Shown: positions 1-64,000 of the stretch, in pieces | Position numbering within the stretch: position 1 is the first letter of the stretch | Layout of the letters: each line of letters starts with the position of its first letter | Source: Streptomonospora litoralis | Lineage (GTDB): Bacteria; Actinomycetota; Actinomycetes; Streptosporangiales; Streptosporangiaceae | NCBI RefSeq assembly: GCF_004323735.1 | Contig: NZ_CP036455.1 | Coordinates: 5,141,101 to 5,205,100, forward strand | Length of the DNA: 64,000 bases | Direction of reading: 5' to 3' | Position numbers and translations under genes: made by a program | The notes under the pieces: generated by a model | Database searches by the model: none | What the model was told of the DNA's origin: nothing | The model's input: only the letters and a program-made list of their open reading frames with translations

Positions 1-431
1 AAGACGGCCAGTCCGAGGCAGCCCAGTCTGCTCAGGGCACCCAGCGGGTAGAGGCCGATTCCCAGGCCGGGCAGCAGCGCACCCACCACGTCCAAAAGCA
101 GCGGTGTCACGGCGACCACCAGAGCACCGGCGGTCCCCAGCGCGCCGAGCAGCAGCAGGACGCCGACCGCACGGCCCGGGACCGGTCGCGTCATGCCCAC
201 GGCGAGCAGTGCGGCCGCGCCGCACAGCGCTACCGCCCACCAGCCGGAGAAGAGCATCAGGTCGTAGCCGACCGGGGACATCTTCCCGGGCGGGCCGACG
301 ATCCGCCAGTAAGCCTGGAGCCCGGCGTAGGCCGCCGACCAGGCGACGGTCGCGGCGGCGAGCCGTCGGGCACGGAGCCGGTCGGCCTCGGGGCGGCGGG
401 CGGCCGGGGTGGCGTTGTCCATGGTCGCCAT
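1..431 (-). CDS. partial small integral membrane protein, function unknown
   Basis: The minus strand is open from a start at 431 (a second in-frame ATG lies at 422) to the left edge, giving at least 140 residues with no stop, so the C-terminus is missing. After a basic, Arg-rich N-terminus of about 25 residues come a hydrophobic stretch (AATVAWSAAYAGLQAYW) and two strongly hydrophobic stretches, one with LMLFSGWWAVALCGAAALLA and one with GVLLLLGALGTAGALVVAV. This suggests a protein with three or four membrane segments. The pattern recalls small DUF3995-like proteins, but I cannot confirm the family. No clear Shine-Dalgarno sequence decides between the two starts. It may pair with the TetR relic on the same strand, but that is a guess. 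Confidence 0.55.
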   Translation of the reverse strand, partial: MATMDNATPAARRPEADRLRARRLAAATVAWSAAYAGLQAYWRIVGPPGKMSPVGYDLMLFSGWWAVALCGAAALLAVGMTRPVPGRAVGVLLLLGALGTAGALVVAVTPLLLDVVGALLPGLGIGLYPLGALSRLGCLGLAV

Positions 432-528
432 GGTGCCCGACGGGGGATGCGCGCTTCCCCTGCGGGCGCGTATCGGAAGCCCCCCGCGCCGCCGGGGCGC
501 CGGCGCCCCGGCGGCGCGGGGGACGGCC

Positions 529-888
529 CTATTGGGCGGCGGTTCCTGTGGACAGGCCCCGGGCAAGCAGGTCGAGGGCCGATCGCATCCGCTCGCTCAG
601 ATCCACGGTTCCGGGAAGGACGGTCCAGACGAGAAACGCACCGTCGAGAAGTTCCACGAGGGAGCGTGCCGTGCAGCCAGTGTCGGTGATGTCGAACTCA
701 CCGCGTTCGTTGCCCTGATCGAGGAGCCTGGCCGCGGCTTCGCTCCAGTCGGAGTAGTACCGCTCCAACAAGTCGCGCACCCGCTGTTGGCGGTGCGCCA
801 GCGCGTAGAACTCCGTGGCTGCCCCTGGACGGCGCGCGAACACGGCACACCGGTACACAGCGGCGACCGGACGCCCGGTCCCTCGCAC
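529..888 (-). pseudogene. TetR-family regulator, C-terminal ligand-domain relic
   Basis: The 119-residue frame reads like the C-terminal half of a TetR repressor: an amphipathic run with EFYALAHRQQRVRDLLERYY, then LLDQGNERGEFD and a closing helix with LVELLDGAFLVWTVLP. The N-terminal helix-turn-helix of about 50 residues that defines the family is absent. Upstream in this direction lies the promoter and start of the divergent reductase, leaving no room for it. Native TetR proteins are about 190-210 residues. I read this as a deletion relic. It could still express a DNA-binding-less dimerisation domain, but the first 20 residues look non-native. Confidence 0.5.
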
Positions 889-919
889 CGCCTACAGGGT
901 TTCCGCGGTGGGCCTTGGC

Positions 920-937
920 CTTCGAGCCGGCTTGAGG
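920..937. promoter_or_regulatory. SoxR/MerR-type operator upstream of the SDR gene
   Basis: The 18-bp sequence CTTCGAGCCGGCTTGAGG differs at two positions from the SoxR-type palindrome CCTCAAG-N4-CTTGAGG. It ends 16 bp before the ATG of the reductase at 954. MerR-family activators bind such dyads inside promoters with long -35/-10 spacing. A much better copy lies at 53785 before a SnoaL-like gene and a half copy at 11386. No MerR-family gene lies in the window, so the regulator would act in trans. The assignment is inference from the motif. Confidence 0.4.
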
Positions 938-953
938 GTCTACGTTCGGGGCC

Positions 954-1808
954 ATGGCTGCACGCGACACGAGCGGATCCGCACCCTCCTCCCGGCCGGG
1001 CACGGCGCTGGTCACCGGCGCGTCCTCGGGCATCGGACGCGAAGCGGCCCGCCTCCTGGCCGAAAAAGGCTTCCGCGTCTTCGGCACCAGCCGCAGCGAC
1101 CGCCCCGGCTTCGACAGCGTGCGGATGCTTCGGCTCGACGTGACCAGCGATGCCTCCGTCGCCGCGTGCGTTGACAGGCTCCTCGACCAGGTCGGGATGG
1201 TCGACGTACTGGTCAACAACGCGGGAGCGCTGCACCGCGGGATCGCCGAAGAGACCGCGCTCACCGAGGCCGCCGCGGTCTTCGAGACCAACCTCTTCGG
1301 CGCCGCGCGGGTGGCCAACGCCGTCCTGCCGCACATGCGCGAACGCGGCCGGGGCCGCATCGTCAACGTCGGTTCGCTGGCCGCCTGGGTCGGTGAGCCC
1401 GGCGAGGGCTACTACGCCGCGTCCAAGGCCGCCCTCGCCCGCTACACCGAGGCGCTGCGCCACGAGGTGCGTCATCTCGGCGTCGACGTGAGCCTGGTGG
1501 AGCCGGGCGCCTTCACCACGGGCGTGGTCGAGGCCGCTACCCGCTCCTGCGGCGAGATCGCCGACTACGACCAGGTCCGCGCCAACGCCTTCGAGACCCT
1601 CGAACGAGGTCTGCGGAAGGGCGGCGACCCGCGCAGGGCCGCCGAAGTCGTCGTCAAGGCGGCCACCGCCCGCAGGCCGAAGCCGCGCTACGCGGCCGGC
1701 AGCGAGGCGCTGTGGCTGCCGCCGCTGCGGCTGCTGCTGCCTCAGTGGGTGCTGGAGCGGCTGGTCAGAAGGGGATTTCACCTTCCGACCGCGGCCACGC
1801 GCGGCTGA
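954..1808 (+). CDS. SDR-family NAD(P)-dependent oxidoreductase
   Basis: This 284-residue protein is a classical short-chain dehydrogenase/reductase of the cytoplasm that reduces or oxidises an unknown carbonyl or alcohol. The Rossmann motif TGASSGIG is at residues 21-28, the NNAG motif near 88-91, the catalytic Ser about 141 in VNVGSLAA, and Tyr154-Lys158 in YAASK. The C-terminal 40 residues, after the core fold, are hydrophobic (LWLPPLRLLLPQWVLERLV), as in several actinobacterial SDRs. The ATG at 954 is the first in frame before the nucleotide fold. It is monocistronic and preceded by the MerR/SoxR-type dyad, so redox or xenobiotic induction is plausible. Substrate unknown. Confidence 0.9.
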   Translation: MAARDTSGSAPSSRPGTALVTGASSGIGREAARLLAEKGFRVFGTSRSDRPGFDSVRMLRLDVTSDASVAACVDRLLDQVGMVDVLVNNAGALHRGIAEETALTEAAAVFETNLFGAARVANAVLPHMRERGRGRIVNVGSLAAWVGEPGEGYYAASKAALARYTEALRHEVRHLGVDVSLVEPGAFTTGVVEAATRSCGEIADYDQVRANAFETLERGLRKGGDPRRAAEVVVKAATARRPKPRYAAGSEALWLPPLRLLLPQWVLERLVRRGFHLPTAATRG

Positions 1809-1948
1809 GACCTCCATGCTGTGCGGCGAACTCCGACGCTCTTCGGCCCCGGAGGCGACAGGGCTGCGCGGCCACAGCGGGGCGGGCGGCCGTGGGGTGA
1901 CGCCGGGCGTGGATCGACGGCCGCCGTGCCGGACAGGGAGTCGGGGCG

Positions 1949-2419
1949 TCAGCGTCGGATTCTGGTGTGGAAGTGGGCCCAGGTGACCATCGGGCCGGTG
2001 TAGTCGTCGGGGGTAGGGGTGTGGATGCCGCAGCACGGGTCGGCTTCGGCGGGCACGCGCCCCCAGCCGTGGGATAGGGCGCCGGCGAGGACCAGGCCGC
2101 AGCCGCCGGGGCGCATCGGGTCGGGGGGTTGGCACTCGGCGCGAGTGGTGGCCTGGCCCTGGTCGATCACTTCCAGATGGAGGACACCGGCCGCCAGACC
2201 GACGAGCCCCACGTCCACCTCGCCGTCGGGGTGGCCGGATGCGGTGTGGCGCAGAGCGTTGCTGAAGAACTCGCTGGCTACCACTTCCACGGCATCGGCC
2301 ACGTCGTGGAAGTCGCGCACCAGCGCCCGCACCCAGAGGCGGGCCTCGCGGCACTGCTCCGCCAGCCCGGGAAAGGACCGGTAGGCGCTGAGTGTGAACG
2401 GGGAGAGGACGTCTTCCAT
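1949..2419 (-). CDS. ATP-binding regulator of the anti-sigma kinase type (HATPase_c_2), cassette 1
   Basis: This 156-residue GHKL-fold protein is like the small stand-alone ATPases common in actinomycetes. The N-box region reads EFFSNALRHTASG, the G1 region VIDQG and the glycine-rich lid GGCGLVLAGAL. Such proteins resemble RsbW/SpoIIAB kinases, but most have no known partner. The gene starts at ATG 2419, overlapping its upstream neighbour as TGATG, so the two are translationally coupled; an in-frame GTG at 2422 is an alternative. It is a paralogue of the gene at 49196-49816, sharing LAEQCREAR/LREQCREAR, the N-box and the closing YTGPM.TWA motif. It shares the divergent promoter with the XRE gene at 2958. 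Confidence 0.85.
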   Translation of the reverse strand: MEDVLSPFTLSAYRSFPGLAEQCREARLWVRALVRDFHDVADAVEVVASEFFSNALRHTASGHPDGEVDVGLVGLAAGVLHLEVIDQGQATTRAECQPPDPMRPGGCGLVLAGALSHGWGRVPAEADPCCGIHTPTPDDYTGPMVTWAHFHTRIRR

Positions 2420-2811
2420 CACGCCACCTCCGAAAGCGCGCCCGAGGCGGCGTGCGCGGCCTGCTTACCGCGTGCGCGAGGGCGGCGGCTGAACAGGTCA
2501 CGGACTTTTCCCGCGCCGCCCGAGTCCCCCGGGTGGCGCCCGGCGAGGACTGCGGCAACGTTGCGAGGAGAGTCCGCCGGAGCCTGACCGTTCCGGCCCC
2601 AGATGAACCACCAGGAGTCCCCCAGCCACATGGCCACGACGGCAACCCGGCGACCGTCGGGACCGGCGGTGTAGAGCACCGGGTGATCCGAGCCGGCCAG
2701 CACCACCAGCGCCGACCTGCCGAACGTGTGCACCTCCTCCTGAAGTCGCCCAAGCAGCGACCGGCGGGTTTCACCGCACGGGAGTGATCGATCACTACGA
2801 GTTGCGAACAT
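2419..2811 (-). CDS. conserved cassette partner of the XRE/ATPase module, function unknown (copy 1)
   Basis: This small protein of about 130 residues has a conserved core (SALVVLAGSDHPVLYTAG, then RRVAVVAM and SWWFIWGRNGQ) that also occurs in the protein at 49816-50172 as DHPVLYT, RRVAVLAV and TWWFIWGKENQ. That makes it a genuine family member of the cassette. No catalytic motif is obvious. The C-terminal 35 residues are basic. The start is either ATG 2811 or GTG 2817: the Shine-Dalgarno AAGGAGG sits 10 and 4 bases upstream of them respectively, and I chose the ATG. It couples to the downstream ATPase by TGATG. The two may act together as a regulator pair, which is inference. Confidence 0.75.
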   Translation of the reverse strand: MFATRSDRSLPCGETRRSLLGRLQEEVHTFGRSALVVLAGSDHPVLYTAGPDGRRVAVVAMWLGDSWWFIWGRNGQAPADSPRNVAAVLAGRHPGDSGGAGKVRDLFSRRPRARGKQAAHAASGALSEVA

Positions 2812-2885
2812 GGACACAATGCCTCCTTCATAGAAGCGCCGTGGGGAACAGCCCCCGGAAGACTCCAGCATGGCCTAGCATGGCT

Positions 2886-2906
2886 CCAATGGCAATCTCC
2901 CATTGG
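2886..2906. promoter_or_regulatory. dyad in the divergent promoter of cassette 1
   Basis: Perfect inverted repeat CCAATGG-N7-CCATTGG, about midway between the divergent starts at 2811 and 2958. Autoregulation by the XRE protein is the natural guess. The corresponding site of cassette 2 has a different sequence (TGCAACGTT dyad at 50259). Confidence 0.5.
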
Positions 2907-2957
2907 AAATTCCCCATTTAGTATCAGCTTACTTACCGGACAGTTGAGGAGGCCGCC

Positions 2958-3818
2958 ATGGCCGCAAAGAAGAACGCGACGGTGCGAGGACGTCGGCTCC
3001 GGGGTGAACTGCGGCGCCTCAGGGAAGAGCGCGGTTGGAGCATCGACCATGTCGTCGAACTCTCCGAGAACGCATGGGTGAACAGCACCGTGTCCCGGTG
3101 GGAGCTGGGCGAGCGCCTGCCACGTCCAGCAGACCTCCGGCTGCTGTTGGAGATCTACGAGGTCACGGACGAAGAGCGGGAGACCCTGTTGCGGCTCGCC
3201 CGCGAAGCCCGGCAGCGCGGTTGGTGGCACGTGCACGGGGACGCCGTACCCGAGTGGTTTCAGGGGTTCGTCGGCCTGGAGGCCGAGGCGTCAGCGGTGT
3301 GCTCGTACACCTCGGAGTTCGTCCCCGGCCTGCTGCAAACGGCCGACTACTCGCGAGCAATCCACCAAGGCTCTCTGCGCTCTCTCAGCGACGAGGAGAT
3401 CGAGCGACGCGTCGCGGTCCGGATGGAGCGTCAGAAACTCCTGGAACGTCCGCACGCACCTCAACTCTGGTTCATCCTCAACGAAGCGGTGATTCGCCGC
3501 CACGTGGGAGGGCCAGGCGTGATGAAGAAGCAGCTCGGACACCTCGCCAAGGCGATCGATCCACCGCGCATCACCGTGCAGGTGCTTCCCTACGAGCTGG
3601 GTGCTCATCCAGGCATGGACGGCGCCTTCTCCATACTCAGCTTCCCGGCCGCAATCGATGCCGATCTCGTGTACCTCGAACACCAGACAAGTAGCCTGTA
3701 TGTGGAGGAACCAGACGAGGTCGAACGCTATAACGTGGTCTTCAACCACCTACGTGCAACAGCTCTCAGCACCGACCACACAAGCTCGATGATCCGTGAG
3801 ATTGTCGCTCAGATCTGA
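2958..3818 (+). CDS. XRE-family regulator with DUF5753 domain (WhiJ-like), cassette 1
   Basis: This 286-residue protein has an N-terminal Cro/CI helix-turn-helix (about residues 10-70, with WSIDHVVELSENAWVNSTVSRWE) and then a DUF5753 domain (about 95-275). The latter carries the family's ARQRGWWHVH, SEFVPGLLQTADYSRA and GAHPGMDGAFSILSF motifs. Length matches the family (about 280). The start is fixed by GAGGAGG eight bases before the ATG. It is followed after 18 bp by a DUF397 gene. This XRE/DUF397 pairing is the known WhiJ/BldB-like arrangement of actinomycetes, in which the small acidic partner is thought to modulate the DNA-binding protein. The paralogue at 50329 has the same architecture. 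Confidence 0.92.
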   Translation: MAAKKNATVRGRRLRGELRRLREERGWSIDHVVELSENAWVNSTVSRWELGERLPRPADLRLLLEIYEVTDEERETLLRLAREARQRGWWHVHGDAVPEWFQGFVGLEAEASAVCSYTSEFVPGLLQTADYSRAIHQGSLRSLSDEEIERRVAVRMERQKLLERPHAPQLWFILNEAVIRRHVGGPGVMKKQLGHLAKAIDPPRITVQVLPYELGAHPGMDGAFSILSFPAAIDADLVYLEHQTSSLYVEEPDEVERYNVVFNHLRATALSTDHTSSMIREIVAQI

Positions 3819-3836
3819 CACCGAAGGAAGTACGGG

Positions 3837-4097
3837 ATGACGCCCTTCCCCGTGTCTCTCGCCCCCTGGCGCAAGAGCTCCTACAGCAACGGCAACGGCG
3901 GTGAGTGCCTCGAATGCTCCAGCGCCGCCTGGCACGTCTCCACCTACAGCGGGACTAACGCCAACTGTGTCGAGTACGCACACCTCCCCTCCTCGGTCGC
4001 CGTGCGGGACTCCAAGCACCCGCAGGCGGGCCACCTGTCCTTCTCCGGGGACGAGTGGTCGGCGTTCCTCACCGCTGTGAAGGCCACCCGCTTGTGA
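3837..4097 (+). CDS. DUF397 protein, cassette 1
   Basis: This 86-residue acidic protein has the family hallmarks: N-terminal WRKSSYSNGNGGECLEC, then a second related unit WHVSTYSGTNANCVEY, and the C-terminal block VAVRDSKHP, LSFSGDEWSAFLTAVKA. The repeated aromatic/Ser-Tyr-Ser plus Cys unit is present twice, where a minimal DUF397 has it once. It follows the XRE gene by 18 bp with GAAGGAAG as ribosome site, so it is co-transcribed. It probably acts as the cognate partner of the XRE regulator, an inference from family knowledge. A perfect hairpin follows its stop codon. Confidence 0.92.
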   Translation: MTPFPVSLAPWRKSSYSNGNGGECLECSSAAWHVSTYSGTNANCVEYAHLPSSVAVRDSKHPQAGHLSFSGDEWSAFLTAVKATRL

Positions 4098-4099
4098 GA

Positions 4100-4116
4100 C
4101 TCGCCGTTTCGGCGAG
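4100..4116 (+). terminator. hairpin after the cassette 1 DUF397 gene
   Basis: Perfect 7-bp stem CTCGCCG with loop TTT and CGGCGAG, starting 3 bp after the DUF397 stop. There is no T-run, as is common for actinomycete terminators. Confidence 0.55.
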
Positions 4117-4187
4117 CGCCTGGTAGTCATACCGGGCAACATGCTGAGCGCGGCCGAGCCGGGCCGAGGAGGGCTCCCTCAGCACCC

Positions 4188-4250
4188 ACGCGGGATGCCG
4201 GTCCGGTCTTCACCTGCTCCGAACGGGCAGCATTCCTTACCGCCGTGCAG
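4188..4250 (+). pseudogene. relic of a second DUF397 C-terminus
   Basis: In one frame the sequence reads TRDAGPVFTCSERAAFLTAV. This aligns with the closing block of DUF397 proteins and in particular with DEWSAFLTAVKA of the intact neighbour. Everything upstream of the block is missing and no start codon fits. I read this as the remains of a tandem DUF397 copy. It is short, so chance similarity is not fully excluded. Confidence 0.45.
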
Positions 4251-4375
4251 GCCGTCGGCCTTCAGCCCCTCCGCTTCCGCTCCGCCGATACCGCGGCGAA
4301 CACTCCTTCTTCCGGGCGGAGGGCAAGCCCCCTGCTCTCCGTGGGGCGCTCCTGCGCGGACCGCCCCACGCCCCC

Positions 4376-5011
4376 TCAAACCGACGGGAAACCCCCGACA
4401 CTGCCGCGCGCCGGGACCTTCGAGGCGATCTCCCGCTCGAAGAAGTCCACGAACGGTTCCGCCTGCTCGTACAACTCGGACACGGTTCGCGCGGCGGCAC
4501 GCGCAAGCGCGGGATCGTCGACCCGTTTCGCCCCGGCCGGACTGCCGTTCTCGTCGTAGCGGATGTGGTAGAGAACCTGATCGCCATACGCCATGAGTTC
4601 CGGAAGCGGATACTCGCTCTCGAACTGGCGGATGTGCCCGGCGTCGAGCACGCGGATCTCGAAACCACACTCGACGAATATCCGGTGGCTCTGCGCCTCC
4701 CACAGCAGGTAGGACGTGGGCGGGAGTTCGACGATGCGCAGCCGCCGCAGCCGCAGACCCAACCGCTCGTAGCTCTGACGCTCCGCGCGAATGTCCTCGC
4801 GCTCGCTCTCGAAAATCTCCAGGACGCGGTCCCAGTCGCCGGAGCAGAACGCCGCCCAGGCCGGATCTCCTGACTCGGAGAAGACCTGCGACCGCTCCAG
4901 TTTCCAGACGTCACCGGTCATGGCCGGATCCGCGCGCAGGGCGGCGGCATCAGCGTGGTAGGCGCGGCGGTCCATGACTGCGCCCTCAGCCGCGCGCACG
5001 GCGTCAAACAT
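4376..5011 (-). CDS. DUF6879-family protein
   Basis: This 211-residue protein has the DUF6879 pattern: an N-terminal region with WAAFCSGDWDRVLEIFESE, a central LRRLRIVELPPTSYLLWEAQ, then FEIRVLDAGHIRQF, ELMAYGDQVLYHIRYDENG and a C-terminal ARTVSELYEQAEPFVDFF. Biochemical function is unknown for the family. Members commonly sit beside XRE/DUF397-type regulators in actinomycetes, as here. Its ATG at 5011 overlaps the end of the upstream small gene by 8 bases, so they are translated together. It converges on cassette 1 and ends in a GC-rich stretch of about 280 bp with only the DUF397 relic in it. Confidence 0.8.
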   Translation of the reverse strand: MFDAVRAAEGAVMDRRAYHADAAALRADPAMTGDVWKLERSQVFSESGDPAWAAFCSGDWDRVLEIFESEREDIRAERQSYERLGLRLRRLRIVELPPTSYLLWEAQSHRIFVECGFEIRVLDAGHIRQFESEYPLPELMAYGDQVLYHIRYDENGSPAGAKRVDDPALARAAARTVSELYEQAEPFVDFFEREIASKVPARGSVGGFPSV

Positions 5012-5273
5012 CAGAGATGTCCGGCTTTGCGGCTCGCAACATCTTCCCGGGAATGACCACCAGCCGCTCGTCGGCGCCTATGCTCAGCCCGGCCGGAAGG
5101 CGGTCGCTGAAGCGCTCGGTGACGTCGCGCCCCACAATCGCCACGTCACCGTTGTCAAGCTCCCAGATCTCCGGGCAGTCATCATTGGTGCGGCTTTGTT
5201 CCAGTTCGGCGGCTGTCTTCCCGAGACGCTGCTTGAACTGGGCGTCGGGCTTTACGTCCCACAGACGTTCCAC
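5004..5273 (-). CDS. small conserved protein coupled to DUF6879, function unknown
   Basis: This 89-residue protein starts at GTG 5273, preceded by AGGAGG six bases upstream. Its recognisable core is DDCPEIWELDNGDVAIVGRD, then ERFSDRLPAG and ERLVVIPGKMLRAAK. I recall such proteins as regular neighbours of DUF6879 genes but know no function or name. It overlaps the DUF6879 gene by 8 bp. A longer open frame extends upstream to 6011, but it runs antisense over the kinase relic and lacks coding character, so I reject it. Confidence 0.7.
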   Translation of the reverse strand: MERLWDVKPDAQFKQRLGKTAAELEQSRTNDDCPEIWELDNGDVAIVGRDVTERFSDRLPAGLSIGADERLVVIPGKMLRAAKPDISDV

Positions 5274-5459
5274 TGGGATCCTCCTGTGTTCAGAGGCGGG
5301 AGAGAACCATTCCCGCCTCGGCGCGTTGGACACCCCACACCCTACGAATGGCGGAATCCGGCCAGGCGGATGCATGACCGATTCACCCCGTTTCGCCGCC
5401 GTGACCGTTGGTCTCGGCCATACTGGGGCTTCACGGTGGACCGACAATGAGCCTCGCGC

Positions 5460-5729
5460 TTGCACGGAGCCTCCCCGTATGCCCTCACCGAAACCCCGCA
5501 CCACGAAGCGGCGTTGGACGAATCCGCGGTGGCCGACGCCGCCGACGCCAACGGCGAGGAGGACTTCGGCCTGGTCTTCGACACCGCCTTCGAGGACAAG
5601 GTGTACGAGATCGCCGAGAGCAGGACCGAATTCCTCCGGATGTTCAGCGACAACGACGGATTCCGAGAGGAGTTCGTGCGCAAGGCCCGCGGACGCGCCT
5701 ACCGGCGGCTGCGCCGCGACGCCGCCTGA
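5460..5729 (+). pseudogene. C-terminal gene fragment, possibly of a type I restriction R subunit
   Basis: The frame, which would have to begin at a TTG, ends with a clearly protein-like stretch: DFGLVFDTAFEDKVYEIA, then EFLRMFSDNDGFREEFVRKA and RAYRRLRRDAA. This resembles the extreme C-terminus of HsdR-like or helicase-type restriction subunits. The remaining 900 or more residues of such a protein are missing. The assignment is tentative. The fragment sits directly upstream of another broken gene. Confidence 0.35.
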
Positions 5730-5762
5730 CCGCCCCCGGCTCCACGGAGCCACGGTCCTGCG

Positions 5763-5963
5763 ATGTTCCAGCAACGCGTCATCGCCGACCGCTACGAACT
5801 GACCACCCCCATCGGCCAAGGCGGCATGGGCGTGGTCCTGCGCCGCTACGACCGCCGGCTCGACCGGCGGATCGCCGTGAAACTGATGAGCCGGAAGCAC
5901 CTGGGCCGCTCCGACACGCAGCCGGCGTGCTGGTCGAACGCTTCCTGCGGGAGACCAGGATGA
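5763..5963 (+). pseudogene. truncated, frameshifted Ser/Thr protein kinase (Pkn type)
   Basis: The first 48 residues are a textbook N-terminus of an actinobacterial Hanks-type kinase: RYELTTPIGQGGMGVVLRRY with the glycine loop, then RRIAVKLM with the ATP-anchoring Lys. Near position 5925 the frame breaks. The expected continuation VLVERFLRETRMT appears in another frame and then stops matching a kinase. The catalytic loop, activation segment and membrane domain are absent. A frameshift followed by a deletion explains this best. Confidence 0.75.
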
Positions 5964-6003
5964 CAGTGTCTCTCCGGTCAGGGCCTCGGCGGGCGCATCG
6001 CGG

Positions 6004-6240
6004 TCAGGCACCGACCGCCTCCGGGGCGATGGGGCGACGCGAGCGGGGAAGCGTGGCGAGCACGAGACGGTAGGACTCGGTCACCAACTCCTCGACCAGC
6101 TTCGTGTCGACCGAGTCGCCGGGAGCCAGTGTGATCCAGTGCCGCTTGTTCATGTGGTAGCCGGCGGTGATGTCTACGTCTACCCAGCCGGGAAACAGGC
6201 AATACGACTCGACCTGCCAGTTCAGACGCAGATGCCGCAT
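6004..6240 (-). pseudogene. MmcQ/YjbR-family protein, C-terminal fragment
   Basis: The 78-residue frame has the family's most conserved block, TAGYHMNKRHWITLAPGD, followed by VEELVTESYRLVLATLP. Normal members have about 115-120 residues, with an N-terminal half that binds DNA or is structural. Here that half is replaced by unrelated sequence (RHLRLNWQVESYCLF), and the frame closes upstream at a stop near 6277. It could be expressed but is probably a remnant. It completes a run of three damaged genes before the large inverted repeat. Confidence 0.6.
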
Positions 6241-6507
6241 GAGATCGCGCGGGGCGCTAAGGCGGCGCCGCCCGCCTCACGTGTCGAAGCGGCGGTTTGC
6301 CGTCCTGTGGTGCACACCCGACCGAGGCTCTGGACGAGCACCTTGTTGCAATACCGATTGAAATCAAACCGCCGCCCCCTCCAATGCGATTCTCGGGCGC
6401 CCGTGCGCCGACCGCCGACTCGTACCGCGATCCGCAGAGTTTCGTGTGAGTGAACCGCTGCGGCGCCGACGGGCAGGCGACGGTGCTCGGGTGGGGCTGC
6501 CGGTCTC

Positions 6508-7140
6508 TAGTAGTACTTCGTCAAGTTCCCGAATTCCGTGTGCCGACCTGGTCGACTCGGGGGTGCGGTCTCCGGCCCCGCCCGCGCATCGCGTGGCGCA
6601 CCGACGGCGCCTCGGGTCTGTTGTGCGGCTGTGGCACCGGGCGGGTGGCGGGTCGCCTGAGCTGAAAAGCGGCGGCAACGGCGGCGGCCCCTTGCGCCCG
6701 CGCGGGTGGGATCCCGCTCCCGTGGCCGGGCGGGGGCGGCGCGCGGCGATGGGGCCCGGTCAGTATCCATTGCGCGGAAATCACCACGTCCAAGGCCGAT
6801 CCGTGGTGATTTCCGCGCAATGGATGCCGCGAAGCCCGGCATAAAGGACACTCGGGCGCCCGATCACCACCGAGACTGTCGCTGGGACCGGTCTCGGCGC
6901 CGAAACCGTCTCTGGAGCCGTTCTCGGCGCGCCGCCGGGCGCCCAACCGGCGGGCGCCCTGCCCGATACGCGCGGGCCCGGCCATCCGGCGCCGTGGCTG
7001 CCGCTTTTCCTCCAGACCACCCGCCGCCCGGCAGGCCACAAGGCCGCCCAGCGGGCCCGAGCCGCCTTTTCCGGCGCGCCTTGCCCGAGCCGCCTCGCCC
7101 GCCTACCGACACCGGCGACGCACTTGACGAAGTACTACTA
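6508..7140. repeat. 633-bp imperfect giant inverted repeat with exact ends
   Basis: The outer 19 bp are an exact inverted pair: TAGTAGTACTTCGTCAAGT at 6508-6526 and its complement at 7122-7140. The two arms of about 300 bp are diverged reverse complements of each other. Each contains, reading outward, a GCCGCTTTTC segment and a CCGC.CAGCGGGCCCGAGCCGCC-like segment, the module that recurs at 41.2, 46.4 and 51.6-52.2 kb. The centre is a perfect palindrome (separate entry). No credible gene lies inside. It resembles a MITE or a foldback element; I see no transposase. The right end lies about 60 bp before the ABC exporter start, so it may carry that operon's promoter. Confidence 0.6.
6766..6824. 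repeat. perfect 23-bp palindrome core with 13-nt loop
   Basis: Arms at 6766-6788 and 6802-6824 are exact complements over 23 bp and contain CGCGGAAATCACCACG and its complement. Related cores occur at 17697-17732, 41157, 51910 and, more diverged, 45928 and 51779. It would form a very stable cruciform or RNA hairpin. Confidence 0.8.
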
Positions 7141-7200
7141 CTAGGAGGTTTCCCAGAAGTTCTCAGAGTCCGGCCAGTTCGGCTCGGCAGGATCGGTCTC

Positions 7201-8115
7201 ATGACAACGATCGAGGTACAAGGACTGACCAAGCGGTACGGTCCCGAGACCGTGGTGGACGACTTGTCCTTCACCGTCGAAGCGGGTCAAGTGACCGGAT
7301 TCCTCGGCCCGAACGGCGCCGGCAAGTCCACGACCATGAGGATGATCCTGGGTCTGGCCGCCCCTGACCGGGGTTCCGCCACCATCGGTGGCCGCCGCTA
7401 CGGCGACCTCCCGGTGCCGATGACCGAGGTGGGCGCGCTGCTCGAGGCCGGCGCTGTCCACGGCAGTCGGAAAGCTTACGACCATCTGCTGGCGCTTGCG
7501 GTGAGCAACGGCTTGCCTCGGCGCCGGGTCGACGAGGTGCTCGCCCGTACCGGGTTGGAGGGCGTCGCCGGCAAACGGGCGGGAGGGTTCTCGCTCGGCA
7601 TGCGTCAACGGCTCGGCATCGCGGCGGCCCTGCTCGGCGAGCCGCAGGTGCTGATCTTCGACGAACCTGTCAACGGGCTCGACCCGGAGGGCATCCGCTG
7701 GATGCGGGACTTCATGCGCTCGCTGGCCCGCGAGGGACGGGCGGTGCTGCTGTCGAGCCACCTGATGAGCGAGATGGCGCAGACCGCCGACCATCTGATC
7801 GTCATCGGGCGGGGAAGGCTCCTCGCGGATACCAGCATCAGTGAGCTCATGCATGTGGGTGGTGGGGGCACGGTGCTGCTCCGCACGCCCGGCCGGGAAG
7901 TTTTCGCGCGCCGGTTGACGGCCGCCGGGGCGACCGTACGTGAGGGTCCCGATTCGGCACTGGTCGTCTCCGGCATGACGAGCGGCGAGATCGGCAGACT
8001 CGCCGCATACGACGGCATCGTCCTCACCGAGCTGACCCCGCAGCGGGCGTCGCTGGAGGACACCTTCATGGAGATGACCAGGGACAGCCTCGACTACCAG
8101 GGGACCGCCGCATGA
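7201..8115 (+). CDS. ABC transporter ATP-binding protein
   Basis: This 304-residue ATPase is of the ABC-2/DrrA-like export type. Walker A GPNGAGKST is at residues 36-44, the signature reads FSLGMRQRLGIA, Walker B VLIFDEPVNGLD, and the switch His follows in LLSSHLMSEM. The C-terminal 80 residues form the extra domain usual for these exporters (LTELTPQRASLEDTFMEMT). The start is ATG 7201, where homology begins, although the frame is open further upstream through the repeat. It overlaps the permease gene as ATGA and is followed by a two-component system, so the four genes likely form one stress or antibiotic detoxification operon. Confidence 0.92.
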   Translation: MTTIEVQGLTKRYGPETVVDDLSFTVEAGQVTGFLGPNGAGKSTTMRMILGLAAPDRGSATIGGRRYGDLPVPMTEVGALLEAGAVHGSRKAYDHLLALAVSNGLPRRRVDEVLARTGLEGVAGKRAGGFSLGMRQRLGIAAALLGEPQVLIFDEPVNGLDPEGIRWMRDFMRSLAREGRAVLLSSHLMSEMAQTADHLIVIGRGRLLADTSISELMHVGGGGTVLLRTPGREVFARRLTAAGATVREGPDSALVVSGMTSGEIGRLAAYDGIVLTELTPQRASLEDTFMEMTRDSLDYQGTAA

Positions 8116-8912
8116 GCTCGCTCGCCGCTTCATCCGACGTGATGTTCGCTCACACTGTCCGCGCGGAGTGGGTCAAATTCCGCAGCCTGCGCTCCACGTG
8201 GTACACGCTGGCCTGCCTCCTCGCGGTGGGGCTGGCAATCACGGCCCTGGCCATGGATTACGTCGGGCAGGAATATGCGGCCATGACGGCCGCGGAACGA
8301 CGGGATTGGGATCCCACCAGCTTCAGTCTGAGGTCGCACCTCGTCGCTCAGTTGTTCTTCGGTGTGCTGGGGACTCTGGTGGTGACCTCCGAGTACGCAA
8401 CCGGTCTGATACGGACATCGCTGACCGCGACGCCCCGCAGGCACCGTGTGCTGGCGGCGAAGCTGGTGGTGACCGCCGGCGTTGTCGTGGTCGCCGGCCA
8501 GGCGCTGATGTTCGCGGCCTTCTTCCTCGGGCAGGGCCTTCTCGCCGTGCAAGGCGTGCCGAACGCCGGGCTGGGCGACCCGGGTGTGCTTTCAGCCATA
8601 GCGGGCGCCGGGCTCTATCTCTCGGTGATCGGACTGCTCGCGGTCGGTCTCGGCACGCTCACGCGGGCCACGGCGGGGGCGTTCGCCACCCTGGTCGGAA
8701 TCGTCTTCCTGGTGCCCGCCGTCGCTCCGCTCGTCCCCTCCTGGCTCCAATGGCTCCTCGACTTCTGGCCGACTGAGGGCGCGACCGCCATCATCGCGAC
8801 CGTGCCCGATCCCGCATACCCCCATCCCTGGCTCAACTTCGCCGGCATGTGCCTCGGCGTCGCCGGTGTGCTCGCCGCCGCTTTCTGGGGCCTGCGGCGC
8901 CGCGACGTGTGA
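8112..8912 (+). CDS. ABC-2 family transporter permease
   Basis: This 266-residue integral membrane protein has about six hydrophobic segments: near the N-terminus (LACLLAVGLAITALAM), LVAQLFFGVLGTLVV, LVVTAGVVVVAGQALMFAAF, AGLYLSVIGLLAVGLG, FATLVGIVFLVPAVAPLV and the final AGMCLGVAGVLAAAFWGL. The conserved TSEYATGLIRTSLTATPRR loop after the second segment is characteristic of ABC-2 permeases from bacitracin or lantibiotic-type exporters. Its start overlaps the ATPase stop (ATGA), so it is the cognate membrane partner. Substrate cannot be read from sequence. Confidence 0.9.
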   Translation: MSSLAASSDVMFAHTVRAEWVKFRSLRSTWYTLACLLAVGLAITALAMDYVGQEYAAMTAAERRDWDPTSFSLRSHLVAQLFFGVLGTLVVTSEYATGLIRTSLTATPRRHRVLAAKLVVTAGVVVVAGQALMFAAFFLGQGLLAVQGVPNAGLGDPGVLSAIAGAGLYLSVIGLLAVGLGTLTRATAGAFATLVGIVFLVPAVAPLVPSWLQWLLDFWPTEGATAIIATVPDPAYPHPWLNFAGMCLGVAGVLAAAFWGLRRRDV

Positions 8913-8982
8913 TACTCGTTCATGAGCTATCCGGAGGCCGGGTATTCCTTGCCTGGTCGGTGTTGGGAACTCAGGGCAGGCG

Positions 8983-9693
8983 ATGACGTTCCGAGAAGGT
9001 GTCGAGCGGCTGCTAGTGGTCGACGACGAGGCGACCGTCCGTGAGTTGCTCTCCGCAGCGCTGCGTTTCGCCGGATTCCAGGTGACCACCGCGGCGACCG
9101 CCGCCGAGGCGGTCGCCGCGGCCACCGGGGAGCCGACCGATCTGGTGCTGCTCGACGTCATGCTGCCGGACATGGACGGCTTCGACGTGGTTCGGCAGCT
9201 TCGTGAAAAGCGTTCGCAAAGTCGCGGCGGGCCGGTACCCATCCTCTTCCTCACCGCCCGGGACCAACAGGCCGACAAGGTCACCGGCCTCTCCCTCGGC
9301 GCCGACGACTACGTGACCAAGCCGTTCGATCTGGAGGAGCTGATCGCCAGGATCCGCGCGATCCTCCGCCGCACGGCGAGCCCCCAGGTGGACGTGCTGA
9401 GGGTGGGCACCCTCGCACTCGATCCCGAGGGACACCAGGTGACGCGGGCGGGACAGCCTCTCCGCGTCTCTCCCACCGAGTTCCGGCTGTTGCGCTACCT
9501 GATGGAGAACGCCGGACGCGTCGTGTCCAAGGCACAGATCCTCGACCGGGTGTGGCACTACGACTTCGGCGGCGACACCAACATCGTCGACACCTACATC
9601 TCCTACCTGCGGCGCAAGGTCGACACCGAAGAGCCCAAGATCCTCCACACCGTGTACGGGGTCGGTTATGTGCTGCGGGAGCCCCGGCGGTGA
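8983..9693 (+). CDS. OmpR/PhoB-family response regulator
   Basis: This 236-residue two-domain regulator has a receiver domain (residues 10-125) with the acidic pair in VVDDE, phospho-acceptor Asp58 in LLDVMLPDMDGF, and Lys113 in VTKPFD. A winged helix follows (about 135-232), with SPTEFRLLRYLMENAGRVVS and the C-terminal DTYISYLRRKVD and VYGVGYVLRE. It lies 70 bp after the ABC permease and overlaps the kinase gene as GTGA. It likely controls the upstream transporter in response to the cognate sensor, as in many ABC/two-component operons. Confidence 0.93.
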   Translation: MTFREGVERLLVVDDEATVRELLSAALRFAGFQVTTAATAAEAVAAATGEPTDLVLLDVMLPDMDGFDVVRQLREKRSQSRGGPVPILFLTARDQQADKVTGLSLGADDYVTKPFDLEELIARIRAILRRTASPQVDVLRVGTLALDPEGHQVTRAGQPLRVSPTEFRLLRYLMENAGRVVSKAQILDRVWHYDFGGDTNIVDTYISYLRRKVDTEEPKILHTVYGVGYVLREPRR

Positions 9694-11156
9694 GGCGCAC
9701 GCTGAGCCGGTTCTCGCTGCGGACCCGGCTGCTGCTGCTCACCACGGGCCTGTTGCTGGCGGGGCTGACCCTCGTCAGCGCCGTGGTGTCCGACCGCTTG
9801 GAGCGCTATCAGCTCGACCAGCTCGACGGCCGGTTGCGCTCGTTCACCACACTCATCTCCCGCGCATCGGCCGCCGTGCCCTCCGAGGTGGATCCCGTGA
9901 CCGCTTACCCGGAGCGCCTCGAACCCGCCCTCGACTTGTTCGGGGTCCCGTACCTGGTGCACCTGGACGCGGAGGGCACGATAGCCCGAGACATCCACTC
10001 CTCCCGGCTGGACAAAGCGAACTTGCCACCGCTCGTCGATCTGGGCGCGATCCCCGCCGACGGGACACCGGTCACCCTGCGCGCCGCTGACGGCCGGGAG
10101 CGCTGGCGGGCCGCCGCCCGGACGATGCCGGGGGCGGGCGGAACGGTCGTCGCGGCCACACCGCTCACCGAGCTGGATGCCACGATCACCCGCCTCCGGG
10201 CGACCAGCCTGACCAGCGGCGCAGTCCTCCTCGTCCTGCTGAGTGGGCTCGGCTGGTTCGCCCTCGGCCGCGGGCTGCGGCCGCTACGGCGGATCGAGCA
10301 CACGGCGGCCGCGATCGCCGATGGGGACCTCACCCGGCGCGTGCCCGACATCGCTGCGCCCAGCACGGAGATCGGGCACCTGGCGGCGTCGCTCAACACC
10401 ATGCTCGGCCAGCTTGAACGGGCCTTCGCCGACCGAGCCGCGTCTGAGGCCCGAATGCGCACCTTCGTCTCAGACGTCAGTCACGAGCTGCGCACCCCGC
10501 TCTTCGGCATCAAGGGCTCGGTCGAGCTCTACCGGATGGGCGCCCTGCCGGAACGGGCCGACGTCGAGGAGACGATGCACCGCATCGACCGAGAAGCGAC
10601 GCGACTCGCCACCCTCACCAACGGCCTGCTGCTGCTCGCCCGGCTCGACGAAGCGCCGGAAGGGCAGCTCGATCGGGCGCCCATGGACCTTCGCACCCTC
10701 GCCGATGACGCGCGCCACGATCTGCGCGCCTTGGACCCGTCCCGTCCGATCGAACTCACGGGGCCGGGAGGCAGCGGCCCGCCCGGCCCCGCCCAGGTCC
10801 ACGCCGACGAATCCCGGCTGCGGCAGGTCGTGACCAACCTCGTAGGCAACGCCGCCACCCACACCCCAGCGGGCACCCCCGTCCGTATCGGAGTAGGCAC
10901 CGTCGACAACCGGGCATTGCTCGAAGTGGCCGACGAAGGCCCGGGAATGACCGCGGAACAAGCAGGCCGCGTCTTCGACCGCTTCTACCGGACCGACCGC
11001 TCCCGGAACCGCTCGGACGGAGACAACGGAGGACTCGGCCTCGCCATCGCCCGCTCCCTCGCCCGTGCTCACGGCGGCGACGTCGAGCTGGAAACCGCCC
11101 TCGGCGAAGGCGCCCGCTTCCGGCTGACACTGCCACTACTGGATCAAGCCGTATGA
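9690..11156 (+). CDS. sensor histidine kinase (HisKA/HATPase)
   Basis: This 488-residue membrane kinase starts at a GTG at 9690 that overlaps the regulator stop. Transmembrane helix 1 is at residues 12-33, then an extracytoplasmic domain of about 140 residues, helix 2 at 174-193, HAMP about 194-245, the phospho-accepting His265 in SDVSHELRTP, and the ATPase domain with N-box LVTNLVGNAATHTPAG, DEGPGM and GGLGLAIARSLARAHGG. It is the cognate sensor for the regulator just upstream. The sensed signal is unknown. The frame is open further upstream but antisense-like there, so the coupled GTG is preferred. Confidence 0.92.
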   Translation: MRRTLSRFSLRTRLLLLTTGLLLAGLTLVSAVVSDRLERYQLDQLDGRLRSFTTLISRASAAVPSEVDPVTAYPERLEPALDLFGVPYLVHLDAEGTIARDIHSSRLDKANLPPLVDLGAIPADGTPVTLRAADGRERWRAAARTMPGAGGTVVAATPLTELDATITRLRATSLTSGAVLLVLLSGLGWFALGRGLRPLRRIEHTAAAIADGDLTRRVPDIAAPSTEIGHLAASLNTMLGQLERAFADRAASEARMRTFVSDVSHELRTPLFGIKGSVELYRMGALPERADVEETMHRIDREATRLATLTNGLLLLARLDEAPEGQLDRAPMDLRTLADDARHDLRALDPSRPIELTGPGGSGPPGPAQVHADESRLRQVVTNLVGNAATHTPAGTPVRIGVGTVDNRALLEVADEGPGMTAEQAGRVFDRFYRTDRSRNRSDGDNGGLGLAIARSLARAHGGDVELETALGEGARFRLTLPLLDQAV

Positions 11157-11385
11157 AGGTTCCCGCGGACAGGGGCCGCCGCCTCGCCACCCCGTCGCCG
11201 AGCGTCGCTGACCGTATGAGTAGGAACCTTCCGAGCGAAGCTGTCCTCCGCGGTCGTCCGGCGGCGCAGCGGGGCATGTAGGTAACTGACGAGTCCTACC
11301 TCCAAGAGCGCAGTACACCCTCCGCGGGCCCTCGATCCCCCCGGCCGCGCCGCCGCCCTGTAGCGCGCAGGCGCCTGGCTGCGTC

Positions 11386-11403
11386 TTGACCTCAAGCAAG
11401 GCT
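11386..11403 (+). promoter_or_regulatory. orphan half of a MerR/SoxR-type promoter
   Basis: TTGACCTCAAGCAA is identical over 14 bases to the element before the SnoaL-like gene (53781-53794), but the second half-site is degraded (GGCTGACG). No plus-strand gene follows. Between 11157 and 11441 I see nothing else except short inverted pieces between the two convergent genes. Confidence 0.25.
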
Positions 11404-11441
11404 GACGACCGAGACCCGCCGCCATGTTGGAAACGAAGATG

Positions 11442-12362
11442 TCAGGAGAACGGGTCGCGGTCATCGGCACAGGTGCCATCGATGATGGCGCGGTAGCCCT
11501 CGCGGTAGGTGGGATAGCGGAATGTGAAACCGGTCGAACGCAGCTTCCGGTTGGAACACCGCTTGCCCTGGCCGCGCGGGGGCGGGCCGGTGGCGACGGG
11601 AGGGCGTGCCACGCCGAGTTCGTCGGCCAGGAAGCGCAGCAGTTCGCCGCGCTCTGCCGGTTCGTCGTCGACGCCGAGGTAGACCCGGTCCGGGACGCGC
11701 ACGCGGGTGCACAGGTGCGCGATGGCCGCGGCGGCGTCGTCGCGGTGGATGCGGTTGGTGTAGACGGGGTCGCGCGGGATCTCCGCGGTGCCCTCGCGCA
11801 CCCCCCGAAGCAGGTTCTGCCGACCGGGACCGTAGAGCCCGCCCAGCCGCAGCACGGCTGCCTCCGGTAGCCGCGAGTGCAGGAGGTCCTCCGCCTCACG
11901 GAGCACCCCGGCCGTGGCGGCTCCGCCGGCGGCCGGGGTGTCTTCGTCGACCCGGCTTCCGTCGACGACCCCGTAGACGGCCGTGGAGGACACCAGCAGC
12001 GTCCGCGGCGGCACGGGCAGCTGCCGCTCGACCGCGTCGAGCAGGTGGCCCAGGCCGGCGACGAAGGTGTCCCGGTAGCCGGGCACGTCGCGGGTATCGG
12101 CCGTCAGGGCGACGACCACGACGGAGGTCTCCGGCGGCAGGCGGGGGACCTCCCGGGTGAGGTCGACGGCCTGCCCGGCGATGGGGGCGGGCACGCGGGC
12201 GGGGCTGCGGCGGAGTCCCACAACGCGGTACCCGTCCGCCGCCAGCCGCAGCCCGGCCCGGCTGCCCAGATCGCCGCATCCAGCCAGAACCGCTGTCGAT
12301 GTGGGCGGGTGCGCTCGGCCGCTCGCCGTGCTCGGGGTGTCCATGGTTCCAGGATGCGCCAT
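11442..12362 (-). CDS. NAD(P)-binding epimerase/dehydratase-like protein (YeeZ type)
   Basis: This protein of about 300 residues has a Rossmann fold of the extended SDR class. The nucleotide motif is VLAGCGDLGSRAGLRLAADG (TAVLAGCGDLG type rather than GxxGxxG), then LLVSSTAVYG with the active-site Ser/Tyr region, VLRLGGLYGPGR, and RIHRDDAAAAIAHL near the C-terminus. This matches the YeeZ-like group of unknown substrate. ATG 12362 is the first start; ATG 12344 (MDTPST) is an equally good alternative since both precede the conserved fold. It is convergent with the kinase gene and lies behind the vitamin B12 operon on the same strand, with 115 bp between. Confidence 0.85.
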   Translation of the reverse strand: MAHPGTMDTPSTASGRAHPPTSTAVLAGCGDLGSRAGLRLAADGYRVVGLRRSPARVPAPIAGQAVDLTREVPRLPPETSVVVVALTADTRDVPGYRDTFVAGLGHLLDAVERQLPVPPRTLLVSSTAVYGVVDGSRVDEDTPAAGGAATAGVLREAEDLLHSRLPEAAVLRLGGLYGPGRQNLLRGVREGTAEIPRDPVYTNRIHRDDAAAAIAHLCTRVRVPDRVYLGVDDEPAERGELLRFLADELGVARPPVATGPPPRGQGKRCSNRKLRSTGFTFRYPTYREGYRAIIDGTCADDRDPFS

Positions 12363-12477
12363 CGGCGCCGGTGCCGCGGACCCGCGGCCTGTCGCGCTGC
12401 CGGCAGGTCCCTTCCGGTGGCTCGATGAGCCGGCACCGGCACGGTCCGACGGTGCCGTACGGCGCGGCCGCAGGGCG

Positions 12478-13287
12478 TCATCCCCTGCGGCCGGGCCGGG
12501 GAAGCACGATCGGGGTTCCGGTGAGCGGGTCGCCGATCACCGTGCAGGGCAGCGAGAACACGGACTCCACAGTGTCGGCGGTGACCACCTCCGACGGGGG
12601 GCCTTGCGCGGCGACCTCTCCGTCCTTCATGACGATGAGGTGGTCGGCGTAGCGGCCGGCGAGGTCGAGGTCGTGCAGCACGAGCACGATCGTCCGGCCA
12701 GACCGGGTGTCCACGTCGGTGAGCAGCTCCAACACCTCGACCTGGTGGGCCAGGTCCAAGTAGGTCGTCGGCTCGTCGAGGAGCATGACGTCGGGGTCTT
12801 GGGCGAGCGCCAGGGCGATCCACACCCGCTGCCGCTGGCCCCCGGAGAGTTCCTCGATCGGGCGGTCGGCCAGGTCGGTCACGCCGGTCGCGGCCATGGC
12901 GGCGGAGATCGCCTCGGCGTCGGTGTCGCCGAACTGGCGGAACCACCGCTGATGGGGGTGACGGCCGCGCGCGATGAGGTCGGCGGCGGTGATCCCGTCC
13001 GGGGCGACGGGCTGCTGCGGGAGCAGTCCCAGCTGCCGGGCCAGGCTCTTGGCCGGCAGCCGGGCGATGTCGGAACCGTCCAGCAGGACGGCGCCGCCTT
13101 GCGGCTTGAGCAGCCGGGCGAGCCCGCGCAGCAGGGTCGACTTCCCGCAGCCGTTCGGTCCGACGATCACGGTGACCTGCTCGGGCGGCAGTGTTACCGA
13201 GACCCGGTCGACGACGGTCCCGGACCGGTATCCGAGGCTGAGGTCGGCGGCGGCCAGCGTGGTCGGCGCGATGGTGCGGGGCGTCAT
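12478..13287 (-). CDS. btuD: cobalamin ABC transporter ATP-binding protein BtuD-like
   Basis: This 269-residue ATPase is of the FecE/BtuD class. Walker A is GPNGCGKST, the Q-loop region LGLLPQQP, the signature ELSGGQRQRVWIALALAQD, Walker B VMLLDEPTTYLD, and the switch LVLHDLDLAGRYADH. It is the last gene of a four-gene operon, its ATG overlapping the permease stop (ATGA). By fold alone it could serve siderophore uptake, but the cobalamin riboswitch heading the operon makes vitamin B12 or cobinamide the likely cargo. It energises import with the two permeases from the cytoplasmic face. Confidence 0.88.
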   Translation of the reverse strand: MTPRTIAPTTLAAADLSLGYRSGTVVDRVSVTLPPEQVTVIVGPNGCGKSTLLRGLARLLKPQGGAVLLDGSDIARLPAKSLARQLGLLPQQPVAPDGITAADLIARGRHPHQRWFRQFGDTDAEAISAAMAATGVTDLADRPIEELSGGQRQRVWIALALAQDPDVMLLDEPTTYLDLAHQVEVLELLTDVDTRSGRTIVLVLHDLDLAGRYADHLIVMKDGEVAAQGPPSEVVTADTVESVFSLPCTVIGDPLTGTPIVLPRPGRRG

Positions 13288-14339
13288 CCTGTGTGTCCGA
13301 TCCTGTTGGCGCGGGCGAGAAGGTACAGCAGCACCGGTGCTCCCAGTACCCCGGTCATCACGCCGACGGGCAGCTCGGCCGGGGTGAACAAGAGCCGGGC
13401 GGCGAGGTCGGCGGCGACCACGAGCAGAGCGCCGAGCCCCGCGGCGGGCGCGAGCAGGGCGCCTCGGCCGGGAAGCATCCGGCGGACGATCTGGGGCGCG
13501 ACGAGCGCGATGAACCCGATGGGGCCTGCCGCGGCCGTGGCCATCGCGGCGAGCACCACCGCGGCGGCGACGAGGGCGATCCTGGTGCTGCTCGCATGCC
13601 CGGAGAGCACCTTGGCCAGGTCGTCGCCGAGTTCGAGCAGCCGCACCTGGCGGGCCAGCACGACCAGCACGGGCACGGCGACCGCCAGGGTGGTGGCGAT
13701 GATCGCGACGTGCAGGCTGCTGCGGTTGGCCAGGCTCCCCGTCAGCCACGCGGCCGCCGCCATCACGCGGTGGTAGTCGGCCCGGGTCAGCAGGAAGGAC
13801 ACCGCCGAGGTCAGCATGGCCGCCACGCCGATACCGACGAGCACCAGCCGGTAGCCGCTCAGGCCGCGCCGGGCGGAAAGCAGGAAGATCGCCGCGGCGG
13901 TGACCGCCGCCCCCACCAGCGCGCCCGCGACGGTGTGCAGTCCAGTGCCGCCGAACACGGTGATCACCGTCAGCGCGCCGAAGGCGGCTCCCGAGTTCAC
14001 GCCGATCACGTCGGGGCTGACCAGCGGGTTGGCCGCGATACGCTGCAGGATCGCTCCGGACAGGGCGAAGGCGGCGCCCACTCCGAGTCCGGTGAGAGCG
14101 CGCGGCAGCCGGTTGCGCACGACGACGTCGTACTCGATGAGCGTGCCGCCTCCGCCCAGCACCCGGAGCACGCCGGAGACACCGATGTCGAACTGGCCCA
14201 GGGTCAGCGACAGCAGCGCCACGCCGCCGGCGAGCAGCCAGGCGAGCAGGGTCAGGGCGGTGGACCGGCGGACGAACCGGAACACGACTGCGGCCCGCGG
14301 GCTGCGCAGGAGGAACGCGCCGCGGTCGCCCGCGATCAC
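13284..14339 (-). CDS. btuC: cobalamin ABC transporter permease (FecCD family)
   Basis: This 351-residue permease has about ten membrane segments. Its FecCD signatures are RLPRALTGLGVGAAFALSGA, LQRIAANPLVSPDVIGVNSG and the cytoplasmic coupling region AAAGPIGFIALVAPQIVRRM. The start is a GTG at 14339 that overlaps the stop of the preceding permease gene (GTGA). It is the second permease of the operon, paired with the product of 14336-15415 as a heterodimer. The longer continuous reading frame reaching back to 16577 is an artefact of high GC content and is not a fusion. Confidence 0.9.
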   Translation of the reverse strand: MIAGDRGAFLLRSPRAAVVFRFVRRSTALTLLAWLLAGGVALLSLTLGQFDIGVSGVLRVLGGGGTLIEYDVVVRNRLPRALTGLGVGAAFALSGAILQRIAANPLVSPDVIGVNSGAAFGALTVITVFGGTGLHTVAGALVGAAVTAAAIFLLSARRGLSGYRLVLVGIGVAAMLTSAVSFLLTRADYHRVMAAAAWLTGSLANRSSLHVAIIATTLAVAVPVLVVLARQVRLLELGDDLAKVLSGHASSTRIALVAAAVVLAAMATAAAGPIGFIALVAPQIVRRMLPGRGALLAPAAGLGALLVVAADLAARLLFTPAELPVGVMTGVLGAPVLLYLLARANRIGHTG

Positions 14340-15415
14340 AGCTGGGCCACCTTCCGCTTGCGGACCAGGTGGATGAAGAACGGCGCCCCGATCAGTCCGG
14401 TGACGATGCCGACCTGCAGCTGCTCGGGCTGGATCAGCACTCTGCCGAGCACGTCGGCCAGCAGGAGCACGGTCGGCGCCAAAAGGACGCACCAGGCCAT
14501 GATCCACCGGTAGTCCGGCCCCGTCAGGGCTCGCGCGATGTGGGGCACGACGAGGCCGACGAACCCGATCGGCCCGGCGATCGCCGTGGCCGTTCCGGCC
14601 AGCAGCACGACGGAGACGGCGCCCAGCACCCGGGTGATCACCAGTCGGGTGCCCAGGCTGCGTGCCATGTCTTCGCCGAGGGCGACCGCGTTGAGGTCCC
14701 GGCCGACCATCACCGCCAGGCAGACTCCGACCAGCGCTGCGGGGGCGACGGCAAGCAGATCTCCGGTTTCGGGTCGGGTCAGCGAGCCGACGGTCCAGAA
14801 CCGGTAGTCGTTGAGTACGCCGGCGTCGAGGAGGGTGATGGCGGTGGTCGCAGAGCCGACCATGGCGCTGAACGCGGCTCCGGCCAGCGCGAGCTTCACC
14901 GGCGTCGGGCCGCCGCCGCCCAGCGAACCGAGCACGTAGACGAAGACCGCCGCCACGGCGGCTCCGGCGAACGCCGCCCACAGGTAACCGGTGAGCACGC
15001 CCACGTTGAGGAAGGCCATGGCGGCCACCACGGCGAACGCGGCCCCGGCGTTGACGCCGAGGATCCCCGGCCCCGCCAGGGGATTGCGGGTCAACCCCTG
15101 CATGACGGCGCCCGCGACTCCGAGCCCGACTCCGGTGAGCAGACCGGTGGCGGTCCGGGGCACGCGCACGTGCCACACGATCCGGTCGGCTTCGGTTCCG
15201 ATGGGCCCGCTCAGGGCCGAGGCCGCGTCTGCGGCCGAGAGAGGGTAGTTGCCGATGAGGATCGACACGGCGATGGCGGCCGCCAGTGGCAGCGCGGCCA
15301 GGACCAAGCCGACCGAGCGGCCCGCTGCACCGCGGAACAGGCCTTGGCCGGTGTCGGCACCCGGTGCGCGCCTCGTCGCGGCACCGGTCCGTACGGCAGC
15401 TGTTGCGCCGGCCAC
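14336..15415 (-). CDS. btuC: cobalamin ABC transporter permease (FecCD family)
   Basis: This 359-residue polytopic permease has the FecCD pattern: VRVPRTATGLLTGVGLGVAG, MQGLTRNPLAGPGILGVNAG and AIAGPIGFVGLVVPHIARAL. It starts at ATG 15415, 3 bp after the stop of the substrate-binding protein gene, and overlaps the next permease gene. It forms a heterodimeric channel with that protein. An N-terminal extension of about 40 residues before the first membrane segment is Ala-rich and unremarkable. Confidence 0.9.
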   Translation of the reverse strand: MAGATAAVRTGAATRRAPGADTGQGLFRGAAGRSVGLVLAALPLAAAIAVSILIGNYPLSAADAASALSGPIGTEADRIVWHVRVPRTATGLLTGVGLGVAGAVMQGLTRNPLAGPGILGVNAGAAFAVVAAMAFLNVGVLTGYLWAAFAGAAVAAVFVYVLGSLGGGGPTPVKLALAGAAFSAMVGSATTAITLLDAGVLNDYRFWTVGSLTRPETGDLLAVAPAALVGVCLAVMVGRDLNAVALGEDMARSLGTRLVITRVLGAVSVVLLAGTATAIAGPIGFVGLVVPHIARALTGPDYRWIMAWCVLLAPTVLLLADVLGRVLIQPEQLQVGIVTGLIGAPFFIHLVRKRKVAQL

Positions 15416-15418
15416 GGG

Positions 15419-16465
15419 CTACTGCTCGACCAGGTCCGGGTGAAGGTGCGAGGCCACGAGTTCGATGCTGTTCGCAGCCCGGACCCCGGCCGCCCTGTCG
15501 GCGAACAGGAACGGGTGGACCTCGCCTTCGGCGACGGCCGTGACACCCGAAAGCGCCGCATCCGAGGTGATGGCATCGACCTCGCTCCGCGCGTCCTCTC
15601 GCGTCAGCTCCGCATCGCAGCAGAGGTCGGTGAGGATGACGTCGGGATCGCGCTCGACGAGCTCCTCGACGCCCACCTCGATGTTGCGCTTGTCTTTCAG
15701 GTCCTCGAAGACGTTGGTACCGCCGGCGCGCTCGATGATGCGGGTGCCGAAGTCGAGCCCGCTCGCCACCCGGTACCCGCCGTCCTCGCCCGGGGAGACG
15801 ATCGCCACAGTCGGCCGTTCGACCCCCTCGACCTGCTTGTCGACGGTGGCGATCCGCTCCTTCATGCCGCTGATCACCTCTTCGGCCCGGTCCTCGGCGC
15901 CGAACAGCGCACCGAGGCCGCGGAGGTCCTTGTAGACGCTGTCCACCGTGACCGAGGCCGGGTCGATCGCCCGGTCGGTCAGACCGTCCTCGCTCGGGCA
16001 CAACGCGCTCATGACCCAGCTCTGCACCCCGAGCTCGCGCAGGCTCGCGCGGGTACCGACCGAACCGTTGCCGCTGTTCTCGGAGAAGACGTTGGGGTAG
16101 CCGGAAAGCACGAAATCCGGCTGAGCCTCCAGCAGCCCCTCCCTGCTGGGCAGCGAGGGCACGTAGTCGGCTTCGGCCTGCTCGTCGGCGTACTCCGGTA
16201 GCACCTCGGCGTCCAGGAAGGCGGTGCCGACCAGCCGATCGCCGAGGCCGAGCGCGTGGGCCATCTCGATGCCGGGCTGGTAGGCGGCGTAGAGCCGCTC
16301 GGGAGGGCCGTCGACGGTGACGTCGATGCCGCAGTTGGTGCGGGTGACGCCGACACCGCCACCTGCGGCCGACTGCTCGGGTGCGGGAGCGCCGCAGCCG
16401 GCGAGCAGAAATGCGCCGACCAGCGCGAACGCGGCGGGAGATGGGCGTGCGGATACGCGGGCCAT
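15419..16465 (-). CDS. btuF: cobalamin-binding lipoprotein BtuF-like
   Basis: This 348-residue periplasmic-binding-type protein has a lipoprotein signal (FALVGAFLLAGCGAPAPEQ, lipidated Cys near residue 24). It is of the FecB/BtuF class (class III, helical backbone), with VTVDGPPERLYAAYQPGIEM, GLLEAQPDFVLSGYPNVF and VEELVERDPDVILTDLCC. It is anchored outside the cell and delivers ligand to the two permeases. Its ATG at 16465 lies about 40 bp downstream of the cobalamin riboswitch, which defines both the operon start and the ligand. Sequence alone would allow an iron chelator, hence less than full certainty. Confidence 0.88.
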   Translation of the reverse strand: MARVSARPSPAAFALVGAFLLAGCGAPAPEQSAAGGGVGVTRTNCGIDVTVDGPPERLYAAYQPGIEMAHALGLGDRLVGTAFLDAEVLPEYADEQAEADYVPSLPSREGLLEAQPDFVLSGYPNVFSENSGNGSVGTRASLRELGVQSWVMSALCPSEDGLTDRAIDPASVTVDSVYKDLRGLGALFGAEDRAEEVISGMKERIATVDKQVEGVERPTVAIVSPGEDGGYRVASGLDFGTRIIERAGGTNVFEDLKDKRNIEVGVEELVERDPDVILTDLCCDAELTREDARSEVDAITSDAALSGVTAVAEGEVHPFLFADRAAGVRAANSIELVASHLHPDLVEQ

Positions 16466-16504
16466 GGTGGAGACCGCCTTTTCCAGGTCCTCGTGGAATC
16501 GGGT

Positions 16505-16685
16505 CGTGCGGTGCCGTGGCCGGTCTCCTGGCTGACGGGTGGAGACGCGCCGTGTCCTGCCTTCCCAGGGTTTTCACCCCAGTGGCTCGTCCGCCGAACG
16601 AACGACACGGCGCTCCCGATCACAGTGGCGAGGGCCGCACCGGTTTCACACCGGATTCCCGTTCACCACGGCGCCGACGACGCTA
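16505..16685 (-). promoter_or_regulatory. cobalamin (adenosylcobalamin) riboswitch
   Basis: Read on the minus strand, the leader holds the conserved elements in order: GGGAATCCGGTGTGAAACCG, GCCACTGTGATCGGGAGC, GCCACTGGGGTGAAAACC, CTGGGAAGGCAGGA and the B12 box GTCAGCCAGGAGACCGGCC (16519-16537). It lies directly before the btuF-like gene, so the binding-protein-dependent uptake operon should be shut down by the coenzyme. The pattern is diagnostic. The exact 3' boundary and expression platform are approximate. Confidence 0.93.
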
Positions 16686-16824
16686 GCACGCCGTCCTCGC
16701 AGTGCTCGGGGCCGGGGTGCGACCGGGCCTTCAACGCCGGAACCCGCCCGCAGAAAGACTCGACGGGACGCAAGTGGCCGCTTGCCGCAGCCGACAGCGC
16801 CGGAGCCCCGTCACCCGAGCCCCG

Positions 16825-17592
16825 TCACCCGAGCTCGGGCATGTCCTTGAGCTGCCTGCGCGACGTGATGCCGAGCTTGCGGAAGATGCTGCGCAGGTGC
16901 GCGTCGACCGTGCGCGGGCTGAGGAACAGGCCCGCGGCGACCTCCTTCGACGTCGCCCCCGCCGCCACCTCGTGCGCGATGTGCATCTCCTGCATGGTCA
17001 GCCGGTCGTAGGTGTATTCCGAGCGGCGGCGGGCCACTTCACCGGTGGCACGCAGCTCGCCGGCCGCCCGCCGGGCGAACGCCTCCATGCCGATCTCCGT
17101 CAGCCGTTCGTGGGCGGTACGCAGGTGTTCGCGCGCGTCGCGGCGGCGGCCCGCTCGGCGCAGCCACTCCCCGTACCGCAGATGCGCCCGCGCGAGGTCC
17201 GGTGCGGGCGAGCCGTCGGCCAGGCGCTCGACCGACTCCCGATAGTCGTCCTCTTCGCCGCTGACCAACGCCCGCGCGCCCGCCGCGACGCCGTGCCCGT
17301 AAGGGGTCCCCGCGGGCTCGGTGCGCTCGACCAGGGACTCCAGCGCCTGTTCGGCGACCGTGCGCTGGCCGCACCGCACCGCCGCCTCGACCAGCTCGGG
17401 CAGCGTGAAGCCGGCTCGGAACAGGTCTTTGCGCGCCACGGCGCTCCGGGCAGCCTCCAGCGCGGCCGGGTAGTCGCCGAGACCGTTGTAGAGCACGGCC
17501 GCGGCCCCGTCGGTGTTCGCGGCCAGCTGGCCGACACCCCGGCTCTGCACGTCGGCGAACAGGTCGAGCGCCTCCCGGCGGCGGCCGCGCAT
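16825..17592 (-). pseudogene. truncated LuxR-family (LAL-type) regulator, C-terminal part
   Basis: The 255-residue frame contains a helical, TPR-like repeat region (LYNGLGDYPAALEAARSAV, RYGEWLRRAGRRRDAREHL) and then a complete LuxR helix-turn-helix (YDRLTMQEMHIAHEVAAGAT, SKEVAAGLFLSPRTVDAHLR, IFRKLGITSRRQL). Large LuxR regulators of this type have about 900 residues and start with an AAA ATPase with Walker motifs; these are absent. A stop lies seven codons upstream of the ATG at 17592. So this is the tail of a once larger gene. It could still make a DNA-binding protein. It sits upstream of the riboswitch and next to a repeat copy at 17.7 kb. Confidence 0.7.
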
Positions 17593-17696
17593 CGCCGACT
17601 TCGCCCGCGACTATGCCGCCGCGTTCGTGCCCGCGTGATCCGGCCGGCGGCGGAACAGGTGGCGTAATGTCGGTTATGCCGGTTTCCGCTTAATCT

Positions 17697-17732
17697 GAAA
17701 TCACCACATCCGGGCCTGTGTGTGGTGGTTTC
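17697..17732. repeat. dispersed palindromic core, copy 2
   Basis: GAAATCACCACA and TGTGGTGGTTTC form an inverted pair with one mismatch and a 12-nt loop, followed by CGCGCGATGGATG. This is the same core as at 6766-6824. It fills the gap between the truncated LuxR gene and the tail of the broken Wadjet region. I see nothing else in 17593-17796. Confidence 0.65.
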
Positions 17733-17796
17733 CGCGCGATGGATGGGTACGCGCGCCCGGCCGTGCCCGGTCCCGCTCCGCTGCCGCGGGTTCGGC

Positions 17797-18940
17797 TCAC
17801 TCGCGAAGACCGACCAGCGCTCTCTCGGCGGCCGCGGTGATTTCCGGATCGATCTCGGCCAGGGCGAATTCCTCGGCGATGCGTCCCGCTCTCACCCGGG
17901 TAGACGCGCACTTGTCATGCACGAGCCCGGGAAGCTCGGCAAGCGTGTCCGCCAACCCCGATTCGGCCCCGGTGAGTTCCGGAGGTACCGGCTGCTGCGG
18001 GTCGTGTAGGCCGATTAGGGATTCGAGATTGTCGAGCAGGCCGACCAACCAGTCGTCCGCGTCGAGCTTCTCCACGCTCAGGTAGCCGTTGGTTGCCAAC
18101 CAACTCCGCACGCCTCCAGCCCCTGAGGAATCCGCCCGCTCGTACAGGGTGTGCAAACCCGTTTCCCCTGTCTCCTGCACGGCCATGTGCAGTGCGATGG
18201 CGCGGTGTTCGGAGTCGTCGGTACGATCCGCCAGGTCTGCAAGCTCGGCTGCGGCCTGCCCCTGCGAACGGGCGGCGATCCAGCTCATCACCGCCTCGTC
18301 ACCCGCGAGTCCGGAGGACACCAGGGCGACCACCAGTTCGGCCGGCTCGGCGGCCAGCTCGGCGCAGCCGTAGGCGGTGAATCCCTGCGCCGTGTAGAAG
18401 TCGTACAGGCCCCGGATCCCAGCCGGGGAAGCCCGCAGGCAGTCGTCGTTCTCGGATCCCCTGAAGCGCTCGGCGGCGCCCAGTGCGACGAGAACACCGG
18501 CCATGCGCCGGACGGCCAGGCTCATGCTCTCGTCTGCGGCGACTTCGTCCTGCTCCACCGGCTCGTGTGCCCCCTCCAGACCGGCCAAGATCGAGCTCGC
18601 GTCCCGCACCAGCCGGGACAGGGGCAACCCTTCGGCGCCCTGCTGATAGAGCGCGGCGCACAGCAGATGTGTGATCTCGCCATCAGGATCGATGACAAGG
18701 TAGGCCGACCAGCCGTCCTCGCTGTCTGCGAAGCTGATGCGGTCCCAGTCTGGGAGCAGCTTGAAAACGCGCGCCCACAGGCGCTCGGGCTGACGCACCA
18801 GCGGCCGGTTCTTCTTCACCTGGACGAGGCGGCCCCCGTAAGAGCGCACCAACCCGACTTCGGCCGCGATATCGACGACGCGCTGAGCGGAAAGACCCGG
18901 CGACGCGATGTGAGCCACGCGCTCGGCCACCTCCCGGGCA
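17797..18940 (-). pseudogene. C-terminal fragment of an unrecognised protein fused to the jetC stub
   Basis: From about 18940 the coding signal changes frame and runs to the stop at 17797, giving about 380 residues. Protein-like stretches are REVAERVAHIASPGLSAQRV, VVDIAAEVGLVRSYGGRLVQ, DGWSAYLVIDPDGEITHLLC and WIAARSQGQAAAELADL. No Shine-Dalgarno and no convincing start lies at the junction; a GTG at 18930 is the first candidate. The opening part recalls the C-terminal region of plasmid pRiA4b ORF-3-like proteins, but I do not claim that. The N-terminal part of this gene appears to have been lost in the same event that removed the rest of jetC and jetD. Confidence 0.5.
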
Positions 18941-19679
18941 GGTTGCGCGCGACGTTGTCGAGCACGTCGTCGTCGAGTGGCGGCAGGGCGTCGTCGAGCA
19001 CCTTGGTGAGCTGGCCGGCCAGCACGCGGTCGCCGACCGTGGGTTTGCGCAGCTGGTAGAGCAGGTGCATGAGGTTGCGGTACTTGCCTGCCTCCTGCAC
19101 GCCGAACAGGCGGCGCATGACCTCCGCGCGGAAGGCGCCCACCTGGGCGAAGCAGGAGGCGTCGCCGACGATCTCTCTGAGCTCCTTGGCGGTGGGGCGG
19201 TGTTTCCGGTCGTGCAGGGGCAGGCGGGGCCCGACGGGGACGTCGGTGATGAAGTACTCCGCCTCGGCCTTGTTCGCAGACGCCGAAGCGGTGATCACCG
19301 CGCCGACGGTCAGCAGGTGTTCCTCGCCGGCTTCGTCCTCGCGGGTGAACTCCACCCACAGGTAGCCGAGCCGGTTGGTGCTCGCGCGGTAGCCGTCGAG
19401 CATCAGCCATTTGAGCGTGGTCTTGCCGCTTCCGGTGGAGTCGATCCGCCGCTGGTCGCCGTCGAGCAGGAACGGCAGCAGCATCTCCAGCGCCTTGGAC
19501 TTGCCCGCGCCGTTGGTGCCGCGCAGCAGCAGGCGTCCGGTGCCGAAGAGGAAGACCTGGTCGTACTGCCACACGTTGTGGATGCCGGCCCGGTTCAGCC
19601 GGAACCGGTGGGGGTGACTGAGCGGGCCGGTGGCGGTCGGCCGCGCGGGCAGTGTGCTGAGGGTGCCGGCTCCGGTCAT
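18816..19679 (-). pseudogene. jetC: truncated JetC, SMC-like ATPase of type II Wadjet
   Basis: The frame starts at ATG 19679, overlapping jetB (ATGA), and encodes 287 residues. Residues 1-246 are the N-terminal part of a TIGR02680/SMC-like ATPase: FRLNRAGIHNVWQYDQ, Walker A RGTNGAGKSKALEMLLPFLL at about 53-72, then DSTGSGKTTLKWLMLDGY and LREIVGDASCFAQVGAF. After LDDDVLDNVARN the sequence stops matching and the frame runs on through another gene in the wrong phase. Full-length JetC proteins have about 1,300 residues, with long coiled coils and a C-terminal Walker B; both are missing. The protein cannot form a complete ATPase, so the complex should be inactive. Confidence 0.85.
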
Positions 19680-21028
19680 GGGGCGTCGCCTTCCGTGGCG
19701 GGTTCGGTGCGCGGGCGCTTGGTGGCGTGCGGTCGGTAGCGTGCGGCGGCGGCCAGCAGCACCCAGTGTTCGCCGGCGTCGTCGGCGGCGGCACTCTCGG
19801 CGCGCTGCCCGCGTGCGGCGCTCACGTCGGTGACCTGGCGGTCCGCGCCGGATTGGGCCGAATCCTGGGCGCCCGCGTCCTCCGCGGCCGCGTGCGCGGC
19901 GCGTTCGGCCTGCTCGGCCCGGGTGGGTTCGACCGGCGCCAGCAGCCGCATGTCGCACAGCAGCCTGCACACGTCGGCGCGCAGGGCCCGGATGTCGGCG
20001 ACGTAGGCTTTCGACCACGCCGAGGAGTGCTCGGCCGCGAGTTCGGACAGCAGGGTGTCGATGCGCGCGGCGGGCACCGGGACACCGATGACGAGCCGGC
20101 CGCCCGCCGCGGGGTGCCCGGCTCCGTCGGGTCGTGCGGTCTCCAGCAGCCGGCCGATGAGCAGCAGCGCCGCCTGGGCCACCGTGCCCGTTCCCGGGAA
20201 TTCGGTGTCGGTGAAGTCGTCCTGTTCGCGGACCAGGGCGATGCCCTCGGCGCGGATCTCCAGTTCGGCGCCGAGCATGTCGTGGAAGTTGACCTGTTCG
20301 CGGCGCTGGTTCCGGCGCAGCCACGCGCGTTCGTCGTCGCCGAGGTCGTCCAGGTAGACGACCGGGGTCTCGGCGATGCGCCGCCGCACCGACGTCCGCG
20401 GGCCGCCGTGGTCGGTCTGCTCCGCGGCCGCGACGAGCTCCTGGGGACTGCGGGCTCGGCCGACCGGCCCGCTGACGATGCGGCGCGCGATCTCGGTGTC
20501 GATGGTCAGCAGGGCTTCGCGCTCGTCGTCGGCCAGCAGCGCGTCGACACTGCCCTCGGTCTCGCTCAGCACGTCCCAGTCGATGAGCTTGCGCAGGGCG
20601 GCGGTGAGGTGGCGCTTCTGCGCGCCGCCGGGCTCTCCCAGGTCGATGCCGGCCTCGGTCGCCGCGGCGCGGATCTCGGCCACGAGTTCGGAGAGCAGCA
20701 TCTGCTCCGGCGCCGTGACGGTGGCCGCCAGGGCGAGCACCAGGTAGGCGTAGGCGCGCGGGGAGAAGTGCGTGCCGGTCGTCGCGCGGGTGAGCCTGCG
20801 GCCGCTCCGCGCGCCGAGCCCGGCCTTGTGCAGGCGGGCGAAGCGCCCTTCGACCACGAGGCGGTAACCGAAGAACCGCTCGAAGTCGCGCTTGAGTTCG
20901 TCGGCGTGCCGGCGGACGAGGGCGAAGCCGTCGGGATCGCCGCGGGCGGTGACCAGCGGGTTGCGCAGCAGCAGCCGCAGCGCTTCGCGGCGGTCGACCT
21001 CGGCCGCGCTGTCGGAGGGCGTACTCAC
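19676..21028 (-). CDS. jetB: Wadjet protein JetB (DUF2398/TIGR02678)
   Basis: This 450-residue protein starts at GTG 21028, overlapping the jetA stop as GTGA. It has the DUF2398 features: an N-terminal RREALRLLLRNPLVTARGDP, then GYRLVVEGRFARLHKAG, FSPRAYAYLVLALAATVTA, KLIDWDVLSETEGSVDALL and TPVVYLDDLGDDERAWLRRN. In type II Wadjet systems it is the KleB-like subunit of the MukBEF-related plasmid-restricting complex. It seems intact here. The last 70 residues are Ala/Asp-rich and variable. Because jetC is cut and jetD absent, it is probably a surviving part of a dead system or has another use. Confidence 0.85.
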   Translation of the reverse strand: MSTPSDSAAEVDRREALRLLLRNPLVTARGDPDGFALVRRHADELKRDFERFFGYRLVVEGRFARLHKAGLGARSGRRLTRATTGTHFSPRAYAYLVLALAATVTAPEQMLLSELVAEIRAAATEAGIDLGEPGGAQKRHLTAALRKLIDWDVLSETEGSVDALLADDEREALLTIDTEIARRIVSGPVGRARSPQELVAAAEQTDHGGPRTSVRRRIAETPVVYLDDLGDDERAWLRRNQRREQVNFHDMLGAELEIRAEGIALVREQDDFTDTEFPGTGTVAQAALLLIGRLLETARPDGAGHPAAGGRLVIGVPVPAARIDTLLSELAAEHSSAWSKAYVADIRALRADVCRLLCDMRLLAPVEPTRAEQAERAAHAAAEDAGAQDSAQSGADRQVTDVSAARGQRAESAAADDAGEHWVLLAAAARYRPHATKRPRTEPATEGDAP

Positions 21029-22818
21029 GTTCCGGTCTCCTCCCGCGCCTGGGTGAAGCCGGTGTTCGACGAACCGAGATGGGCGGTGAAGCCCTCCAGG
21101 GCGAGGTCGCCGTTGCGGCTGCGGATCATCGCCACCCGGCCCGGGTGCTCGCGCAGGTCCAGCGCGACCCCGAGGCCGGGGTCGTCGGTGCCGAACCGGC
21201 CGGTGCCGGAGTCGGCTGCGCGCGACTGCGCCATGGCGCGGCCGAGCAGCTCGTTGAACAGCTCGAAGGCGGCCGCGGAGAAGACGACCTCCTCTTCGCG
21301 GCCGGCGGCCGCGGCGAGCTCGGCCGCGCCGGCTTCGCGCCTGGCCTCGTGCTCGTGGGCTTCGTGCAGCAGGTCCTCGCGTGCCTGGGAGTAGTCCTCG
21401 CCTTCGCGCCGGTAGGCCCCGCGGGCCTTGCGGTCGCCCCGCTCGCGGAGGCTGACCGCGACCTCGACGGGGTCGTCCTTCCACCAGCTCGTGGCGCTGG
21501 TGGCCTGGTCGGTGTCGCCGCGGGCGCCGCCGAGGTGGCGGGCGCCGTACATCGCGAAGGCGGAGGCGATGAGGTCGTGGGCCGTTTCGTCGTCGGCGGT
21601 GTCGACCCAGCGCGCGAGTTTCAGCAGGTCGTTGCGGCGCGACAGCTCGCCGCGGGCGGAGGAGCGCAGCATGCGCTTGGCGTTGCCCAGCAGCGACTGC
21701 AGCGCCTTCATGGTGGCCAGGCGCAGTTGGCCGACGTCGCTGCCGCGCCCGGCGGAGTCGGCGAACCAGTCGCGCAGTTCGCGCCAGTCGTCGAGGCTGC
21801 GGCCGCTGCTGCGGCGGACGCGCACGTCGGCGGCGGACAGCGCGCTCAGCCCGGGCTCGGCGGCGTCGATGCGCTCCAGCAGGTCGGTTAGCAGCGGCCA
21901 GAGGGAGTCGACGGCGGCGCTGATCACCGGTGTCTGGCGGGCGACGTCCTCGGTGATGGTCTCGGCGTAGTCGAGCAGCACGTCCTTGAAGACCCGGAAC
22001 TCGGCGTCGCCCAGGTCGAAGCGGTTGAGCACCTGGCCGAGGTAGGCGTAGAAGTCGCGCACCGACTCCACGAACCGCCCGAACTGGGTGAAGATCGCGG
22101 AAACGCGCCGCAGGGCGTCCGCCCCGGCGACGCCGCCGGGTTCGTGCGCCTCGCGCGCGAGGGAGTCGAGCGCCTCGGCCACCGCGCCCAGCAGTTCGCG
22201 GCTGACCTCGCGGATGGAGTCGGCGCTGAGCAGTTCCTCGCTGTGCCGCTGGACGATCTCGCCGACCGGGGAGAGCTGGTAGCGGCCCCTGCTGCGCTGG
22301 TACTCGGTGACGGTGGCGGCCCGCACCGGGCGGGCGCTGGGCAGCAGGGCGCCCCAGTCCTTGAGCTGGTCGAGTTTGCGGGCGATGGAGTCCACTGGCA
22401 GGTCGCCGGCCGCGGACGGGGAGGACGGAGCGGCGGAACCGGCGGTCTGCTCGGCGGTGACGGTGTGGGTGTCGGTGTCGGCGGAGCGGCGCGTGCCGCT
22501 GTCGCGGGAGAGCTTCTCGGCGACCTCGTGGGCGGACATGTCGGCCATGAACGTGCCGGTGAAGACCCGCATAATGGCGATGTAGACGTCGCGGTCGGGC
22601 ACGACGAGGTAGCTGTAGGCGGTCAGCCGCTCGTACTCGGCTGCGGGAGCAGAGCCGGGTTCGGCGCCCCCGCCCGGGGACGGGGCGGGGCCGGTTTCAC
22701 CGGTCTGAGCGGAGGCGCCGGGTGCCTGCGGCTCCTCGGGAGAGCCGAGCGGGCCGGTGCCTTCCGCAGCGGCGGGAGGACCGTCCCCGGTTCCGGGGGT
22801 GCCAGGGGATCGACTCAT
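21025..22818 (-). CDS. jetA: Wadjet protein JetA (DUF2397/TIGR02677)
   Basis: This 597-residue protein starts at ATG 22818, just before a Pro/Gly-rich segment of about 75 residues, and then enters the DUF2397 core at ERLTAYSYLVVPDRDVYIAI. Further family-type stretches are LDQLKDWGALLPS, YQRSRGRYQLSPVGEIVQR, FVESVRDFYAYLGQVLNRFD and FKDVLLDYAETITEDVARQ. It is the kleisin-like subunit of type II Wadjet, which recognises and cleaves small circular plasmids with JetBCD. Length exceeds the usual roughly 500 because of the N-terminal extension. It heads the operon. The 264 bp upstream hold no gene and no obvious operator. Confidence 0.85.
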   Translation of the reverse strand: MSRSPGTPGTGDGPPAAAEGTGPLGSPEEPQAPGASAQTGETGPAPSPGGGAEPGSAPAAEYERLTAYSYLVVPDRDVYIAIMRVFTGTFMADMSAHEVAEKLSRDSGTRRSADTDTHTVTAEQTAGSAAPSSPSAAGDLPVDSIARKLDQLKDWGALLPSARPVRAATVTEYQRSRGRYQLSPVGEIVQRHSEELLSADSIREVSRELLGAVAEALDSLAREAHEPGGVAGADALRRVSAIFTQFGRFVESVRDFYAYLGQVLNRFDLGDAEFRVFKDVLLDYAETITEDVARQTPVISAAVDSLWPLLTDLLERIDAAEPGLSALSAADVRVRRSSGRSLDDWRELRDWFADSAGRGSDVGQLRLATMKALQSLLGNAKRMLRSSARGELSRRNDLLKLARWVDTADDETAHDLIASAFAMYGARHLGGARGDTDQATSATSWWKDDPVEVAVSLRERGDRKARGAYRREGEDYSQAREDLLHEAHEHEARREAGAAELAAAAGREEEVVFSAAAFELFNELLGRAMAQSRAADSGTGRFGTDDPGLGVALDLREHPGRVAMIRSRNGDLALEGFTAHLGSSNTGFTQAREETGT

Positions 22819-23082
22819 AGTTCGAAAAAGATAAGCCCTGCTGCTGACGTTTACGCGGAAACCGACGAGGTGCTGCTCCTCGGCGATGATCGGTTCTTCG
22901 GTAGGAACCCGCGGGTTCCGCGCAGACCCGGGACCGAGGTCGCTGCAGGCACCCGATGCACCGGCCGCGACCGGCTGCACCTCCCCCGTCGAACGCCCGC
23001 CGAACACGGCGGACGCCGAGGGACACACGAGCAGCGTCAGCAAGCGGGCGCACCGGACGGCGGCGGGTCCGGGCGCTAGCGT

Positions 23083-23766
23083 TCAGCTGAGGTAGTTCTC
23101 AAGCAGCGCCGGGCGCAGGCCCGCGCGGTCCGCCTGCTCGACGAATTCCCGTACATCCGCGCCGAAGTTCTCCCCGAAATGCATGAGCACTATGTCGCCC
23201 GGGCGCAACCGGTCGGCGTTCGCGAAACTCATTTCACCTTCCTTGATCTCCGCGCTCCAGTGGACGACATGGGACACGCCGCATTTCTCTGCGGCCTTGA
23301 GGGTCGTCTCCCCGTAGCTGCCGTACGGCGGCCGGAACAGTTCCGGGCGCTTCCCGAACATCCTCTTGTAGTCCTCTGCGGGTCGGCAGATCCGGCGTTT
23401 CTGCTCGGCGAGGCCGCGCCCCCGCAGATCGGAGTGGTCGATGCCGTGGGTCTCGATGCGCGCGCCCGCCTCGTCGCGGAGGCGGCGGAAGAATTCCGGG
23501 TCGTCAGCGGCGTAGTCGGCGGTCAAGAACAGCGAAGCGGGCACCTCGGCCGCCTTCAGCACCGTAAGCATGTCCGGATCGCGTACCGCACCGTCGTCGA
23601 TCGTCAAGAACACGACCGGGTCGCCGGTGGACACCCGGAAGACGACGGGCGAACCGTCCCCGGTGTCCGATCCCGACGTGTGCACCGACATTCCGGTCGA
23701 GCACGCGGCGAGCGTACAGAAAAGCGCCGTGATGACCATCACGGCCCCCGGGCGTGGAATTCTCAT
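23083..23766 (-). CDS. secreted polysaccharide deacetylase-like lipoprotein
   Basis: This 227-residue protein has an N-terminal signal ending in a lipobox (FCTLAACSTG, Cys22). The NodB homology domain follows: motif 1 FLTIDDGAV with the two Asp residues, motif 2 ETHGIDHSDL with both His residues, motif 3 RPPYGSYGE, and motif 4/5 region DIVLMHFGEN. These are the metal-binding and catalytic positions of carbohydrate esterase family 4. It probably removes acetyl groups from peptidoglycan or another cell-wall glycan on the outer face of the membrane. It is divergent from the cseA-like gene, 135 bp apart, which fits a cell-envelope neighbourhood. Confidence 0.85.
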   Translation of the reverse strand: MRIPRPGAVMVITALFCTLAACSTGMSVHTSGSDTGDGSPVVFRVSTGDPVVFLTIDDGAVRDPDMLTVLKAAEVPASLFLTADYAADDPEFFRRLRDEAGARIETHGIDHSDLRGRGLAEQKRRICRPAEDYKRMFGKRPELFRPPYGSYGETTLKAAEKCGVSHVVHWSAEIKEGEMSFANADRLRPGDIVLMHFGENFGADVREFVEQADRAGLRPALLENYLS

Positions 23767-23901
23767 GGCACCCTTTCCTCGGTTGTCTCAAACGGACACT
23801 AGGAGGCGGGTTTCTCGGAGCCACCAAATCCGTGTTGCGGTCTCCCGGAGGTATTCCGTCGGTCGTGTAACAGCGGATCGCGGGGCGGTAGCATCGCCGT
23901 T

Positions 23902-24483
23902 ATGCCGATGAAGACGAGGCTGGCCGTCGCGCTCTGCGCGGTCGCCGCAGGGCTCTGCGCGGCCGGCTGCGGCGTGGTCGATACCGGGGTCCGCGTGTCC
24001 GGTGCCGCGCCGACGCCGACTGAGCCGGCGCCCCGGACCGAAGGCGGCACCCCCGCGCGCTCCGTGGACGCGGTCGAGGTGCTGCGCGAGGACCCGGGCG
24101 TGAGCGACGCCGTCAAGGAGGCGGTGGTGCGGCCGTGCCCAGAGGGCTACGGCGAGGGCTGGTACCCGGTGTACGTGCGCTACTACGAGCTTCCCGACAC
24201 CGGCATCCCGGTCGTCCTGATCAACGTGCAGGGGTGCGCGGGGAGCGTCGCCTGTACAGGTGCCCTGGGCGGCTATGTCTACCGGCTGTGGGAGGGCCGC
24301 GCCGAGCGGATCTACACGACGACAGGCGGCGCGTCCGAGGTCGCATGGCACGAAGGCGGCCCCGTGGTCGAACGCGCGGACTGGGCGGCGGGCTCGGGGG
24401 CGGGCGGCACGTGCCCCGAGAGCCTCACCCGCACGAGGCTGGAATGGGACGGTGCCGGGCTGACCGAGCAGAGGGGAGAGTGA
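23902..24483 (+). CDS. cseA: CseA-like lipoprotein of an envelope-stress system
   Basis: This 193-residue lipoprotein has a lipobox in GLCAAGCGVV (Cys29) and then the CseA pattern: DTGVRVSGAAPTPTEPAP, VEVLREDPGVSDAVKEAVVR and a beta-rich domain with paired cysteines (VQGCAGSVACTG, AGGTCPES). In Streptomyces CseA is an extracytoplasmic lipoprotein that damps the CseB/CseC response. Gene order cseA-cseB-cseC is kept here, 7 bp separating it from the regulator gene. The sigma factor gene sigE, which normally heads that operon, is absent from this window. Assignment rests on gene order plus modest sequence similarity. Confidence 0.7.
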   Translation: MPMKTRLAVALCAVAAGLCAAGCGVVDTGVRVSGAAPTPTEPAPRTEGGTPARSVDAVEVLREDPGVSDAVKEAVVRPCPEGYGEGWYPVYVRYYELPDTGIPVVLINVQGCAGSVACTGALGGYVYRLWEGRAERIYTTTGGASEVAWHEGGPVVERADWAAGSGAGGTCPESLTRTRLEWDGAGLTEQRGE

Positions 24484-24490
24484 TCGAGGG

Positions 24491-25183
24491 GTGACCGAAG
24501 CCCACGTGCTGTTCGTCGAGGACGACGACGTGATCCGCGAGGCGACCGGCCTCAGCCTGGAACGGGACGGTTTCCGGGTCACCACCGCAGCCGACGGCCG
24601 GGACGGCCTGGCCGCATTCCGGGCGCACCGGCCCGACGCGGTGCTGGTCGACGTGGTCCTGCCGCACCTCAACGGCGTCAGCCTGTGCCGGCATGTCCGG
24701 GAGGAGAGCCTGATCCCGGTGGTCATGCTCTCCGCGCGCGACGACCCTGTGGACATCGTCGTGGGCCTGGAGGCCGGGGCCGACGACTACGTCACCAAAC
24801 CGTTCGACAGCGCGGTGCTGACGGCGAGGCTGCGCGCCGCCCTACGGCGCGCCGACCGCTTCTCCGCCGTCGGCGGTTCGGCCGATGGGACCGTGCTGCG
24901 CTTCGGGGACGTCGAGGTCGATCCGGACCGCGTGCGTGTACTGCGCGCGGGCCAGGAGGTGAACCTGACCCCCACGGAGATGCGGCTGGTGCTGCGGTTC
25001 GCCCAGTCCCCCGGCACCGTCCTCAGCCGGGACATCCTGCTGGAGAGCGTGTGGGACTACGAGTGGGGCGGCGACACCCGCGTGGTCGATGTGCACGTGC
25101 AGCGGCTCCGGCACAAGATCGGCGCCGAGCGCATCGAGACCGTGCGCGGATTCGGCTACCGGCTCGCGGATGCCGAGCGATGA
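24491..25183 (+). CDS. cseB: CseB-like response regulator (OmpR family)
   Basis: This 230-residue regulator starts at GTG 24491, after GAGGGGAGAG. In its receiver domain EDDD is near residue 10, phospho-acceptor Asp54 lies in AVLVDVVLPHLNG, and Lys103 in VTKPFD. The C-terminal winged helix includes LTPTEMRLVLRFAQSPGTVL, RVVDVHVQRLRHKIG and VRGFGYRLAD. Its ATGA overlap with the kinase gene marks it as the kinase's partner. By analogy with CseB it would activate an envelope-stress sigma factor gene, here located elsewhere. Confidence 0.85.
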   Translation: MTEAHVLFVEDDDVIREATGLSLERDGFRVTTAADGRDGLAAFRAHRPDAVLVDVVLPHLNGVSLCRHVREESLIPVVMLSARDDPVDIVVGLEAGADDYVTKPFDSAVLTARLRAALRRADRFSAVGGSADGTVLRFGDVEVDPDRVRVLRAGQEVNLTPTEMRLVLRFAQSPGTVLSRDILLESVWDYEWGGDTRVVDVHVQRLRHKIGAERIETVRGFGYRLADAER

Positions 25184-26412
25184 GCCTGCGCCGGCGGATC
25201 ACCGCCACCATCGCGGTCGTGAGCGCGTTGGTCGCGGTCGTCTTCAGCCTGACTGTGCACTATGCCTATGCGTTCCAGCAGGCCGAGGAGGCCCGCGCAC
25301 TCCAGACGGAGCGCGTCGAACTCGCCCTGCGCGCCTACGAGCGGACCGGTGCGCCCGCACTGGGCAGCCGTGTGGCCTCCCCCGAGGTGCCCCTCCCGCT
25401 GCGCGAGGCGGCCGAGGAGGGGAACACCGCGACGCTGATCTCCGGTTCCGGCGACGACGCGGCGGTGTGGGCGGCGGCGCCGACCTCGGACGACCGGATC
25501 CTGTCGGTGCACAGTTCGTATGCGCCTCGGCTGGACGATCTGGCCGCACTCGACCAGGTGCTGCTGGCGGGCGCGGCGGCCGTGGTCGCGCTGGGTGCCG
25601 GTGCCGGGGTGGCCATGGGGGCCGGACTGTCGGCGCGGCTGAGCAGGGCCGCCGCGGCCGCCGGCCACGTGGCCGCCGGCGACCATGACACACGCGTGAG
25701 CGAAGCGGTCGGCGGAAGTGCGCGCGACGAGGCGAGTGAACTGGCGCGGGCGGTCGACGGCATGGCCGACGCGCTGCAGGCCCGCCTCGCGGCCGAGCAG
25801 CGGGTGACCGCTGATATCGCCCACGAGCTGCGTACCCCGCTGACCGGGTTGAGCACCGCCGCCGACCTGCTGGGAGAAGGGCGCCCGGCGGAGCTGGTCC
25901 GCGACCGGGTAGCCGCGCTGCGGGCGCTGGTCGAGGACGTGCTGGAAGTGGCCCGGTTGGATACCGCGACGCAGCGTGCCGACCTCACCGACGTCGCACT
26001 CGCCGAATTCGTCCGGCACCGGGCCGCCCGGTTCGCCCCCGACGTGACGGTGCGCTGTGTTACGGAGCAGGTGGTCTCCACCGACTCCCGGCGACTCGAA
26101 CGCATCCTGGTGAACCTCCTGGTCAACGCGCTGCGCCACGGTGCACCCCCGGTCAGTGTGGAGGTCGACGGCCCCCGGGTGCGGATCCACGACCTGGGGC
26201 CGGGCTTTCCCGACGCGCTGCTTCGGGAGGGCCCCGGCCGGTTCCGGAAAGGCACGAGCGCACCGGAGGGAGGCGGCGGCCACGGCCTGGGGCTGACCAT
26301 CGCCCGCGGTCAGGCCGATGTCCTCGGAGCCCGGCTCACCCTGGCCAACCATCCCGACGACGGAGGCGCCCTGGTGACCCTGGATTTGGCGCCCGCCGAG
26401 CCGCGGCCGTGA
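25180..26412 (+). CDS. cseC: CseC-like sensor histidine kinase
   Basis: This 410-residue membrane kinase has helix 1 at residues 7-28 and a short extracytoplasmic loop of about 95 residues. Helix 2 is at 126-150, HAMP follows, and the phospho-accepting His215 lies in TADIAHELRTPLTG. The ATPase domain has LERILVNLLVNALRHG, IHDLGPGF and GGGHGLGLTIARGQADVLGA. The regulator stop and kinase start overlap (ATGA). CseC of Streptomyces senses cell-wall damage, for example by glycopeptides. The small sensor loop is compatible with that, but the ligand is not visible in sequence. Confidence 0.85.
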   Translation: MSLRRRITATIAVVSALVAVVFSLTVHYAYAFQQAEEARALQTERVELALRAYERTGAPALGSRVASPEVPLPLREAAEEGNTATLISGSGDDAAVWAAAPTSDDRILSVHSSYAPRLDDLAALDQVLLAGAAAVVALGAGAGVAMGAGLSARLSRAAAAAGHVAAGDHDTRVSEAVGGSARDEASELARAVDGMADALQARLAAEQRVTADIAHELRTPLTGLSTAADLLGEGRPAELVRDRVAALRALVEDVLEVARLDTATQRADLTDVALAEFVRHRAARFAPDVTVRCVTEQVVSTDSRRLERILVNLLVNALRHGAPPVSVEVDGPRVRIHDLGPGFPDALLREGPGRFRKGTSAPEGGGGHGLGLTIARGQADVLGARLTLANHPDDGGALVTLDLAPAEPRP

Positions 26413-26525
26413 TGCCCGGGACGCCGCGGCGGCGCCGCCTGGCGCCGACCCGCAGCATGGAGGCGTTCGAGCGTGCCGGGACGGACGCCCTGCTGCGGGC
26501 ACGCAGCCGCGGCGCGCGACGCTGA
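26412..26525 (+). CDS. possible 37-residue basic peptide coupled to cseC
   Basis: The kinase stop overlaps an ATG (TGATG at 26410-26414) that opens a frame of 37 codons: a run of arginines, then RSMEAFERAGTDALLRARSR, ending in RGARR. Coupled starts of this kind usually mark real genes, but the peptide is short and Arg-rich, as chance frames in GC-rich DNA tend to be. I know no family. It could also be read-through noise. Confidence 0.25.
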   Translation: MPGTPRRRRLAPTRSMEAFERAGTDALLRARSRGARR

Positions 26526-26526
26526 T

Positions 26527-26574
26527 TACACAAACCCGTGGATCCACGCTATTGAGGATTCATCGTTTTGTGTA
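26527..26574. promoter_or_regulatory. nested dyads in the ArsR-CDF promoter
   Basis: An outer pair TACACAAA (26527-26534) and TTTTGTGTA (26566-26574) encloses the perfect palindrome CGTGGATCCACG (26537-26548). The outer dyad ends 10 bp before the regulator ATG at 26585. AT-rich dyads at this place are typical operators of ArsR/SmtB metal sensors, so autoregulation is likely. Confidence 0.55.
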
Positions 26575-26584
26575 TCGTGGAGTC

Positions 26585-26920
26585 ATGCTGACCGTCGCCA
26601 CCGACATCGACGCCCTCTCCCGTTTCGGCCGTGCCCTGGCCGATCCGATCCGCTGCCGGATTCTGCTGCAGCTCCGCGAAGCTCCGGCCCACCCCGCCGA
26701 TCTCGCCGACTCCCTGGGCATCAGCCGCACCCGCCTGTCCAACCACCTGGCCTGCCTGCGCGACTGCGGGCTCGTCGTGACCGTGCCCGTCGGCCGCCGG
26801 GTGCGCTACGAGCTCGCCGACGCGCGGCTGGGCCACGCCATCGACGACCTGCGTTCGGCGGTGCTGGCCGTGGCCGACGAGAAGAGCTGCGCCGAGGCCG
26901 ACGAGAAGGACTGCTGCTGA
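26585..26920 (+). CDS. ArsR/SmtB-family metal-responsive repressor
   Basis: This 111-residue winged-helix protein reads FGRALADPIRCRILLQLREA, LADSLGISRTRLSNHLACLR, then CGLVVTVPVGRRVRYELAD. Cys residues in helix positions (RCRI, ACLRDCG) and a C-terminal tail ending SCAEADEKDCC could bind thiophilic metals, much as in CmtR-like sensors. The ATG at 26585 follows GTGGAGTC. Its stop overlaps the start of the transporter gene (TGATG), so it represses that gene and itself; metal binding would relieve repression. The metal is probably Cd, Pb or Zn, which is inference. Confidence 0.85.
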   Translation: MLTVATDIDALSRFGRALADPIRCRILLQLREAPAHPADLADSLGISRTRLSNHLACLRDCGLVVTVPVGRRVRYELADARLGHAIDDLRSAVLAVADEKSCAEADEKDCC

Positions 26921-27654
26921 TGGCTTACCAGATCACTCCGCATGTCTCGGAGCAGCGCAGGGAGAAGCTCACCCGGCGCGTCCGCCTGCTGGTGGCGGCC
27001 ACCATCGCATACAACGCGGTCGAGGCCGTCGTCGCCATCACCGCGGGAGCGCTGGCTTCCTCGGCCGCATTGATCGGCTTCGGCCTGGACTCGGTTATCG
27101 AGGTCTCCTCCGCGGCGGCCGTCGCCTGGCAGTTCTCCGCGCGCGACGCCGCCGTGCGCCACAGCCGCGAACGCCGGGCGCTGCGCATCATCGCCGTGTC
27201 CTTCTTCGCGCTGGCCGCCTACGTCACCTTCGAAGCGGTGCGCTCCCTGCTCGGTTCGGGCGAAGCCGAAACCTCCCTGCCCGGGATCGTGCTGGCCGGG
27301 GCCTCCTTGGTGGTCATGCCGTTCCTGTCGCTGGCCCAGCGCCGCACCGGCCGCGAACTCTCGTCGGCCTCGGCGGTGGCCGACTCCAAGCAAACCCTGC
27401 TGTGCACCTACCTCTCGGCTGCGCTGCTGGTCGGCCTGCTGCTCAACGCGCTGCTCGGCTGGGCGTGGGCCGACCCGCTGGTCGCCCTGCTCATCGCCGC
27501 AGTCGCCGTCAAGGAGGGCCGCGAAGCCTGGCGCGGCGACGCCTGCTGCGCACCCGGCGGTATGGCCGTCGCCGTCGGCGCCGATCCGCAGGCCGAGGCC
27601 GCGGGCGGGGACTGCGGGTGCGGTCCGGGCTGCTCCTGCTGCGACGACCACTGA
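26920..27654 (+). CDS. CDF-like cation transporter with Cys-rich tail
   Basis: This 244-residue membrane protein has five to six helices. It has AYNAVEAVVAITAGALASSA, then GFGLDSVIEVSSAAAVAW with the Asp/Glu metal site of cation diffusion facilitators in helix 2, and ASAVADSKQTLLCTYLSAAL for helix 5. The C-terminal tail ends in DCGCGPGCSCCDDH, a striking metal-chelating cluster. It is translated from TGATG overlapping the repressor, so the pair forms an efflux unit for a soft metal ion. The normal CDF cytoplasmic domain is shortened and the Cys tail may replace its binding role. Confidence 0.85.
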   Translation: MAYQITPHVSEQRREKLTRRVRLLVAATIAYNAVEAVVAITAGALASSAALIGFGLDSVIEVSSAAAVAWQFSARDAAVRHSRERRALRIIAVSFFALAAYVTFEAVRSLLGSGEAETSLPGIVLAGASLVVMPFLSLAQRRTGRELSSASAVADSKQTLLCTYLSAALLVGLLLNALLGWAWADPLVALLIAAVAVKEGREAWRGDACCAPGGMAVAVGADPQAEAAGGDCGCGPGCSCCDDH

Positions 27655-27790
27655 GGCGGCGCCCACGGATCCCCGTGCGGCGTGAGCGTGGCCGGCGGCG
27701 GCCTGTGCCGCGTTGAGGGGCTTCGCGGTCCCGCCGGCCCGCCGGAGGGCACCGGTTGACGCCCCGGTACCAGCGTGGTCATATCGGCAC

Positions 27791-28105
27791 ATGCTGATGT
27801 CCGGGGATGCCGTCGCCGCTACCGCTGTCGCCCTGTTCGGCGATCCGCTGCGGGCCCGCATCGTCCACCTGCTGACTGCCGAGCAGATGTGCACATGCCA
27901 TCTGATCGCCGAGACGGGCGCGCGCCAGACCACGATCAGCCACCACCTCCGGCTGCTGCGCGAGGCCGGCCTCGTGGAGACCGAGCCGCGCGGGCGGTTC
28001 ACCTACTACCGGCTTCGCCCGGAGGCGCTCGCCGACCTCGCAGCGGGGCTGGGCGACCTCGCCCGCCGCGCGGAGCAGGCGAACGCGAGCTACCGGCCCT
28101 GCTGA
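27791..28105 (+). CDS. arsR: arsenite-responsive repressor ArsR
   Basis: This 104-residue ArsR protein has LFGDPLRARIVHLLTAEQM, the metalloid site CTCHLIAE (two Cys one residue apart in the helix before recognition, as in classical ELCVCDL motifs), then ARQTTISHHLRLLREAGLV and GRFTYYRL. ATG 27791 is the probable start; ATG 27797 is also possible. It stands 136 bp after the CDF gene and converges on arsC. It probably controls the divergent arsC/acr3 promoter and its own. Confidence 0.88.
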   Translation: MLMSGDAVAATAVALFGDPLRARIVHLLTAEQMCTCHLIAETGARQTTISHHLRLLREAGLVETEPRGRFTYYRLRPEALADLAAGLGDLARRAEQANASYRPC

Positions 28106-28162
28106 CACCCCGGCGAACCACCGCCCCCGCCGTCGCTCCGCGCGCGTCGGCGGGCGCCGGAG

Positions 28163-28576
28163 TCACCTGCGCACCGGTACGCCCAGGTCGGCCAGCAGAC
28201 CTTCGACCCGGCGGCCGATGTCGTCGCGCACCGGGCGGACCTCGTCCAGCGGTCGGCCCGCGGGATCGGCCAACTCCCAGTCAAGGTAGCGCTTGCCGGG
28301 GAGGACAGGGCAGGTGTCGCCGCAGCCCATGGTGATCACGACGTCGCTGGTCTCGACGGCATCCAGGGTGAGGACGCGGGGCTGCGCGGCGGTGATGTCG
28401 ACGCCCACCTCGGCCATCGCCTCCACCGCCACCGGGTTGACGGCCGCTGCGGGCTCGGTCCCGGCGGAACGGACCTCGACCCGGTCCCCGGCGAGGAGGG
28501 CGACCCAGCCGGCCGCCATCTGCGACCGCCCGGCGTTGTGCACGCAGACGAAGAGCACACTCGGTTTGTCGGACAC
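28163..28576 (-). CDS. arsC: arsenate reductase ArsC (low-molecular-weight phosphatase type)
   Basis: This 137-residue enzyme has the phosphatase loop FVCVHNAGRSQMA (Cys-X5-Arg), then VRSAGTEPA, ITMGCGDTCPVLPGKRYLDW with the second and third Cys used in thiol cascades, and the catalytic Asp region DWELADPAG. It reduces arsenate to arsenite in the cytosol, probably with mycothiol or thioredoxin as electron donor. A GTG at 28576 after GGGAGAGG is my chosen start; ATG 28636 would add 20 unconserved residues. It is divergent from the arsenite exporter. Confidence 0.9.
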   Translation of the reverse strand: MSDKPSVLFVCVHNAGRSQMAAGWVALLAGDRVEVRSAGTEPAAAVNPVAVEAMAEVGVDITAAQPRVLTLDAVETSDVVITMGCGDTCPVLPGKRYLDWELADPAGRPLDEVRPVRDDIGRRVEGLLADLGVPVRR

Positions 28577-28660
28577 GGCCTCGACCTCTCCCCTGCGCAC
28601 AGGCGGGCTCCACGGCAAGGCGGCGCGGGAGGGCACCGCGTCGGCAATCTATCAGCCCGT

Positions 28661-28686
28661 CTTGATATAAATCCATGTCGATGTAA
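28661..28686. promoter_or_regulatory. probable ArsR operator between arsC and acr3
   Basis: The only AT-rich patch of the intergenic region carries TTGATATAAAT and, in the complement, TACATCGACAT. These are imperfectly related half-sites like those bound by actinobacterial ArsR proteins. Placement between divergent arsC and acr3 suits joint control. Confidence 0.4.
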
Positions 28687-28734
28687 GTTGGCCGCGGCCC
28701 CGTTCCACGAACGCGCACCCGAGGGAGCCCACCG

Positions 28735-29832
28735 ATGACCCGAGCCGACGCGGGCGCACCCGCCGCCGGTGCGGCACGCCCGCCGCGCCTGTCGACGCTG
28801 GACCGCTACCTGCCCGTGTGGATCGGCCTGGCCATGGCCGCGGGCCTGCTGCTCGGCCGCTGGATCCCCGGCCTGCAGGCCGGCCTCGACGCGATGGCGG
28901 TCGGCGGCATCTCGGTGCCGATCGCCGTCGGCCTGCTGGTGATGATGTACCCGGTGCTGGCCAAGGTCCGCTACGACCGCCTGGGCAGCGTTACCCGTGA
29001 CCGCCGCCTGCTGGCGTCCTCGCTGGCATTGAACTGGGTGGCGGGGCCGGCGCTGATGTTCGTGCTGGCCTGGACGCTGCTGCCCGACCTGCCGGAGTTC
29101 CGTACGGGCCTGATCATCGTGGGGCTGGCCAGGTGCATCGCGATGGTCGTCATCTGGAACGACCTGGCTTGCGGCGACCGCGAGGCCGCCGCCGTTCTGG
29201 TCGCGCTGAACTCGCTGTTCCAGGTGGCGGCCTTCGGCGCGCTGGGTTGGTTCTATTTGGAACTGCTGCCGGGGTGGCTGGGTCTGGACACCGGCGGTAT
29301 CGACGTCTCCGCCTGGGAGATCGCCGCGATGGTGGCCGTCTTCCTGGGCATTCCGCTGCTGGCCGGCTTCCTCACACGCATCCTGGGCGAACGTGCCCGC
29401 GGCCGCTCCTGGTACGAAGGCCGCTTCCTGCCGCGCATCGGCCCCCTGGCCCTCTACGGGCTGCTGTTCACCATCGTGGTGCTCTTCGCGCTGCAGGGGG
29501 AGGCCATCACCGCCCGGCCGCTGGACGTCGCCCGCATCGCGCTGCCGCTGCTGGCCTACTTCGTGCTGATGTGGGGCATGTCGATGCTGGTGGGGCGCGG
29601 GATCCGGCTGTCCTATGAGCGCTCGACGACCCTGGCCTTCACCGCCGCGGGCAACAACTTCGAGCTGGCCATCGCCGTGGCGATCGGTGTCTTCGGCGTC
29701 ACCTCCGGCCAGGCCCTGGCCGGCGTCGTCGGGCCGCTCATCGAAGTCCCCGTCCTGGTGGGCCTGGTCTATGTGTCCCTGTGGGCGCGCCGGTACTTCA
29801 CTCCCCGATCGGGAGCGCCCGACCCCGCCTGA
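28735..29832 (+). CDS. acr3: ACR3-family arsenite efflux transporter
   Basis: This 365-residue protein has ten membrane segments and the ACR3 signature: YPVLAKVRYDRLG, NWVAGPALMFVLAW, then IIVGLARCIAMVVIWNDLAC with the conserved Cys in helix 4 needed for arsenite transport, and FTAAGNNFELAIAVAIGVFG with the conserved Glu. It expels arsenite produced by ArsC. The ATG at 28735 lies after GAGGGAGCCC. It is divergent from arsC, with the operator between. Confidence 0.93.
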   Translation: MTRADAGAPAAGAARPPRLSTLDRYLPVWIGLAMAAGLLLGRWIPGLQAGLDAMAVGGISVPIAVGLLVMMYPVLAKVRYDRLGSVTRDRRLLASSLALNWVAGPALMFVLAWTLLPDLPEFRTGLIIVGLARCIAMVVIWNDLACGDREAAAVLVALNSLFQVAAFGALGWFYLELLPGWLGLDTGGIDVSAWEIAAMVAVFLGIPLLAGFLTRILGERARGRSWYEGRFLPRIGPLALYGLLFTIVVLFALQGEAITARPLDVARIALPLLAYFVLMWGMSMLVGRGIRLSYERSTTLAFTAAGNNFELAIAVAIGVFGVTSGQALAGVVGPLIEVPVLVGLVYVSLWARRYFTPRSGAPDPA

Positions 29833-29996
29833 GGAGGCGGCGGCCCTGCCCTCTTCGGTGGTGGGCGGGAATGTGCGGAGACCGGCCACCACCTCGCGGC
29901 GTCGGCGCCGCATCCCGAGCGCGCGCCGACGCCGCGGCGACTGCTGCCGGGCGAACGAAGGTTCATGGCACCAAGGCGAGCCATCTTGACATTGAC

Positions 29997-30018
29997 ATGA
30001 CGCCATCGGTGACGTCAT
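29997..30018. promoter_or_regulatory. dyad upstream of the HicB-like gene
   Basis: ATGACG (29997-30002) and CGTCAT (30013-30018) form an inverted pair 9 bp before the ATG at 30028. A tandem TTGACATTGACAT precedes it at 29987, a possible -35 region. A ribbon-helix-helix protein regulating its own gene would bind such a site. The rest of 29833-29986 shows nothing. Confidence 0.4.
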
Positions 30019-30027
30019 AGTGAAGCC

Positions 30028-30558
30028 ATGGACTTGACGCCGTACGTAGACAACCTCCGCCGCCAGCTCGCGGCGGCCGCCGAAGCCGGTGGCGAGGACA
30101 CCCGCCTGATCGCCGAGCGCCTGGCGACGGCGCTGGAGCCGGCCGCGCGGTTGGCCCTGATGGACGCGCTGTCCGACGCCGCCGACGAGATCACCCGCGA
30201 CTTCGCCCCCGGCTCGGTCGAGGTGCGACTGCGCGGGGGGCAGACTGACTTCATCGTGACGTCACCTTCGACGTCCGAGTCCTTCGACGACACCGACGAC
30301 GACGGTTCCGCAGCGGCGCCGAGCCGCCTCGGTGACATCACGGCGGAGACGGACGACGGCGGCACCTCGCGGATCACCCTGCGCATGCCCGACCACCTCA
30401 AGCCGCGCGTCGAGGAGGCCGCCCGCCGCGAAGGCCTGTCGGTCAACGCCTGGCTGGTGCGCGCCGTGGCCGGCGCGCTCGATACCGGCACCCGGCGGCG
30501 CACCGACCGCAGCGCCGGCCGCCAGGCCGGACGCAACTACACCGGCTGGATTCGCTGA
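30028..30558 (+). CDS. HicB-like ribbon-helix-helix protein
   Basis: This 176-residue protein has a helical N-terminal half (LTPYVDNLRRQLAAAAEAGG, LATALEPAARLALMDALSD), an Asp/Ser-rich linker (about 90-110), and a C-terminal CopG/HicB-type ribbon-helix-helix: SRITLRMPDHLKPRVEEAAR and REGLSVNAWLVRAVAGAL. A basic tail, RRRTDRSAGRQAGRN, closes it. No HicA-type toxin lies next to it, so it is more likely a transcription regulator than an antitoxin. It precedes the DUF4097 gene by 96 bp and probably controls the following operon. Confidence 0.75.
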   Translation: MDLTPYVDNLRRQLAAAAEAGGEDTRLIAERLATALEPAARLALMDALSDAADEITRDFAPGSVEVRLRGGQTDFIVTSPSTSESFDDTDDDGSAAAPSRLGDITAETDDGGTSRITLRMPDHLKPRVEEAARREGLSVNAWLVRAVAGALDTGTRRRTDRSAGRQAGRNYTGWIR

Positions 30559-30654
30559 CGGCGGCACCCGCACCCGCACCACCTACCGACTGACACCTCC
30601 AGCACGTCTCCCACCAGCGGAGACGCCACCAAGCGCCACGACAGGGAGACACCT

Positions 30655-31449
30655 GTGCCCACATTCGACACACCCGGGCCGATCGACGCCGAGATCGACC
30701 TGTTCATCGGCAACCTGCAGATCAACGCCGGCGACCGCGCCGACACCACCGTCGAGGTCCGCCCGCGCGACCCCGACAAGAACGCCGACGTGTGGCTCGC
30801 GGAACAGATCCAGGCCGACTACGCCGACGGCCGCCTGCTCATCAAGGACACATCCGGCACGGGCCTGAACCGGTTGGTGCGCAAGGGCGTGGCCGACGTG
30901 ACCGTCGACCTGCCCGCCGGCTCGCGGATCCGCGCCCGCACCAGGGACGCCGGCATCCGCTGCCAAGGCACCGTCGGCGCTTCCACGCTCGCAGCCACCA
31001 CTGGCAACATCGCGCTCGACCGGGCAGTGGGCGACGTCGAGCTCACCACGTCGCACGGCTGGATCCGCGCCCAGGAGATCGACGGGGACGCCGCTGTCAA
31101 GACGTCCTCGGGCGCCGCCACCCTCGGTACGGTCACCGGCCGGCTCAAGGCCAAGTCCGCGCACGGCGCCATCAGCGCCGAGCACCTCCTGGACAGCGCC
31201 GAAGCCCGGACCGCACACGGCAGCGTCCGCATCGGCGAGGTGGTCCGCGGCCGTGTGGAGCTGGAGACCTCCTACGGCGAACTGGACGTCGGCATCCGCG
31301 AAGGCACCGCGGCCTGGCTGGACGCCGGCTCCAAGCACGGCGGGCTGAGCAACTCGCTGGAAGCCGCCGAGACCCCGGACACCGCCGAGGAGACCGCCGA
31401 GGTCTACATCCGCAGCCTCTACGGCGACATCGTGGTCCGCCGCGCCTGA
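30655..31449 (+). CDS. DUF4097-type beta-repeat protein
   Basis: This 264-residue protein starts at GTG 30655 after AGGGAG. It has the repeating beta-strand pattern of DUF4097 proteins: DVTVDLPAGSRIRARTRDAG, ALDRAVGDVELTTSHG, then runs like AAVKTSSGAATLGTVTGRL and LKAKSAHGAISAEHLLD, ending in EVYIRSLYGDIVVRR. There is no signal peptide or membrane segment, so it is cytoplasmic or membrane-associated. Such proteins often precede DrrAB-like exporters in actinomycetes, as here. Role unknown. Confidence 0.8.
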   Translation: MPTFDTPGPIDAEIDLFIGNLQINAGDRADTTVEVRPRDPDKNADVWLAEQIQADYADGRLLIKDTSGTGLNRLVRKGVADVTVDLPAGSRIRARTRDAGIRCQGTVGASTLAATTGNIALDRAVGDVELTTSHGWIRAQEIDGDAAVKTSSGAATLGTVTGRLKAKSAHGAISAEHLLDSAEARTAHGSVRIGEVVRGRVELETSYGELDVGIREGTAAWLDAGSKHGGLSNSLEAAETPDTAEETAEVYIRSLYGDIVVRRA

Positions 31450-31548
31450 GCCCCGTACGACCGCGCACCGACATCACCGCGGGACCGCTTGGGCCCTACC
31501 CCCGCCTCTCGCGACAACCGAACACGACCGACGAGAAACGAGGCAGTC

Positions 31549-32517
31549 GTGACCCCACCCACACCCGAAGCGGCCGTCGCCGCCACCGGGCTGCGCAAGT
31601 CCTTCGGCGACCACGTCGTGCTGGAGGGCGTCGACCTGGACATTCCCGCGGGGACCGTCTTCTCCCTGCTGGGCCCCAACGGCGCCGGCAAGACCACCAT
31701 CGTGAAGATCCTGTCCACCCTGATCGGCGCCGACGGCGGCCAGGCGCGCGTCCTCGGCCACGATCTGGACCGGGAGCCCGACGGTGTCCGCGCCGCGATC
31801 GGCGTCACCGGCCAGTACTCGGCGGTGGACGGCCTCCTCACCGGCGAGGAGAACCTGATGCTGATGGCCGACCTGCACCGCCTGGACCGCCGCCGCGGCC
31901 GGCGGCGCACCGCCGAACTGCTGGAGCACTTCGACCTGGTCGACGCGGCCAAGAAGCCCGCCACCACCTACTCCGGGGGCATGCGCCGCCGACTCGACCT
32001 GGCGATGACCCTGGTCGGCGAACCGCGCCTGATCTTCCTCGACGAGCCCACCACCGGACTGGACCCCCGCAGCCGCCGCGACATGTGGGAGATGATCCGC
32101 GGCCTCGTCTCCGGCGGCGTCACCGTCTTCCTCACCACCCAGTACCTGGAGGAGGCCGACCAGCTCGCCGACCGCATCGCGGTCCTCGACCGCGGCCGGC
32201 TCGTCGCCCAGGGCACGGCGGCCGAGCTGAAGCGCCGCATCCCCGGCGGCCACATCCGCCTGCACTTCGCCGCGGCCGACGCGCTGGAGTCGGCGGAGCG
32301 CGCACTCGGCGGTTCGCGCGACGACGACGCGCTGACGCTGCACGTCCCCGGTGACGGCGGTATCGGGTCGCTGCGCGCGCTCCTCGACCGCATCGACACC
32401 GCGTCGCTGCAGGTAGAGGAGCTGTCCGTGCACACCCCCGACCTCGACGACGTCTACCTGTCCCTCACCGGCCACCCTGCCGACGCCGGCGACGCCCGCA
32501 AGGAGGCCGCGCGATGA
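31549..32517 (+). CDS. daunorubicin-resistance-type ABC ATPase (DrrA family)
   Basis: This 322-residue ATPase starts at GTG 31549. Walker A is LGPNGAGKTT, followed by GVTGQYSAVDGLLTGEENL typical of DrrA, the signature TYSGGMRRRLDLAMTLVG, Walker B LIFLDEPTTGLD, TQYLEEADQLAD and the DrrA C-terminal domain (LDDVYLSLTGHPA). It couples to the next gene by ATGA. The pair exports a hydrophobic compound, identity unknown. It lies in the presumed operon with the DUF4097 and HicB-like genes. Confidence 0.92.
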   Translation: MTPPTPEAAVAATGLRKSFGDHVVLEGVDLDIPAGTVFSLLGPNGAGKTTIVKILSTLIGADGGQARVLGHDLDREPDGVRAAIGVTGQYSAVDGLLTGEENLMLMADLHRLDRRRGRRRTAELLEHFDLVDAAKKPATTYSGGMRRRLDLAMTLVGEPRLIFLDEPTTGLDPRSRRDMWEMIRGLVSGGVTVFLTTQYLEEADQLADRIAVLDRGRLVAQGTAAELKRRIPGGHIRLHFAAADALESAERALGGSRDDDALTLHVPGDGGIGSLRALLDRIDTASLQVEELSVHTPDLDDVYLSLTGHPADAGDARKEAAR

Positions 32518-33305
32518 ACACGCTCACCCGCGCCACCCGCGACTCGACCACGATGCTGGGCCGCCAACTGCGGCATATGCGGCGCTACCCCTCGATGACG
32601 GTGATGCTCGCCGGCATACCCGTCCTCCTCCTGCTGCTGTTCGTCTACGTCTTCGGCGGCACCATGACCGTCGGAGAGGGCGCCGGTTCCGGCTCCCGCG
32701 CCGACTACCTGCAGTACATCGTCCCCGGGATCGTACTGATGACGGTGGCCTCCGCGGCCCAGGGCACCGCCATCTCGGTGGCCACCGACATGACCGAAGG
32801 CATCGTCGCGCGGTTCCGCACCATGGACATCGCCCGCGTCTCGGTGCTGACCGGCCATGTCGTGGGCGCGCTCGTCCAAACCCTGATCAGCGTCGCGCTC
32901 GTGATCGGCGTGGCGGTGCTGATCGGATTCCGGCCGGACGCCACGGCGGCCGAGTGGCTCGCCGCCACCGGCCTGGTGCTGCTGGTCGCCTTCGCCCTCA
33001 CCTGGGTGTCGGTGGCCCTCGGCCTGGTCGCCGACACCGTCGAGACCGCGAGTAACACACCCATGCCGCTGATGTTCCTGCCCTTTTTGAGCAGCGGCTT
33101 CGTGCCCACCGACACGTTGCCGGCCGGGCTGCGGTGGTTCGCCGAATACCAGCCCTTCACCCCCATCATCGAGACCCTGCGCGGCCTGCTGGTGGGTGGC
33201 GAGATCGGCGGCGACGCGGCACTCGCACTCGCCTGGTGCGCCGGTCTCGCCCTGGCCGCCTACCTCTGGGCGAAGCGGCTCTACAACCGCGACCCCGCTC
33301 GGTAG
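32514..33305 (+). CDS. DrrB-family ABC-2 permease
   Basis: This 263-residue membrane protein has six helices, starting with MTVMLAGIPVLLLLLFVYVF after a cytoplasmic N-terminus. Signatures are YLQYIVPGIVLMTVASAAQG, DMTEGIVARFRTMDIARVSV and NTPMPLMFLPFLSSGFVPTD, all typical of DrrB. It forms the membrane channel for the ATPase encoded just upstream, with which its start overlaps. The gene converges on the sulfotransferase-like gene across a strong bidirectional hairpin. Confidence 0.92.
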   Translation: MNTLTRATRDSTTMLGRQLRHMRRYPSMTVMLAGIPVLLLLLFVYVFGGTMTVGEGAGSGSRADYLQYIVPGIVLMTVASAAQGTAISVATDMTEGIVARFRTMDIARVSVLTGHVVGALVQTLISVALVIGVAVLIGFRPDATAAEWLAATGLVLLVAFALTWVSVALGLVADTVETASNTPMPLMFLPFLSSGFVPTDTLPAGLRWFAEYQPFTPIIETLRGLLVGGEIGGDAALALAWCAGLALAAYLWAKRLYNRDPAR

Positions 33306-33313
33306 CCGCCTCG

Positions 33314-33366
33314 GCCCCGGCACCCGACGCCCCGGTAACCGCCGCCGCTCGGCGCGGTGCCGGGGC
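33314..33366. terminator. bidirectional hairpin between convergent genes
   Basis: GCCCCGGCACC (33314-33324) and GGTGCCGGGGC (33356-33366) are exact complements with a 31-nt loop, lying in the 67-bp gap between the DrrB-type and sulfotransferase-like genes. Confidence 0.55.
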
Positions 33367-33372
33367 ATACGG

Positions 33373-34662
33373 TCAGCGGGCGGCGCCCCGGTTCCTCGGG
33401 CCGCGCAGCATCCGCCTGCGGAGACGGCCGATCTTGCGGACACCGCGCCTGAGGAGCTCCCGGGCCAAGCGGCGCGCCGACACGTTGGGCAGCCGGTCCG
33501 GATCCCGGCGCCGGGCCTTCTCCGCGGCCTTGTCCGCTTTCTCCCGCGCAGCCGCGGCGGCCTTGCGCGCCGCAGCCGCGGCCTCCTTCTCGGCCGCCTT
33601 CTCCCGGCTCCTCTCCCGCCGCTCGACCTCGGCGAGCGTGCCGACCACCGCGTGGGCGGCGGCCTCGACCGGGATCGACCCGCCGTGCGACGGCGTGCCC
33701 ACCCGGTTCTCCGGCACCGCGCCGAGCACCGCGAGATCGCCCATGGTCCGCAGCCCGAGCCCCGACAGCGTGGTCTGGGCCTCCGCGCCCAGCTTGGCGG
33801 CCCGCTCCATCGCCCAGGCCGGGGTGCGGATGACGGCGTCCTCGCGCGCGGGCCGGTAGTGGTACTTCAGGTGGGGAGCGAGACCGCGCCGGATGTAGCG
33901 GCCGTACAGCAGCTCCTCCAGCCCCTCGTCGAGGAACGCGCGGTTGAACCGGCGGAAGAACTCCGCCTCGGCGTAGGACAGCGAGCGGTTGGCCTGCGTC
34001 TCGTCGGGGGCGAGGAAGCCGTCGGGCAGATCGACGATCTCCTCGAAGCTGCGCAGCAGCATACCGGGGTCGGAGTCGTCCACCGCGATCACCGTGAGGT
34101 TCTGCGCGCCGACGATGTCCAGCCAGCGATTCACCAGCGCCGGGTGGTCGTGGCGCCGCCAGAAGGGGCGTACGGACTGCCCGGAGGGCGAGTGGTTGAA
34201 CATGTCGTCCAGCCACTCCTCGTACGAGCGCCGCTGTCCGGCCTGGATGAACTGCTGCCACTGGGCCGGGAGGATCTTGGCCAGTGGGCGCAGGGTAACG
34301 ATGACGTGCACGCGGGAGCCGCCGAGGTCCTCGACGATCCGGCGGGCCGCTTCGTCGTCGGCCATGCAGAAGAACTCGCTGCTGATGACCGGGCGCAGGC
34401 CGTCCGCCGCCTCGACCTCGTCGAGCAGCTCGCGCCAGTAGGAGTCGCGCCCGTGCGACGAGCCGAACATGGCGGGAAGCCCGGCGGCCTGCTGTGCCGC
34501 ACCCGCGGGCTGGCGGTTTTCGCCGATGTAGACGAGGCCCTGTTCCCGCAGCCGAGGGCGGGCCAGGTGGAAAGCACCCTGGATGGCGGTCGTTCCGCTC
34601 TTGTGCGGACCGATGTGCAAAAACCGGGTGTCACCGGCGAGTCCGCCCATGCCTGACGCCAT
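33373..34662 (-). CDS. sulfotransferase-like protein with lysine/alanine-rich C-terminal tail
   Basis: This 429-residue protein opens with the PAPS 5'-phosphosulfate loop of sulfotransferases: FLHIGPHKSGTTAIQGAFH (residues 14-32). VHVIVTLRPLAKILPAQWQQ follows near 118-137 as the 3'-phosphate-binding segment, with the Arg and the following region. Up to about residue 330 it looks like an actinobacterial sulfotransferase-family protein. Residues about 345-395 are a predicted coiled coil (EKAAEKEAAAAARKAAAAA), and the end is strongly basic (RRGVRKIGRLRRRMLRG), perhaps binding membrane or nucleic acid. Alternative: a polysaccharide-modifying P-loop protein without sulfotransferase activity. Acceptor unknown. 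Confidence 0.75.
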   Translation of the reverse strand: MASGMGGLAGDTRFLHIGPHKSGTTAIQGAFHLARPRLREQGLVYIGENRQPAGAAQQAAGLPAMFGSSHGRDSYWRELLDEVEAADGLRPVISSEFFCMADDEAARRIVEDLGGSRVHVIVTLRPLAKILPAQWQQFIQAGQRRSYEEWLDDMFNHSPSGQSVRPFWRRHDHPALVNRWLDIVGAQNLTVIAVDDSDPGMLLRSFEEIVDLPDGFLAPDETQANRSLSYAEAEFFRRFNRAFLDEGLEELLYGRYIRRGLAPHLKYHYRPAREDAVIRTPAWAMERAAKLGAEAQTTLSGLGLRTMGDLAVLGAVPENRVGTPSHGGSIPVEAAAHAVVGTLAEVERRERSREKAAEKEAAAAARKAAAAAREKADKAAEKARRRDPDRLPNVSARRLARELLRRGVRKIGRLRRRMLRGPRNRGAAR

Positions 34663-35592
34663 GACTGTTCCTTTTCCCCGGAAGATTCGGCAAATCGCAA
34701 CAAATTAACCCAAGACTCCCCCTCCTGCAACCTCGCCGGGTGCCCGCTGCCACCGTCGTGCGGCGCCGTCGGGGTTCCGGACCGGCGGGAGCAGAGCCGG
34801 GGACAGTTGCCCACCGCACGGCGACGAGTCCCGGCCGCGGATCCGGCGCGCCGAGCAGGTGCAGGCTGCCACAGCACCGCAGGAGACCGACGCGGCCTTC
34901 GCGTCGCGCATCCCACCCGGCCCCGGGCTCCGCGACCGGCTCCAGGAGGGCGTCTACGCCGACCGCCGCGACTCGGTGAACTGACGCGCCGGGAGGACGA
35001 AACGGCAGAAACGCACCTGCGGCCAGCGAAACGGCGTTTCCGGATAGAATCCGGAAAAACCGTCTGCAGCGCCTCCGAACGCCTGTTTCCACACCTGCGG
35101 CGCGAATAGCATCCCCGAGCAACGCTGCGCATCCGCTCGAATATCCTGCTTTCCGACATTCCAGACTCATCTGATTCCCTGCCGACCGGAAAAACGATTC
35201 GTCGCCGGCCGCCAGCCGGATTGCATGCTATTCGACACACGCCTGTTTACCGCTGCCCGGCAACCCCGCATGCGATGCTGTGCGCAGGCCCACGAGGCTC
35301 GGATTCCGCAGAGTCGACAACTTCACCCCGTTCGATACGGGCATGTTCCCGAAGGCGATCCGGTGACGCGCCGGAAGGGGCCGAATCCGCATCCCGGCGC
35401 AACCGGCGTTCACACACGCACTGTTTTCGCAGGTGACCGCAGACGTCGGGGTCGAGGCACCGTCGACACACCGCCGTTCGGTGGGACGCCGAAGCTCCGC
35501 AGAACCGTCCGCCGCGAAAGCGAAGCGGAATCCGCCATTGCGAGCAACACGCCGGAAAAAGCGGACAGAGTCGACCGCACCGGCGCAATCCA
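34663..35592. other. 930-bp gene-free stretch between divergent genes, with a possible coding relic
   Basis: It should hold the promoters of the divergent sulfotransferase-like and ferritin-like genes. One plus frame at 34800-34984 has protein-like text (RIRRAEQVQAATAPQETDAA then LRDRLQEGVYADRRDSVN and a stop) with no start, perhaps the tail of a lost gene. From 35000 to 35590 the base composition is visibly less GC-rich than the rest of the window and no frame looks coding. A hairpin at 35038 is listed separately. I identified no further element. Confidence 0.4.
35038..35056. terminator. hairpin in the intergenic stretch
   Basis: TTCCGGATAGAATCCGGAA has a perfect 7-bp stem and a 5-nt loop, followed on the plus strand by a short A-run. 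It may end transcription of the preceding relic or be a regulatory dyad. Confidence 0.35.
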
Positions 35593-36540
35593 ATGCGAGG
35601 CAACGTGTTCAACAAACTGTTCATCAAGAATGCGATCCAGCGGAGTGCGGAGAACGGCGTGGACCGCCGCCGCCTGTTCCGGGCCGCGGGAGCGGCCGGG
35701 CTCGGCGTCGGCGCGGCCGGCCTGCTCGGTGCCGCACCCGCGTCGGCCCAGGGTGAGGAGAACGGCGGCCCCAGCGACGCGGCCATCCTCAACTTCGCCC
35801 TGAACCTGGAGTACCTGGAGGCGGAGTTCTACCTCAAGGCGGTCACCGGCTCGGGGCTGCCCGAAAGCAGCATCGGCGGCAAGGGCTACATCGGCGACGT
35901 GTCGGGCGGGCGCAAGGTTCCCTTCCAGACCAGGGCCATCCGCCAGTACGCCGAGGAGATCGCGGCCGACGAGCGGGCGCACGTGAACTTCCTGCGCAGC
36001 GCCCTGGGCAACGCCGCGGTGGCGCGTCCGCAGATCGACATCGACGCCGCCTTCACCGCCGCCGCCCAGGCCGCCGGCCTGATCCAGCCCGGGCAGGAGT
36101 TCGACGCCTACGCCAACGAGGAGAACTTCCTGCTGGCCGCCTACGTGTTCGAGGACGTCGGCGTGACCGCCTACAAGGGCGCCGCCCCGCTGGTGGACAA
36201 CAAGACCTTCCTCGACGCCGCGGCCGGACTGCTGTCGGTCGAGGCGTACCACGCGGGCAACATCCGCACCCTGCTGTTCTCCAAGGGCCTGCGGGCGCCG
36301 TCGGTGGCCATCTCCGACGCGCGCGACAGCCTCGACGGCGCGAGTGACCTCGACCAGGGTGTGGTCGACTCCGAGGGCCGGGCCAACATCGTGCCCGCCG
36401 ACGAGAACGCTCTGGCGTTCGGCCGCAGCGCCGCCCAGGTCCTCAACGTCGTCTACCTCACCCCGGAGCAGGCCACCTCCGGAGGGTTCTTCCCCGCCGG
36501 TGTGAACGGGCCGATCAACCAGAGCGGCGCCAACGCCTGA
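35593..36540 (+). CDS. Tat-exported ferritin-like domain protein
   Basis: This protein of about 315 residues has a twin-arginine signal (GVDRRRLFRAAGAAGLGVGA, cleavage after PASAQ). A Ferritin_2-type four-helix region follows: NFALNLEYLEAEFYLKAVTG, YAEEIAADERAHVNFLRSAL, EENFLLAAYVFEDVGVTAYK and LLSVEAYHAGNIRTLLF. Glu and His residues are spaced as in di-iron or structurally related bundles. Folded export fits the Tat signal. ATG 35593 is the assumed start; GTG 35605 also precedes the signal. Role unknown: oxidative stress or metal handling outside the membrane is inferred. A strong terminator follows. Confidence 0.85.
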   Translation: MRGNVFNKLFIKNAIQRSAENGVDRRRLFRAAGAAGLGVGAAGLLGAAPASAQGEENGGPSDAAILNFALNLEYLEAEFYLKAVTGSGLPESSIGGKGYIGDVSGGRKVPFQTRAIRQYAEEIAADERAHVNFLRSALGNAAVARPQIDIDAAFTAAAQAAGLIQPGQEFDAYANEENFLLAAYVFEDVGVTAYKGAAPLVDNKTFLDAAAGLLSVEAYHAGNIRTLLFSKGLRAPSVAISDARDSLDGASDLDQGVVDSEGRANIVPADENALAFGRSAAQVLNVVYLTPEQATSGGFFPAGVNGPINQSGANA

Positions 36541-36565
36541 TCCTGCTGTCACCTCCGTCGAGAGC

Positions 36566-36593
36566 GCCGGCCGACCGGTCCCGGTCGGCCGGC
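36566..36593. terminator. strong hairpin after the ferritin-like gene
   Basis: GCCGGCCGACCGG and CCGGTCGGCCGGC form an exact 13-bp stem with a 2-nt loop, 26 bp after the stop codon. It lies between convergent genes and may serve both. Confidence 0.75.
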
Positions 36594-36742
36594 GGCGCCG
36601 CCCCGAGTGTGTCGGCGGAGGGGGAGGCCGGCGACGCGCCCCGCACGAGGCCCGAAAACAAACCCTCCGGACGCCCGGAGCGGTCACCGTCGAGGGTGGG
36701 GCTCCGTGCGGTTCCCGGAGGGTTCCGGACAGCCTGTCCGCG

Positions 36743-37414
36743 TCACTGCACGCCGGTCATCCGGGCGTAGGCCACGATGTTGTCCCGGTAGTGGCCGCTG
36801 TCTTCGTTGAAGGTCCCCCCGCAGGTCACCAGCCGCAGTTCGGCGCGGTTCTCGGTGGGGGCGTAGACCTTTCGGGTGGGGAACTCGGTCTTGGGGTACT
36901 GCTCGACGGAGTAGACGGAGAAGACGGCTGTCTTACCGTCCTCGCGGGGCACCCGCACCTCGTCGCCGCTGCTCAGATCGGCGAGCTTGTAGAACAGCGC
37001 GGGTCCGGACTCGGAGTCGACGTGGGCGCCCATCAGCGCCGGACCGAACTCGCCCGGGGTCGGGCCGCCGTCGTACCAGCCGACGGTCTGGTTGCCTTCC
37101 GGTACCTGGATCTCGCCGTTGTCCTGGGTACCGAGCGCGACCGTCTTCTCGGTGTCGACGCCGATCGCGGGGATCTTCAGGCCGCTCGGCGCCGAGCGCG
37201 GCAGGGTCTGGGTGCTCCCCTGCCCGGCGGCACCCGACTGTGCACCGGGCGAGGCCGCGGACGCCGAAGCGCTCGGGGCGCCGCCGGCGGCGGACGTCTG
37301 CCCGCATCCGGCGGCCAGTACCCCGAGCACGACGAGCGCCCCTGCGGCCGCCGCGGCGGTGAAACCGCGGCGGCCACTCGGCCGAGGACGTGGCTGATGC
37401 GCGTCTTCGGACAT
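36743..37414 (-). CDS. class F sortase
   Basis: This 223-residue secreted protein has an N-terminal membrane anchor or lipoprotein-like signal (AAAAAGALVVLGVLAAGCGQ), a Ser/Ala-rich spacer, and a sortase domain. The catalytic His is in GAHVDSESGPALFYKL, the catalytic Cys in ELRLVTCGGTF, and the Arg in HYRDNIVAYA. Class F sortases of actinomycetes act on the cell surface, with poorly known substrates. It is 32 bp downstream of a surface protein gene on the same strand (37447-38184), which is the likely partner or substrate. Confidence 0.88.
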   Translation of the reverse strand: MSEDAHQPRPRPSGRRGFTAAAAAGALVVLGVLAAGCGQTSAAGGAPSASASAASPGAQSGAAGQGSTQTLPRSAPSGLKIPAIGVDTEKTVALGTQDNGEIQVPEGNQTVGWYDGGPTPGEFGPALMGAHVDSESGPALFYKLADLSSGDEVRVPREDGKTAVFSVYSVEQYPKTEFPTRKVYAPTENRAELRLVTCGGTFNEDSGHYRDNIVAYARMTGVQ

Positions 37415-37446
37415 GGGGAGTGCTCCTCCTCGGTTCGTGCGCCCGA

Positions 37447-38184
37447 TCAGCTGTTGTGGCTCAGGCGCCGGGCGACGACGAATCCGCCCGCGGCCGTGGC
37501 CGCCAGCACGCCGCCGAGACCGATCATGCCGGCGTCGGCCATGCCGCCCTTACCGGTCTCCATGCCGCCCTCGGGGCTCAGCGCCAGCTCGCCGCAGGCC
37601 GCCGGAGCGGTGGCCTCCAGCGGCAGCTCCTCGTTCAGCGGGCTCTTGGCGTCGCCGCTGTACTTGCCGTCGCCGTTGGCGTCGATCCCGTGGACGACGA
37701 CCGAGGCGGCGCCGTCGCTGATGTTCTGGATGACGTCGTCGGACAGCTCGACGCTGCGCTCGTAGGTGTAGCCGGCGCCGCTGGGCATGCGCTCCACGGC
37801 CACGGCACTGTCGGCACCGGTGGCGCCCTCGGTGGTCAGCGAGACCTTGACGCCGCCGTAGGAGCTCTGGCCCTCGGGGGTAGAGACGATGCCGTCGCCG
37901 TTGTCGTCGTTCTCCATGGTCGGGCACACGCCCTGGCCGCCGATGTGGATGTGCTGAGCGTGCGGCGAGTCGGCGACCGCGCCGCTGACGTTCACCGTGA
38001 TGTCGGCGGTGTTGCCTTCGACCTCGACCCAGGCCTGTCCGGTGGTTCCGGAGTCGTTGACCTGGCCGAGGTTGCTCTGGAAGGTCCATGTCTCCGCGGC
38101 GCTCGCGGGAGTGGCCGCGAACAGGCCCATCGAGAGGCCGAGCGGCAGAGCCATGGCGAGCGGTGCGAGCTTCCTGGTGTTCAC
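37447..38184 (-). CDS. CHRD-like secreted protein with C-terminal membrane anchor
   Basis: This 245-residue protein starts at GTG 38184, with GGAAGGAA as ribosome site. A signal peptide (LGLSMGLFAATPASAAE) is followed by a CHRD-type beta domain (ADITVNVSGAVADSPHAQHI, HIGGQGVCPTMENDDNGDG). Two Asp-rich loops, DDNGDGIVSTPEG and DANGDGKYSGDAKS, look like calcium sites. The end has a membrane helix (GMIGLGGVLAATAAGGFVVA) and a short RRLSHNS tail, a sorting-signal layout without a recognisable LPxTG. It sits directly upstream of the class F sortase gene, so anchoring by that enzyme is a reasonable guess. Confidence 0.8.
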   Translation of the reverse strand: MNTRKLAPLAMALPLGLSMGLFAATPASAAETWTFQSNLGQVNDSGTTGQAWVEVEGNTADITVNVSGAVADSPHAQHIHIGGQGVCPTMENDDNGDGIVSTPEGQSSYGGVKVSLTTEGATGADSAVAVERMPSGAGYTYERSVELSDDVIQNISDGAASVVVHGIDANGDGKYSGDAKSPLNEELPLEATAPAACGELALSPEGGMETGKGGMADAGMIGLGGVLAATAAGGFVVARRLSHNS

Positions 38185-38410
38185 AGTAGTTCCTTCCGTG
38201 CGCAGGGATCGCGTGTGGCCACACGCGTTCTTGAGGCGCCTGTCCTGCATTCGCACCTACGGAAGGGGGAGGTTTGGTGTGGATTGAAGAAGATTTTCTG
38301 CTTGTCCCTTTCGGGTGGTCACGCCCCTTCGGCGGGCCGCAACCCTCCAACGGCTCCGCCCCAGCTCGGGAATCGCCCGAATGCGGTCGGCGGAGGCCGT
38401 CGCCCGCACC

Positions 38411-39127
38411 TCAACCCGCCACCGGACCGCCGGTTCCGGTGACCAGCACCAGCAGCGGCAGGGCCGCGTTGTTGACGGCGTGGACGACTACCGCCGGCCA
38501 GATCGATCCGCTGCGGCGCATCAGCTCGGCGGCGACGATGCCGACCACGATCGCCGCGGGCAGGACGATGTTGATGCCGTGGAAGAGCCCGAAGACCACC
38601 GAACTGGACAGCACACCGACCACGGGCCCGTAGCGGAGCAGGGCGTTGGCCAGGACACCGCGAAAGAGGAACTCCTCGCCGATGGGCGTGAGCACGGCGA
38701 GGAAGGCGAACGTGAGGATCAAAGGCAGCACGCCGCCGCCGGCGGCGTCGTAGTACATGCCCTGGGGGTTGGAGTCGAACCCGGTCAGCGCCGTGATGGC
38801 GAGGATCACCGCCCCCTTGGCGGCCAGGGCGACGAGGCCTCCGGCCACGCCGGCGAGCATCCAGCGCCAAGAGGTGCGCTTCACCCCGAAAGCGCCGAGC
38901 GAGCGGATGCGCACCAGCGCGGCCGCGCCGAAGCCGACGAGGCCGGCGATCCCCGACCAGGCGGCCACGACCAGCCCGTAGGCAACGTCATTCAGCTCCA
39001 GCCCCCACGGGCCGAAGAACGGGAGCACGATCGTGGAGGCGACCAAGGCGAGCAGGCCGACCGCGATCTCGATCCAGCCCGGGCGCACCGGGGCGGCGGC
39101 AGCGGTGGTCGTTGCTGAAGTAGGCAT
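38411..39127 (-). CDS. CPBP-family intramembrane metalloprotease-like protein
   Basis: This 238-residue membrane protein has about seven helices. The CPBP (Abi) motifs are present: motif 1 TPIGEEFLFRGVLANALLR with the Glu-Glu-X3-Arg, motif 2 VVFGLFHGINIVLPA with the His, motif 3 IWPAVVVHAVNNAALPLL with His and Asn. These match intramembrane endopeptidases related to Rce1. The ATG at 39127 precedes the first hydrophobic segment. It is divergent from the NarL-type two-component pair, which may control it. Substrate unknown. Confidence 0.88.
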   Translation of the reverse strand: MPTSATTTAAAAPVRPGWIEIAVGLLALVASTIVLPFFGPWGLELNDVAYGLVVAAWSGIAGLVGFGAAALVRIRSLGAFGVKRTSWRWMLAGVAGGLVALAAKGAVILAITALTGFDSNPQGMYYDAAGGGVLPLILTFAFLAVLTPIGEEFLFRGVLANALLRYGPVVGVLSSSVVFGLFHGINIVLPAAIVVGIVAAELMRRSGSIWPAVVVHAVNNAALPLLVLVTGTGGPVAG

Positions 39128-39290
39128 ACTCCCATTCCAGCCGCCGGCGCGCTCATCCGGCAGTGGCGCGGCGTCACAGCTTCGCCGTGACACCGGCACG
39201 GGCAGGGTGTGACGTGGTGTCACTGGTGGCGCGGCGGGTCGCGGACGATACTGGAGGCCGATCCCGCCTTCGACCCCGAGAGAGCCGCAC

Positions 39291-40442
39291 GTGATGTCGG
39301 AGCAGGCCCAGGCGACGCAGGGACGGCTGCGCGCGCTCAACCTCAACATCGTCGCCGCGTCGCTCTCCGCCGTAGGGGCGCTGCTGGTGGCGATCGACGC
39401 CACGACCTGGCAGGAGGCGGCCGTGCTGGCTGTCGGGTTGGCGGCGGCCGTGCTGGCCGTCTCCCGGGGGACGGCCGATCGCATCCCGCGGGTCGCACTT
39501 CCCTGCCTGATCGTCACCGCGGCCGTGTGGGTCGTCGGAGTGCTGGTCACCGACAGCGGGACGGCGTCCTACGGCTTCGCCGCCGCGGGCAGCGTCGTCG
39601 CCTACCGGTTGACGCGCCACCGAGGCGCGGCGGTCGCTGGGATGGCCGCCTTCGCCGCCGCGGTGGTCGCGGCCAGGCTGGTGGCAACCACCGGGGACGT
39701 CCTCGACGTGCTGCTCCGCTACGTCCTCGTCTCCGCGGCCGTCGCCCTGGTAGCGGTCGTTCTGACGACCCTCAACCACGTGATCGTCGGCCTCACCGCG
39801 CAGCTTGAGCAATCACGGCAGCGGGAGGCGGAACTGGCCGTCGTCCGCGAACGCATGCGCTTCGCGAGCGACCTGCACGACATCCAGGGGCACACGCTGC
39901 ATGTGGTGAAGCTGAAGACCGCGCTGGCTCGGAAGCTGCTGGGCAGTGACGCTGAACGGGCGGAGGAGGAGCTGCGGGAGGTATACGACCTGGTCGGCGA
40001 CACCATCACCCGGACTCGGGAACTCGCTTATGCCCAGCGGCGGCTGAACCTGTCGGCGGAGCTGGCGAACGCGAAGAACCTGCTGGAGGCGGCGGGGATC
40101 GGGGTCCGCGTCGACCGCGACGCCGAGGCCGACCCGCGCGTCGACGAGCAGCTCGGCCAGGTCCTCCGGGAGAGCACGACCAACATCCTGCGGCACGCGC
40201 AGGCCGAGCAGGTGCACATCACACTGACGGAGGCGGGGATCACCATCGCCAACGACGGCGCACAGGAGGGTCCGCTGCCCGAGCTCCGCGGGCTCGCCAC
40301 TCTCAAAGAGCGCATTACCGGCAGCGGAGGTGAGATGACGGTGGACCAGCGCAACGGGCGCTTCCGCACGGTCGTAGCGTTTCCGCGCATCGCCGCGGAC
40401 GGGGACCGGCGGCCCGCCCCGGTGCGGGGAGGCGACCGATGA
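39291..40442 (+). CDS. NarL/DesK-type sensor histidine kinase
   Basis: This 383-residue protein has about five membrane helices in residues 15-165, no large external domain, and a coiled linker (LEQSRQREAELAVVRERMRF). A HisKA_3 domain follows, with the phospho-acceptor His in SDLHDIQGHTLHVVKLK, then a HATPase with LRESTTNILRHAQAEQVHIT, ITIANDGAQEG and LRGLATLKERITGSGG. This is the DesK-like layout, for kinases that sense membrane state through their helices. The start is GTG 39291 or ATG 39294. It couples to the regulator gene by ATGA. Confidence 0.88.
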   Translation: MMSEQAQATQGRLRALNLNIVAASLSAVGALLVAIDATTWQEAAVLAVGLAAAVLAVSRGTADRIPRVALPCLIVTAAVWVVGVLVTDSGTASYGFAAAGSVVAYRLTRHRGAAVAGMAAFAAAVVAARLVATTGDVLDVLLRYVLVSAAVALVAVVLTTLNHVIVGLTAQLEQSRQREAELAVVRERMRFASDLHDIQGHTLHVVKLKTALARKLLGSDAERAEEELREVYDLVGDTITRTRELAYAQRRLNLSAELANAKNLLEAAGIGVRVDRDAEADPRVDEQLGQVLRESTTNILRHAQAEQVHITLTEAGITIANDGAQEGPLPELRGLATLKERITGSGGEMTVDQRNGRFRTVVAFPRIAADGDRRPAPVRGGDR

Positions 40443-41041
40443 CCACCGTGGTACTGGCCGACGACGAGGCACTGCTCCGCAAGGCGCTGGCGGCGCTGCT
40501 GCCCCTCGAAGGCGGGATCACCGTGCTCGCCGAGGCGGAAGACGGAGACTCGGCGGTTCAGGCCACGCTGCACCACGGGCCGGATGTGCTCGTCGTGGAC
40601 CTGGAGATGCCCGGGGTGGACGGGCTCGGCGCCGTCGCGGCGATCCGCCGCGAGCGGCCCGACCAGGTGGTCCTCATGCTGACCCGCCATGCCAGGCCCG
40701 GTGTGCTGCGCAAGGCGCTGAAACTCGGCGTCCAGGGGTTCGTCAGCAAGTCGGCGGACCCGGCGCACATCGCCTCGGTCGTCGCCGCGCTGGCCGAGGG
40801 CGGGCGGTGGATCGACTCGGACGTCTCCGCACTCGCCGTCCTCGACGACTGTCCGCTCACCGACCGCGAGGCCGATGTGCTGCGGGAGACCCGCGAGGGC
40901 TACTCGGTCGCCGACATCGCCGCCCGGCTCCACCTGGCGGAGGGCACGGTGCGCAACTACCTCTCCAACACGATGCAGAAGACTCAGACGCGGACCCGGC
41001 ACGAGGCCGCGCGGTACGCGCGCGACCGCGGTTGGCTGTAG
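40439..41041 (+). CDS. NarL/LuxR-family response regulator
   Basis: This 200-residue regulator has a receiver domain (VVLADDE, Asp54 in LVVDLEMPGVDG, Lys104 in VSKSADPAH) and a LuxR helix-turn-helix (LTDREADVLRETREGYSVAD, IAARLHLAEGTVRNYLSNTM). It is DesR-like and the partner of the kinase just upstream. The gene ends 115 bp before a dispersed repeat copy. Target genes are unknown; the divergent CPBP gene is a candidate. Confidence 0.9.
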   Translation: MTTVVLADDEALLRKALAALLPLEGGITVLAEAEDGDSAVQATLHHGPDVLVVDLEMPGVDGLGAVAAIRRERPDQVVLMLTRHARPGVLRKALKLGVQGFVSKSADPAHIASVVAALAEGGRWIDSDVSALAVLDDCPLTDREADVLRETREGYSVADIAARLHLAEGTVRNYLSNTMQKTQTRTRHEAARYARDRGWL

Positions 41042-41156
41042 CCGGCTTCCCGCATGACGCCGGTCTTTTGGCCACCGATACGGGAGGCGGCTTGGCGCCG
41101 GTAGACACGAGACCAGCGGAGCCGCGCGGGCGGGAACGCGGCTGCCCTCGTCTAAC

Positions 41157-41300
41157 GCGCGGAAATCACCGAATCCGCAGGGCCCAACCCCCGCCCTCCT
41201 CGCCGCCGCTCCCCCATCACGACCACCCGCCACCCAGCAGACCAACAAGGTCGCAACAACGCCGCACAGCAAACCGGCGTTCTTAATCACGGCTTAGCGG
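41157..41300. repeat. dispersed repeat, copy at the 3' end of the DinB gene
   Basis: It begins with the core GCGCGGAAATCACC (41157-41170) in single orientation and continues into the approximately 120-bp module (CTCCTCGCCGCCGCT, then CACCCAGCAGACCAACAAGG). It finishes with CCGGCGTTCTT and ACGGCTTAG, running into the stop codon of the minus-strand DinB gene. The same ending occurs at 46620-46643. It occupies most of the gap between two convergent genes. Confidence 0.6.
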
Positions 41301-41803
41301 CGCCGGAGCAGTCCGCGGACGCAGGCGGCCTGACCGACGTGCTGCAGGTCCTCGGCGACCACGCTGACCAGCCGGGCTCCCAGCGTCACCGGGGGTTCCC
41401 AGGAGGCGTCGAGGACCTCGTCCAAGGCGGCGGGGTCGAGACCCCGCAGGTACTCGAGCGTCTGCGCGTGGGTCGCGTCGTAGTACCCGGCCAGTTTTCC
41501 GGCCGAGTCCACGCGCACGGCCGCCACCTCGTCGGGGGTGTGTCCGAACCCGGTGTCGGCCGCCGGCAGGGACAGCCCGAACGCGTCCCGCCACCCCTGG
41601 GCGAGCCACACCTGCTCCATACCTGCGGCGTCGGCGATGTGGTCGTCCTGAACGCGGGTCATGTGCCAGATCAGCCAGGCGATCGGATTGCTGCCCTCGT
41701 CCACGCGGCCGTGCAGCTCGTCGGCGGAGACGCCGTCCAGCACGTCGTGGACCACGCCGCGAACCCGGTCGAAGCCGTCTTCCAGCACCGCTGTAGCGTC
41801 CAT
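41294..41803 (-). CDS. DinB/DUF664-family protein
   Basis: This 169-residue four-helix bundle protein has the DinB-like pattern ELHGRVDEGSNPIAWLIWHM, TRVQDDHIADAAGMEQVW and a C-terminal VVAEDLQHVGQAACVRGLL. The spaced His residues (WHM, DDHIAD, LQHVG) form the usual metal triad. In actinomycetes such proteins are mycothiol-dependent transferases or related enzymes acting on unknown electrophiles in the cytoplasm. GGAGGAG lies 4 bases before the ATG. The 213-bp gap to the divergent aldo/keto reductase gene probably holds both promoters. Confidence 0.85.
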   Translation of the reverse strand: MDATAVLEDGFDRVRGVVHDVLDGVSADELHGRVDEGSNPIAWLIWHMTRVQDDHIADAAGMEQVWLAQGWRDAFGLSLPAADTGFGHTPDEVAAVRVDSAGKLAGYYDATHAQTLEYLRGLDPAALDEVLDASWEPPVTLGARLVSVVAEDLQHVGQAACVRGLLRRR

Positions 41804-42016
41804 CGTTCTCCTCCGTTCCTCTCGTGTGCGCGTCGGCCGCCGGCCCCGGCCGCGGCCGATCCGCCGACCTGCGGATTCGGCGGCGGCACCGCCCGCGACA
41901 CTTCCACTAACCAGGCGCGCCGCGGCGACGCGCACCGAGGTCCGAGGTCCGGCACCCGCGACACGAGGGAACACCGGCACCCTTCCCGCCATCGAGCGAT
42001 CACTTAGCGTAGTGGC

Positions 42017-42901
42017 ATGACCGTTCCGAACATCTCCTTGAACAACGGCGTCGAGATCCCGGCCATCGGATTCGGGGTGTTCCAGACACCGCCCGAGCAG
42101 ACCGTCGCCGCCGTCGAGACCGCCCTGTCGACCGGCTACCGCCACGTCGACACCGCCGCCGCCTACGGCAACGAACGCGAAGTCGGCGAGGCGATCCGCC
42201 GCTCCGGGCTCGACCGCTCCGACGTCTTCATCGAGACCAAGATCTGGATCAGCGACTATGGCTACGACGACACCCTGCACGCCTTCGACAAGGGCGCGGG
42301 CAAGCTCGGCACCGACCACATCGACCTGCTGATCCTCCACCAGGCCGTGCCGGGCGAGTTCGACCGCACCGTAGCGGCCTACCAGGCGCTGGAGAAGCTG
42401 CTGGCCGACGGCAGGGTGCGCGCCATCGGGGTCAGCAACTTCATGCCCGACCACCTGCGGCGGCTCATGGCCGAAACCGATGTCGTGCCCGCGGTGAACC
42501 AGATCGAGGTGCACCCCTACTTCCGCCAGTCCGATGTGCTGGCCTTCGACACCGAGCACGGCATCTGCAACCAGGCGTGGTCGCCCATCGGCGGCATCAC
42601 CTTCTACCGCGACGGCAGCAAGGGCTCCACCCTGGAGGACCCCGTCATCGGCGAGATCGCCGGAGCCCACGGCAAGACCGCCGCTCAGGTGATGCTGCGC
42701 TGGCACCTCCAGCAGAACCGGCAGGTCATCCCGAAGTCCGTGACACCCTCGCGCATCGCGGAGAACTTCGACGTCTTCGACTTCCAGCTGAGTGCCGACC
42801 AGCTCGCCGCGATCGACCGGCTCGACACCGGCGTGCGCGGCGGCCCGGCACCCGAGGACGTCACCCGGGAGAACTTCTGGCTGGACGTCCCGGAGGCCTG
42901 A
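42017..42901 (+). CDS. aldo/keto reductase
   Basis: This 294-residue AKR is of the AKR5/2,5-diketo-gluconate reductase type. The catalytic tetrad is visible as Asp45 and Tyr50 in VDTAAAYGNEREVGEAIRRS, Lys75 in FIETKIW, and His108 in LLILHQAVPG. The cofactor end has QVIPKSVTPSRIAENFDVFD, with the NADPH-binding Lys-Ser and Arg. It reduces an aldehyde or ketone with NADPH. It stands alone, converging on the MFS gene with a 60-bp gap. Confidence 0.93.
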   Translation: MTVPNISLNNGVEIPAIGFGVFQTPPEQTVAAVETALSTGYRHVDTAAAYGNEREVGEAIRRSGLDRSDVFIETKIWISDYGYDDTLHAFDKGAGKLGTDHIDLLILHQAVPGEFDRTVAAYQALEKLLADGRVRAIGVSNFMPDHLRRLMAETDVVPAVNQIEVHPYFRQSDVLAFDTEHGICNQAWSPIGGITFYRDGSKGSTLEDPVIGEIAGAHGKTAAQVMLRWHLQQNRQVIPKSVTPSRIAENFDVFDFQLSADQLAAIDRLDTGVRGGPAPEDVTRENFWLDVPEA

Positions 42902-42961
42902 CCCGTGGGGGCGCCCGGCCGAGTGGGCGAACGGGTCGGCGGCCCCGCTGAGGACGGCGTT

Positions 42962-44332
42962 TCACACCCCGGTGGGCGTCTGCACCCCGCGGTCGGGCGG
43001 CCGCCCGCATTCGACGGGCGGCGTGACCGCGTCCAACCGCAGTGGGCCGGGGAACCGGACCTGGGAGGACGTGCGCGGCCGCAGCGTCACGACCACAGCG
43101 GCACGCGCCCGCCGCGGGCGGCGTGCCGCCGCCACCGCGACACCGGCGGCGGGGACCAGGGCGGCCGCGGCCGCGGTCACCCATACCGTCGCCGCGACCA
43201 ACGGCGCCACGAGCGTGATCAGTCCGATGACGATCGCCGGCAGCCCGGCACCCAGATAGAAGGCGACGTGCAGCGCACCGGTGACGGCGCCGCGCTGTTC
43301 CGCGGGCACGGCCTCCTCGACGGCGGCCGCCGCGCCGCCGTAGGCCCACCCGTGCCCGGTCCCGGCCACGATCGCCGCGAGCAGGGTGATCGCCGTCGAG
43401 CCGCCCGCACTCCACGCGAGCAGGGCCAGGCTGGCGAGAACTGCGGCGAGCCCGGCCGACTGGGCGGCGGGGGCGCCCACCGCGGGCACGAGCCGCTGGC
43501 TGAGCACGGAGCAGATCAGCACGGTGCCCAGCACCCCGCCGATCACCGCCAGGTCGGCCCCTCCGGCGCGGCCGAGGAGTATCGGGATGACCGACAGGAA
43601 CAGCCCGGCGGCCGTCCAGGCCAGGAACCCGGTCGCGGCGGCGGCGCAGAACACCGGCCGCATCGCGGCGGGGACCTCCGGGCGCGTGGGCCGCCACCGC
43701 ACCGGGCGCGCTCCCCTCGGCGCGTCGAGTGCCGCGACCAGCCGCCACCCCGCCCACAGCAGCGCCAGGTGCAGCAGGAAGGGCAGCGTGTGCGGGGCCG
43801 GAGCGTACTCGGCCAGCACTCCGCCGGCGATCGGACCGGCGGCGGTGCCGGCCACGAACGCCGTACTGGCCGCCACACTCGCCCGCCGACCGCCCGGCGT
43901 GCGCTCCCGCGCACTGATCAGGACGCCGGCCGCGCTGGTCGCGGCTCCCAGCGCGAGCCCCTGGGCGGCCCGGCCGGCGATCAGCCACGCCGGTCCGGCG
44001 GCCAGTGCGAAGCAGGCCGATCCCGCGGCGGCCGCGGCGAGGCTGAGCCGGAGCACCGCCTTGGGCCCGAGCGCGTCCGAGGCGGGTCCGAACAGCAGCA
44101 GGGCCGGTGCGCTGACCAGAGCGAACGTCGCGTAGGTCAGCGTCATGACGAGGTCGTCGGCGCCGAACGCCTGCTGGTAACCCGCATAGAGGGGGCTCGG
44201 CAGGTAGGCGCCGGCGGTCAGCACGACCAGCAGGTACACCCCGGTGCGCACTTCGCGGGTGGCGCCGGTTCCGGCGCGGCGGCTGATGGCGGGAACGCCG
44301 TTCTCGGCGGCGCCCGAACGCTTCGTCGTCAT
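42962..44332 (-). CDS. MFS transporter (drug efflux type)
   Basis: This 456-residue protein has about 12 membrane segments and the DHA1-type motifs [20 protein letters not shown] (motif A) and [16 protein letters not shown] (motif C region). It begins at ATG 44332, just after a GTG. The last about 45 residues after the final helix are basic and then Pro-rich, probably non-conserved. It is divergent from a LysR regulator 76 bp away, the classic arrangement for a regulated exporter. Substrate unknown; an arabinose or chloramphenicol-type exporter is possible but not shown. Confidence 0.88.
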
Positions 44333-44394
44333 CACGCTTTCAGTGTGAACCGGCGAAACCCCTGGAGAGAAGCAAACGTTTTTCGGGCCAATCG

Positions 44395-44409
44395 TGCAGA
44401 ATTTTTGCA
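44395..44409. promoter_or_regulatory. LysR-type dyad at the divergent MFS/lysR promoter
   Basis: TGCAGAATTTTTGCA is a 15-bp interrupted dyad with TGCA ends and an AT-rich centre, just before the LysR start codon. AGCAAACGTTTTT at 44371 may be a second half-site. Both fit the T-N11-A layout of LysR boxes. Confidence 0.4.
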
Positions 44410-45329
44410 TGATCGATCCGAAGCTGAAGGTCCTGCAGATGGTCGCCCGGTACGGCACGGTCACCGCCGCGGCGGAGGCGCTGCACTACACGCCTTCGGC
44501 GGTCTCGTACCAGCTGCGCCAACTGGCCGAGGAACTCGGCGTGGACCTGCTGGCCCCTGCGGGGCGGGGCGTCGTGCTGACCGCGGCCGCGCGCGTCGTC
44601 CTGCGCCACGCCGACACCCTGCACGCCCAGGCCGAGCGCGCCTACGCCGAGCTGGCCTCGGCCGTCGGGGAGCCGACGGGCCTGTTCACGCTGTGCGGCT
44701 TCTCCACCGCGGCCACCCACCTGCTGCCCCCGGCGGCGGCCGACCTGCGCGATCGCTACCCCCAGGCGCGCATCCGGGTGATGGAGGCCGAACCCGCGCC
44801 CTGCTTCGACCTGCTGCTGTCCGGCGACGCCGACCTCGCGCTGGTGATCAACACCGCCGGCACCCCCTCGACCGGCGACGAGCGCTTCGACCAGCAGCCC
44901 CTCCTCGACGACCCGCTGGACCTGGTGGTGCCCGAGGGCCACCGGTTGACGCGGTTGCCGCGGGTGGCTCTGGCCGACGCCGCCGAGGAGGAGTGGATCG
45001 TCGGCAACGAGGGCGGCACCTACCACCAGTTGGTGACGACCGCGTGCATGACCGCGGGTTTCACCCCCAACATCGCCCACTACGCCGACGAGTGGGAGAC
45101 CGGTACGGCCCTGGTGGGCCTGGGTTTCGGCATCATCCTGGTACCGCGGCTCGCTCGGATCAACGACTGGTCGGTGGTGCGCATCCCGCTGCGCGGCGAA
45201 CCGGCTCCCGCCCGGCGCATCATGGCCGCGACCCGCCTGGGCCGCCGCGACCATCCCGTGATCGCCTCGGCACTGGCCGCCATCGGCTCGACCGCGGCGA
45301 CACTGCAACCGTCGTCGCGAGCGGCTTGA
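44409..45329 (+). CDS. LysR-family transcriptional regulator
   Basis: This 306-residue regulator has an N-terminal winged helix-turn-helix ([40 protein letters not shown]) and an effector domain of about 210 residues ([47 protein letters not shown]). ATG 44409 fits best; an upstream ATG at 44394 adds five residues. It very probably regulates the divergent MFS gene in response to the exported compound or a metabolite. Confidence 0.9.
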
Positions 45330-45475
45330 GCCCCGGCCGGGCTCACGGGTCTACATTCGATGCCGGAAGGAGCCGGAGCGCTGTGGAGGCGCGCCCGCCC
45401 ACGGCGGCGGCCCGTAGTCGGGAGCTTCGGCCCCGGGCCCGACCGCGACCGCAACCCGTCCACCGAGGAGGCCGC

Positions 45476-45811
45476 GTGCTGATCCTGCGCTCGATACTGC
45501 TGTTCGCCCTCGCCGCACTGTTCGAGATCGGCGGGGCCTGGCTGGTGTGGCAGGGCGTGCGCGAACACCGGGGACTGCTCTGGATCGGGGCGGGCGTGAT
45601 CGCGCTGGGACTGTACGGGTTCGTGGCCACCTTGCAGCCCGACGCGCACTTCGGGCGGATCTTGGCCGCCTACGGAGGGGTGTTCGTCGCCGGATCGCTG
45701 GCCTGGGGGATGGTCGTCGACGGCTTCCGGCCCGACCGATTCGACGTCCTGGGGGCGCTGATCTGCCTGGTCGGCGTCGGCGTGATCATGTACGCCCCCC
45801 GAGGGGGCTGA
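45476..45811 (+). CDS. YnfA/UPF0060 family small membrane protein
   Basis: This 111-residue protein starts at GTG 45476 after GAGGAGG. Four hydrophobic helices cover it: [80 protein letters not shown]. The FEIGGAWL.W and AAYGGVF motifs are those of UPF0060. These proteins are distantly related to small multidrug transporters, but transport has not been settled. The much longer open frame reaching back to 42905 is an artefact antisense to the MFS gene. Confidence 0.92.
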
Positions 45812-45886
45812 GTACCGGCGGCGACCGCCGGCGCCGGAACCCGCCGCGTCCCGGCGCGCCCGCGGTGGGCCGCTAAAAACCGTGTT

Positions 45887-46632
45887 CAAGAAGTTATGTC
45901 GCAGGGCAGCGCGGCGATCGTGCCCGTATGACGAAATCCAGCGGCGTTCATTGGGAATTTCGCCACGATCGCCACGGACGACTCCGGGACATTGCACATA
46001 GCGGGCGCAGGGACTCAGAGGCGCCGCGCGGCCTCCGGCCGGTTCAGGCCCGGTCACAACACGGCGGCACCCAGCCGGCGAACCGGTGTCTGTATGTCCG
46101 GTATGCCGGTTCATTCGGCGTTGATCTTGCCCGTTCAGCCACGGGAAAGCGCTTTCCGTAGCTAGAAGTACTAAATCTTCGGGAAAAGCCACGCCGAGAG
46201 TGTCACTGGGGTTAGGTTCGACGCCGAATCCAGCTTCACAGACAGATTCGGCGCGGGTCCGATCACCTGCTGCGCACCCCTGGTGGCGAACGACCCGGAT
46301 CCGGGTGGATCTGCGCGCTGGGTGATCCTCAACGCCCCGGGCCGCTGCCTCGCCGCCCCGCTGGCCGCCGCCGGCGAGCACCCAACCCGGTGGGCACGGG
46401 CGCAGCCCACCGCCGTCCTCGCCGCCGCATTCCAGTCAAGTCCACCCGTCGCCCGGCAGACCATCAAGGCCGCGTAGTAGACCGGAGCCGCCTTCATCGG
46501 CCGCCGCCACCGGCGAGCACCCGATCCGACGACGGCAGGCCCCGCCCCCGCCGCCCTCGGCGCCGCTTTTCCCTAAGACCACCCATCCATCCGGCAGACG
46601 AACAAGGCCGCACAGCAGACCGGCGTTCTTGA
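45887..46632. repeat. gene-free stretch with diverged core and two tandem copies of the dispersed module
   Basis: 45887-45980 is homologous to 51738-51831: both share a CGCAGGGC segment, the block ATGACGAAATCCA and the following CGGCGTTC, with internal hairpin potential. 46310-46480 and 46490-46642 are two successive copies of the approximately 140-bp module (GCCACCGGCGAGCACCC, CCGCCGCTTTTCC and GGCAGACGAACAAGGCCGC). The second finishes with CCGGCGTTCTT and ACGGC at the 3' end of the TetR gene. Short frames here (for example 45928-46161) have no family resemblance. 45981-46309 otherwise shows nothing I recognise. Confidence 0.6.
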
Positions 46633-47247
46633 TTACGGCCTAGCCAGGCGTTCCACGGCGGCGAGGACGACGGCGCGGTCCTGCGGTTCGGTGTCCAGGG
46701 CGCGGTGGATGGTCAGGCCCTCGATCAGTGCGTCGATCAGCCGCGCCGTCGTCGGGTCGAAGTGGCGCTCCAGCGCGGCGCGGCTGCTGCGCATCCACCC
46801 GTTGGTGAGGTCGCGGTAGGCCGGGTCGCGGGCCGCGAGGGTGTAGAGCTCGTGGGTCAGGACGAGGCCGCGGCGGGTGTCGAACACGTCGTCGGTGATG
46901 ATCGCGACGACGGCCCGCTTGGCCTCCTCGGCATTGGGAGCCGCGGCCATGCGGTGCTCGAACCGTTCGACGACCGACCCGGCGAAGTGGGCGAAGGCGG
47001 CGTGCAGCAGGTCGCCCATGCCGGTGAAGTGGTAGGTCATCGAGCCCAGCGGCACATCGGCGGCCGCGGCGACGCGGCGGTGGGAGGTTCCGGCCACGCC
47101 GTGTTCGGCGATGACGTCCAGGCAGGCGCGGACGATCCGCTCGCGCCGGCCGGGGTCGTGGCGGCGCCGGCGGCCGCGGGCGGCCGCCGGCTCCTCAGCC
47201 GCCGGGCTCGCCGATGCCCGTGTCGGCTCGGATGCCGGGTCGCTCAT
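46633..47247 (-). CDS. TetR-family transcriptional repressor
   Basis: This 204-residue protein has an N-terminal Ala/Arg-rich extension of about 30 residues and then a TetR helix-turn-helix (RRERIVRACLDVIAEHGVAG, TSHRRVAAAADVPLGSMTYH) and a ligand domain (VFDTRRGLVLTHELYTLAAR, ARLIDALIEGLTIHRAL). It resembles the TetR_C_33/YdgL-like group that often pairs with MFS pumps. It lies 6 bp after the acetyltransferase gene on the same strand. The 17-bp palindrome between the acetyltransferase and MFS genes is the likely operator. The 3' end runs into a dispersed repeat copy. Confidence 0.88.
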   Translation of the reverse strand: MSDPASEPTRASASPAAEEPAAARGRRRRHDPGRRERIVRACLDVIAEHGVAGTSHRRVAAAADVPLGSMTYHFTGMGDLLHAAFAHFAGSVVERFEHRMAAAPNAEEAKRAVVAIITDDVFDTRRGLVLTHELYTLAARDPAYRDLTNGWMRSSRAALERHFDPTTARLIDALIEGLTIHRALDTEPQDRAVVLAAVERLARP

Positions 47248-47253
47248 GCCCGC

Positions 47254-47835
47254 TCAGATCTCCCGGGCGACGCGGGCGGGATTGCCCACGGCGACGACGC
47301 CGGCGGGGATGTCGCGGGTGACCACCGATCCCGCGCCGATGACGGAGTCGTCGCCGATCGTGACACCGGGGCAGAGGATGGCGCCGCCGCCGAGCCAGAC
47401 GTTGTCGCCGACGGTGATCGGTTTCGCGGCCTCCAGCTTGTCGCGGCGGGGCTGCGGCTCGATCGGATGGGTCGGGGTCAGCAGTTGCACGCTGGGGCCG
47501 ATCTGGCAGTCCGCGCCGATCGTGATCGGGGCCACGTCGAGCGCCGTGAGGTTGTGGTTGGCGAAGGTGCGCGCGCCGACGGTGATGTGGTCGCCGTAGT
47601 CCACGAACAGCGGCGGCTTGATCAGCGCGTCCTCGCCGAGGTCGCCGATCAGCTCGGCGAGCCGGGACCGGGCATCGGCATCGCCGTCCACGAACGCCCG
47701 GTAGTAGCGGTCGGCCAGCCGTACGGCGCGGCGGGCGCGAGCTTCGTTGTCCGGGTCGTCGGCGATGTGGAGATCGCCGGCGAGCATCCGCTCCCGGTTC
47801 GTGCGCGGATCACCGGCGAAGTAGTCGACACCCAT
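47254..47835 (-). CDS. maltose/galactoside O-acetyltransferase-like protein
   Basis: This 193-residue left-handed beta-helix transferase begins MGVDYFAGDPRTNRERMLAG, matching the Mac/LacA N-terminal domain. Hexapeptide repeats follow (ITIGADCQIGPSVQLLTPTH, ITVGDNVWLGGGAILCPGVT, IGDDSVIGAGSVVTRDIPAG). It transfers acetyl from acetyl-CoA to a sugar hydroxyl in the cytoplasm. The catalytic His lies in HPIEPQPR or the FANHNLTALD segment. It is probably in one operon with the TetR gene. Its ATG sits inside the left arm of the operator palindrome with no room for a ribosome site, so the mRNA is probably leaderless. Confidence 0.9.
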   Translation of the reverse strand: MGVDYFAGDPRTNRERMLAGDLHIADDPDNEARARRAVRLADRYYRAFVDGDADARSRLAELIGDLGEDALIKPPLFVDYGDHITVGARTFANHNLTALDVAPITIGADCQIGPSVQLLTPTHPIEPQPRRDKLEAAKPITVGDNVWLGGGAILCPGVTIGDDSVIGAGSVVTRDIPAGVVAVGNPARVAREI

Positions 47836-47877
47836 GCGTACGATCGTACCGAATCAATGTGTACGGTCGTACGCATG
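47833..47877. promoter_or_regulatory. palindromic operator containing both divergent start codons
   Basis: The left arm CATGCGTACGATCGTAC (47833-47849) and right arm GTACGGTCGTACGCATG (47861-47877) match as inverted repeats at 16 of 17 positions, with an 11-bp centre. The first ATG of each divergent gene is the outermost part of an arm. A TetR dimer pair bound here would block both promoters, which must overlap the centre. Confidence 0.8.
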
Positions 47878-49176
47878 TCTGTCGATGTGCACACCCGGCC
47901 CGGCCCAGCCGACCAGCGGGCCCGGGCCGCGGTCGCGGCGCTGTTCCTGACAAACGGGGCGCTGTTCGCCAACCTCCTCCCGCGATTCCCGGAGATCAAA
48001 GCCGACCTCGGCATGGAGAACGCGGTCTACGGGTTCACGGTCGCGGCGTTCCCGGCGGGCGCGATCGCCGCCGGACTGGCCGCGGCGGCGCTGATCCGCC
48101 GGTGGGGTTCGGCCCGGGCCGCTGTCGCGGGCACGCTGCTGACCGGTCTCGGCCTCTTCGCCGCGGGGCTCGCGCCGTCCGCCGCGGCGTTCGCGGCGGC
48201 GCTTCTGGTCGCGGGGGCGATGGACGCCATCACCGATGTCGCGCAGAACGCCCACGGCCTGCGCGTCCAGCGCCGCTACGGCCGCTCCATCATCAACTCC
48301 TTCCACGCGCTCTGGTCCGTCGGGGGCGTCCTGGGCGGCTCGATGGCCGCCGCTGCTATCGCCCTGGAGGTGCCGATCGGGGTCCATCTCGGCGCGTCCG
48401 CCGCGCTCTTCGCGGGCGTCTCCCTCGTCGCGCTGCGGTTCTGCCTGCCCGGCCGCGACGACGAACCCGCAACCGCGGCGGAGCCGGGCACCGACGCGCG
48501 CCCCGCGCCGCCGCGCCTCTCGCGAGCGCGGATCGTGTTCGTTGTCACCGCCCTGGTCGTGATCGCGATGGCGGGCACGATCGTGGAGGACGCGGGCAAC
48601 TCCTGGGCGACGCTCTACCTGTCGGACTCCCTCCAGGCGCCCGCCGCGCTGGCGGCGACGGGTTACATCGCCCTCGTCGGCGCGCAGTTCGTCGGCAGGC
48701 TCCTCGGCGACCGCGCCGTGGACCGGTTCGGCCAGCGCACGGTCGCGCGCACCGGCGGCCTGATCGTCGCGGTGGGCATGGGCCTGGCCCTGGCGCTGCC
48801 GAACGTCGCCGGCACGATCGCCGGCTTCGCCGCCGCCGGCTTCGGCGTGGCCACCCTGGTCCCCGCCGCGATGCACGAGGCCGACGAACTGCCCGGCCTG
48901 CGTCCGGGAACGGGATTGACGATCGTCTCCTGGCTCATGCGCCTGGGCTTCCTGCTGTCCCCACCCGTCGTCGGCCTGGTCTCCGACGCCGCCGGACTCC
49001 GCGCCGGCCTCCTCATAGCCCGATCGCCGGCGCCCTCGTCGTCACCCTCGCCGGCGTCCTCCACCCGAGGCGAGCCCGAGAGGTCGGGAGGGCCGACACG
49101 TGAGCCGTGGAGGGCGCCGACCGCAGGCGTGACGATCGCGGCGAGCGGCGGTGGTCGTCGGTGCCGTGGTCGCTGA
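47875..49176 (+). CDS. MFS transporter with apparent frameshift near the C-terminus
   Basis: This 433-residue protein has about 11 membrane segments and then a frame change. It starts at ATG 47875 inside the operator, so translation is probably leaderless. Motifs such as ALIRRWGSARAAVAGTLLTG, MDAITDVAQNAHGLRVQRRY and GDRAVDRFGQRTVARTGGL place it with YbjJ-like MFS proteins. After SDAAGLRAGLLI (about 49015) the natural ending PIAGALVVTLAGVLHPRRA is found in another frame, ending at 49103. The present frame instead runs through Ser/Pro- and Arg-rich text to 49176. A one- or two-base indel, real or from sequencing, explains it. The lost segment is the last helix. Confidence 0.8.
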   Translation: MSVDVHTRPGPADQRARAAVAALFLTNGALFANLLPRFPEIKADLGMENAVYGFTVAAFPAGAIAAGLAAAALIRRWGSARAAVAGTLLTGLGLFAAGLAPSAAAFAAALLVAGAMDAITDVAQNAHGLRVQRRYGRSIINSFHALWSVGGVLGGSMAAAAIALEVPIGVHLGASAALFAGVSLVALRFCLPGRDDEPATAAEPGTDARPAPPRLSRARIVFVVTALVVIAMAGTIVEDAGNSWATLYLSDSLQAPAALAATGYIALVGAQFVGRLLGDRAVDRFGQRTVARTGGLIVAVGMGLALALPNVAGTIAGFAAAGFGVATLVPAAMHEADELPGLRPGTGLTIVSWLMRLGFLLSPPVVGLVSDAAGLRAGLLIARSPAPSSSPSPASSTRGEPERSGGPTREPWRAPTAGVTIAASGGGRRCRGR

Positions 49177-49195
49177 TGGGCCGATGGTCGGCAGA

Positions 49196-49816
49196 TCAGG
49201 GGCCGGCGTGCGGGTGGCTGAGGCACTCCGTGGTGAAGTCGGCCCAGGTGATCATGGGGCCGGTGTAGGAGGCGCGGGGCTCGCGGCGGAGGCCGGTGAC
49301 GGGCTCGGGTACCGAGTCCGCGTCCATGGCACTGCTGATGCTGGTGTAGCCGCGTTCGGCGTAGCCCGGGCCGTCCTCGGCGGGTAGGCGGCCCCATTCC
49401 TTGCTCAGCGCGGCGGCGAGGAACAGTCCCCGGCCGCCGGTGCTCTCGGGGTCGGGCAGCAGGACGCGCGCGGCGGTGCGCGGCCGGTCGGAGCGGGGGC
49501 CCTGGTCGACCACTTCCAGGTGGATGACGCCGTACACCAGGCCGACCAGGCTGGCGAACACCTCGCCGTCACGCTCGCCGGACGCGGTGTGGGTTACGGC
49601 GTTGGCGAAGAACTCGCCGAAGACCAGTTCCACGGCGTCGGCCGCGTCGGGGAACGGCCGCAGCAGGGCCCGCGCCCACATCCGGGCCTCGCGGCACTGT
49701 TCGCGCAGGCCCGGGAACGTGCGTGCGGCGCTGAGGGTGTAGAGGCCGGTCGCACTGGTGCTGTCGGGCCTGTCGGGGCGGTCGCGGCCGTCGGGAGGCT
49801 CGTCGCGGGCGCCCAT
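49196..49816 (-). CDS. ATP-binding regulator of the anti-sigma kinase type, cassette 2
   Basis: This 206-residue GHKL ATPase is paralogous to that at 1949-2419: FPGLREQCREARMWARALLR, then the N-box LVFGEFFANAVTHTASGERD, LEVVDQGPRSDRPRTAARVL, the lid STGGRGLFLAAALSKEWG and the closing ASYTGPMITWADF. It carries a longer insert (YAERGYTSISSAMDADSVPE) than copy 1. The start is ATG 49816, coupled to the upstream partner by TGATG, exactly as in cassette 1. A longer open frame to 49972 is not homologous. Partner sigma or anti-sigma factors are unknown. Confidence 0.85.
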   Translation of the reverse strand: MGARDEPPDGRDRPDRPDSTSATGLYTLSAARTFPGLREQCREARMWARALLRPFPDAADAVELVFGEFFANAVTHTASGERDGEVFASLVGLVYGVIHLEVVDQGPRSDRPRTAARVLLPDPESTGGRGLFLAAALSKEWGRLPAEDGPGYAERGYTSISSAMDADSVPEPVTGLRREPRASYTGPMITWADFTTECLSHPHAGP

Positions 49817-50172
49817 CACGCCACCGCCGGAAGGTGAGCGCGCGAGCCGCGCGGGCGCGGACGGCGATCCATCAGGCTGGTCACCGCAGTTTTCGCCCCG
49901 CCGAGAAACCGGGCGGCCAGATCGGGCCGATCGGCGGTCACCTGGTTCTCCTTCCCCCAGATGAACCACCACGTGCCGCCGTACTCCACGGCCAGAACCG
50001 CGACCCGTCGGCCATCACGGACGGTGTATAGGACGGGGTGATCGGTGGAGGAGTGAGCGATGAGCGCGGGAGCGCCGATGCGGTGAAGTTCGGCGGCGAG
50101 GTCGGTGAGGAGGGTGCGGCGGCGCGAACCGGGTGTAGGCGCGTACGTACCGATAGTGGTAATCGAGGACAC
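49816..50172 (-). CDS. conserved cassette partner of the XRE/ATPase module (copy 2)
   Basis: This 118-residue protein starts at GTG 50172, six bases after GGAGG. It shares with the copy at 2419-2811 the core LLTDLAAELHRIGAPALIAH, STDHPVLYTVRDGRRVAVLA and GGTWWFIWGKENQ, then a region with RPDLAARFLGG and a basic C-terminus (DRRPRPRGSRAH). Function unknown; conservation of the Trp-Trp-Phe-Ile-Trp-Gly motif in both copies suggests a ligand or protein contact surface. It is translationally coupled to the ATPase and divergent from the XRE gene. Confidence 0.78.
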   Translation of the reverse strand: MSSITTIGTYAPTPGSRRRTLLTDLAAELHRIGAPALIAHSSTDHPVLYTVRDGRRVAVLAVEYGGTWWFIWGKENQVTADRPDLAARFLGGAKTAVTSLMDRRPRPRGSRAHLPAVA

Positions 50173-50243
50173 GGTGAACCTCCAATGGATTCCCGAAATC
50201 ACTGATGACACAGGGTGTGTAGTGCCACACTCAGAGCATGGCA

Positions 50244-50285
50244 TGCAACGCGCGTTAGTGCAACGTTTCATTTAGGAACGTTGCA
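50244..50285. promoter_or_regulatory. operator array in the divergent promoter of cassette 2
   Basis: The perfect dyad TGCAACGTT-N9-AACGTTGCA (50259-50285) is preceded by another TGCAACG half with the palindrome AACGCGCGTT (50244-50256). The XRE start at 50329 is 44 bp away. The layout suggests cooperative binding by the cassette's own XRE protein. Confidence 0.6.
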
Positions 50286-50328
50286 CACAACCAGCTAGAC
50301 TGCTGCTGAAGCTGGCAAGGAGGACAAC

Positions 50329-51183
50329 GTGAGCACACCCCGCATCGAGACGTTTCGCGGTCGACAGCTCCGGAAGGAGTTGCACCGCCTGCGCGAGGAA
50401 GCGGGCTTCTCCACCGACGAGGTCGCTGAGAAGCTCGACTGGTCCAAGGCCAAGATCTCCCGCATCGAGACAGGCAAGTCGCGCGTAACGCCCAGTGATG
50501 TCCGTCTGCTCGTCGAGACATACGCGATCAAGGATGAGCGCGAGCGAGAAGCCCTTGTCACCCTCGCCCGCGAAGCAAGACGCAAGGGCTGGTGGCATAA
50601 CTATCCGGGCGTCTTCGCAAGCACCTACGTGGGTCTGGAAGCCGAGGCGACCTCACTGCGGACTTACGAGACCCAACTCGTCCCGGGCCTGATGCAGACG
50701 GAGCGGTACATGCGGGCACTGATACGGGCTGCCCATGCCGAGATGGCGGTGGACGAGACCGAGCAGCGAGTAAGCGCTCGAAAGGAACGCAAGGAGCTTC
50801 TTCGCCAAGAGGAACCGACTCGGTTGTGGGTGATCCTGGACGAAGCGGTCCTGCGTCGCCCTGTGGGAGGCCCAGAGGTCATGCGGGAGCAACTGGCTCA
50901 CCTCATCGAACTGAGCGAGCTTCCACAAGTCCACCTACAGGTCTTGCGGTTCGAGGCTGGCGCCCACGCGTCCATGGGTGTGTCCTTCACCATCTTGGAT
51001 ACGCCGTCGGCCAACAACACTGGGGTGGTCTTCGTGGAGCACCTCAGCGGGCACCTCTATTTGGATGATGAGCCCGATTACGGCCGGTATACCCTGGCGT
51101 TTGAACACCTGCGAGCGAAGGCCGGAGATCCTGACGACACCGTCGCCCTGATCGAGCGGTTGAGGAGCGATTTTCAGCAATGA
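50329..51183 (+). CDS. XRE-family regulator with DUF5753 domain (WhiJ-like), cassette 2
   Basis: This 284-residue protein starts at GTG 50329 after AAGGAGG. Its helix-turn-helix is at residues 12-65 (LRKELHRLREEAGFSTDEVA, EKLDWSKAKISRIETGKSRV). A DUF5753 domain follows, with EARRKGWWHNYPGVF, YETQLVPGLMQTERYMRAL, LWVILDEAVLRRPVGGPEVM and GAHASMGVSFTILD. Same length and order as the cassette 1 paralogue, but the recognition helix differs (AKISRIE against STVSRWE), in line with the different dyads. The DUF397 gene follows 16 bp downstream. Confidence 0.92.
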   Translation: MSTPRIETFRGRQLRKELHRLREEAGFSTDEVAEKLDWSKAKISRIETGKSRVTPSDVRLLVETYAIKDEREREALVTLAREARRKGWWHNYPGVFASTYVGLEAEATSLRTYETQLVPGLMQTERYMRALIRAAHAEMAVDETEQRVSARKERKELLRQEEPTRLWVILDEAVLRRPVGGPEVMREQLAHLIELSELPQVHLQVLRFEAGAHASMGVSFTILDTPSANNTGVVFVEHLSGHLYLDDEPDYGRYTLAFEHLRAKAGDPDDTVALIERLRSDFQQ

Positions 51184-51199
51184 CCAAGGGAGGCGCTGG

Positions 51200-51526
51200 A
51201 TGGCCGCGCTAAATCCACCTCACGAGTGGCACAAGAGTAGCTACAGCCAACCAGCGGGCGACAACTGCGTCGAGTGCGCCAGCGCAAGCTGGTCCACCTC
51301 CAGCTATAGCACCAACAGTGCCAACTGCGTCGAATGCACCAGCGCGACATGGGCGAAGTCCAGCTACAGCACGGCTCAGGGGCAAGACTGCGTCGAGTAC
51401 ACCCCTCTCCCCACCTCCATCGCCGTCCGGGACTCCAAGCACCCAGACGCAGGCCATCTCGACTTCCCCGGGTCCGGCTGGGCTGCCTTCCTCGGTGCGG
51501 TGAAGGACGCCGCCCTCGACGTCTGA
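51200..51526 (+). CDS. DUF397 protein with three repeat units, cassette 2
   Basis: This 108-residue protein is unusual in having the DUF397 N-terminal unit three times in a row: HKSSYSQPAGDNCVECASAS, then STSSYSTNSANCVECTSAT and AKSSYSTAQGQDCVEYTPL. The standard closing block follows (IAVRDSKHPDAGHLDFPGSG, WAAFLGAVKDA). Normal members have one unit and about 65 residues; cassette 1 has two. The ATG at 51200 follows the XRE stop by 16 bp with GGGAGG. It is the presumed partner of the XRE protein. The Cys pairs could bind metal or form disulfides. Confidence 0.93.
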   Translation: MAALNPPHEWHKSSYSQPAGDNCVECASASWSTSSYSTNSANCVECTSATWAKSSYSTAQGQDCVEYTPLPTSIAVRDSKHPDAGHLDFPGSGWAAFLGAVKDAALDV

Positions 51527-51547
51527 TCCCGCGCGCAGCAGAACCCG

Positions 51548-52300
51548 GCCCGCCGCGTCGGCCCCCGGCGGCCCGGGTCCGCTGGGCGGCCTTGTTGGTC
51601 TGCCGGGTGTCGGGCGGCCTGCGGAAAAGCAGCAGCGAGGACGGCAGTGGGCCGGGCCCGCGCCCACCGCACCGGGTGCCCGCCGGTGGCGCGCCCAGCG
51701 GAGGGCGGCGACGGCGTCGGGGCCGGCGAGACCCTCGCGTGTCCGTTAAGACGCAGGGCGGCGGAACGATCGTGGCGCTATGACGAAATCCACCGGCGTT
51801 CTTCGGGACTTTCACCACGACCACCGGCGGCAGATCCCGCCACTTCGGGTGCCGCCGCCCCGATGGGCTCATCGAACGCGTGGTTTTCGTCAGATAACGG
51901 CCCGGATCCGGTGATTTCCGCGCGTTGGATGCACCGACCGGACCGCGGCGGACCAGTGCCGCCCGCCACACGCGCCACCGGCGAGCACCCGGCCCGATGG
52001 GCGCGGGCCCGACCCCGCTGTCACCGTCGCCGCCGCTGTTCCGTGCAGGCAGCCCGCCTCCCGGCAGACCGCAAGACCGCCCAGCGGACCCGAGCCGCCC
52101 GCCACACGCGCCACCGGCGAGCACCGGAACCGACGACCGCAGGCCCGACCCCGCTGTCACCGTCGCCGCCGCTGTTCCGTGCAGGCAGCCCGCCTCCCGG
52201 CAGACCGCAAGACCGCCCAGCGGACCCGAGCCGCCGCCACCGCAGGGCCGGTCCCAGAAGTACCCAACGCCCTCGCCGCCGTCTCGACATCCCAGATTCG
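51548..52300. repeat. gene-free stretch packed with dispersed repeat modules
   Basis: From left: a minus-oriented module copy at 51548-51690; a segment at 51738-51831 homologous to 45887-45980; a half core GGTGATTTCCGCGC at 51910-51923; and two plus-oriented module copies with 136-bp period, whose parts 52007-52099 and 52143-52235 look identical over 93 bp. Frames across it (for example 51647-53800) translate to Arg/Pro-rich text without family resemblance, so I treat it as non-coding. Confidence 0.65.
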
Positions 52301-52333
52301 CGGCGAGGGCGCTCCCGCCTCCGCCCTATCCGC

Positions 52334-53521
52334 TCAGCCGGGCAGCTCCGCCTCGATGAGGTCGGCAGCATGCGACGTGCCCGAAGCCTGGAGCCGGGCG
52401 CTGATCTCGGCCAGGCGCCCGGCGGTCTCCGGGTCGGATGTCAGTTCCAGCAGCGTGGAGCGCAGCACCTCGGCGGTGGCGTCGGCGGTGTCGATGCGGC
52501 GGGCGACGCCCAACTCCTGCAAGCGGTCGGCGTTGTCGAACTGGTCGACGGCCTGCGGCACCGCGATCATCGGCGTCCCGGTGTACAGCCCCTCGCCGGA
52601 CCCGCCCATCCCCGCGTGCGTCACGAACGCGTCGGCCCGGTGCAGCACGGACAACTGCGGCACCCAGGAGTGGACCTCGACGTTGTCCGGGATCTCGCCC
52701 AGCTCGGCAGGGTCGACGAACTTGCCGACCTGGAGCACCACGTGCCACCCCGGCAGGTCGCCGAAGGCCCGCAGGCACTCGCGGTAGAAGGCGGGCCGGT
52801 TGGTGTAGGCGGAGCCCAGGGACACCAGCAACACCTTCTCCGCGTCCCGCGTGACTTCCGCTCCCTCGGGCCGCGTCCATTCGCCCTGGTCGGCGCGGTC
52901 ACCCAGGCACGGGCCGACGAAGGTGACCGTGTCGGCGACGGTGTCGGCGAACGGCTGCATCTCGCGCGGCACCATCGCCAGGGCGCGGGCGGGCTTGCCC
53001 GCGAAGGAGGTGTGGTCGAGTTCGTGGACCCCGTTCTCCGCCAGCCAGGCGTCGAACTTGGCGAAGTGCTCGTCGGCGCCCGGCTGCGCGCGCAGCCAGC
53101 CCATGACCGTCTCGTCGTAGTCGGCCCAGGCGACATAGCTGGGCGAGAGCTGCACAGCCGGGATGCCCCAGTTGATCCCCAGGACACGGGCGCTGTAGCC
53201 GCCGATGTCGTAGAGGAACACGTCGGGGCGGTCGTGCTCATAGGCGGCGCGGATGGTGGGCAGGCTGCTGATGGCGTCGTCGAGGAAGATGTCCATCCCC
53301 TTGACGGGATCGTCGGTCCACTCCCCGTCCTCGGTGGGCAGGGTGGTGGTGAACGGGACCAGCTCGGCGCCGGTGTCGGTGATCAGGTCGGACATAACGG
53401 GATCGTTCGCATAGGTGACGCGGTGGCCGCGCCACACCAGTTCCCGGATGATCTCCAGGCTGGGCAGCACGTGGCTGACGGCGGGGACGCCGACCATGGC
53501 GATATGGGCACGACGGTTCAA
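52334..53521 (-). CDS. macrolide-type glycosyltransferase (GT1, MGT family)
   Basis: This 395-residue enzyme is of the GT-B fold. The N-terminal domain begins RAHIAMVGVPAVSHVLPSLE with the catalytic His about residue 17, then GAELVPFTTTLP. The nucleotide-sugar domain has VLLVSLGSAYTNRPAFYREC, VEVHSWVPQLSVLHRADAFV and the donor motif THAGMGGSGEGLYTGTPMIA, PQAVDQFDNADRLQELG. It is closest in pattern to OleD/MgtA-type enzymes that glucosylate macrolides and other aromatics, giving self-resistance or detoxification. No biosynthetic cluster accompanies it. Confidence 0.92.
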   Translation of the reverse strand: MNRRAHIAMVGVPAVSHVLPSLEIIRELVWRGHRVTYANDPVMSDLITDTGAELVPFTTTLPTEDGEWTDDPVKGMDIFLDDAISSLPTIRAAYEHDRPDVFLYDIGGYSARVLGINWGIPAVQLSPSYVAWADYDETVMGWLRAQPGADEHFAKFDAWLAENGVHELDHTSFAGKPARALAMVPREMQPFADTVADTVTFVGPCLGDRADQGEWTRPEGAEVTRDAEKVLLVSLGSAYTNRPAFYRECLRAFGDLPGWHVVLQVGKFVDPAELGEIPDNVEVHSWVPQLSVLHRADAFVTHAGMGGSGEGLYTGTPMIAVPQAVDQFDNADRLQELGVARRIDTADATAEVLRSTLLELTSDPETAGRLAEISARLQASGTSHAADLIEAELPG

Positions 53522-53784
53522 GGGACTTCTCCAGATTCAGCGGCTGTCGGTCAGGGGCTGCGGGTAGGACTCACCGGCACCGCGCCCCGGGCGGGACGGG
53601 TGCTCCACGCGGCGCGCGCCGGGCTTCTCAGCCGTAGATCTGGTGGAAGTACATACGGAAACGCTAGCCGTTGCCGTCCGGCGGCGCATGCGAATTTCGG
53701 CGGGGTGTGGACGAGCGACCTCGCGTCCGGTCCGCCGAGCGCCCGACGCATGTGGTCGCAGCCCGACCGCAGCCCGACCGTTGA

Positions 53785-53802
53785 CCTCAAGCAAAGTTGA
53801 GG
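53785..53802. promoter_or_regulatory. SoxR/MerR-type operator upstream of the SnoaL-like gene
   Basis: CCTCAAGCAAAGTTGAGG is an 18-bp dyad fitting the SoxR-type box CCTCAAG-N4-TTGAGG except for one spacing base. It lies within TTGAC...GAATAG, 16 bp before the ATG at 53819. Redox or xenobiotic activation by a MerR-family protein encoded elsewhere is likely. Confidence 0.6.
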
Positions 53803-53818
53803 GAATAGCTTCGGCGCC

Positions 53819-54256
53819 ATGGACACTACGGCGAAGACATCCGGAACAGCCGAGGACGAGCGCTCGATCCGGGACCTGGTCGCCCAATCCGAACGGTTGC
53901 AGAACGATGCGGCGGCGCTGCCCCGCCTGCACACCGACGAGGCGGTGATCGTGAACATCGCCGGGCGCCGCCTCTTCGGTAGGCGGGCGTTCGCCGAGGC
54001 GATGGGCGCGGCCGTGGCCTCCCCGCTCGGCGATGTGCGGACCCGCCTGGAGGTCGTGGACATCCGCTTCGCGGCGGACGACGTGGCTCTCGTCAGCTGC
54101 GTCAAGCGCGTTCACGACGGCCGGTCCGGCGCGGAGGAGGTGGACGCGCTTCCGTCATCCGGGGCGCTCACCTATGTGCTGACCAGGGACGACGACTCGT
54201 GGCGGATCGCGCTCGCGCAGACGACCCCCGTCCGGCACGCCGGCGGTGACTCGTAG
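53819..54256 (+). CDS. SgcJ/EcaC-type (SnoaL-like, NTF2 fold) protein
   Basis: This 145-residue protein has the NTF2-like cone fold pattern: RSIRDLVAQSERLQNDAAAL, LHTDEAVIVNIAGRRLFGRR, FAEAMGAAVASPLGDVRTRL and a closing SGALTYVLTRDDDSWRIALA. It belongs to the SgcJ/EcaC group, small proteins of unsettled enzymatic role often found with redox or detoxification genes. The MerR/SoxR-type box in its promoter supports a stress role. It is a single gene; the stop is followed by a gene relic. Confidence 0.85.
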   Translation: MDTTAKTSGTAEDERSIRDLVAQSERLQNDAAALPRLHTDEAVIVNIAGRRLFGRRAFAEAMGAAVASPLGDVRTRLEVVDIRFAADDVALVSCVKRVHDGRSGAEEVDALPSSGALTYVLTRDDDSWRIALAQTTPVRHAGGDS

Positions 54257-54304
54257 CGGGCGCTGCGCGGCCGCCGGTCCGCGATCGGGCCGGTGGGCTG
54301 CGCC

Positions 54305-54352
54305 GGTGGTCAGCCGGCGCTCGTGCCACTCGACCACCTCGGGCAGCGCGGA
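54305..54352 (-). pseudogene. short relic of a spermidine-synthase-like gene
   Basis: Read on the minus strand this gives SALPEVVEWHERRLTTG, nearly the same as ALPEVIEWHERGLIPAG in the intact gene at 55368-56093. The nucleotide match GCTCGTGCCACTCGA is exact, and only a few substitutions follow. Nothing homologous continues on either side. It looks like the remains of a partial duplication about 1.4 kb from its parent. 54257-54509 otherwise shows no element. Confidence 0.5.
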
Positions 54353-54509
54353 CGGCCGCCGGAAAGTTGGGGAGACGTCGCGCTTGGCCATGCCCGGCCT
54401 CTCCCCGTGCGGTGCCTGTGGACGGACTTGCCGGGGCTTCGGCGGGGTCGTTGAATGGTCTGGACACCGCCGTCCCCGCCCGCTCCGGGCGCCCGTAGGA
54501 AGCAGGACC

Positions 54510-55331
54510 ATGTCCTCGGAGACCCCCGCAACGCCCGATGCGCCCGCCCCCGGGCTCGACACCTCCATCCCGCACAACGCCCGCATCTGGAACTACTGGC
54601 TCGGCGGCAAGGACAACTACGCCGCCGACCGCGAGATGGGCGAGCAGATCCGCTCGTTCTTCCCCGAGATCGTCGACAACGCGGTAGCCGACCGCGGCTT
54701 CCTCGCGCGCAGCGTCGACCACCTCGCGCGGGAGCGGGGCGTGCGCCAGTTTCTCGACATCGGCACGGGACTGCCGACCCGCAACAACACCCACGAGGTC
54801 GCCCAGGCCGCGGCCCCCGAGGCGCGCGTGGTTTACGTCGACAACGACCCGCTCGTGCTCGTGCACGCCCGCGCCCTGCTCACCAGCACCCAGGAGGGCG
54901 CCACCGACTACATCGGCGCCGACCTGCGCGACCCCGAGACGATCCTGGCGGCCGCCGGCAGGACCCTGGACCTGGCGCAGCCGGTGGCCCTGATGCTGCT
55001 GGGTGTGGTCAACTTCGTCGCCGACGACGCCGAGGTCCGCTCCATCCTGGACCGGCTGCTGGGCGCGCTGGCCCCGGGCAGCTACCTCGTGGTCTCCCAC
55101 CCCACCGACGACCTCGACCCGGAACGCGCCCACCAGGTGGCCGCGGCGTGGAACGAACGGGGCACGCCCAAGCTCACGATCCGCTCTGCGGCACGAATCG
55201 AGGCGCTGTTCGACGGCCTGGAACCGCTGGAGCCGGGCGTGGTCTCGTGCTCGCTGTGGCGCCCGGGAACGATCGATGCCGACCGGATCAGCCCGGTCGC
55301 CGAGTACGGCGGCGTGGCCCGGAAGGGCTGA
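54510..55331 (+). CDS. SAM-dependent methyltransferase, DUF574 family
   Basis: This 273-residue protein starts at ATG 54510, after AGGAAGCAGGA. The DUF574 signature ARIWNYWLGGKDNYAADR is near residues 24-41, then the SAM motif VRQFLDIGTGLPTRNNTHEV, VVYVDNDPLVLVHARALL with the acidic end of strand 2, and GSYLVVSHPTDD. The family is very common and expanded in streptomycetes and relatives; methyl acceptors are unknown. It converges on the spermidine-synthase-like gene. Confidence 0.92.
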   Translation: MSSETPATPDAPAPGLDTSIPHNARIWNYWLGGKDNYAADREMGEQIRSFFPEIVDNAVADRGFLARSVDHLARERGVRQFLDIGTGLPTRNNTHEVAQAAAPEARVVYVDNDPLVLVHARALLTSTQEGATDYIGADLRDPETILAAAGRTLDLAQPVALMLLGVVNFVADDAEVRSILDRLLGALAPGSYLVVSHPTDDLDPERAHQVAAAWNERGTPKLTIRSAARIEALFDGLEPLEPGVVSCSLWRPGTIDADRISPVAEYGGVARKG

Positions 55332-55367
55332 CCCGAGGCCCCGCCCCCGTCCGCGCGGCTGCGGCGT

Positions 55368-56093
55368 TCAGGCGGCGGGTGTCCGGGCGATGTAGACGGT
55401 GTTGGCGGCGTCGCGCTCCTGCAGCGGGTTGGGGAAGGTGACGACCTCGGCGCGCACCCCGGTGAAAACCTCGCCCAGCTCGGCCGAGAACGCCTCGTCC
55501 GGGGGATCGTTGGACCACAGGGCGAAGACCCCGCCCGGGTGCAGGAAGCGCCTCAGGCGGCGCAGGCCCGCCGCCCGGTAGAACTCGGCGTGGCCTTCGC
55601 GGAGCAGGTGGCCCGGCGAGTGGTCGATGTCCACGAGCACCGCGTGGAAGCGGCGGCCGGCGGACAGGGGGTCGAGGCCCTCTTCGGAGTCGGCCATGGC
55701 GAAGAAGTCGCCCTGGACGAACCGGCACCGCGGGTCGGCCGTCAACTGCGGACCGGCGGGGATCAGCCCGCGCTCGTGCCACTCGATCACCTCGGGCAGC
55801 GCTTCGACGACCACCGTCGAGGCCACCCCCGGATGATCGAGGACCGCCCGCGCCGTGTACCCCAGCCCGAGGCCGCCCACCGCGACGTCGGCACGCTCAT
55901 CGTGCGGCGTCTCGGCGAGGGCGAGTCGGGCCATCTCCACCTCGGCCACGGTGAACAGGCTCGACATGAGGAACTCGTCGCCGAGCTTGATCTCGTGCAC
56001 GTCGGCGGCGCAGACCGGATCCCACCGGCGGCGCAGCACAAGCTCGCCCATCGGAGTCGGGCGCCAGTCCAGTTCCTCGAAGCGCAGCCCCAT
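55368..56093 (-). CDS. spermidine-synthase-like methyltransferase-fold protein
   Basis: This 241-residue protein starts at ATG 56093 with GGGAGG nearby. It has a Rossmann-type core: ADVAVGGLGLGYTARAVLDH (glycine motif), STVVVEALPEVIEWHERGLI (acidic residue after strand 2), RCRFVQGDFFAMAD and FHAVLVDIDHSPGHLL. These resemble spermidine synthases, but the polyamine-specific residues cannot be verified. The N-terminal MGLRFEELDWRPTPMGELVL is typical of an actinobacterial subgroup annotated as spermidine synthase. A fragment of a second copy lies at 54305. Confidence 0.78.
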   Translation of the reverse strand: MGLRFEELDWRPTPMGELVLRRRWDPVCAADVHEIKLGDEFLMSSLFTVAEVEMARLALAETPHDERADVAVGGLGLGYTARAVLDHPGVASTVVVEALPEVIEWHERGLIPAGPQLTADPRCRFVQGDFFAMADSEEGLDPLSAGRRFHAVLVDIDHSPGHLLREGHAEFYRAAGLRRLRRFLHPGGVFALWSNDPPDEAFSAELGEVFTGVRAEVVTFPNPLQERDAANTVYIARTPAA

Positions 56094-56402
56094 CGGGTCG
56101 TCCTCCCTTGCCGTCGACTGCCGCCGCCCGGTTTCGACCGCGTCCGTCATCCGCGCAGTCGGCGGGCCGCGGCGGTCCCCGCACCCCCACACTGGCATGC
56201 CTGCGGCCGACGCCGGACCCGATCGCGCCGATAACCGGCGGAACAGGGCGTCCGAGCGGATGGTGGCCGCCTACGATTCCTTGCGGCGAGCCGGCGCGGC
56301 CGCACCTGCCGCGGCTTCCTGCGCGGCCAGGAAGGCCGATCGCGGACGGAAAACGACCGCGATTCCCCGTAACTTCGTTGCCACGTCGAAAGGAGAGAAC
56401 CC
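56094..56402. other. 309-bp divergent intergenic region
   Basis: It lies between the divergent spermidine-synthase-like and NmrA-like genes and must contain both promoters. GAAAGGAGAGAACCC just before 56403 is the ribosome site of the latter. I see no dyad, repeat or coding frame that stands out. Confidence 0.4.
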
Positions 56403-57227
56403 ATGACCATCCTCGTGACCGGCGCCACCGGCAACGTCGGGCGCCCTCTCGTCGGACAGCTGCTGGCCGACGGGCACCGCGTGCGCGCGCTGACGCGCAA
56501 TCCCGCCACGGCGGGCCTACCGGACGGCGCCGAGGTCGTCGCCGGTGATCTGGCGGACACCGCGTCCCTGAGCGAGATGTTCACCGGAGTCACGGCGGCG
56601 CACCTGATCAGCTTCGCCGGAGACGACTACGCGCCACTGGACAACGGCGGAGCGATCGTGGAGCTGGCACAGCGGGCGGGGACGCGCAGGGTCAGTGTGC
56701 TCAAGGGCGACACGGACAAGACCGACCTGGATCTGGCCGTCGAGGCGAGCGACCTGGAGTGGGCGGCCCTCGCGCCGGTGGAGTTCATGTCCAACACCCT
56801 CGAATGGGCCGACGCCGTGCGCGAAACGGGCGTCGTGCGCGACGGCTTCGCCAGGATGAAGAGCGCGATGGTGCACGACGCGGATGTGGCCGCGGTCGCG
56901 GCCGCCGTCCTCACGGGTGCGGGCCATGCCGGCCGCGAGTACTGGCTGACCGGGCCGCAGGCGCTGACCCCGCCGGAGAAGGTGCGGGTGATCGGCGAGG
57001 CCCTCGGGCGCGACGTGCGATTCGCGGAGCTCAGCCAGGACGAGATGGTCGCGCGGTGGCGCGAGCAGGGATTCGGCGACTCCGACATCGAGTTCTTCCT
57101 GTGGATGCGCGCCGACCCGCCGGAGGCCGGCTACACGGTCCTGCCCACAGTGGAGGAGGTCACCGGCCGCCCGGCTCGCGACTTCACCCGATGGGTGCGA
57201 GAGAACGCGGCCGCGTTCGGCGGATGA
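56403..57227 (+). CDS. NmrA-like NAD(P)-binding protein (atypical SDR)
   Basis: This 274-residue protein has the nucleotide motif ILVTGATGNVGRPLVGQLLA at residues 3-22, then VRALTRNPATAGLPDGAEVV, GDLADTASLSEMFTGVTAAH, and a C-terminal EYWLTGPQALTPPEKVRVIG, typical of the NmrA/azoreductase-like atypical SDRs. The catalytic Tyr-X3-Lys is absent, so it may be a redox sensor, an azoreductase or a nucleotide-binding regulator. A perfect Shine-Dalgarno (AAAGGAGAG) precedes the ATG. A small frame follows 19 bp downstream. Confidence 0.88.
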   Translation: MTILVTGATGNVGRPLVGQLLADGHRVRALTRNPATAGLPDGAEVVAGDLADTASLSEMFTGVTAAHLISFAGDDYAPLDNGGAIVELAQRAGTRRVSVLKGDTDKTDLDLAVEASDLEWAALAPVEFMSNTLEWADAVRETGVVRDGFARMKSAMVHDADVAAVAAAVLTGAGHAGREYWLTGPQALTPPEKVRVIGEALGRDVRFAELSQDEMVARWREQGFGDSDIEFFLWMRADPPEAGYTVLPTVEEVTGRPARDFTRWVRENAAAFGG

Positions 57228-57246
57228 GGGCGCGGGGAGCGATCCC

Positions 57247-57426
57247 GTGCGCCTGGTCGAAACCCGCGGCGAGGACGCCCGCGCCGCCCTCAAGACCTTC
57301 GCCGACGAGATCGCCCGCGGCCGCCGGCTGCAGACCCCGCCCGGCGCCCCGGTCCACGAGTTCGCCGCCGACCTGCCCGAGCACCCGGTCTTCGAGATCG
57401 TCCGAGAAGCGCCGGGCAGCCGGTAG
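57247..57426 (+). CDS. possible 59-residue protein after the NmrA-like gene
   Basis: GTG 57247 with GGGGAGC nearby opens a frame of 59 codons: a segment with RALKTFADEI-like character (ARAALKTFADEIARGRRLQ), then PPGAPVHEFAADLPEHP and VFEIVREAPGSR. The amino acid mix is balanced and the frame is the one of three with normal codon positions for this genome, so it may be real. I know no family. It may be the tail of a lost gene. Confidence 0.4.
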   Translation: MRLVETRGEDARAALKTFADEIARGRRLQTPPGAPVHEFAADLPEHPVFEIVREAPGSR

Positions 57427-57492
57427 GGCTCCTCACCGGATGCGTTCGCCAAAGGCGACCGCGGCCGGCCGCGGCAGGGGCCGCGCCGGGCG

Positions 57493-58254
57493 TCAGGAAC
57501 GCCGGCGCAGCACGTAGCCCGCGTAGCCGTAGTCGCCGCCGTGGGCGCGCCGCAGGTCGATCTCGCGCTGCTGCGCCGCCCCGGCCCGCACCATGGCCTC
57601 GTCACCGGGGTCGATGGCGGCCACGCGCCGCTCCAGGACGGTGTAGTACTCGTCGAACCAGTCCCGGTCAGGCAGCAGGTAGACGGCCTCCACCGTGTAG
57701 CCGGCGGCGGTGGCCGCCGCGACGTTCTCGGCCGTGCTGCGCAGCGGGTACATCTCGTCCCAGAACTCGCGCGCCTGTGGTGCGGGCCGGTCGGTGGTCC
57801 ACCCGCACTCGGTGACGACCAGGGCGCCGCCCGGCGCGAGCAGGCGCCGCCACTGCCGCAGCGCGCTGTCGAAGCCGATGTTGTACGCCGCCCCCTCCGA
57901 CCACACCAGGTCGAAGGCCCCGTCGGGGTAGGCCAGGTCGTCGATGGAGCGGGCCTCGGTGCGGATCCGGTCGCCTATACCCGCCGACGCTGCGGCGTCG
58001 CGCAGTTCCCCGAGGAACGGTTCGTAGATGTCGACGGCCGTGATCTCGGCCGCGTCGGTCTCCTCGGCAAGCACGAGGGTCGCCGCCCCGCTGCCGCACC
58101 CGAGGTCGGCCACGCGGGGACGCGGGGGCAGCGGCCCGGCCAGGGACAGCAGGAGCCGCGTAGTCTCCGCGGATCCCGGCCCGTGGTGCCGCATGCCGTG
58201 GTGGAGGCGCAGCGACGCCTGCAGGAACGGGTCGTCGATGTCGGTGAGGTCCAT
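57493..58254 (-). CDS. class I SAM-dependent methyltransferase
   Basis: This protein of about 253 residues has motif I RVADLGCGSGAATLVLAEET, then ITAVDIYEPFLGELRDAAAS (acidic end of strand 2), AYPDGAFDLVWSEGAAYNIG (motif post-II) and LAPGGALVVTECGWTT. This is a UbiE/COQ5-like or arsenite-methyltransferase-like core, without visible extra domain. ATG 58254 is preferred, with GTG 58260 as an alternative. A 16-bp palindrome, CCGCGGCCGGCCGCGG (57459), lies past its end. Substrate not inferable. Confidence 0.88.
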   Translation of the reverse strand: MDLTDIDDPFLQASLRLHHGMRHHGPGSAETTRLLLSLAGPLPPRPRVADLGCGSGAATLVLAEETDAAEITAVDIYEPFLGELRDAAASAGIGDRIRTEARSIDDLAYPDGAFDLVWSEGAAYNIGFDSALRQWRRLLAPGGALVVTECGWTTDRPAPQAREFWDEMYPLRSTAENVAAATAAGYTVEAVYLLPDRDWFDEYYTVLERRVAAIDPGDEAMVRAGAAQQREIDLRRAHGGDYGYAGYVLRRRS

Positions 58255-58260
58255 GGTCAC

Positions 58261-58727
58261 TGTTTCCAGTCATACTCGCGGTGCTGTGCGCACCGGTTCG
58301 GGCGAACGGGAGGACCGCGGCGGCGGGCACTGCGCCCGTGCCGCGGCATACCTGGATCCGCGGACCTCGTGCTCTGCCGCCCCCGGAGAAGATCCGCCAG
58401 GGAGCGTGCGAAGATGCGCGACCTCAGCCGAGGCGGCGCGCGAGAGTGCGGGGTCGCGGACGGCGAACGGCAATCACCGCGACGGTCGACATGGGACCTC
58501 ACCTGCCTCACTGAGCCGGACTGATGCGTGCGAGGCGACGTTAGCACTGTGCCCCGGAACCGTGAAGCGATTTCCGCCGCGCACACAGTCGGACATCCAC
58601 CGAGCCGCGACCGGCGTGCACCGGCGGGTCGTGCGTCGCCGCTTGATCCGGGGGCGAAGAGGGGTCCACGCGCGCCGGCTCCGCGTATGCTCGCGGTAAC
58701 TGCCCGACGGACTGGCGGGGGGATCGC
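58261..58727. other. 467-bp divergent intergenic region
   Basis: It lies between the methyltransferase (minus) and acetyltransferase (plus) genes. Frames here give Arg-rich text and none resembles a protein. No dyad or repeat module found. CTGGCGGGGGG before 58728 may be the ribosome site of the next gene. Confidence 0.4.
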
Positions 58728-59270
58728 ATGATCACCTGGCGGCGGATCGACTTCGACGACTTCGCGCTGCTGGGCACATGGCTCGCCCATCCGCACGTGG
58801 CGCGGTGGTGGAATCACGAGACCTCCGCTGAAGCCGTCGAGCGCGACTTCGGGCCGACAGCCCGCGGCGAGGAGCCCACCGAGGACTGGCTCGCCCTCCT
58901 CGACGGAGTTCCGCTGGGGTTGGTCCAGCGGTCGCGCCTGGCCGACTACCCCGAGGACCTCGCCGCTTTGTCCGCGATCGTGCCGGTGCCCGACGGTGCG
59001 ATGAGCATCGACTACTTCATCGGTCCCCCGGACCGCGTGGGCCGCGGCATCGGCACCCGGATGATCGGCGGCTTCCTCGGCAAGCTCTGGCAGGAGTGCC
59101 CGGACGCCCCGGCCGTTCTCGTCCCTGTTGTCGCCGCCAACACCGCCTCGTGGCGTGCGCTGGAGAAGGCGGGGCTGCGCCGGGTCGCCAGCGGTGACCT
59201 GGAACCCGACAACCCGATCGACGAACCCCTCCACCACGTCTACCGGATCGACCGCCCGACCGGGGGCTGA
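58728..59270 (+). CDS. GNAT-family acetyltransferase (AAC(6')-like)
   Basis: This 180-residue protein begins MITWRRIDFDDFALLGTWLA, then HPHVARWWNHETSAEAVERD, IDYFIGPPDRVGRGIGTRMI with the acetyl-CoA pyrophosphate loop (RVGRGIGT), and VVAANTASWRALEKAGLRRV. The layout is that of Acetyltransf_8 proteins, including aminoglycoside 6'-N-acetyltransferases and siderophore acylases. Resistance activity is possible but cannot be inferred from sequence alone. It is monocistronic. Confidence 0.88.
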   Translation: MITWRRIDFDDFALLGTWLAHPHVARWWNHETSAEAVERDFGPTARGEEPTEDWLALLDGVPLGLVQRSRLADYPEDLAALSAIVPVPDGAMSIDYFIGPPDRVGRGIGTRMIGGFLGKLWQECPDAPAVLVPVVAANTASWRALEKAGLRRVASGDLEPDNPIDEPLHHVYRIDRPTGG

Positions 59271-59401
59271 CCGCGGCCCCGCAGCTGCCGAGCCCGGCTC
59301 GTGTGTCCGGGACCGGGCGATGTACAGCACACTGCACAGCCCGAAAGCCACCGGTTGCGGCAGAATCGACCGCATCACAGGTCTACCTGATGGGGTGCGC
59401 C

Positions 59402-60640
59402 ATGAACGTGGGGCGGTTGGCGAGGAGCTGGGGCGCCACTCGGTATCTGCTGGTGGCATTGCCGACGGGCTTGGCGGCGCTGGTGGCGCTGCCGCTGCTG
59501 ACGGTACTCGTGCTGCTGCTGACCATCGGCGCCGGCTACGTGCTGCTGCCTCCCGCGTTGGAGCGTGTGCTGGCATGGGCCGAGTGGGAACGCGGGCGCG
59601 CCCGCACTGAGCTGGGGGCCGCGCCCGAGCCCGGGCTCCGCGGCCCGTCGCGCCTGCGCGATCAGGTGCGCGACCCGCAGACGCGGCGTGCACTGCTCGG
59701 ATTGCTCGCGCACGCCGTACTGGGCACGTCGGCGGGCCTCGTCGGCCTCCTGGCGGCCGTGGGTGTCCCCGGCACCGTCGTCAAGCTGACGGCGTGGCGG
59801 GCGCTGTCGGTCGAGCCCGCGTTCCTCGGCATACCCGCGGAGACCTGGGGAATCGCGGTCGGCGGCGGGCTGGCGGAGCTGGCGGCGTTCTCGGCGCTGT
59901 TCCTGTGGGGCACCCCGGCGGTGGCGGGCGGCTACGCCCGGCTGCTGGACCGCCTGCTTTCGCCGTCGGCGGCCGAACTGCAGGCCGCCCGGCTCAGCGA
60001 ACGCGTCGAGGAGCTGTCGCACACCCGCGCCGAGGCCCTCGATGCGCACGGCGCCGAGCTGCGGCGCATCGAGCGCGATCTGCACGACGGCACGCAGGCG
60101 CGGCTGGTGGAGCTGGCCATGCGCGCGGGCGTGGCCGAGCGGATGGTCGCCGACGACCCCGAGCGGGCCGCGGAACTGCTGGGCCAGATCCGGGGACGCG
60201 CCGAAGACGCGATGACCGAGCTGCGCGACGTGATCCGCACGATGTACCCGCCCATCCTGGCCGACCGCGGCCTGGAGGGCGCCGTCTCCGCACTGGCCGC
60301 GCGCTGCCCTCTCCCGACCCGTGCCGAGGTGGGCTCGCTGGGCGAGGTTCCGGCGTCGGTACAGGCCGCGGCCTACTACGTGGTGGCCGAGTCCCTCACC
60401 AACGCGGCCAAGCACGCGGCGGCGTCCTCGGTCGAGGTGCGCCTCGAACGGTCGGGGCCGACGCTGCGCGTGCAAACGATCGACGACGGGATCGGCGGCG
60501 CGGAGGACGCGGACTCCGCGGAGGGCACCGGACTCGGCGGGATGCGCCGCCGGGTGGCGGCCCTGGACGGAACGACGTCGGTCGTCAGCCCGGCAGGCGG
60601 GCCGACCGTGATCACTGTGGAGATACCGTGCGAGTCTTGA
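59402..60640 (+). CDS. NarL-type sensor histidine kinase
   Basis: This 412-residue kinase has two N-terminal hydrophobic helices (YLLVALPTGLAALVALPLLT, VLVLLLTIGAGYVLLPPALE) and two more around 115-190. A linker and a HisKA_3 domain follow, with the His in RIERDLHDGTQARLVELAMR, then HATPase motifs VVAESLTNAAKHAAASSVEV and GTGLGGMRRRVAALDG. This is a common actinobacterial sensor with a DUF4118-free, sensor-domain-like N-terminus. ATG 59402 fits, ATG 59390 being an alternative. It overlaps the regulator gene by 13 bp. Confidence 0.9.
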   Translation: MNVGRLARSWGATRYLLVALPTGLAALVALPLLTVLVLLLTIGAGYVLLPPALERVLAWAEWERGRARTELGAAPEPGLRGPSRLRDQVRDPQTRRALLGLLAHAVLGTSAGLVGLLAAVGVPGTVVKLTAWRALSVEPAFLGIPAETWGIAVGGGLAELAAFSALFLWGTPAVAGGYARLLDRLLSPSAAELQAARLSERVEELSHTRAEALDAHGAELRRIERDLHDGTQARLVELAMRAGVAERMVADDPERAAELLGQIRGRAEDAMTELRDVIRTMYPPILADRGLEGAVSALAARCPLPTRAEVGSLGEVPASVQAAAYYVVAESLTNAAKHAAASSVEVRLERSGPTLRVQTIDDGIGGAEDADSAEGTGLGGMRRRVAALDGTTSVVSPAGGPTVITVEIPCES

Positions 60641-61266
60641 TCGTCGAGGACAACACCATCCTCGCCGAGGGGTTGAAGCTGCTGCTGGACACCTCCGGCC
60701 ACGAGGTGGTCGCGGTACTGGGCGACGCCGAGGGCCTCCTCGCCGCGGTCCATGCGCACGAGCCGGACGTGGTGATCGCCGACGTGCGGCTGCCGCCGGG
60801 CTACCGCGACGAGGGCCTGCGGGCGGCGATCGCGGCCCGCAGCGCGCGGCCCGGCCTGCCCGTGCTGGTGTTCTCGCAGTACGTGGAAGAGGTCTACGCC
60901 TCGGAGCTGTTCACGAACGGCGCGCGGGGCATCGGCTACCTGCTCAAGGACCGGGTGGCGCGCATCGAGGAGTTCACCGACGCCCTGACCCGCGTCGCCG
61001 GGGGCGGGACGGCCGTGGACCCGGAGGTCGTCAGCCAGTTGCTCAGCCGCAAGGAGCGCCCGCTGTCCCGGCTGACCGTGCGCGAGCGGGAGGTGCTGGC
61101 GCTCATGGCCGAGGGCTTGGGAAACACCGAGATCGCCGAGCGCCTGGTGGTCACCGAGGGCGCGGTGCACAAGCACATCGGCCGCATCTTCACCAAGCTC
61201 GACCTGGCCGCCGACGACGCCGGCCACCGGCGGGTGCGCGCGGTTCTGGCGCACCTGGGCGAATAG
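60628..61266 (+). CDS. NarL/LuxR-family response regulator
   Basis: This 212-residue regulator starts at GTG 60628. The receiver domain begins RVLIVEDNTILAEGLKLLL, with Asp52 in VVIADVRLPPGY and Lys107 in GYLLKDRVA. The LuxR domain reads LTVREREVLALMAEGLGNTE, IAERLVVTEGAVHKHIGRIF. It is the partner of the kinase upstream, with which it overlaps. The RLPP segment before the receiver loop is a known trait of this subfamily. Targets unknown. Confidence 0.92.
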   Translation: MRVLIVEDNTILAEGLKLLLDTSGHEVVAVLGDAEGLLAAVHAHEPDVVIADVRLPPGYRDEGLRAAIAARSARPGLPVLVFSQYVEEVYASELFTNGARGIGYLLKDRVARIEEFTDALTRVAGGGTAVDPEVVSQLLSRKERPLSRLTVREREVLALMAEGLGNTEIAERLVVTEGAVHKHIGRIFTKLDLAADDAGHRRVRAVLAHLGE

Positions 61267-61388
61267 GCGGCACCCGCCCCCTGTCGGCGGGCTCGCCTAA
61301 CGGCGGGCCACTACCGTGCGTGCCCGGCCGGTGGCATAGTCGTGGCGACGGCGGCGCGCCCGTGCCGCTGCGGGAAGGAGGGGGCGGC

Positions 61389-62024
61389 ATGGCCATCGCC
61401 TACTGGGAGGGGCCCGGCGCCGAGAAGGCTTTCACGCACCCGGTCCCTCTCCAGTCGATCGCCGAGCACCTCGGGCCGCGGGCGCGCATCCTGGACCTCG
61501 GCTGCGGCTACGGCCGCGCGATGCGCGACCTCGCCCGCTGCGGGTACCGCAACACCGTCGGGTCCGATCCTTCGGCGGCGCTGATCGCCCGCGGCCGCCG
61601 CGAGTCGCCCGATCTGCGGCTGGAGCACGCGCCCCGCCTCCCGCTGGACCACCCCGACGGCGCCTTCGACGCGGTGCTGCTCATCTCGGTGCTGGCCGTC
61701 ATCCCCGACGACGCGGAGCAGCGCCGCGTCGTCGCCGAGGCCGAGCGGCTGTGCGCACCGGGCGGGCTGGTCTTCCTGTGCGACAACCCGCTGCAGGACA
61801 GCGCGCGCTACCTGACGGCTTACGCCGAGTCGCCGCATCCGGTCCGCGGCGTCTTCGAGACCTCCGACGGCGGCGTGTTCCGCCACCACGACCCCCGCCG
61901 CCTGGCCACGCTGTTCGCCCGTTTCGACCTCGTCGACGCCGCGGAGACGGAATCGTCCAGCCTGACCGGCCACCCCATGCGCGCCCTGCGGTGGGTACTC
62001 CGCCGACCGCGCTCGGGTGCCTGA
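61389..62024 (+). CDS. class I SAM-dependent methyltransferase
   Basis: This 211-residue protein starts at ATG 61389 with GGAAGGAGG upstream; the frame is open further but non-homologous there. Motif I is ARILDLGCGYGRAMRDLARC, motif II NTVGSDPSAALIARGRRESP, then HPDGAFDAVLLISVLAVIPD and APGGLVFLCDNPLQDSARYL. It is a small UbiE-like methyltransferase of unknown acceptor. It stands 122 bp after the two-component genes, perhaps in the same transcript. Confidence 0.88.
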   Translation: MAIAYWEGPGAEKAFTHPVPLQSIAEHLGPRARILDLGCGYGRAMRDLARCGYRNTVGSDPSAALIARGRRESPDLRLEHAPRLPLDHPDGAFDAVLLISVLAVIPDDAEQRRVVAEAERLCAPGGLVFLCDNPLQDSARYLTAYAESPHPVRGVFETSDGGVFRHHDPRRLATLFARFDLVDAAETESSSLTGHPMRALRWVLRRPRSGA

Positions 62025-62052
62025 CGCCCCGCTTGCCCGGCAGCGCGGGGGT

Positions 62053-62475
62053 TCAGCCGATGTGGGAGGCGGACGGGTCGGGGTACCAGCGCTGGGCCCA
62101 CTCCCGGACCGCGTCGAGGACCGGTTCGAGGGCGCGGCCCTTGTCGGTGAGGTGGTACTCGACCTGTGGCGGGGCGGTGGACAGCACCTCGCGGGCGACG
62201 ATCCCCTCGGTTTCCAGGGAGCGCAGCCGCTGGGCGAGCATGGTGTCGCTCAGGCCGGGCACGGACTCCCGGATCTGGGAGTAGTGCAGCCGTCCGGTCA
62301 GCAGGACGCGCAGGATCGCCCCGGTCCAGCGGGCCCCGATGAGTTCGATGGCGGCGTGGAAGCGCGCGCAGACGCGTTGCGGTTCTACCGCGGCACCGGA
62401 GGTGCGTCGCGCGGCGGACGCGGTGCGGGTCGGTGCTGCGGCCGCGGCCCCGGCGGTCAGCACATGGTCGGGCAC
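62053..62475 (-). CDS. HxlR-family transcriptional regulator
   Basis: This 140-residue protein has a winged helix of HxlR type: FHAAIELIGARWTGAILRVL, GRLHYSQIRESVPGLSDTML, AQRLRSLETEGIVAREVLST and VEYHLTDKGRALEPVLDAV. The GTG at 62475 with GGAGGAG is the preferred start; the N-terminal 35 residues are Ala-rich and variable, and in-frame upstream sequence is non-homologous. HxlR proteins usually respond to redox or aldehyde stress through a conserved Cys: here Cys in QRVCARFH lies in the right place. It converges on the methyltransferase gene. Confidence 0.88.
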   Translation of the reverse strand: MPDHVLTAGAAAAAPTRTASAARRTSGAAVEPQRVCARFHAAIELIGARWTGAILRVLLTGRLHYSQIRESVPGLSDTMLAQRLRSLETEGIVAREVLSTAPPQVEYHLTDKGRALEPVLDAVREWAQRWYPDPSASHIG

Positions 62476-62664
62476 TTTCGTCTGCTCCTCCCCGTCGAGC
62501 GACCGGTCGGCACGTGGGCCCGGGTTGCGGAGCCGCGGAGTGAGGCGGCGTCCGCTGCTTGACCGAATCGGCCGGATACCGGCGCCACACGCCATCGGAC
62601 CGGTGGCCCACCCAAGGTAGCCCACCGGTCCGACGCGTCCGCAGGCGGCCTCGCCGCCGATACG

Positions 62665-64000
62665 TCAGGGCTCCTTCGCGGCCTCGTCGCTGCGGCCCGC
62701 GCCCGCGTGCTCGGAATCGTCGGGCGTGTGCCGCTCCGCGGATTCACCGGACCGCGGGGCCTTCGCGGAGTCGGCTTCCCCGGTCGTCCCACCGCGGCGC
62801 ATTTCGACCGCGCGGGCCAGTCCGCTCTTCACGGCCGGACCGACGGCCGGGACACACAGCAGCACGACCATCACGCCCAGCAGGATCAGCGACGGCGTGC
62901 GCTGCAGGAACACCTCCATGCCGCCGTCGAGCAGCAGCGTCTGGCGCAGCGTCTGCTCGGCGATGGGCCCCAGCACCAGCGCGATCACCGTCGCCGCGGG
63001 CGTCAGGCCGTACATCCGCATGAAGAACCCCAGCACACCGCAGGCGAACATGATGCCCACCTCGACGACGCTGCCGTTGACGGCGAACGCCCCGAACGCG
63101 CACAGGATGATGACGATCGGCCCCAGCGTGCGGAACGGCGTCTTGGTGACGGTGGCGAACAGCGGGATCGCGAACACGCTCACCAGCAGCAGCATCACGT
63201 TGCCCAGGTACATGCTGGAGATCAGTCCCCAGGCGAACTCCGGCTCCTGGGTCATCAGCAGCGGGCCCGGCTGCAGGCCCCACATCAGGAAGCCGCCCAG
63301 CAGCACGGCGGTGGAGGCCGAACCGGGGATTCCCAGGGTCAGCAGCGGGACCATCGCGCCGGTCGCCGCGGCGTTGTTCGCCGTCTCCGGGGCGGCCAGG
63401 CCCTCGGCGGCGCCCTTGCCGAAACGCTCGGGGCGCTTGGACAGACCCTTCTCGATGCTGTAGGCGATGAGCGAGGAGACGGTGGCGCCGGCGCCGGGGA
63501 TCACACCGAGCACGAACCCCAGCGGCGTGTTGCGCGCGATGGGGCCGCGCACCAGGCGCCACTCCTCCCTGCTGGGCCAGAAGGCGCTGGAGCGCCGGTC
63601 CAGCCGGATCGGCGACGCGCCCCCGCGGTGCCCGCCGCGGTAGAGCGTCCACAGGATCTCCCCGAGTCCGAACAGGCCGATGGCCACGGGGATGAAGTCG
63701 ATCCCGTTGATCAGCTCCGTGGAGCCGAAGGTGTAGCGCTGCGTGCCGCCGCCGACGTCGATGCCCACGGTGCCGATGGCGAAGCCGATCAGCACCGAGA
63801 CCAGCCCGCGCAGCCAGTTGCGGCCCACCAGGACGACGAGGGTGAGCAGCCCGATGACCACCAGCAGGAAGATCTCGGGCGGGCCGAACGACGCGGCCAC
63901 CCCCGCCATCACCGGCGCCGTGATGCTCAGCAGCACGACCGCGACCGTGCCCGCGCAGAACGACGCCACAGCCGCGATGACCAGCGCCGGACCGGCGCGC
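62665..64000 (-). CDS. tripartite tricarboxylate transporter TctA-family permease (partial)
   Basis: The frame is open to the right edge (about 445 residues seen), so the N-terminal 60-80 residues of this roughly 500-residue protein lie outside. It has 9-10 membrane helices and TctA motifs: PLGFVLGVIPGAGATVSSLI, KRPERFGKGAAEGLAAPETA, NNAAATGAMVPLLTLGIPGS and PEFAWGLISSMYLGNVMLLL. It is the large permease of a TTT carboxylate uptake system with TctB and TctC, presumably encoded outside the window. The C-terminal 45 residues are hydrophilic and acidic. The ATG at 63969 is unlikely to be the true start. Confidence 0.9.
   Translation of the reverse strand, partial: RAGPALVIAAVASFCAGTVAVVLLSITAPVMAGVAASFGPPEIFLLVVIGLLTLVVLVGRNWLRGLVSVLIGFAIGTVGIDVGGGTQRYTFGSTELINGIDFIPVAIGLFGLGEILWTLYRGGHRGGASPIRLDRRSSAFWPSREEWRLVRGPIARNTPLGFVLGVIPGAGATVSSLIAYSIEKGLSKRPERFGKGAAEGLAAPETANNAAATGAMVPLLTLGIPGSASTAVLLGGFLMWGLQPGPLLMTQEPEFAWGLISSMYLGNVMLLLVSVFAIPLFATVTKTPFRTLGPIVIILCAFGAFAVNGSVVEVGIMFACGVLGFFMRMYGLTPAATVIALVLGPIAEQTLRQTLLLDGGMEVFLQRTPSLILLGVMVVLLCVPAVGPAVKSGLARAVEMRRGGTTGEADSAKAPRSGESAERHTPDDSEHAGAGRSDEAAKEP

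Follow-up and report, generated by a model that had tools for sequence, protein, structure and literature searches.

MITEs are usually described as having a single set of ends around a single interior. RUP of Streptococcus pneumoniae (108 copies) is, like the repeats analysed here, non-coding and intergenic, with IS-like terminal inverted repeats (TIRs) and a TA target, but it is 107 bp long and has one end type, that of IS630-Spn1, and nested modules are not reported in the available part of the source (PMC2229807). In Haloquadratum walsbyi, MITEs share only the TIR with their IS, and palindrome-rich heterogeneous elements with frequent nesting occur, all of which resembles our repeats; however, in the portion of text available the PATEs are tied to elements of IS605 type and to palindromes close to their termini, whereas the ends here match IS5 and IS701 (PMC3119063). 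TIME and TIME-COMP elements are likewise non-autonomous and form mosaic derivatives, but the accessible text gives them Tn3-family ends and usually a single copy, whereas here a high-copy interior carries the ends of several families (PMC4133298). GTAG/CGTC palindromes and REPs are also high-copy and intergenic with paired stem variation, but the former are 20-40 bp and GTAG/CGTC-tagged, the GTAG type being linked to tyrosine transposases, and "actinobacteria" does not occur in the text available to us (PMC3733652). As the original prediction had supposed, our repeats are not described in the literature searched.

We analysed a window of 64,000 nucleotides from the salt-loving bacterium Streptomonospora litoralis, together with its genome and relatives. 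Our results suggest, with a probability of about 0.8, that the repeats are non-autonomous MITE-like elements, with a separate transposase family putatively acting in trans on each end type. They had been proposed to form one dispersed intergenic repeat family; they are indeed dispersed, repeated and intergenic, but three TIR types (A, B and C) and four hairpin types (H1, H2, H3 and D9) are combined in them, and the set is an assemblage with swappable ends around common parts, not one family. The features in the window are as follows.

6507-7144, no strand: complete MITE-like type-A element with TIR-A at both ends (exact TIR matches and repeat-covered span)
6508-6526 (genome 5147608-5147626), forward: left TIR-A, TAGTAGTACTTCGTCAAGT, exact match
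7122-7140 (genome 5148222-5148240), reverse: right TIR-A, exact match
6765-6825, no strand: hairpin H1 with the GGAAATCACC core, two perfect 24-bp arms and a 13-nt loop
6870-6927, no strand: copy of palindrome H2 in the type-A element
6932-7050, forward: module copy, 76% to that at 51948-52083
17635-17746, forward: lone H1 hairpin copy, with motif TGTCGGTTATGCCGG upstream
41149-41300, forward: truncated type-B element with one H1 arm, one module and a right TIR-B
41149-41176: its single H1 arm
41188-41254: its module
41280-41297, reverse: TIR-B
45877-46644, forward: type-B element with D9, H3, H2 and two modules, left TIR-B recognised
45893-45973, forward: hairpin D9 of this element
46119-46181, forward: degenerate hairpin H3
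46194-46251, reverse: copy of palindrome H2 in the same element
46366-46611, forward: two tandem modules (46366-46473 and 46505-46611)
51548-52249, no strand: element without recognised TIRs, comprising a reverse module, D9, H1 and two forward modules
51583-51693, reverse: module
51745-51824, forward: hairpin D9 of this element
51870-51929, reverse: diverged hairpin H1
51948-52219, forward: two tandem modules (51948-52083 and 52084-52219), 93% identical

The predicted copies of the GGAAATCACC core were confirmed as hairpins or a hairpin arm at 6765-6825, 17686-17745, 41149-41176 and 51870-51929, and the predicted recurrence of the module was borne out at the places listed, that of the second copy in the element at 45877-46644 over 46505-46572. 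The sites at 45928 and 51779, taken at first for diverged relatives of the core, belong instead to hairpin type D9, whose copies at 45893-45973 and 51745-51820 share 82% identity. The complete copy at 6507-7144 lies outside the span of 17697-52300 first assigned to the repeats. The lone hairpin at 17686-17745 is degenerate, and neither TIR nor module was detected in its copy. At the right end of the element at 45877-46644 stands CTTGATTACGGCCTAG, too degenerate for our 3-mismatch search.

In order to establish how abundant the repeats are, we compared positions 6500-7150 with the organism's own genome and obtained at least 144 blastn matches (40 of 396 candidates scored), the best non-self match having an E value of 1.4e-207. 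Allowing 2 mismatches, we located GGAAATCACCRNRTCC at 90 sites and its reversed control at 7. A profile library gave 26 hits at 5 places in the window, partly by construction, since its source stretches include the window; 20 dinucleotide shuffles of the window gave no hit, and the repeats thus withstood the shuffle comparison suggested with the original prediction. Chance is excluded as the source of the repeats. In 400 kb of the genome (20 segments of 20 kb at even steps, 4 of them overlapping stretches that went into the profiles) the library marked 15 places, which extrapolates to about 215 per chromosome. We delimited 94 elements in 0.49 Mb of hit-enriched stretches. A 90-kb contig (C2) contained one core-pattern match at 2 mismatches, and no TIR-A, TIR-B or TIR-C match was among the matches listed for it.

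Of these 94 elements, 22 are bounded by an inverted pair of one TIR type (16 B/B, 2 A/A and 4 C/C), 33 have one recognised end, 1 has mixed ends and 38 have no recognised TIR. The 22 complete elements measure 226-1849 bp, which is long for MITEs. At up to 3 mismatches, TIR-B occurred 63 times and TIR-C 12 times, each against 0 for the reversed control, and TIR-A 28 times against 5. CTA precedes TIR-B in 29 of 42 ends, in stretches partly picked by a pattern containing CTA; it stands before just 9 of 22 TIR-A ends and 1 of 12 TIR-C ends. Many type-B ends show a C-TA/TA-G context; those of types A and C are often degenerate, and a clean four-base duplication was not seen around the type-A copy at 6507-7144. 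Judged by sequence features, the complete elements look like MITEs: short, apparently devoid of a transposase, bounded by TIRs and, for types A and B, with a putative autonomous partner in other genomes that has the same TIRs.

Such transposase-encoding relatives with the same ends, for which the original prediction suggested a test, were found in the IS5 family for TIR-B and in the IS701 family for TIR-A. TIR-B matches the ends of IS5-family elements in a congener (G005) and also in genome G035. In G005, IS5 copies with the ends TAGGCCCTGTTTAAGAAG make up 6 of 13 DUF4096 loci (one end of one copy mismatched), with flanks C...G in five and T...G in one; in the S. litoralis genome, a MITE at 952606 has the left end TAAGCCCTGTTTAAGAAG, one base off this IS5 end. 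For TIR-A, the matching ends belong to IS701-family elements of other genera, with an IS701 partner in G170; TIR-A stands at both ends around an open frame in loci L237 (1,457 bp) and L231 (1,432 bp), and the protein of L237, the one scanned, belongs to IS701 family NF033540 (E = 2.4e-112). For TIR-C no partner transposon was found. The organism's own genome gave no match to PF13340 (DUF4096), which is matched in 4 of 6 genomes of the genus, and none to the G035 IS5 protein. It has one IS701-family ORF above the cut-off (4294815-4295876, 177.6 bits), with no TIR-A within the 1.5 kb inspected to its left and to its right, and three further matches that are weak (about 24 bits). The IS5 and IS701 searches of this genome revealed no autonomous partner with matching TIRs, and no transposase lay between the TIRs in the 11 TIR-B-bounded elements read. 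TIR-B at 1 mismatch was present in 5 of 200 genomes of the family, our own counted, and exact TIR-B in genome contigs came down to three stretches, from Streptomonospora sp. PA3 and two unrelated lineages.

We propose that type-B elements would be moved in trans by an IS5-family (DUF4096/DDE_Tnp_1) enzyme, probably since lost from this lineage, and type-A elements by an IS701-family enzyme. Both would target CTAG-like sites, leaving a duplication of TA in type B and of about four bases in type A. Since CTAG is scarce in this genome and falls for the most part outside predicted genes, such targeting would account for elements lying between genes. Where the CTAG forms part of a neighbour's stop codon, the TIR could regenerate the stop (TA plus A, or TAG), and the insertion would as a consequence do little harm. 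Of 76 TIR ends, 26 have the predicted stop codon of an adjoining gene at the TIR; in the window, the TIR-B at 41280-41297 provides the TAA with which the reverse-strand ORF 41294-42706 terminates. The copies had been described as often adjoining truncated genes, but no truncated neighbour could be demonstrated. For the gene-overlap count, we treated a predicted gene as spurious and left it out if an element covered more than half of it. At an orthologous convergent gene pair in G005 the element is absent; of two flanks in which we looked for an empty site, one gave no information and the other showed absence without an exact empty CTAG.

The interior parts, a module of about 137 bp, often in inverted arrays, and large palindromes, are common to all three end types, the module being present in 14 of 17 type-A, 31 of 32 type-B and 7 of 8 type-C elements. 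Open frames of up to 421 aa occur within the elements, in GC-rich DNA. A protein-coding interior was rejected, since 17 open frames of three elements gave nothing above Pfam cut-offs (one had two weak matches below them). Neither a phage nor a plasmid origin was retained: searches with the centre gave no match among phage or plasmid records, and those with the type-A element none among phage records. Hairpins were aligned at bit-score floors of 30 (H1), 40 (H2), 40 (H3) and 60 (D9), giving 25, 24, 30 and 20 sequences from 55, 59, 64 and 21 nhmmer rows, respectively, with both strands counted. The arms of H2 change together: 54 cells keep their pairing through changes on both sides, compared with a mean of 28.9 in 500 shuffles, none of which reached that number.

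This pairing would also be expected if the hairpins were structured RNAs or bidirectional terminators, selected as 3'-end signals between convergent genes, with mobility secondary. Consistent with that, convergent genes flank 39 of 90 elements, compared with 31 of 218 element-free neighbours, although CTAG targeting predicts the same location. D9 variation is mostly G-U, compatible with a strand preference, and consensus energies differ by strand (H3 -22.3/-13.1, D9 -11.5/-7.5, H2 -18.0/-13.5, H1 -4.4/-14.5), for structures picked by the fold itself and with differences, largest in H3, H1 and D9, that do not run in one direction. However, averaged over single sequences, the two strands are just 1.9-3.4 kcal/mol apart, in one direction or the other, and the alignment of the centre gives a better fold than its column shuffles do on each of the strands (about -3.5 and -4.4 s.d., from 12 shuffles per strand), so that no RNA strand can be named. 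No T-run was seen by eye, and the repeat stretches in the window had no Rfam match at gathering scores. We therefore think a primary role as RNA signals quite unlikely, the strand comparison having made it only slightly more probable than before. The sole Rfam match in the window is a cobalamin riboswitch at 16501-16685.

High-copy intergenic palindromes, the lone hairpin at 17635-17746 and mosaic arrays also recall REP/BIME-like palindromes whose mobility depends on a tyrosine transposase (Y1, RAYT/IS200-605), or else elements of the PATE kind. Such an origin is highly improbable: long TIRs match at the two ends of the 22 complete elements, DDE transposases bounded by ends of this sort were found, and the GTAG foot is absent, by eye, from the four hairpin-type alignments.

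Movement in trans leaves part of the set unexplained, for end-driven transposition does not account for the TIR-less elements, including near-identical copies (95-97% over up to 1 kb) near 606, 646, 699 and 1077 kb. These, and the same interior under three end types, could mean that the module, hairpins and centre came first, as a repeat that recombination or another mechanism spread or homogenised, and that the TIRs are later insertions at or inside it. Relatives bear on this point. In 30 of them only short matches were found (best E = 1.7e-7). When 137 loci from other genomes were scanned with the profiles, the 4 hits obtained fell in a single locus (L104) of Streptomonospora sp. PA3. There, an element with TIR-B-like ends sits between a centre fragment (0 hits in 50 shuffles) and a diverged array of the module (71% over 318 bp, E = 2.8e-34), a layout such as nested insertion would leave. 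This finding led us to abandon an interior confined to one species and slightly raised both the interior-first explanation and the end-capture scenario given below. Against the former, inverted TIR pairs stand at the outer borders of the 22 elements, down to 226 bp, and the type-A element at 6507-7144 contains no TIR-B at 3 mismatches; we strongly doubt that the TIRs came second. Under the preferred reading, that of MITE-like elements moved in trans, interiors may have been exchanged among end types via recombination or nested insertion, module arrays may have grown by unequal recombination, and palindromes may be maintained by arm-to-arm repair.

A bolder scenario, which we regard as tentative and unlikely, makes the interior a transferable parasite of transposons, a single set of modules and palindromes that correct themselves, older than the species, that repeatedly captured unrelated ends (IS5, IS701 and a third), all aimed at CTAG-like sites; its spread would outlast each enzyme, and rebuilt stop codons would render it harmless.

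Collectively, one interior occurs in one genome with ends matching those of two transposase families and with a third end type. The elements thus offer material for studying end swapping in miniature elements and arm matching in large palindromes. They could also be used to examine how a rare, often non-genic and sometimes stop-codon target lets a dense genome rich in GC tolerate insertions.

The dispersed intergenic repeats that had been claimed from a reading of the window alone are real, as inspection of every stretch named there confirmed. When positions 6500-7150 of the window were compared by blastn with the own genome (G000; 5,814,190 bases in two contigs, C1 of 5,724,192 and C2 of 89,998), at least 144 matches were found, with 40 of the 396 candidates scored, and the core pattern occurred at 90 sites versus 7 for its control. 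Profiles, which were derived from stretches including the window itself, matched at five places in the window and in none of 20 dinucleotide shuffles. Within 492,806 bp of hit-enriched stretches we counted 94 elements, amounting to 69,892 bp of repeat. An even-step sample of 20 segments of 20 kb, four of which overlap stretches behind the profiles, held 15 places and 6,949 bp of repeat in 400,000 bp; extrapolated to the chromosome, with a wide error, this would mean about 215 places covering 1.7% of the sequence. The following features of the window concern these repeats or lie among them:

6507-7144: complete type-A element, with TIR-A at both ends
41294-42706, reverse strand: ORF with a TAA stop whose TA comes from the target and whose final A opens the TIR
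16501-16685, reverse strand: cobalamin riboswitch by Rfam (RF00174, 91.5 bits), lying upstream of ORF 15419-16465 on the same strand
1965-2658 and 3902-4088, compared with 49230-50016 and 51262-51511: a second, ORF-bearing repeat (67-76% identity, about 47 kb apart), probably two paralogous gene clusters

From the border sequences of the elements we derived three terminal inverted repeats. At up to three mismatches, TIR-A was found at 28 sites of the own genome (5 for reversed-pattern controls), TIR-B at 63 and TIR-C at 12, with no control site for either of the latter. Sixteen of the 94 elements were B/B, two A/A, four C/C and one A/C, 33 had one recognised end, and 38 had none, which counts against reading them as MITEs. 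The trinucleotide CTA directly precedes the TIR at 9 of 22 A ends, 1 of 12 C ends and 29 of 42 B ends, the type-B stretches having been picked in part with a pattern containing CTA. The insert form C-TA-[AGCC...GGCT]-TA-G fits a TA duplication within CTAG. The MITE at 952606-953420 has the left end TAAGCCCTGTTTAAGAAG and the right end TAAGCCCTGTTTAAGAAC.

The putative target tetranucleotide, CTAG, is rare, at 0.27 per kb versus 2.46 expected from base composition; of 97 CTAGs outside elements, 14 fell within genes predicted by a simple codon-usage method devised for this analysis and 15 coincided with a stop codon, leaving 68 in other positions. Elements overlapped predicted genes by 254 bp in total, a count that omits gene predictions situated mostly within elements. 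Genes flank 90 elements on both sides, in convergent orientation for 39, tandem for 43 and divergent for 8; among 218 element-free gene pairs the corresponding counts were 31, 139 and 48. A neighbour's predicted stop lay no more than a few bases from the TIR at 26 of 76 ends (17/42 B, 6/22 A and 3/12 C), and in 11 of these 26 cases it was TAA, with TA contributed by the target and the last A by the start of the TIR. For two type-B sites, the flanks were joined and compared with six genomes of the genus. At 4504136-4505479, the congener G005 carries both flanking genes in one 693-bp match, lacking the 1.3-kb element, and in the congener G001 these genes are 225 bp apart; the exact empty CTAG was not seen in the relatives, whose intergenic space aligns poorly. 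The site 3073123-3074302 was uninformative about an empty site because the relatives have at least 1.7 kb between the flanking genes.

The interior is built from a module of about 137 bp, present in one to several copies that are inverted on either side of the middle, and a centre, for which 32 stretches longer than 400 bp were aligned, query included, the others being 79-91% identical to it. Counting the A/C element twice, the module was present in 14/17 A, 31/32 B, 7/8 C and 37/38 end-less elements, and H2 in 7/17 A, 10/32 B and 4/8 C elements. Four hairpin types occur: H1 contains the core GGAAATCACC of the original prediction, H2 is a loop-less palindrome with arms of 28-31 bp that are perfect in eight copies, and H3 and D9 are mutually alternative (H3 only in 31 elements, D9 only in 20, both in one). 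By eye, an upstream motif resembling TGTCCGKTATGYCGG appears to be common to H1, H3 and D9. No TIR-B was found inside the type-A element 6507-7144 in a search at up to three mismatches, so this copy is no case of a type-B element sitting inside a type-A one. None of 17 open frames from three elements scored above Pfam cut-offs. Near 606, 646, 699 and 1077 kb of the own genome, interiors share 0.8-1.0 kb at 95-97% identity and have no recognised ends; our guess is that such near-identical end-less copies were homogenised by recombination.

The hairpins were examined for conserved pairing. Over 24 copies of H2, 87.3% of cells pair, versus at most 51.6% in slid versions; cells changed on both sides numbered 54, against a shuffled mean of 28.9 with none of 500 shuffles as high, and covariation was 0.285, against 0.190 shuffled and at most 0.111 slid. 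Neither the nine H2 pairs with two-sided change nor the 26 further pair types exceeded shuffles. The consensus folds held 18 pairs for H3, six for H1 and 17 for D9, with two-sided changes in three, one and one, respectively. Consensus energies on the two strands were -22.3 vs -13.1 (H3), -4.4 vs -14.5 (H1), -18.0 vs -13.5 (H2) and -11.5 vs -7.5 (D9), and mean single-sequence energies differed by 1.9-3.4 between strands, in either direction. We read the palindromes as maintained at the DNA level, for example by arm-to-arm copying; a less favoured possibility is that selection acts on a hairpin formed by RNA or by single-stranded DNA.

Transposase-encoding relatives with matching ends exist in other genomes, of the IS5 family for TIR-B and of the IS701 family for TIR-A. 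TIR-B at one mismatch was found in 5 of 200 family genomes, own included. In genome G035 an element of 1,039 bp with an IS5-family transposase (NF033580, E 1e-72) carries it at one end, the other end having three mismatches. Of the 13 DUF4096 loci in G005, six are copies whose ends read TAGGCCCTGTTTAAGAAG, apart from a mismatch at one end of one copy, and their flanks are C...G in five and T...G in one. TIR-A at two mismatches was found in 20 of 200 family genomes, own included, where single matches are likely chance since the reversed control also gave one or two matches in many genomes. Elements of 1,457 bp in G170 and 1,432 bp in G116 are bounded by TIR-A; the G170 protein, the one scanned, is an IS701 transposase (NF033540, E 2.4e-112). 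In G005, TIR-A adjoins an IS701 gene carrying an internal stop. A preference for YTAR targets is known for IS701 and for certain IS5 groups (ISfinder); a search of papers found none linking IS701 with YTAR. Short elements with TIR-A at both ends were also seen in other genera (322 bp in G138, loci L223 and L235; 274 bp in G088, locus L220). PF13340 had no match in the own genome or in the congener Streptomonospora sp. PA3 (G004); it matched four of the six genomes of the genus and five of the 14 controls. The G035 IS5-family protein likewise had no match in the own genome. One IS701-family ORF above cut-off (4294815-4295876) and three weak matches below it were present there, without TIR-A in the 1.5 kb inspected on each side. 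For TIR-C no partner was found; locus L153 of genome G194 shows a TIR-C-like end CTAGGCCGTGTTTAAGAAG, followed about 30 bp on by GATGAGTGAG, and could hint at where TIR-C comes from.

Within the own genome the centre matched at least 17 stretches of 574-751 bp, query included (17 candidates scored). Of 30 relatives, 21 gave matches as well, none longer than about 110 bp (best E 1.7e-7); most of these short matches, though not all, look like chance. A profile scan of 137 loci from other genomes yielded four matches, all at locus L104 of PA3, where a reverse-orientation tandem module array is 71% identical to an array of the own genome along 318 bp (E 2.8e-34). The same locus also contains a fragment of the centre (E 1.7e-5) and a forward module of weak score (E 0.0013). 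This diverged array and centre fragment in PA3 indicate that the interior is older than the species. By eye, a PA3-type element with TIR-B-like ends lies at about 1120-1405, between array and centre fragment, an arrangement that looks like a nested insertion; the whole spans 660-2040 of the locus. Two further PA3 loci, L155 and L158, carry elements of about 340 bp whose end is the same TIR-B but whose interior differs and has a hairpin of its own. The assignment of G004 to PA3 rests on 60 bases at the TIR-B site, which are identical between L155 and the named record L181.

No description of these elements turned up in the literature covered, mainly through titles and abstracts and with few subscription journals, on Streptomonospora genomes, on MITEs in connection with CTAG, IS5, IS701, stop codons, palindromes or Streptomyces, and on CTAG as an IS5 target or at stop codons. 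The available text of the Streptomonospora litoralis paper (PMC8448680) has no word starting with "transpos"; the available parts of PMC4133298, PMC3119063, PMC2229807 and PMC3733652 were also compared. Judged from their sequence, the elements appear to be MITEs, a kind already known, though an unusual form of it. In a host without a detected type-B enzyme, several end types fitting different transposase families surround one shared, palindrome-rich and array-forming interior.
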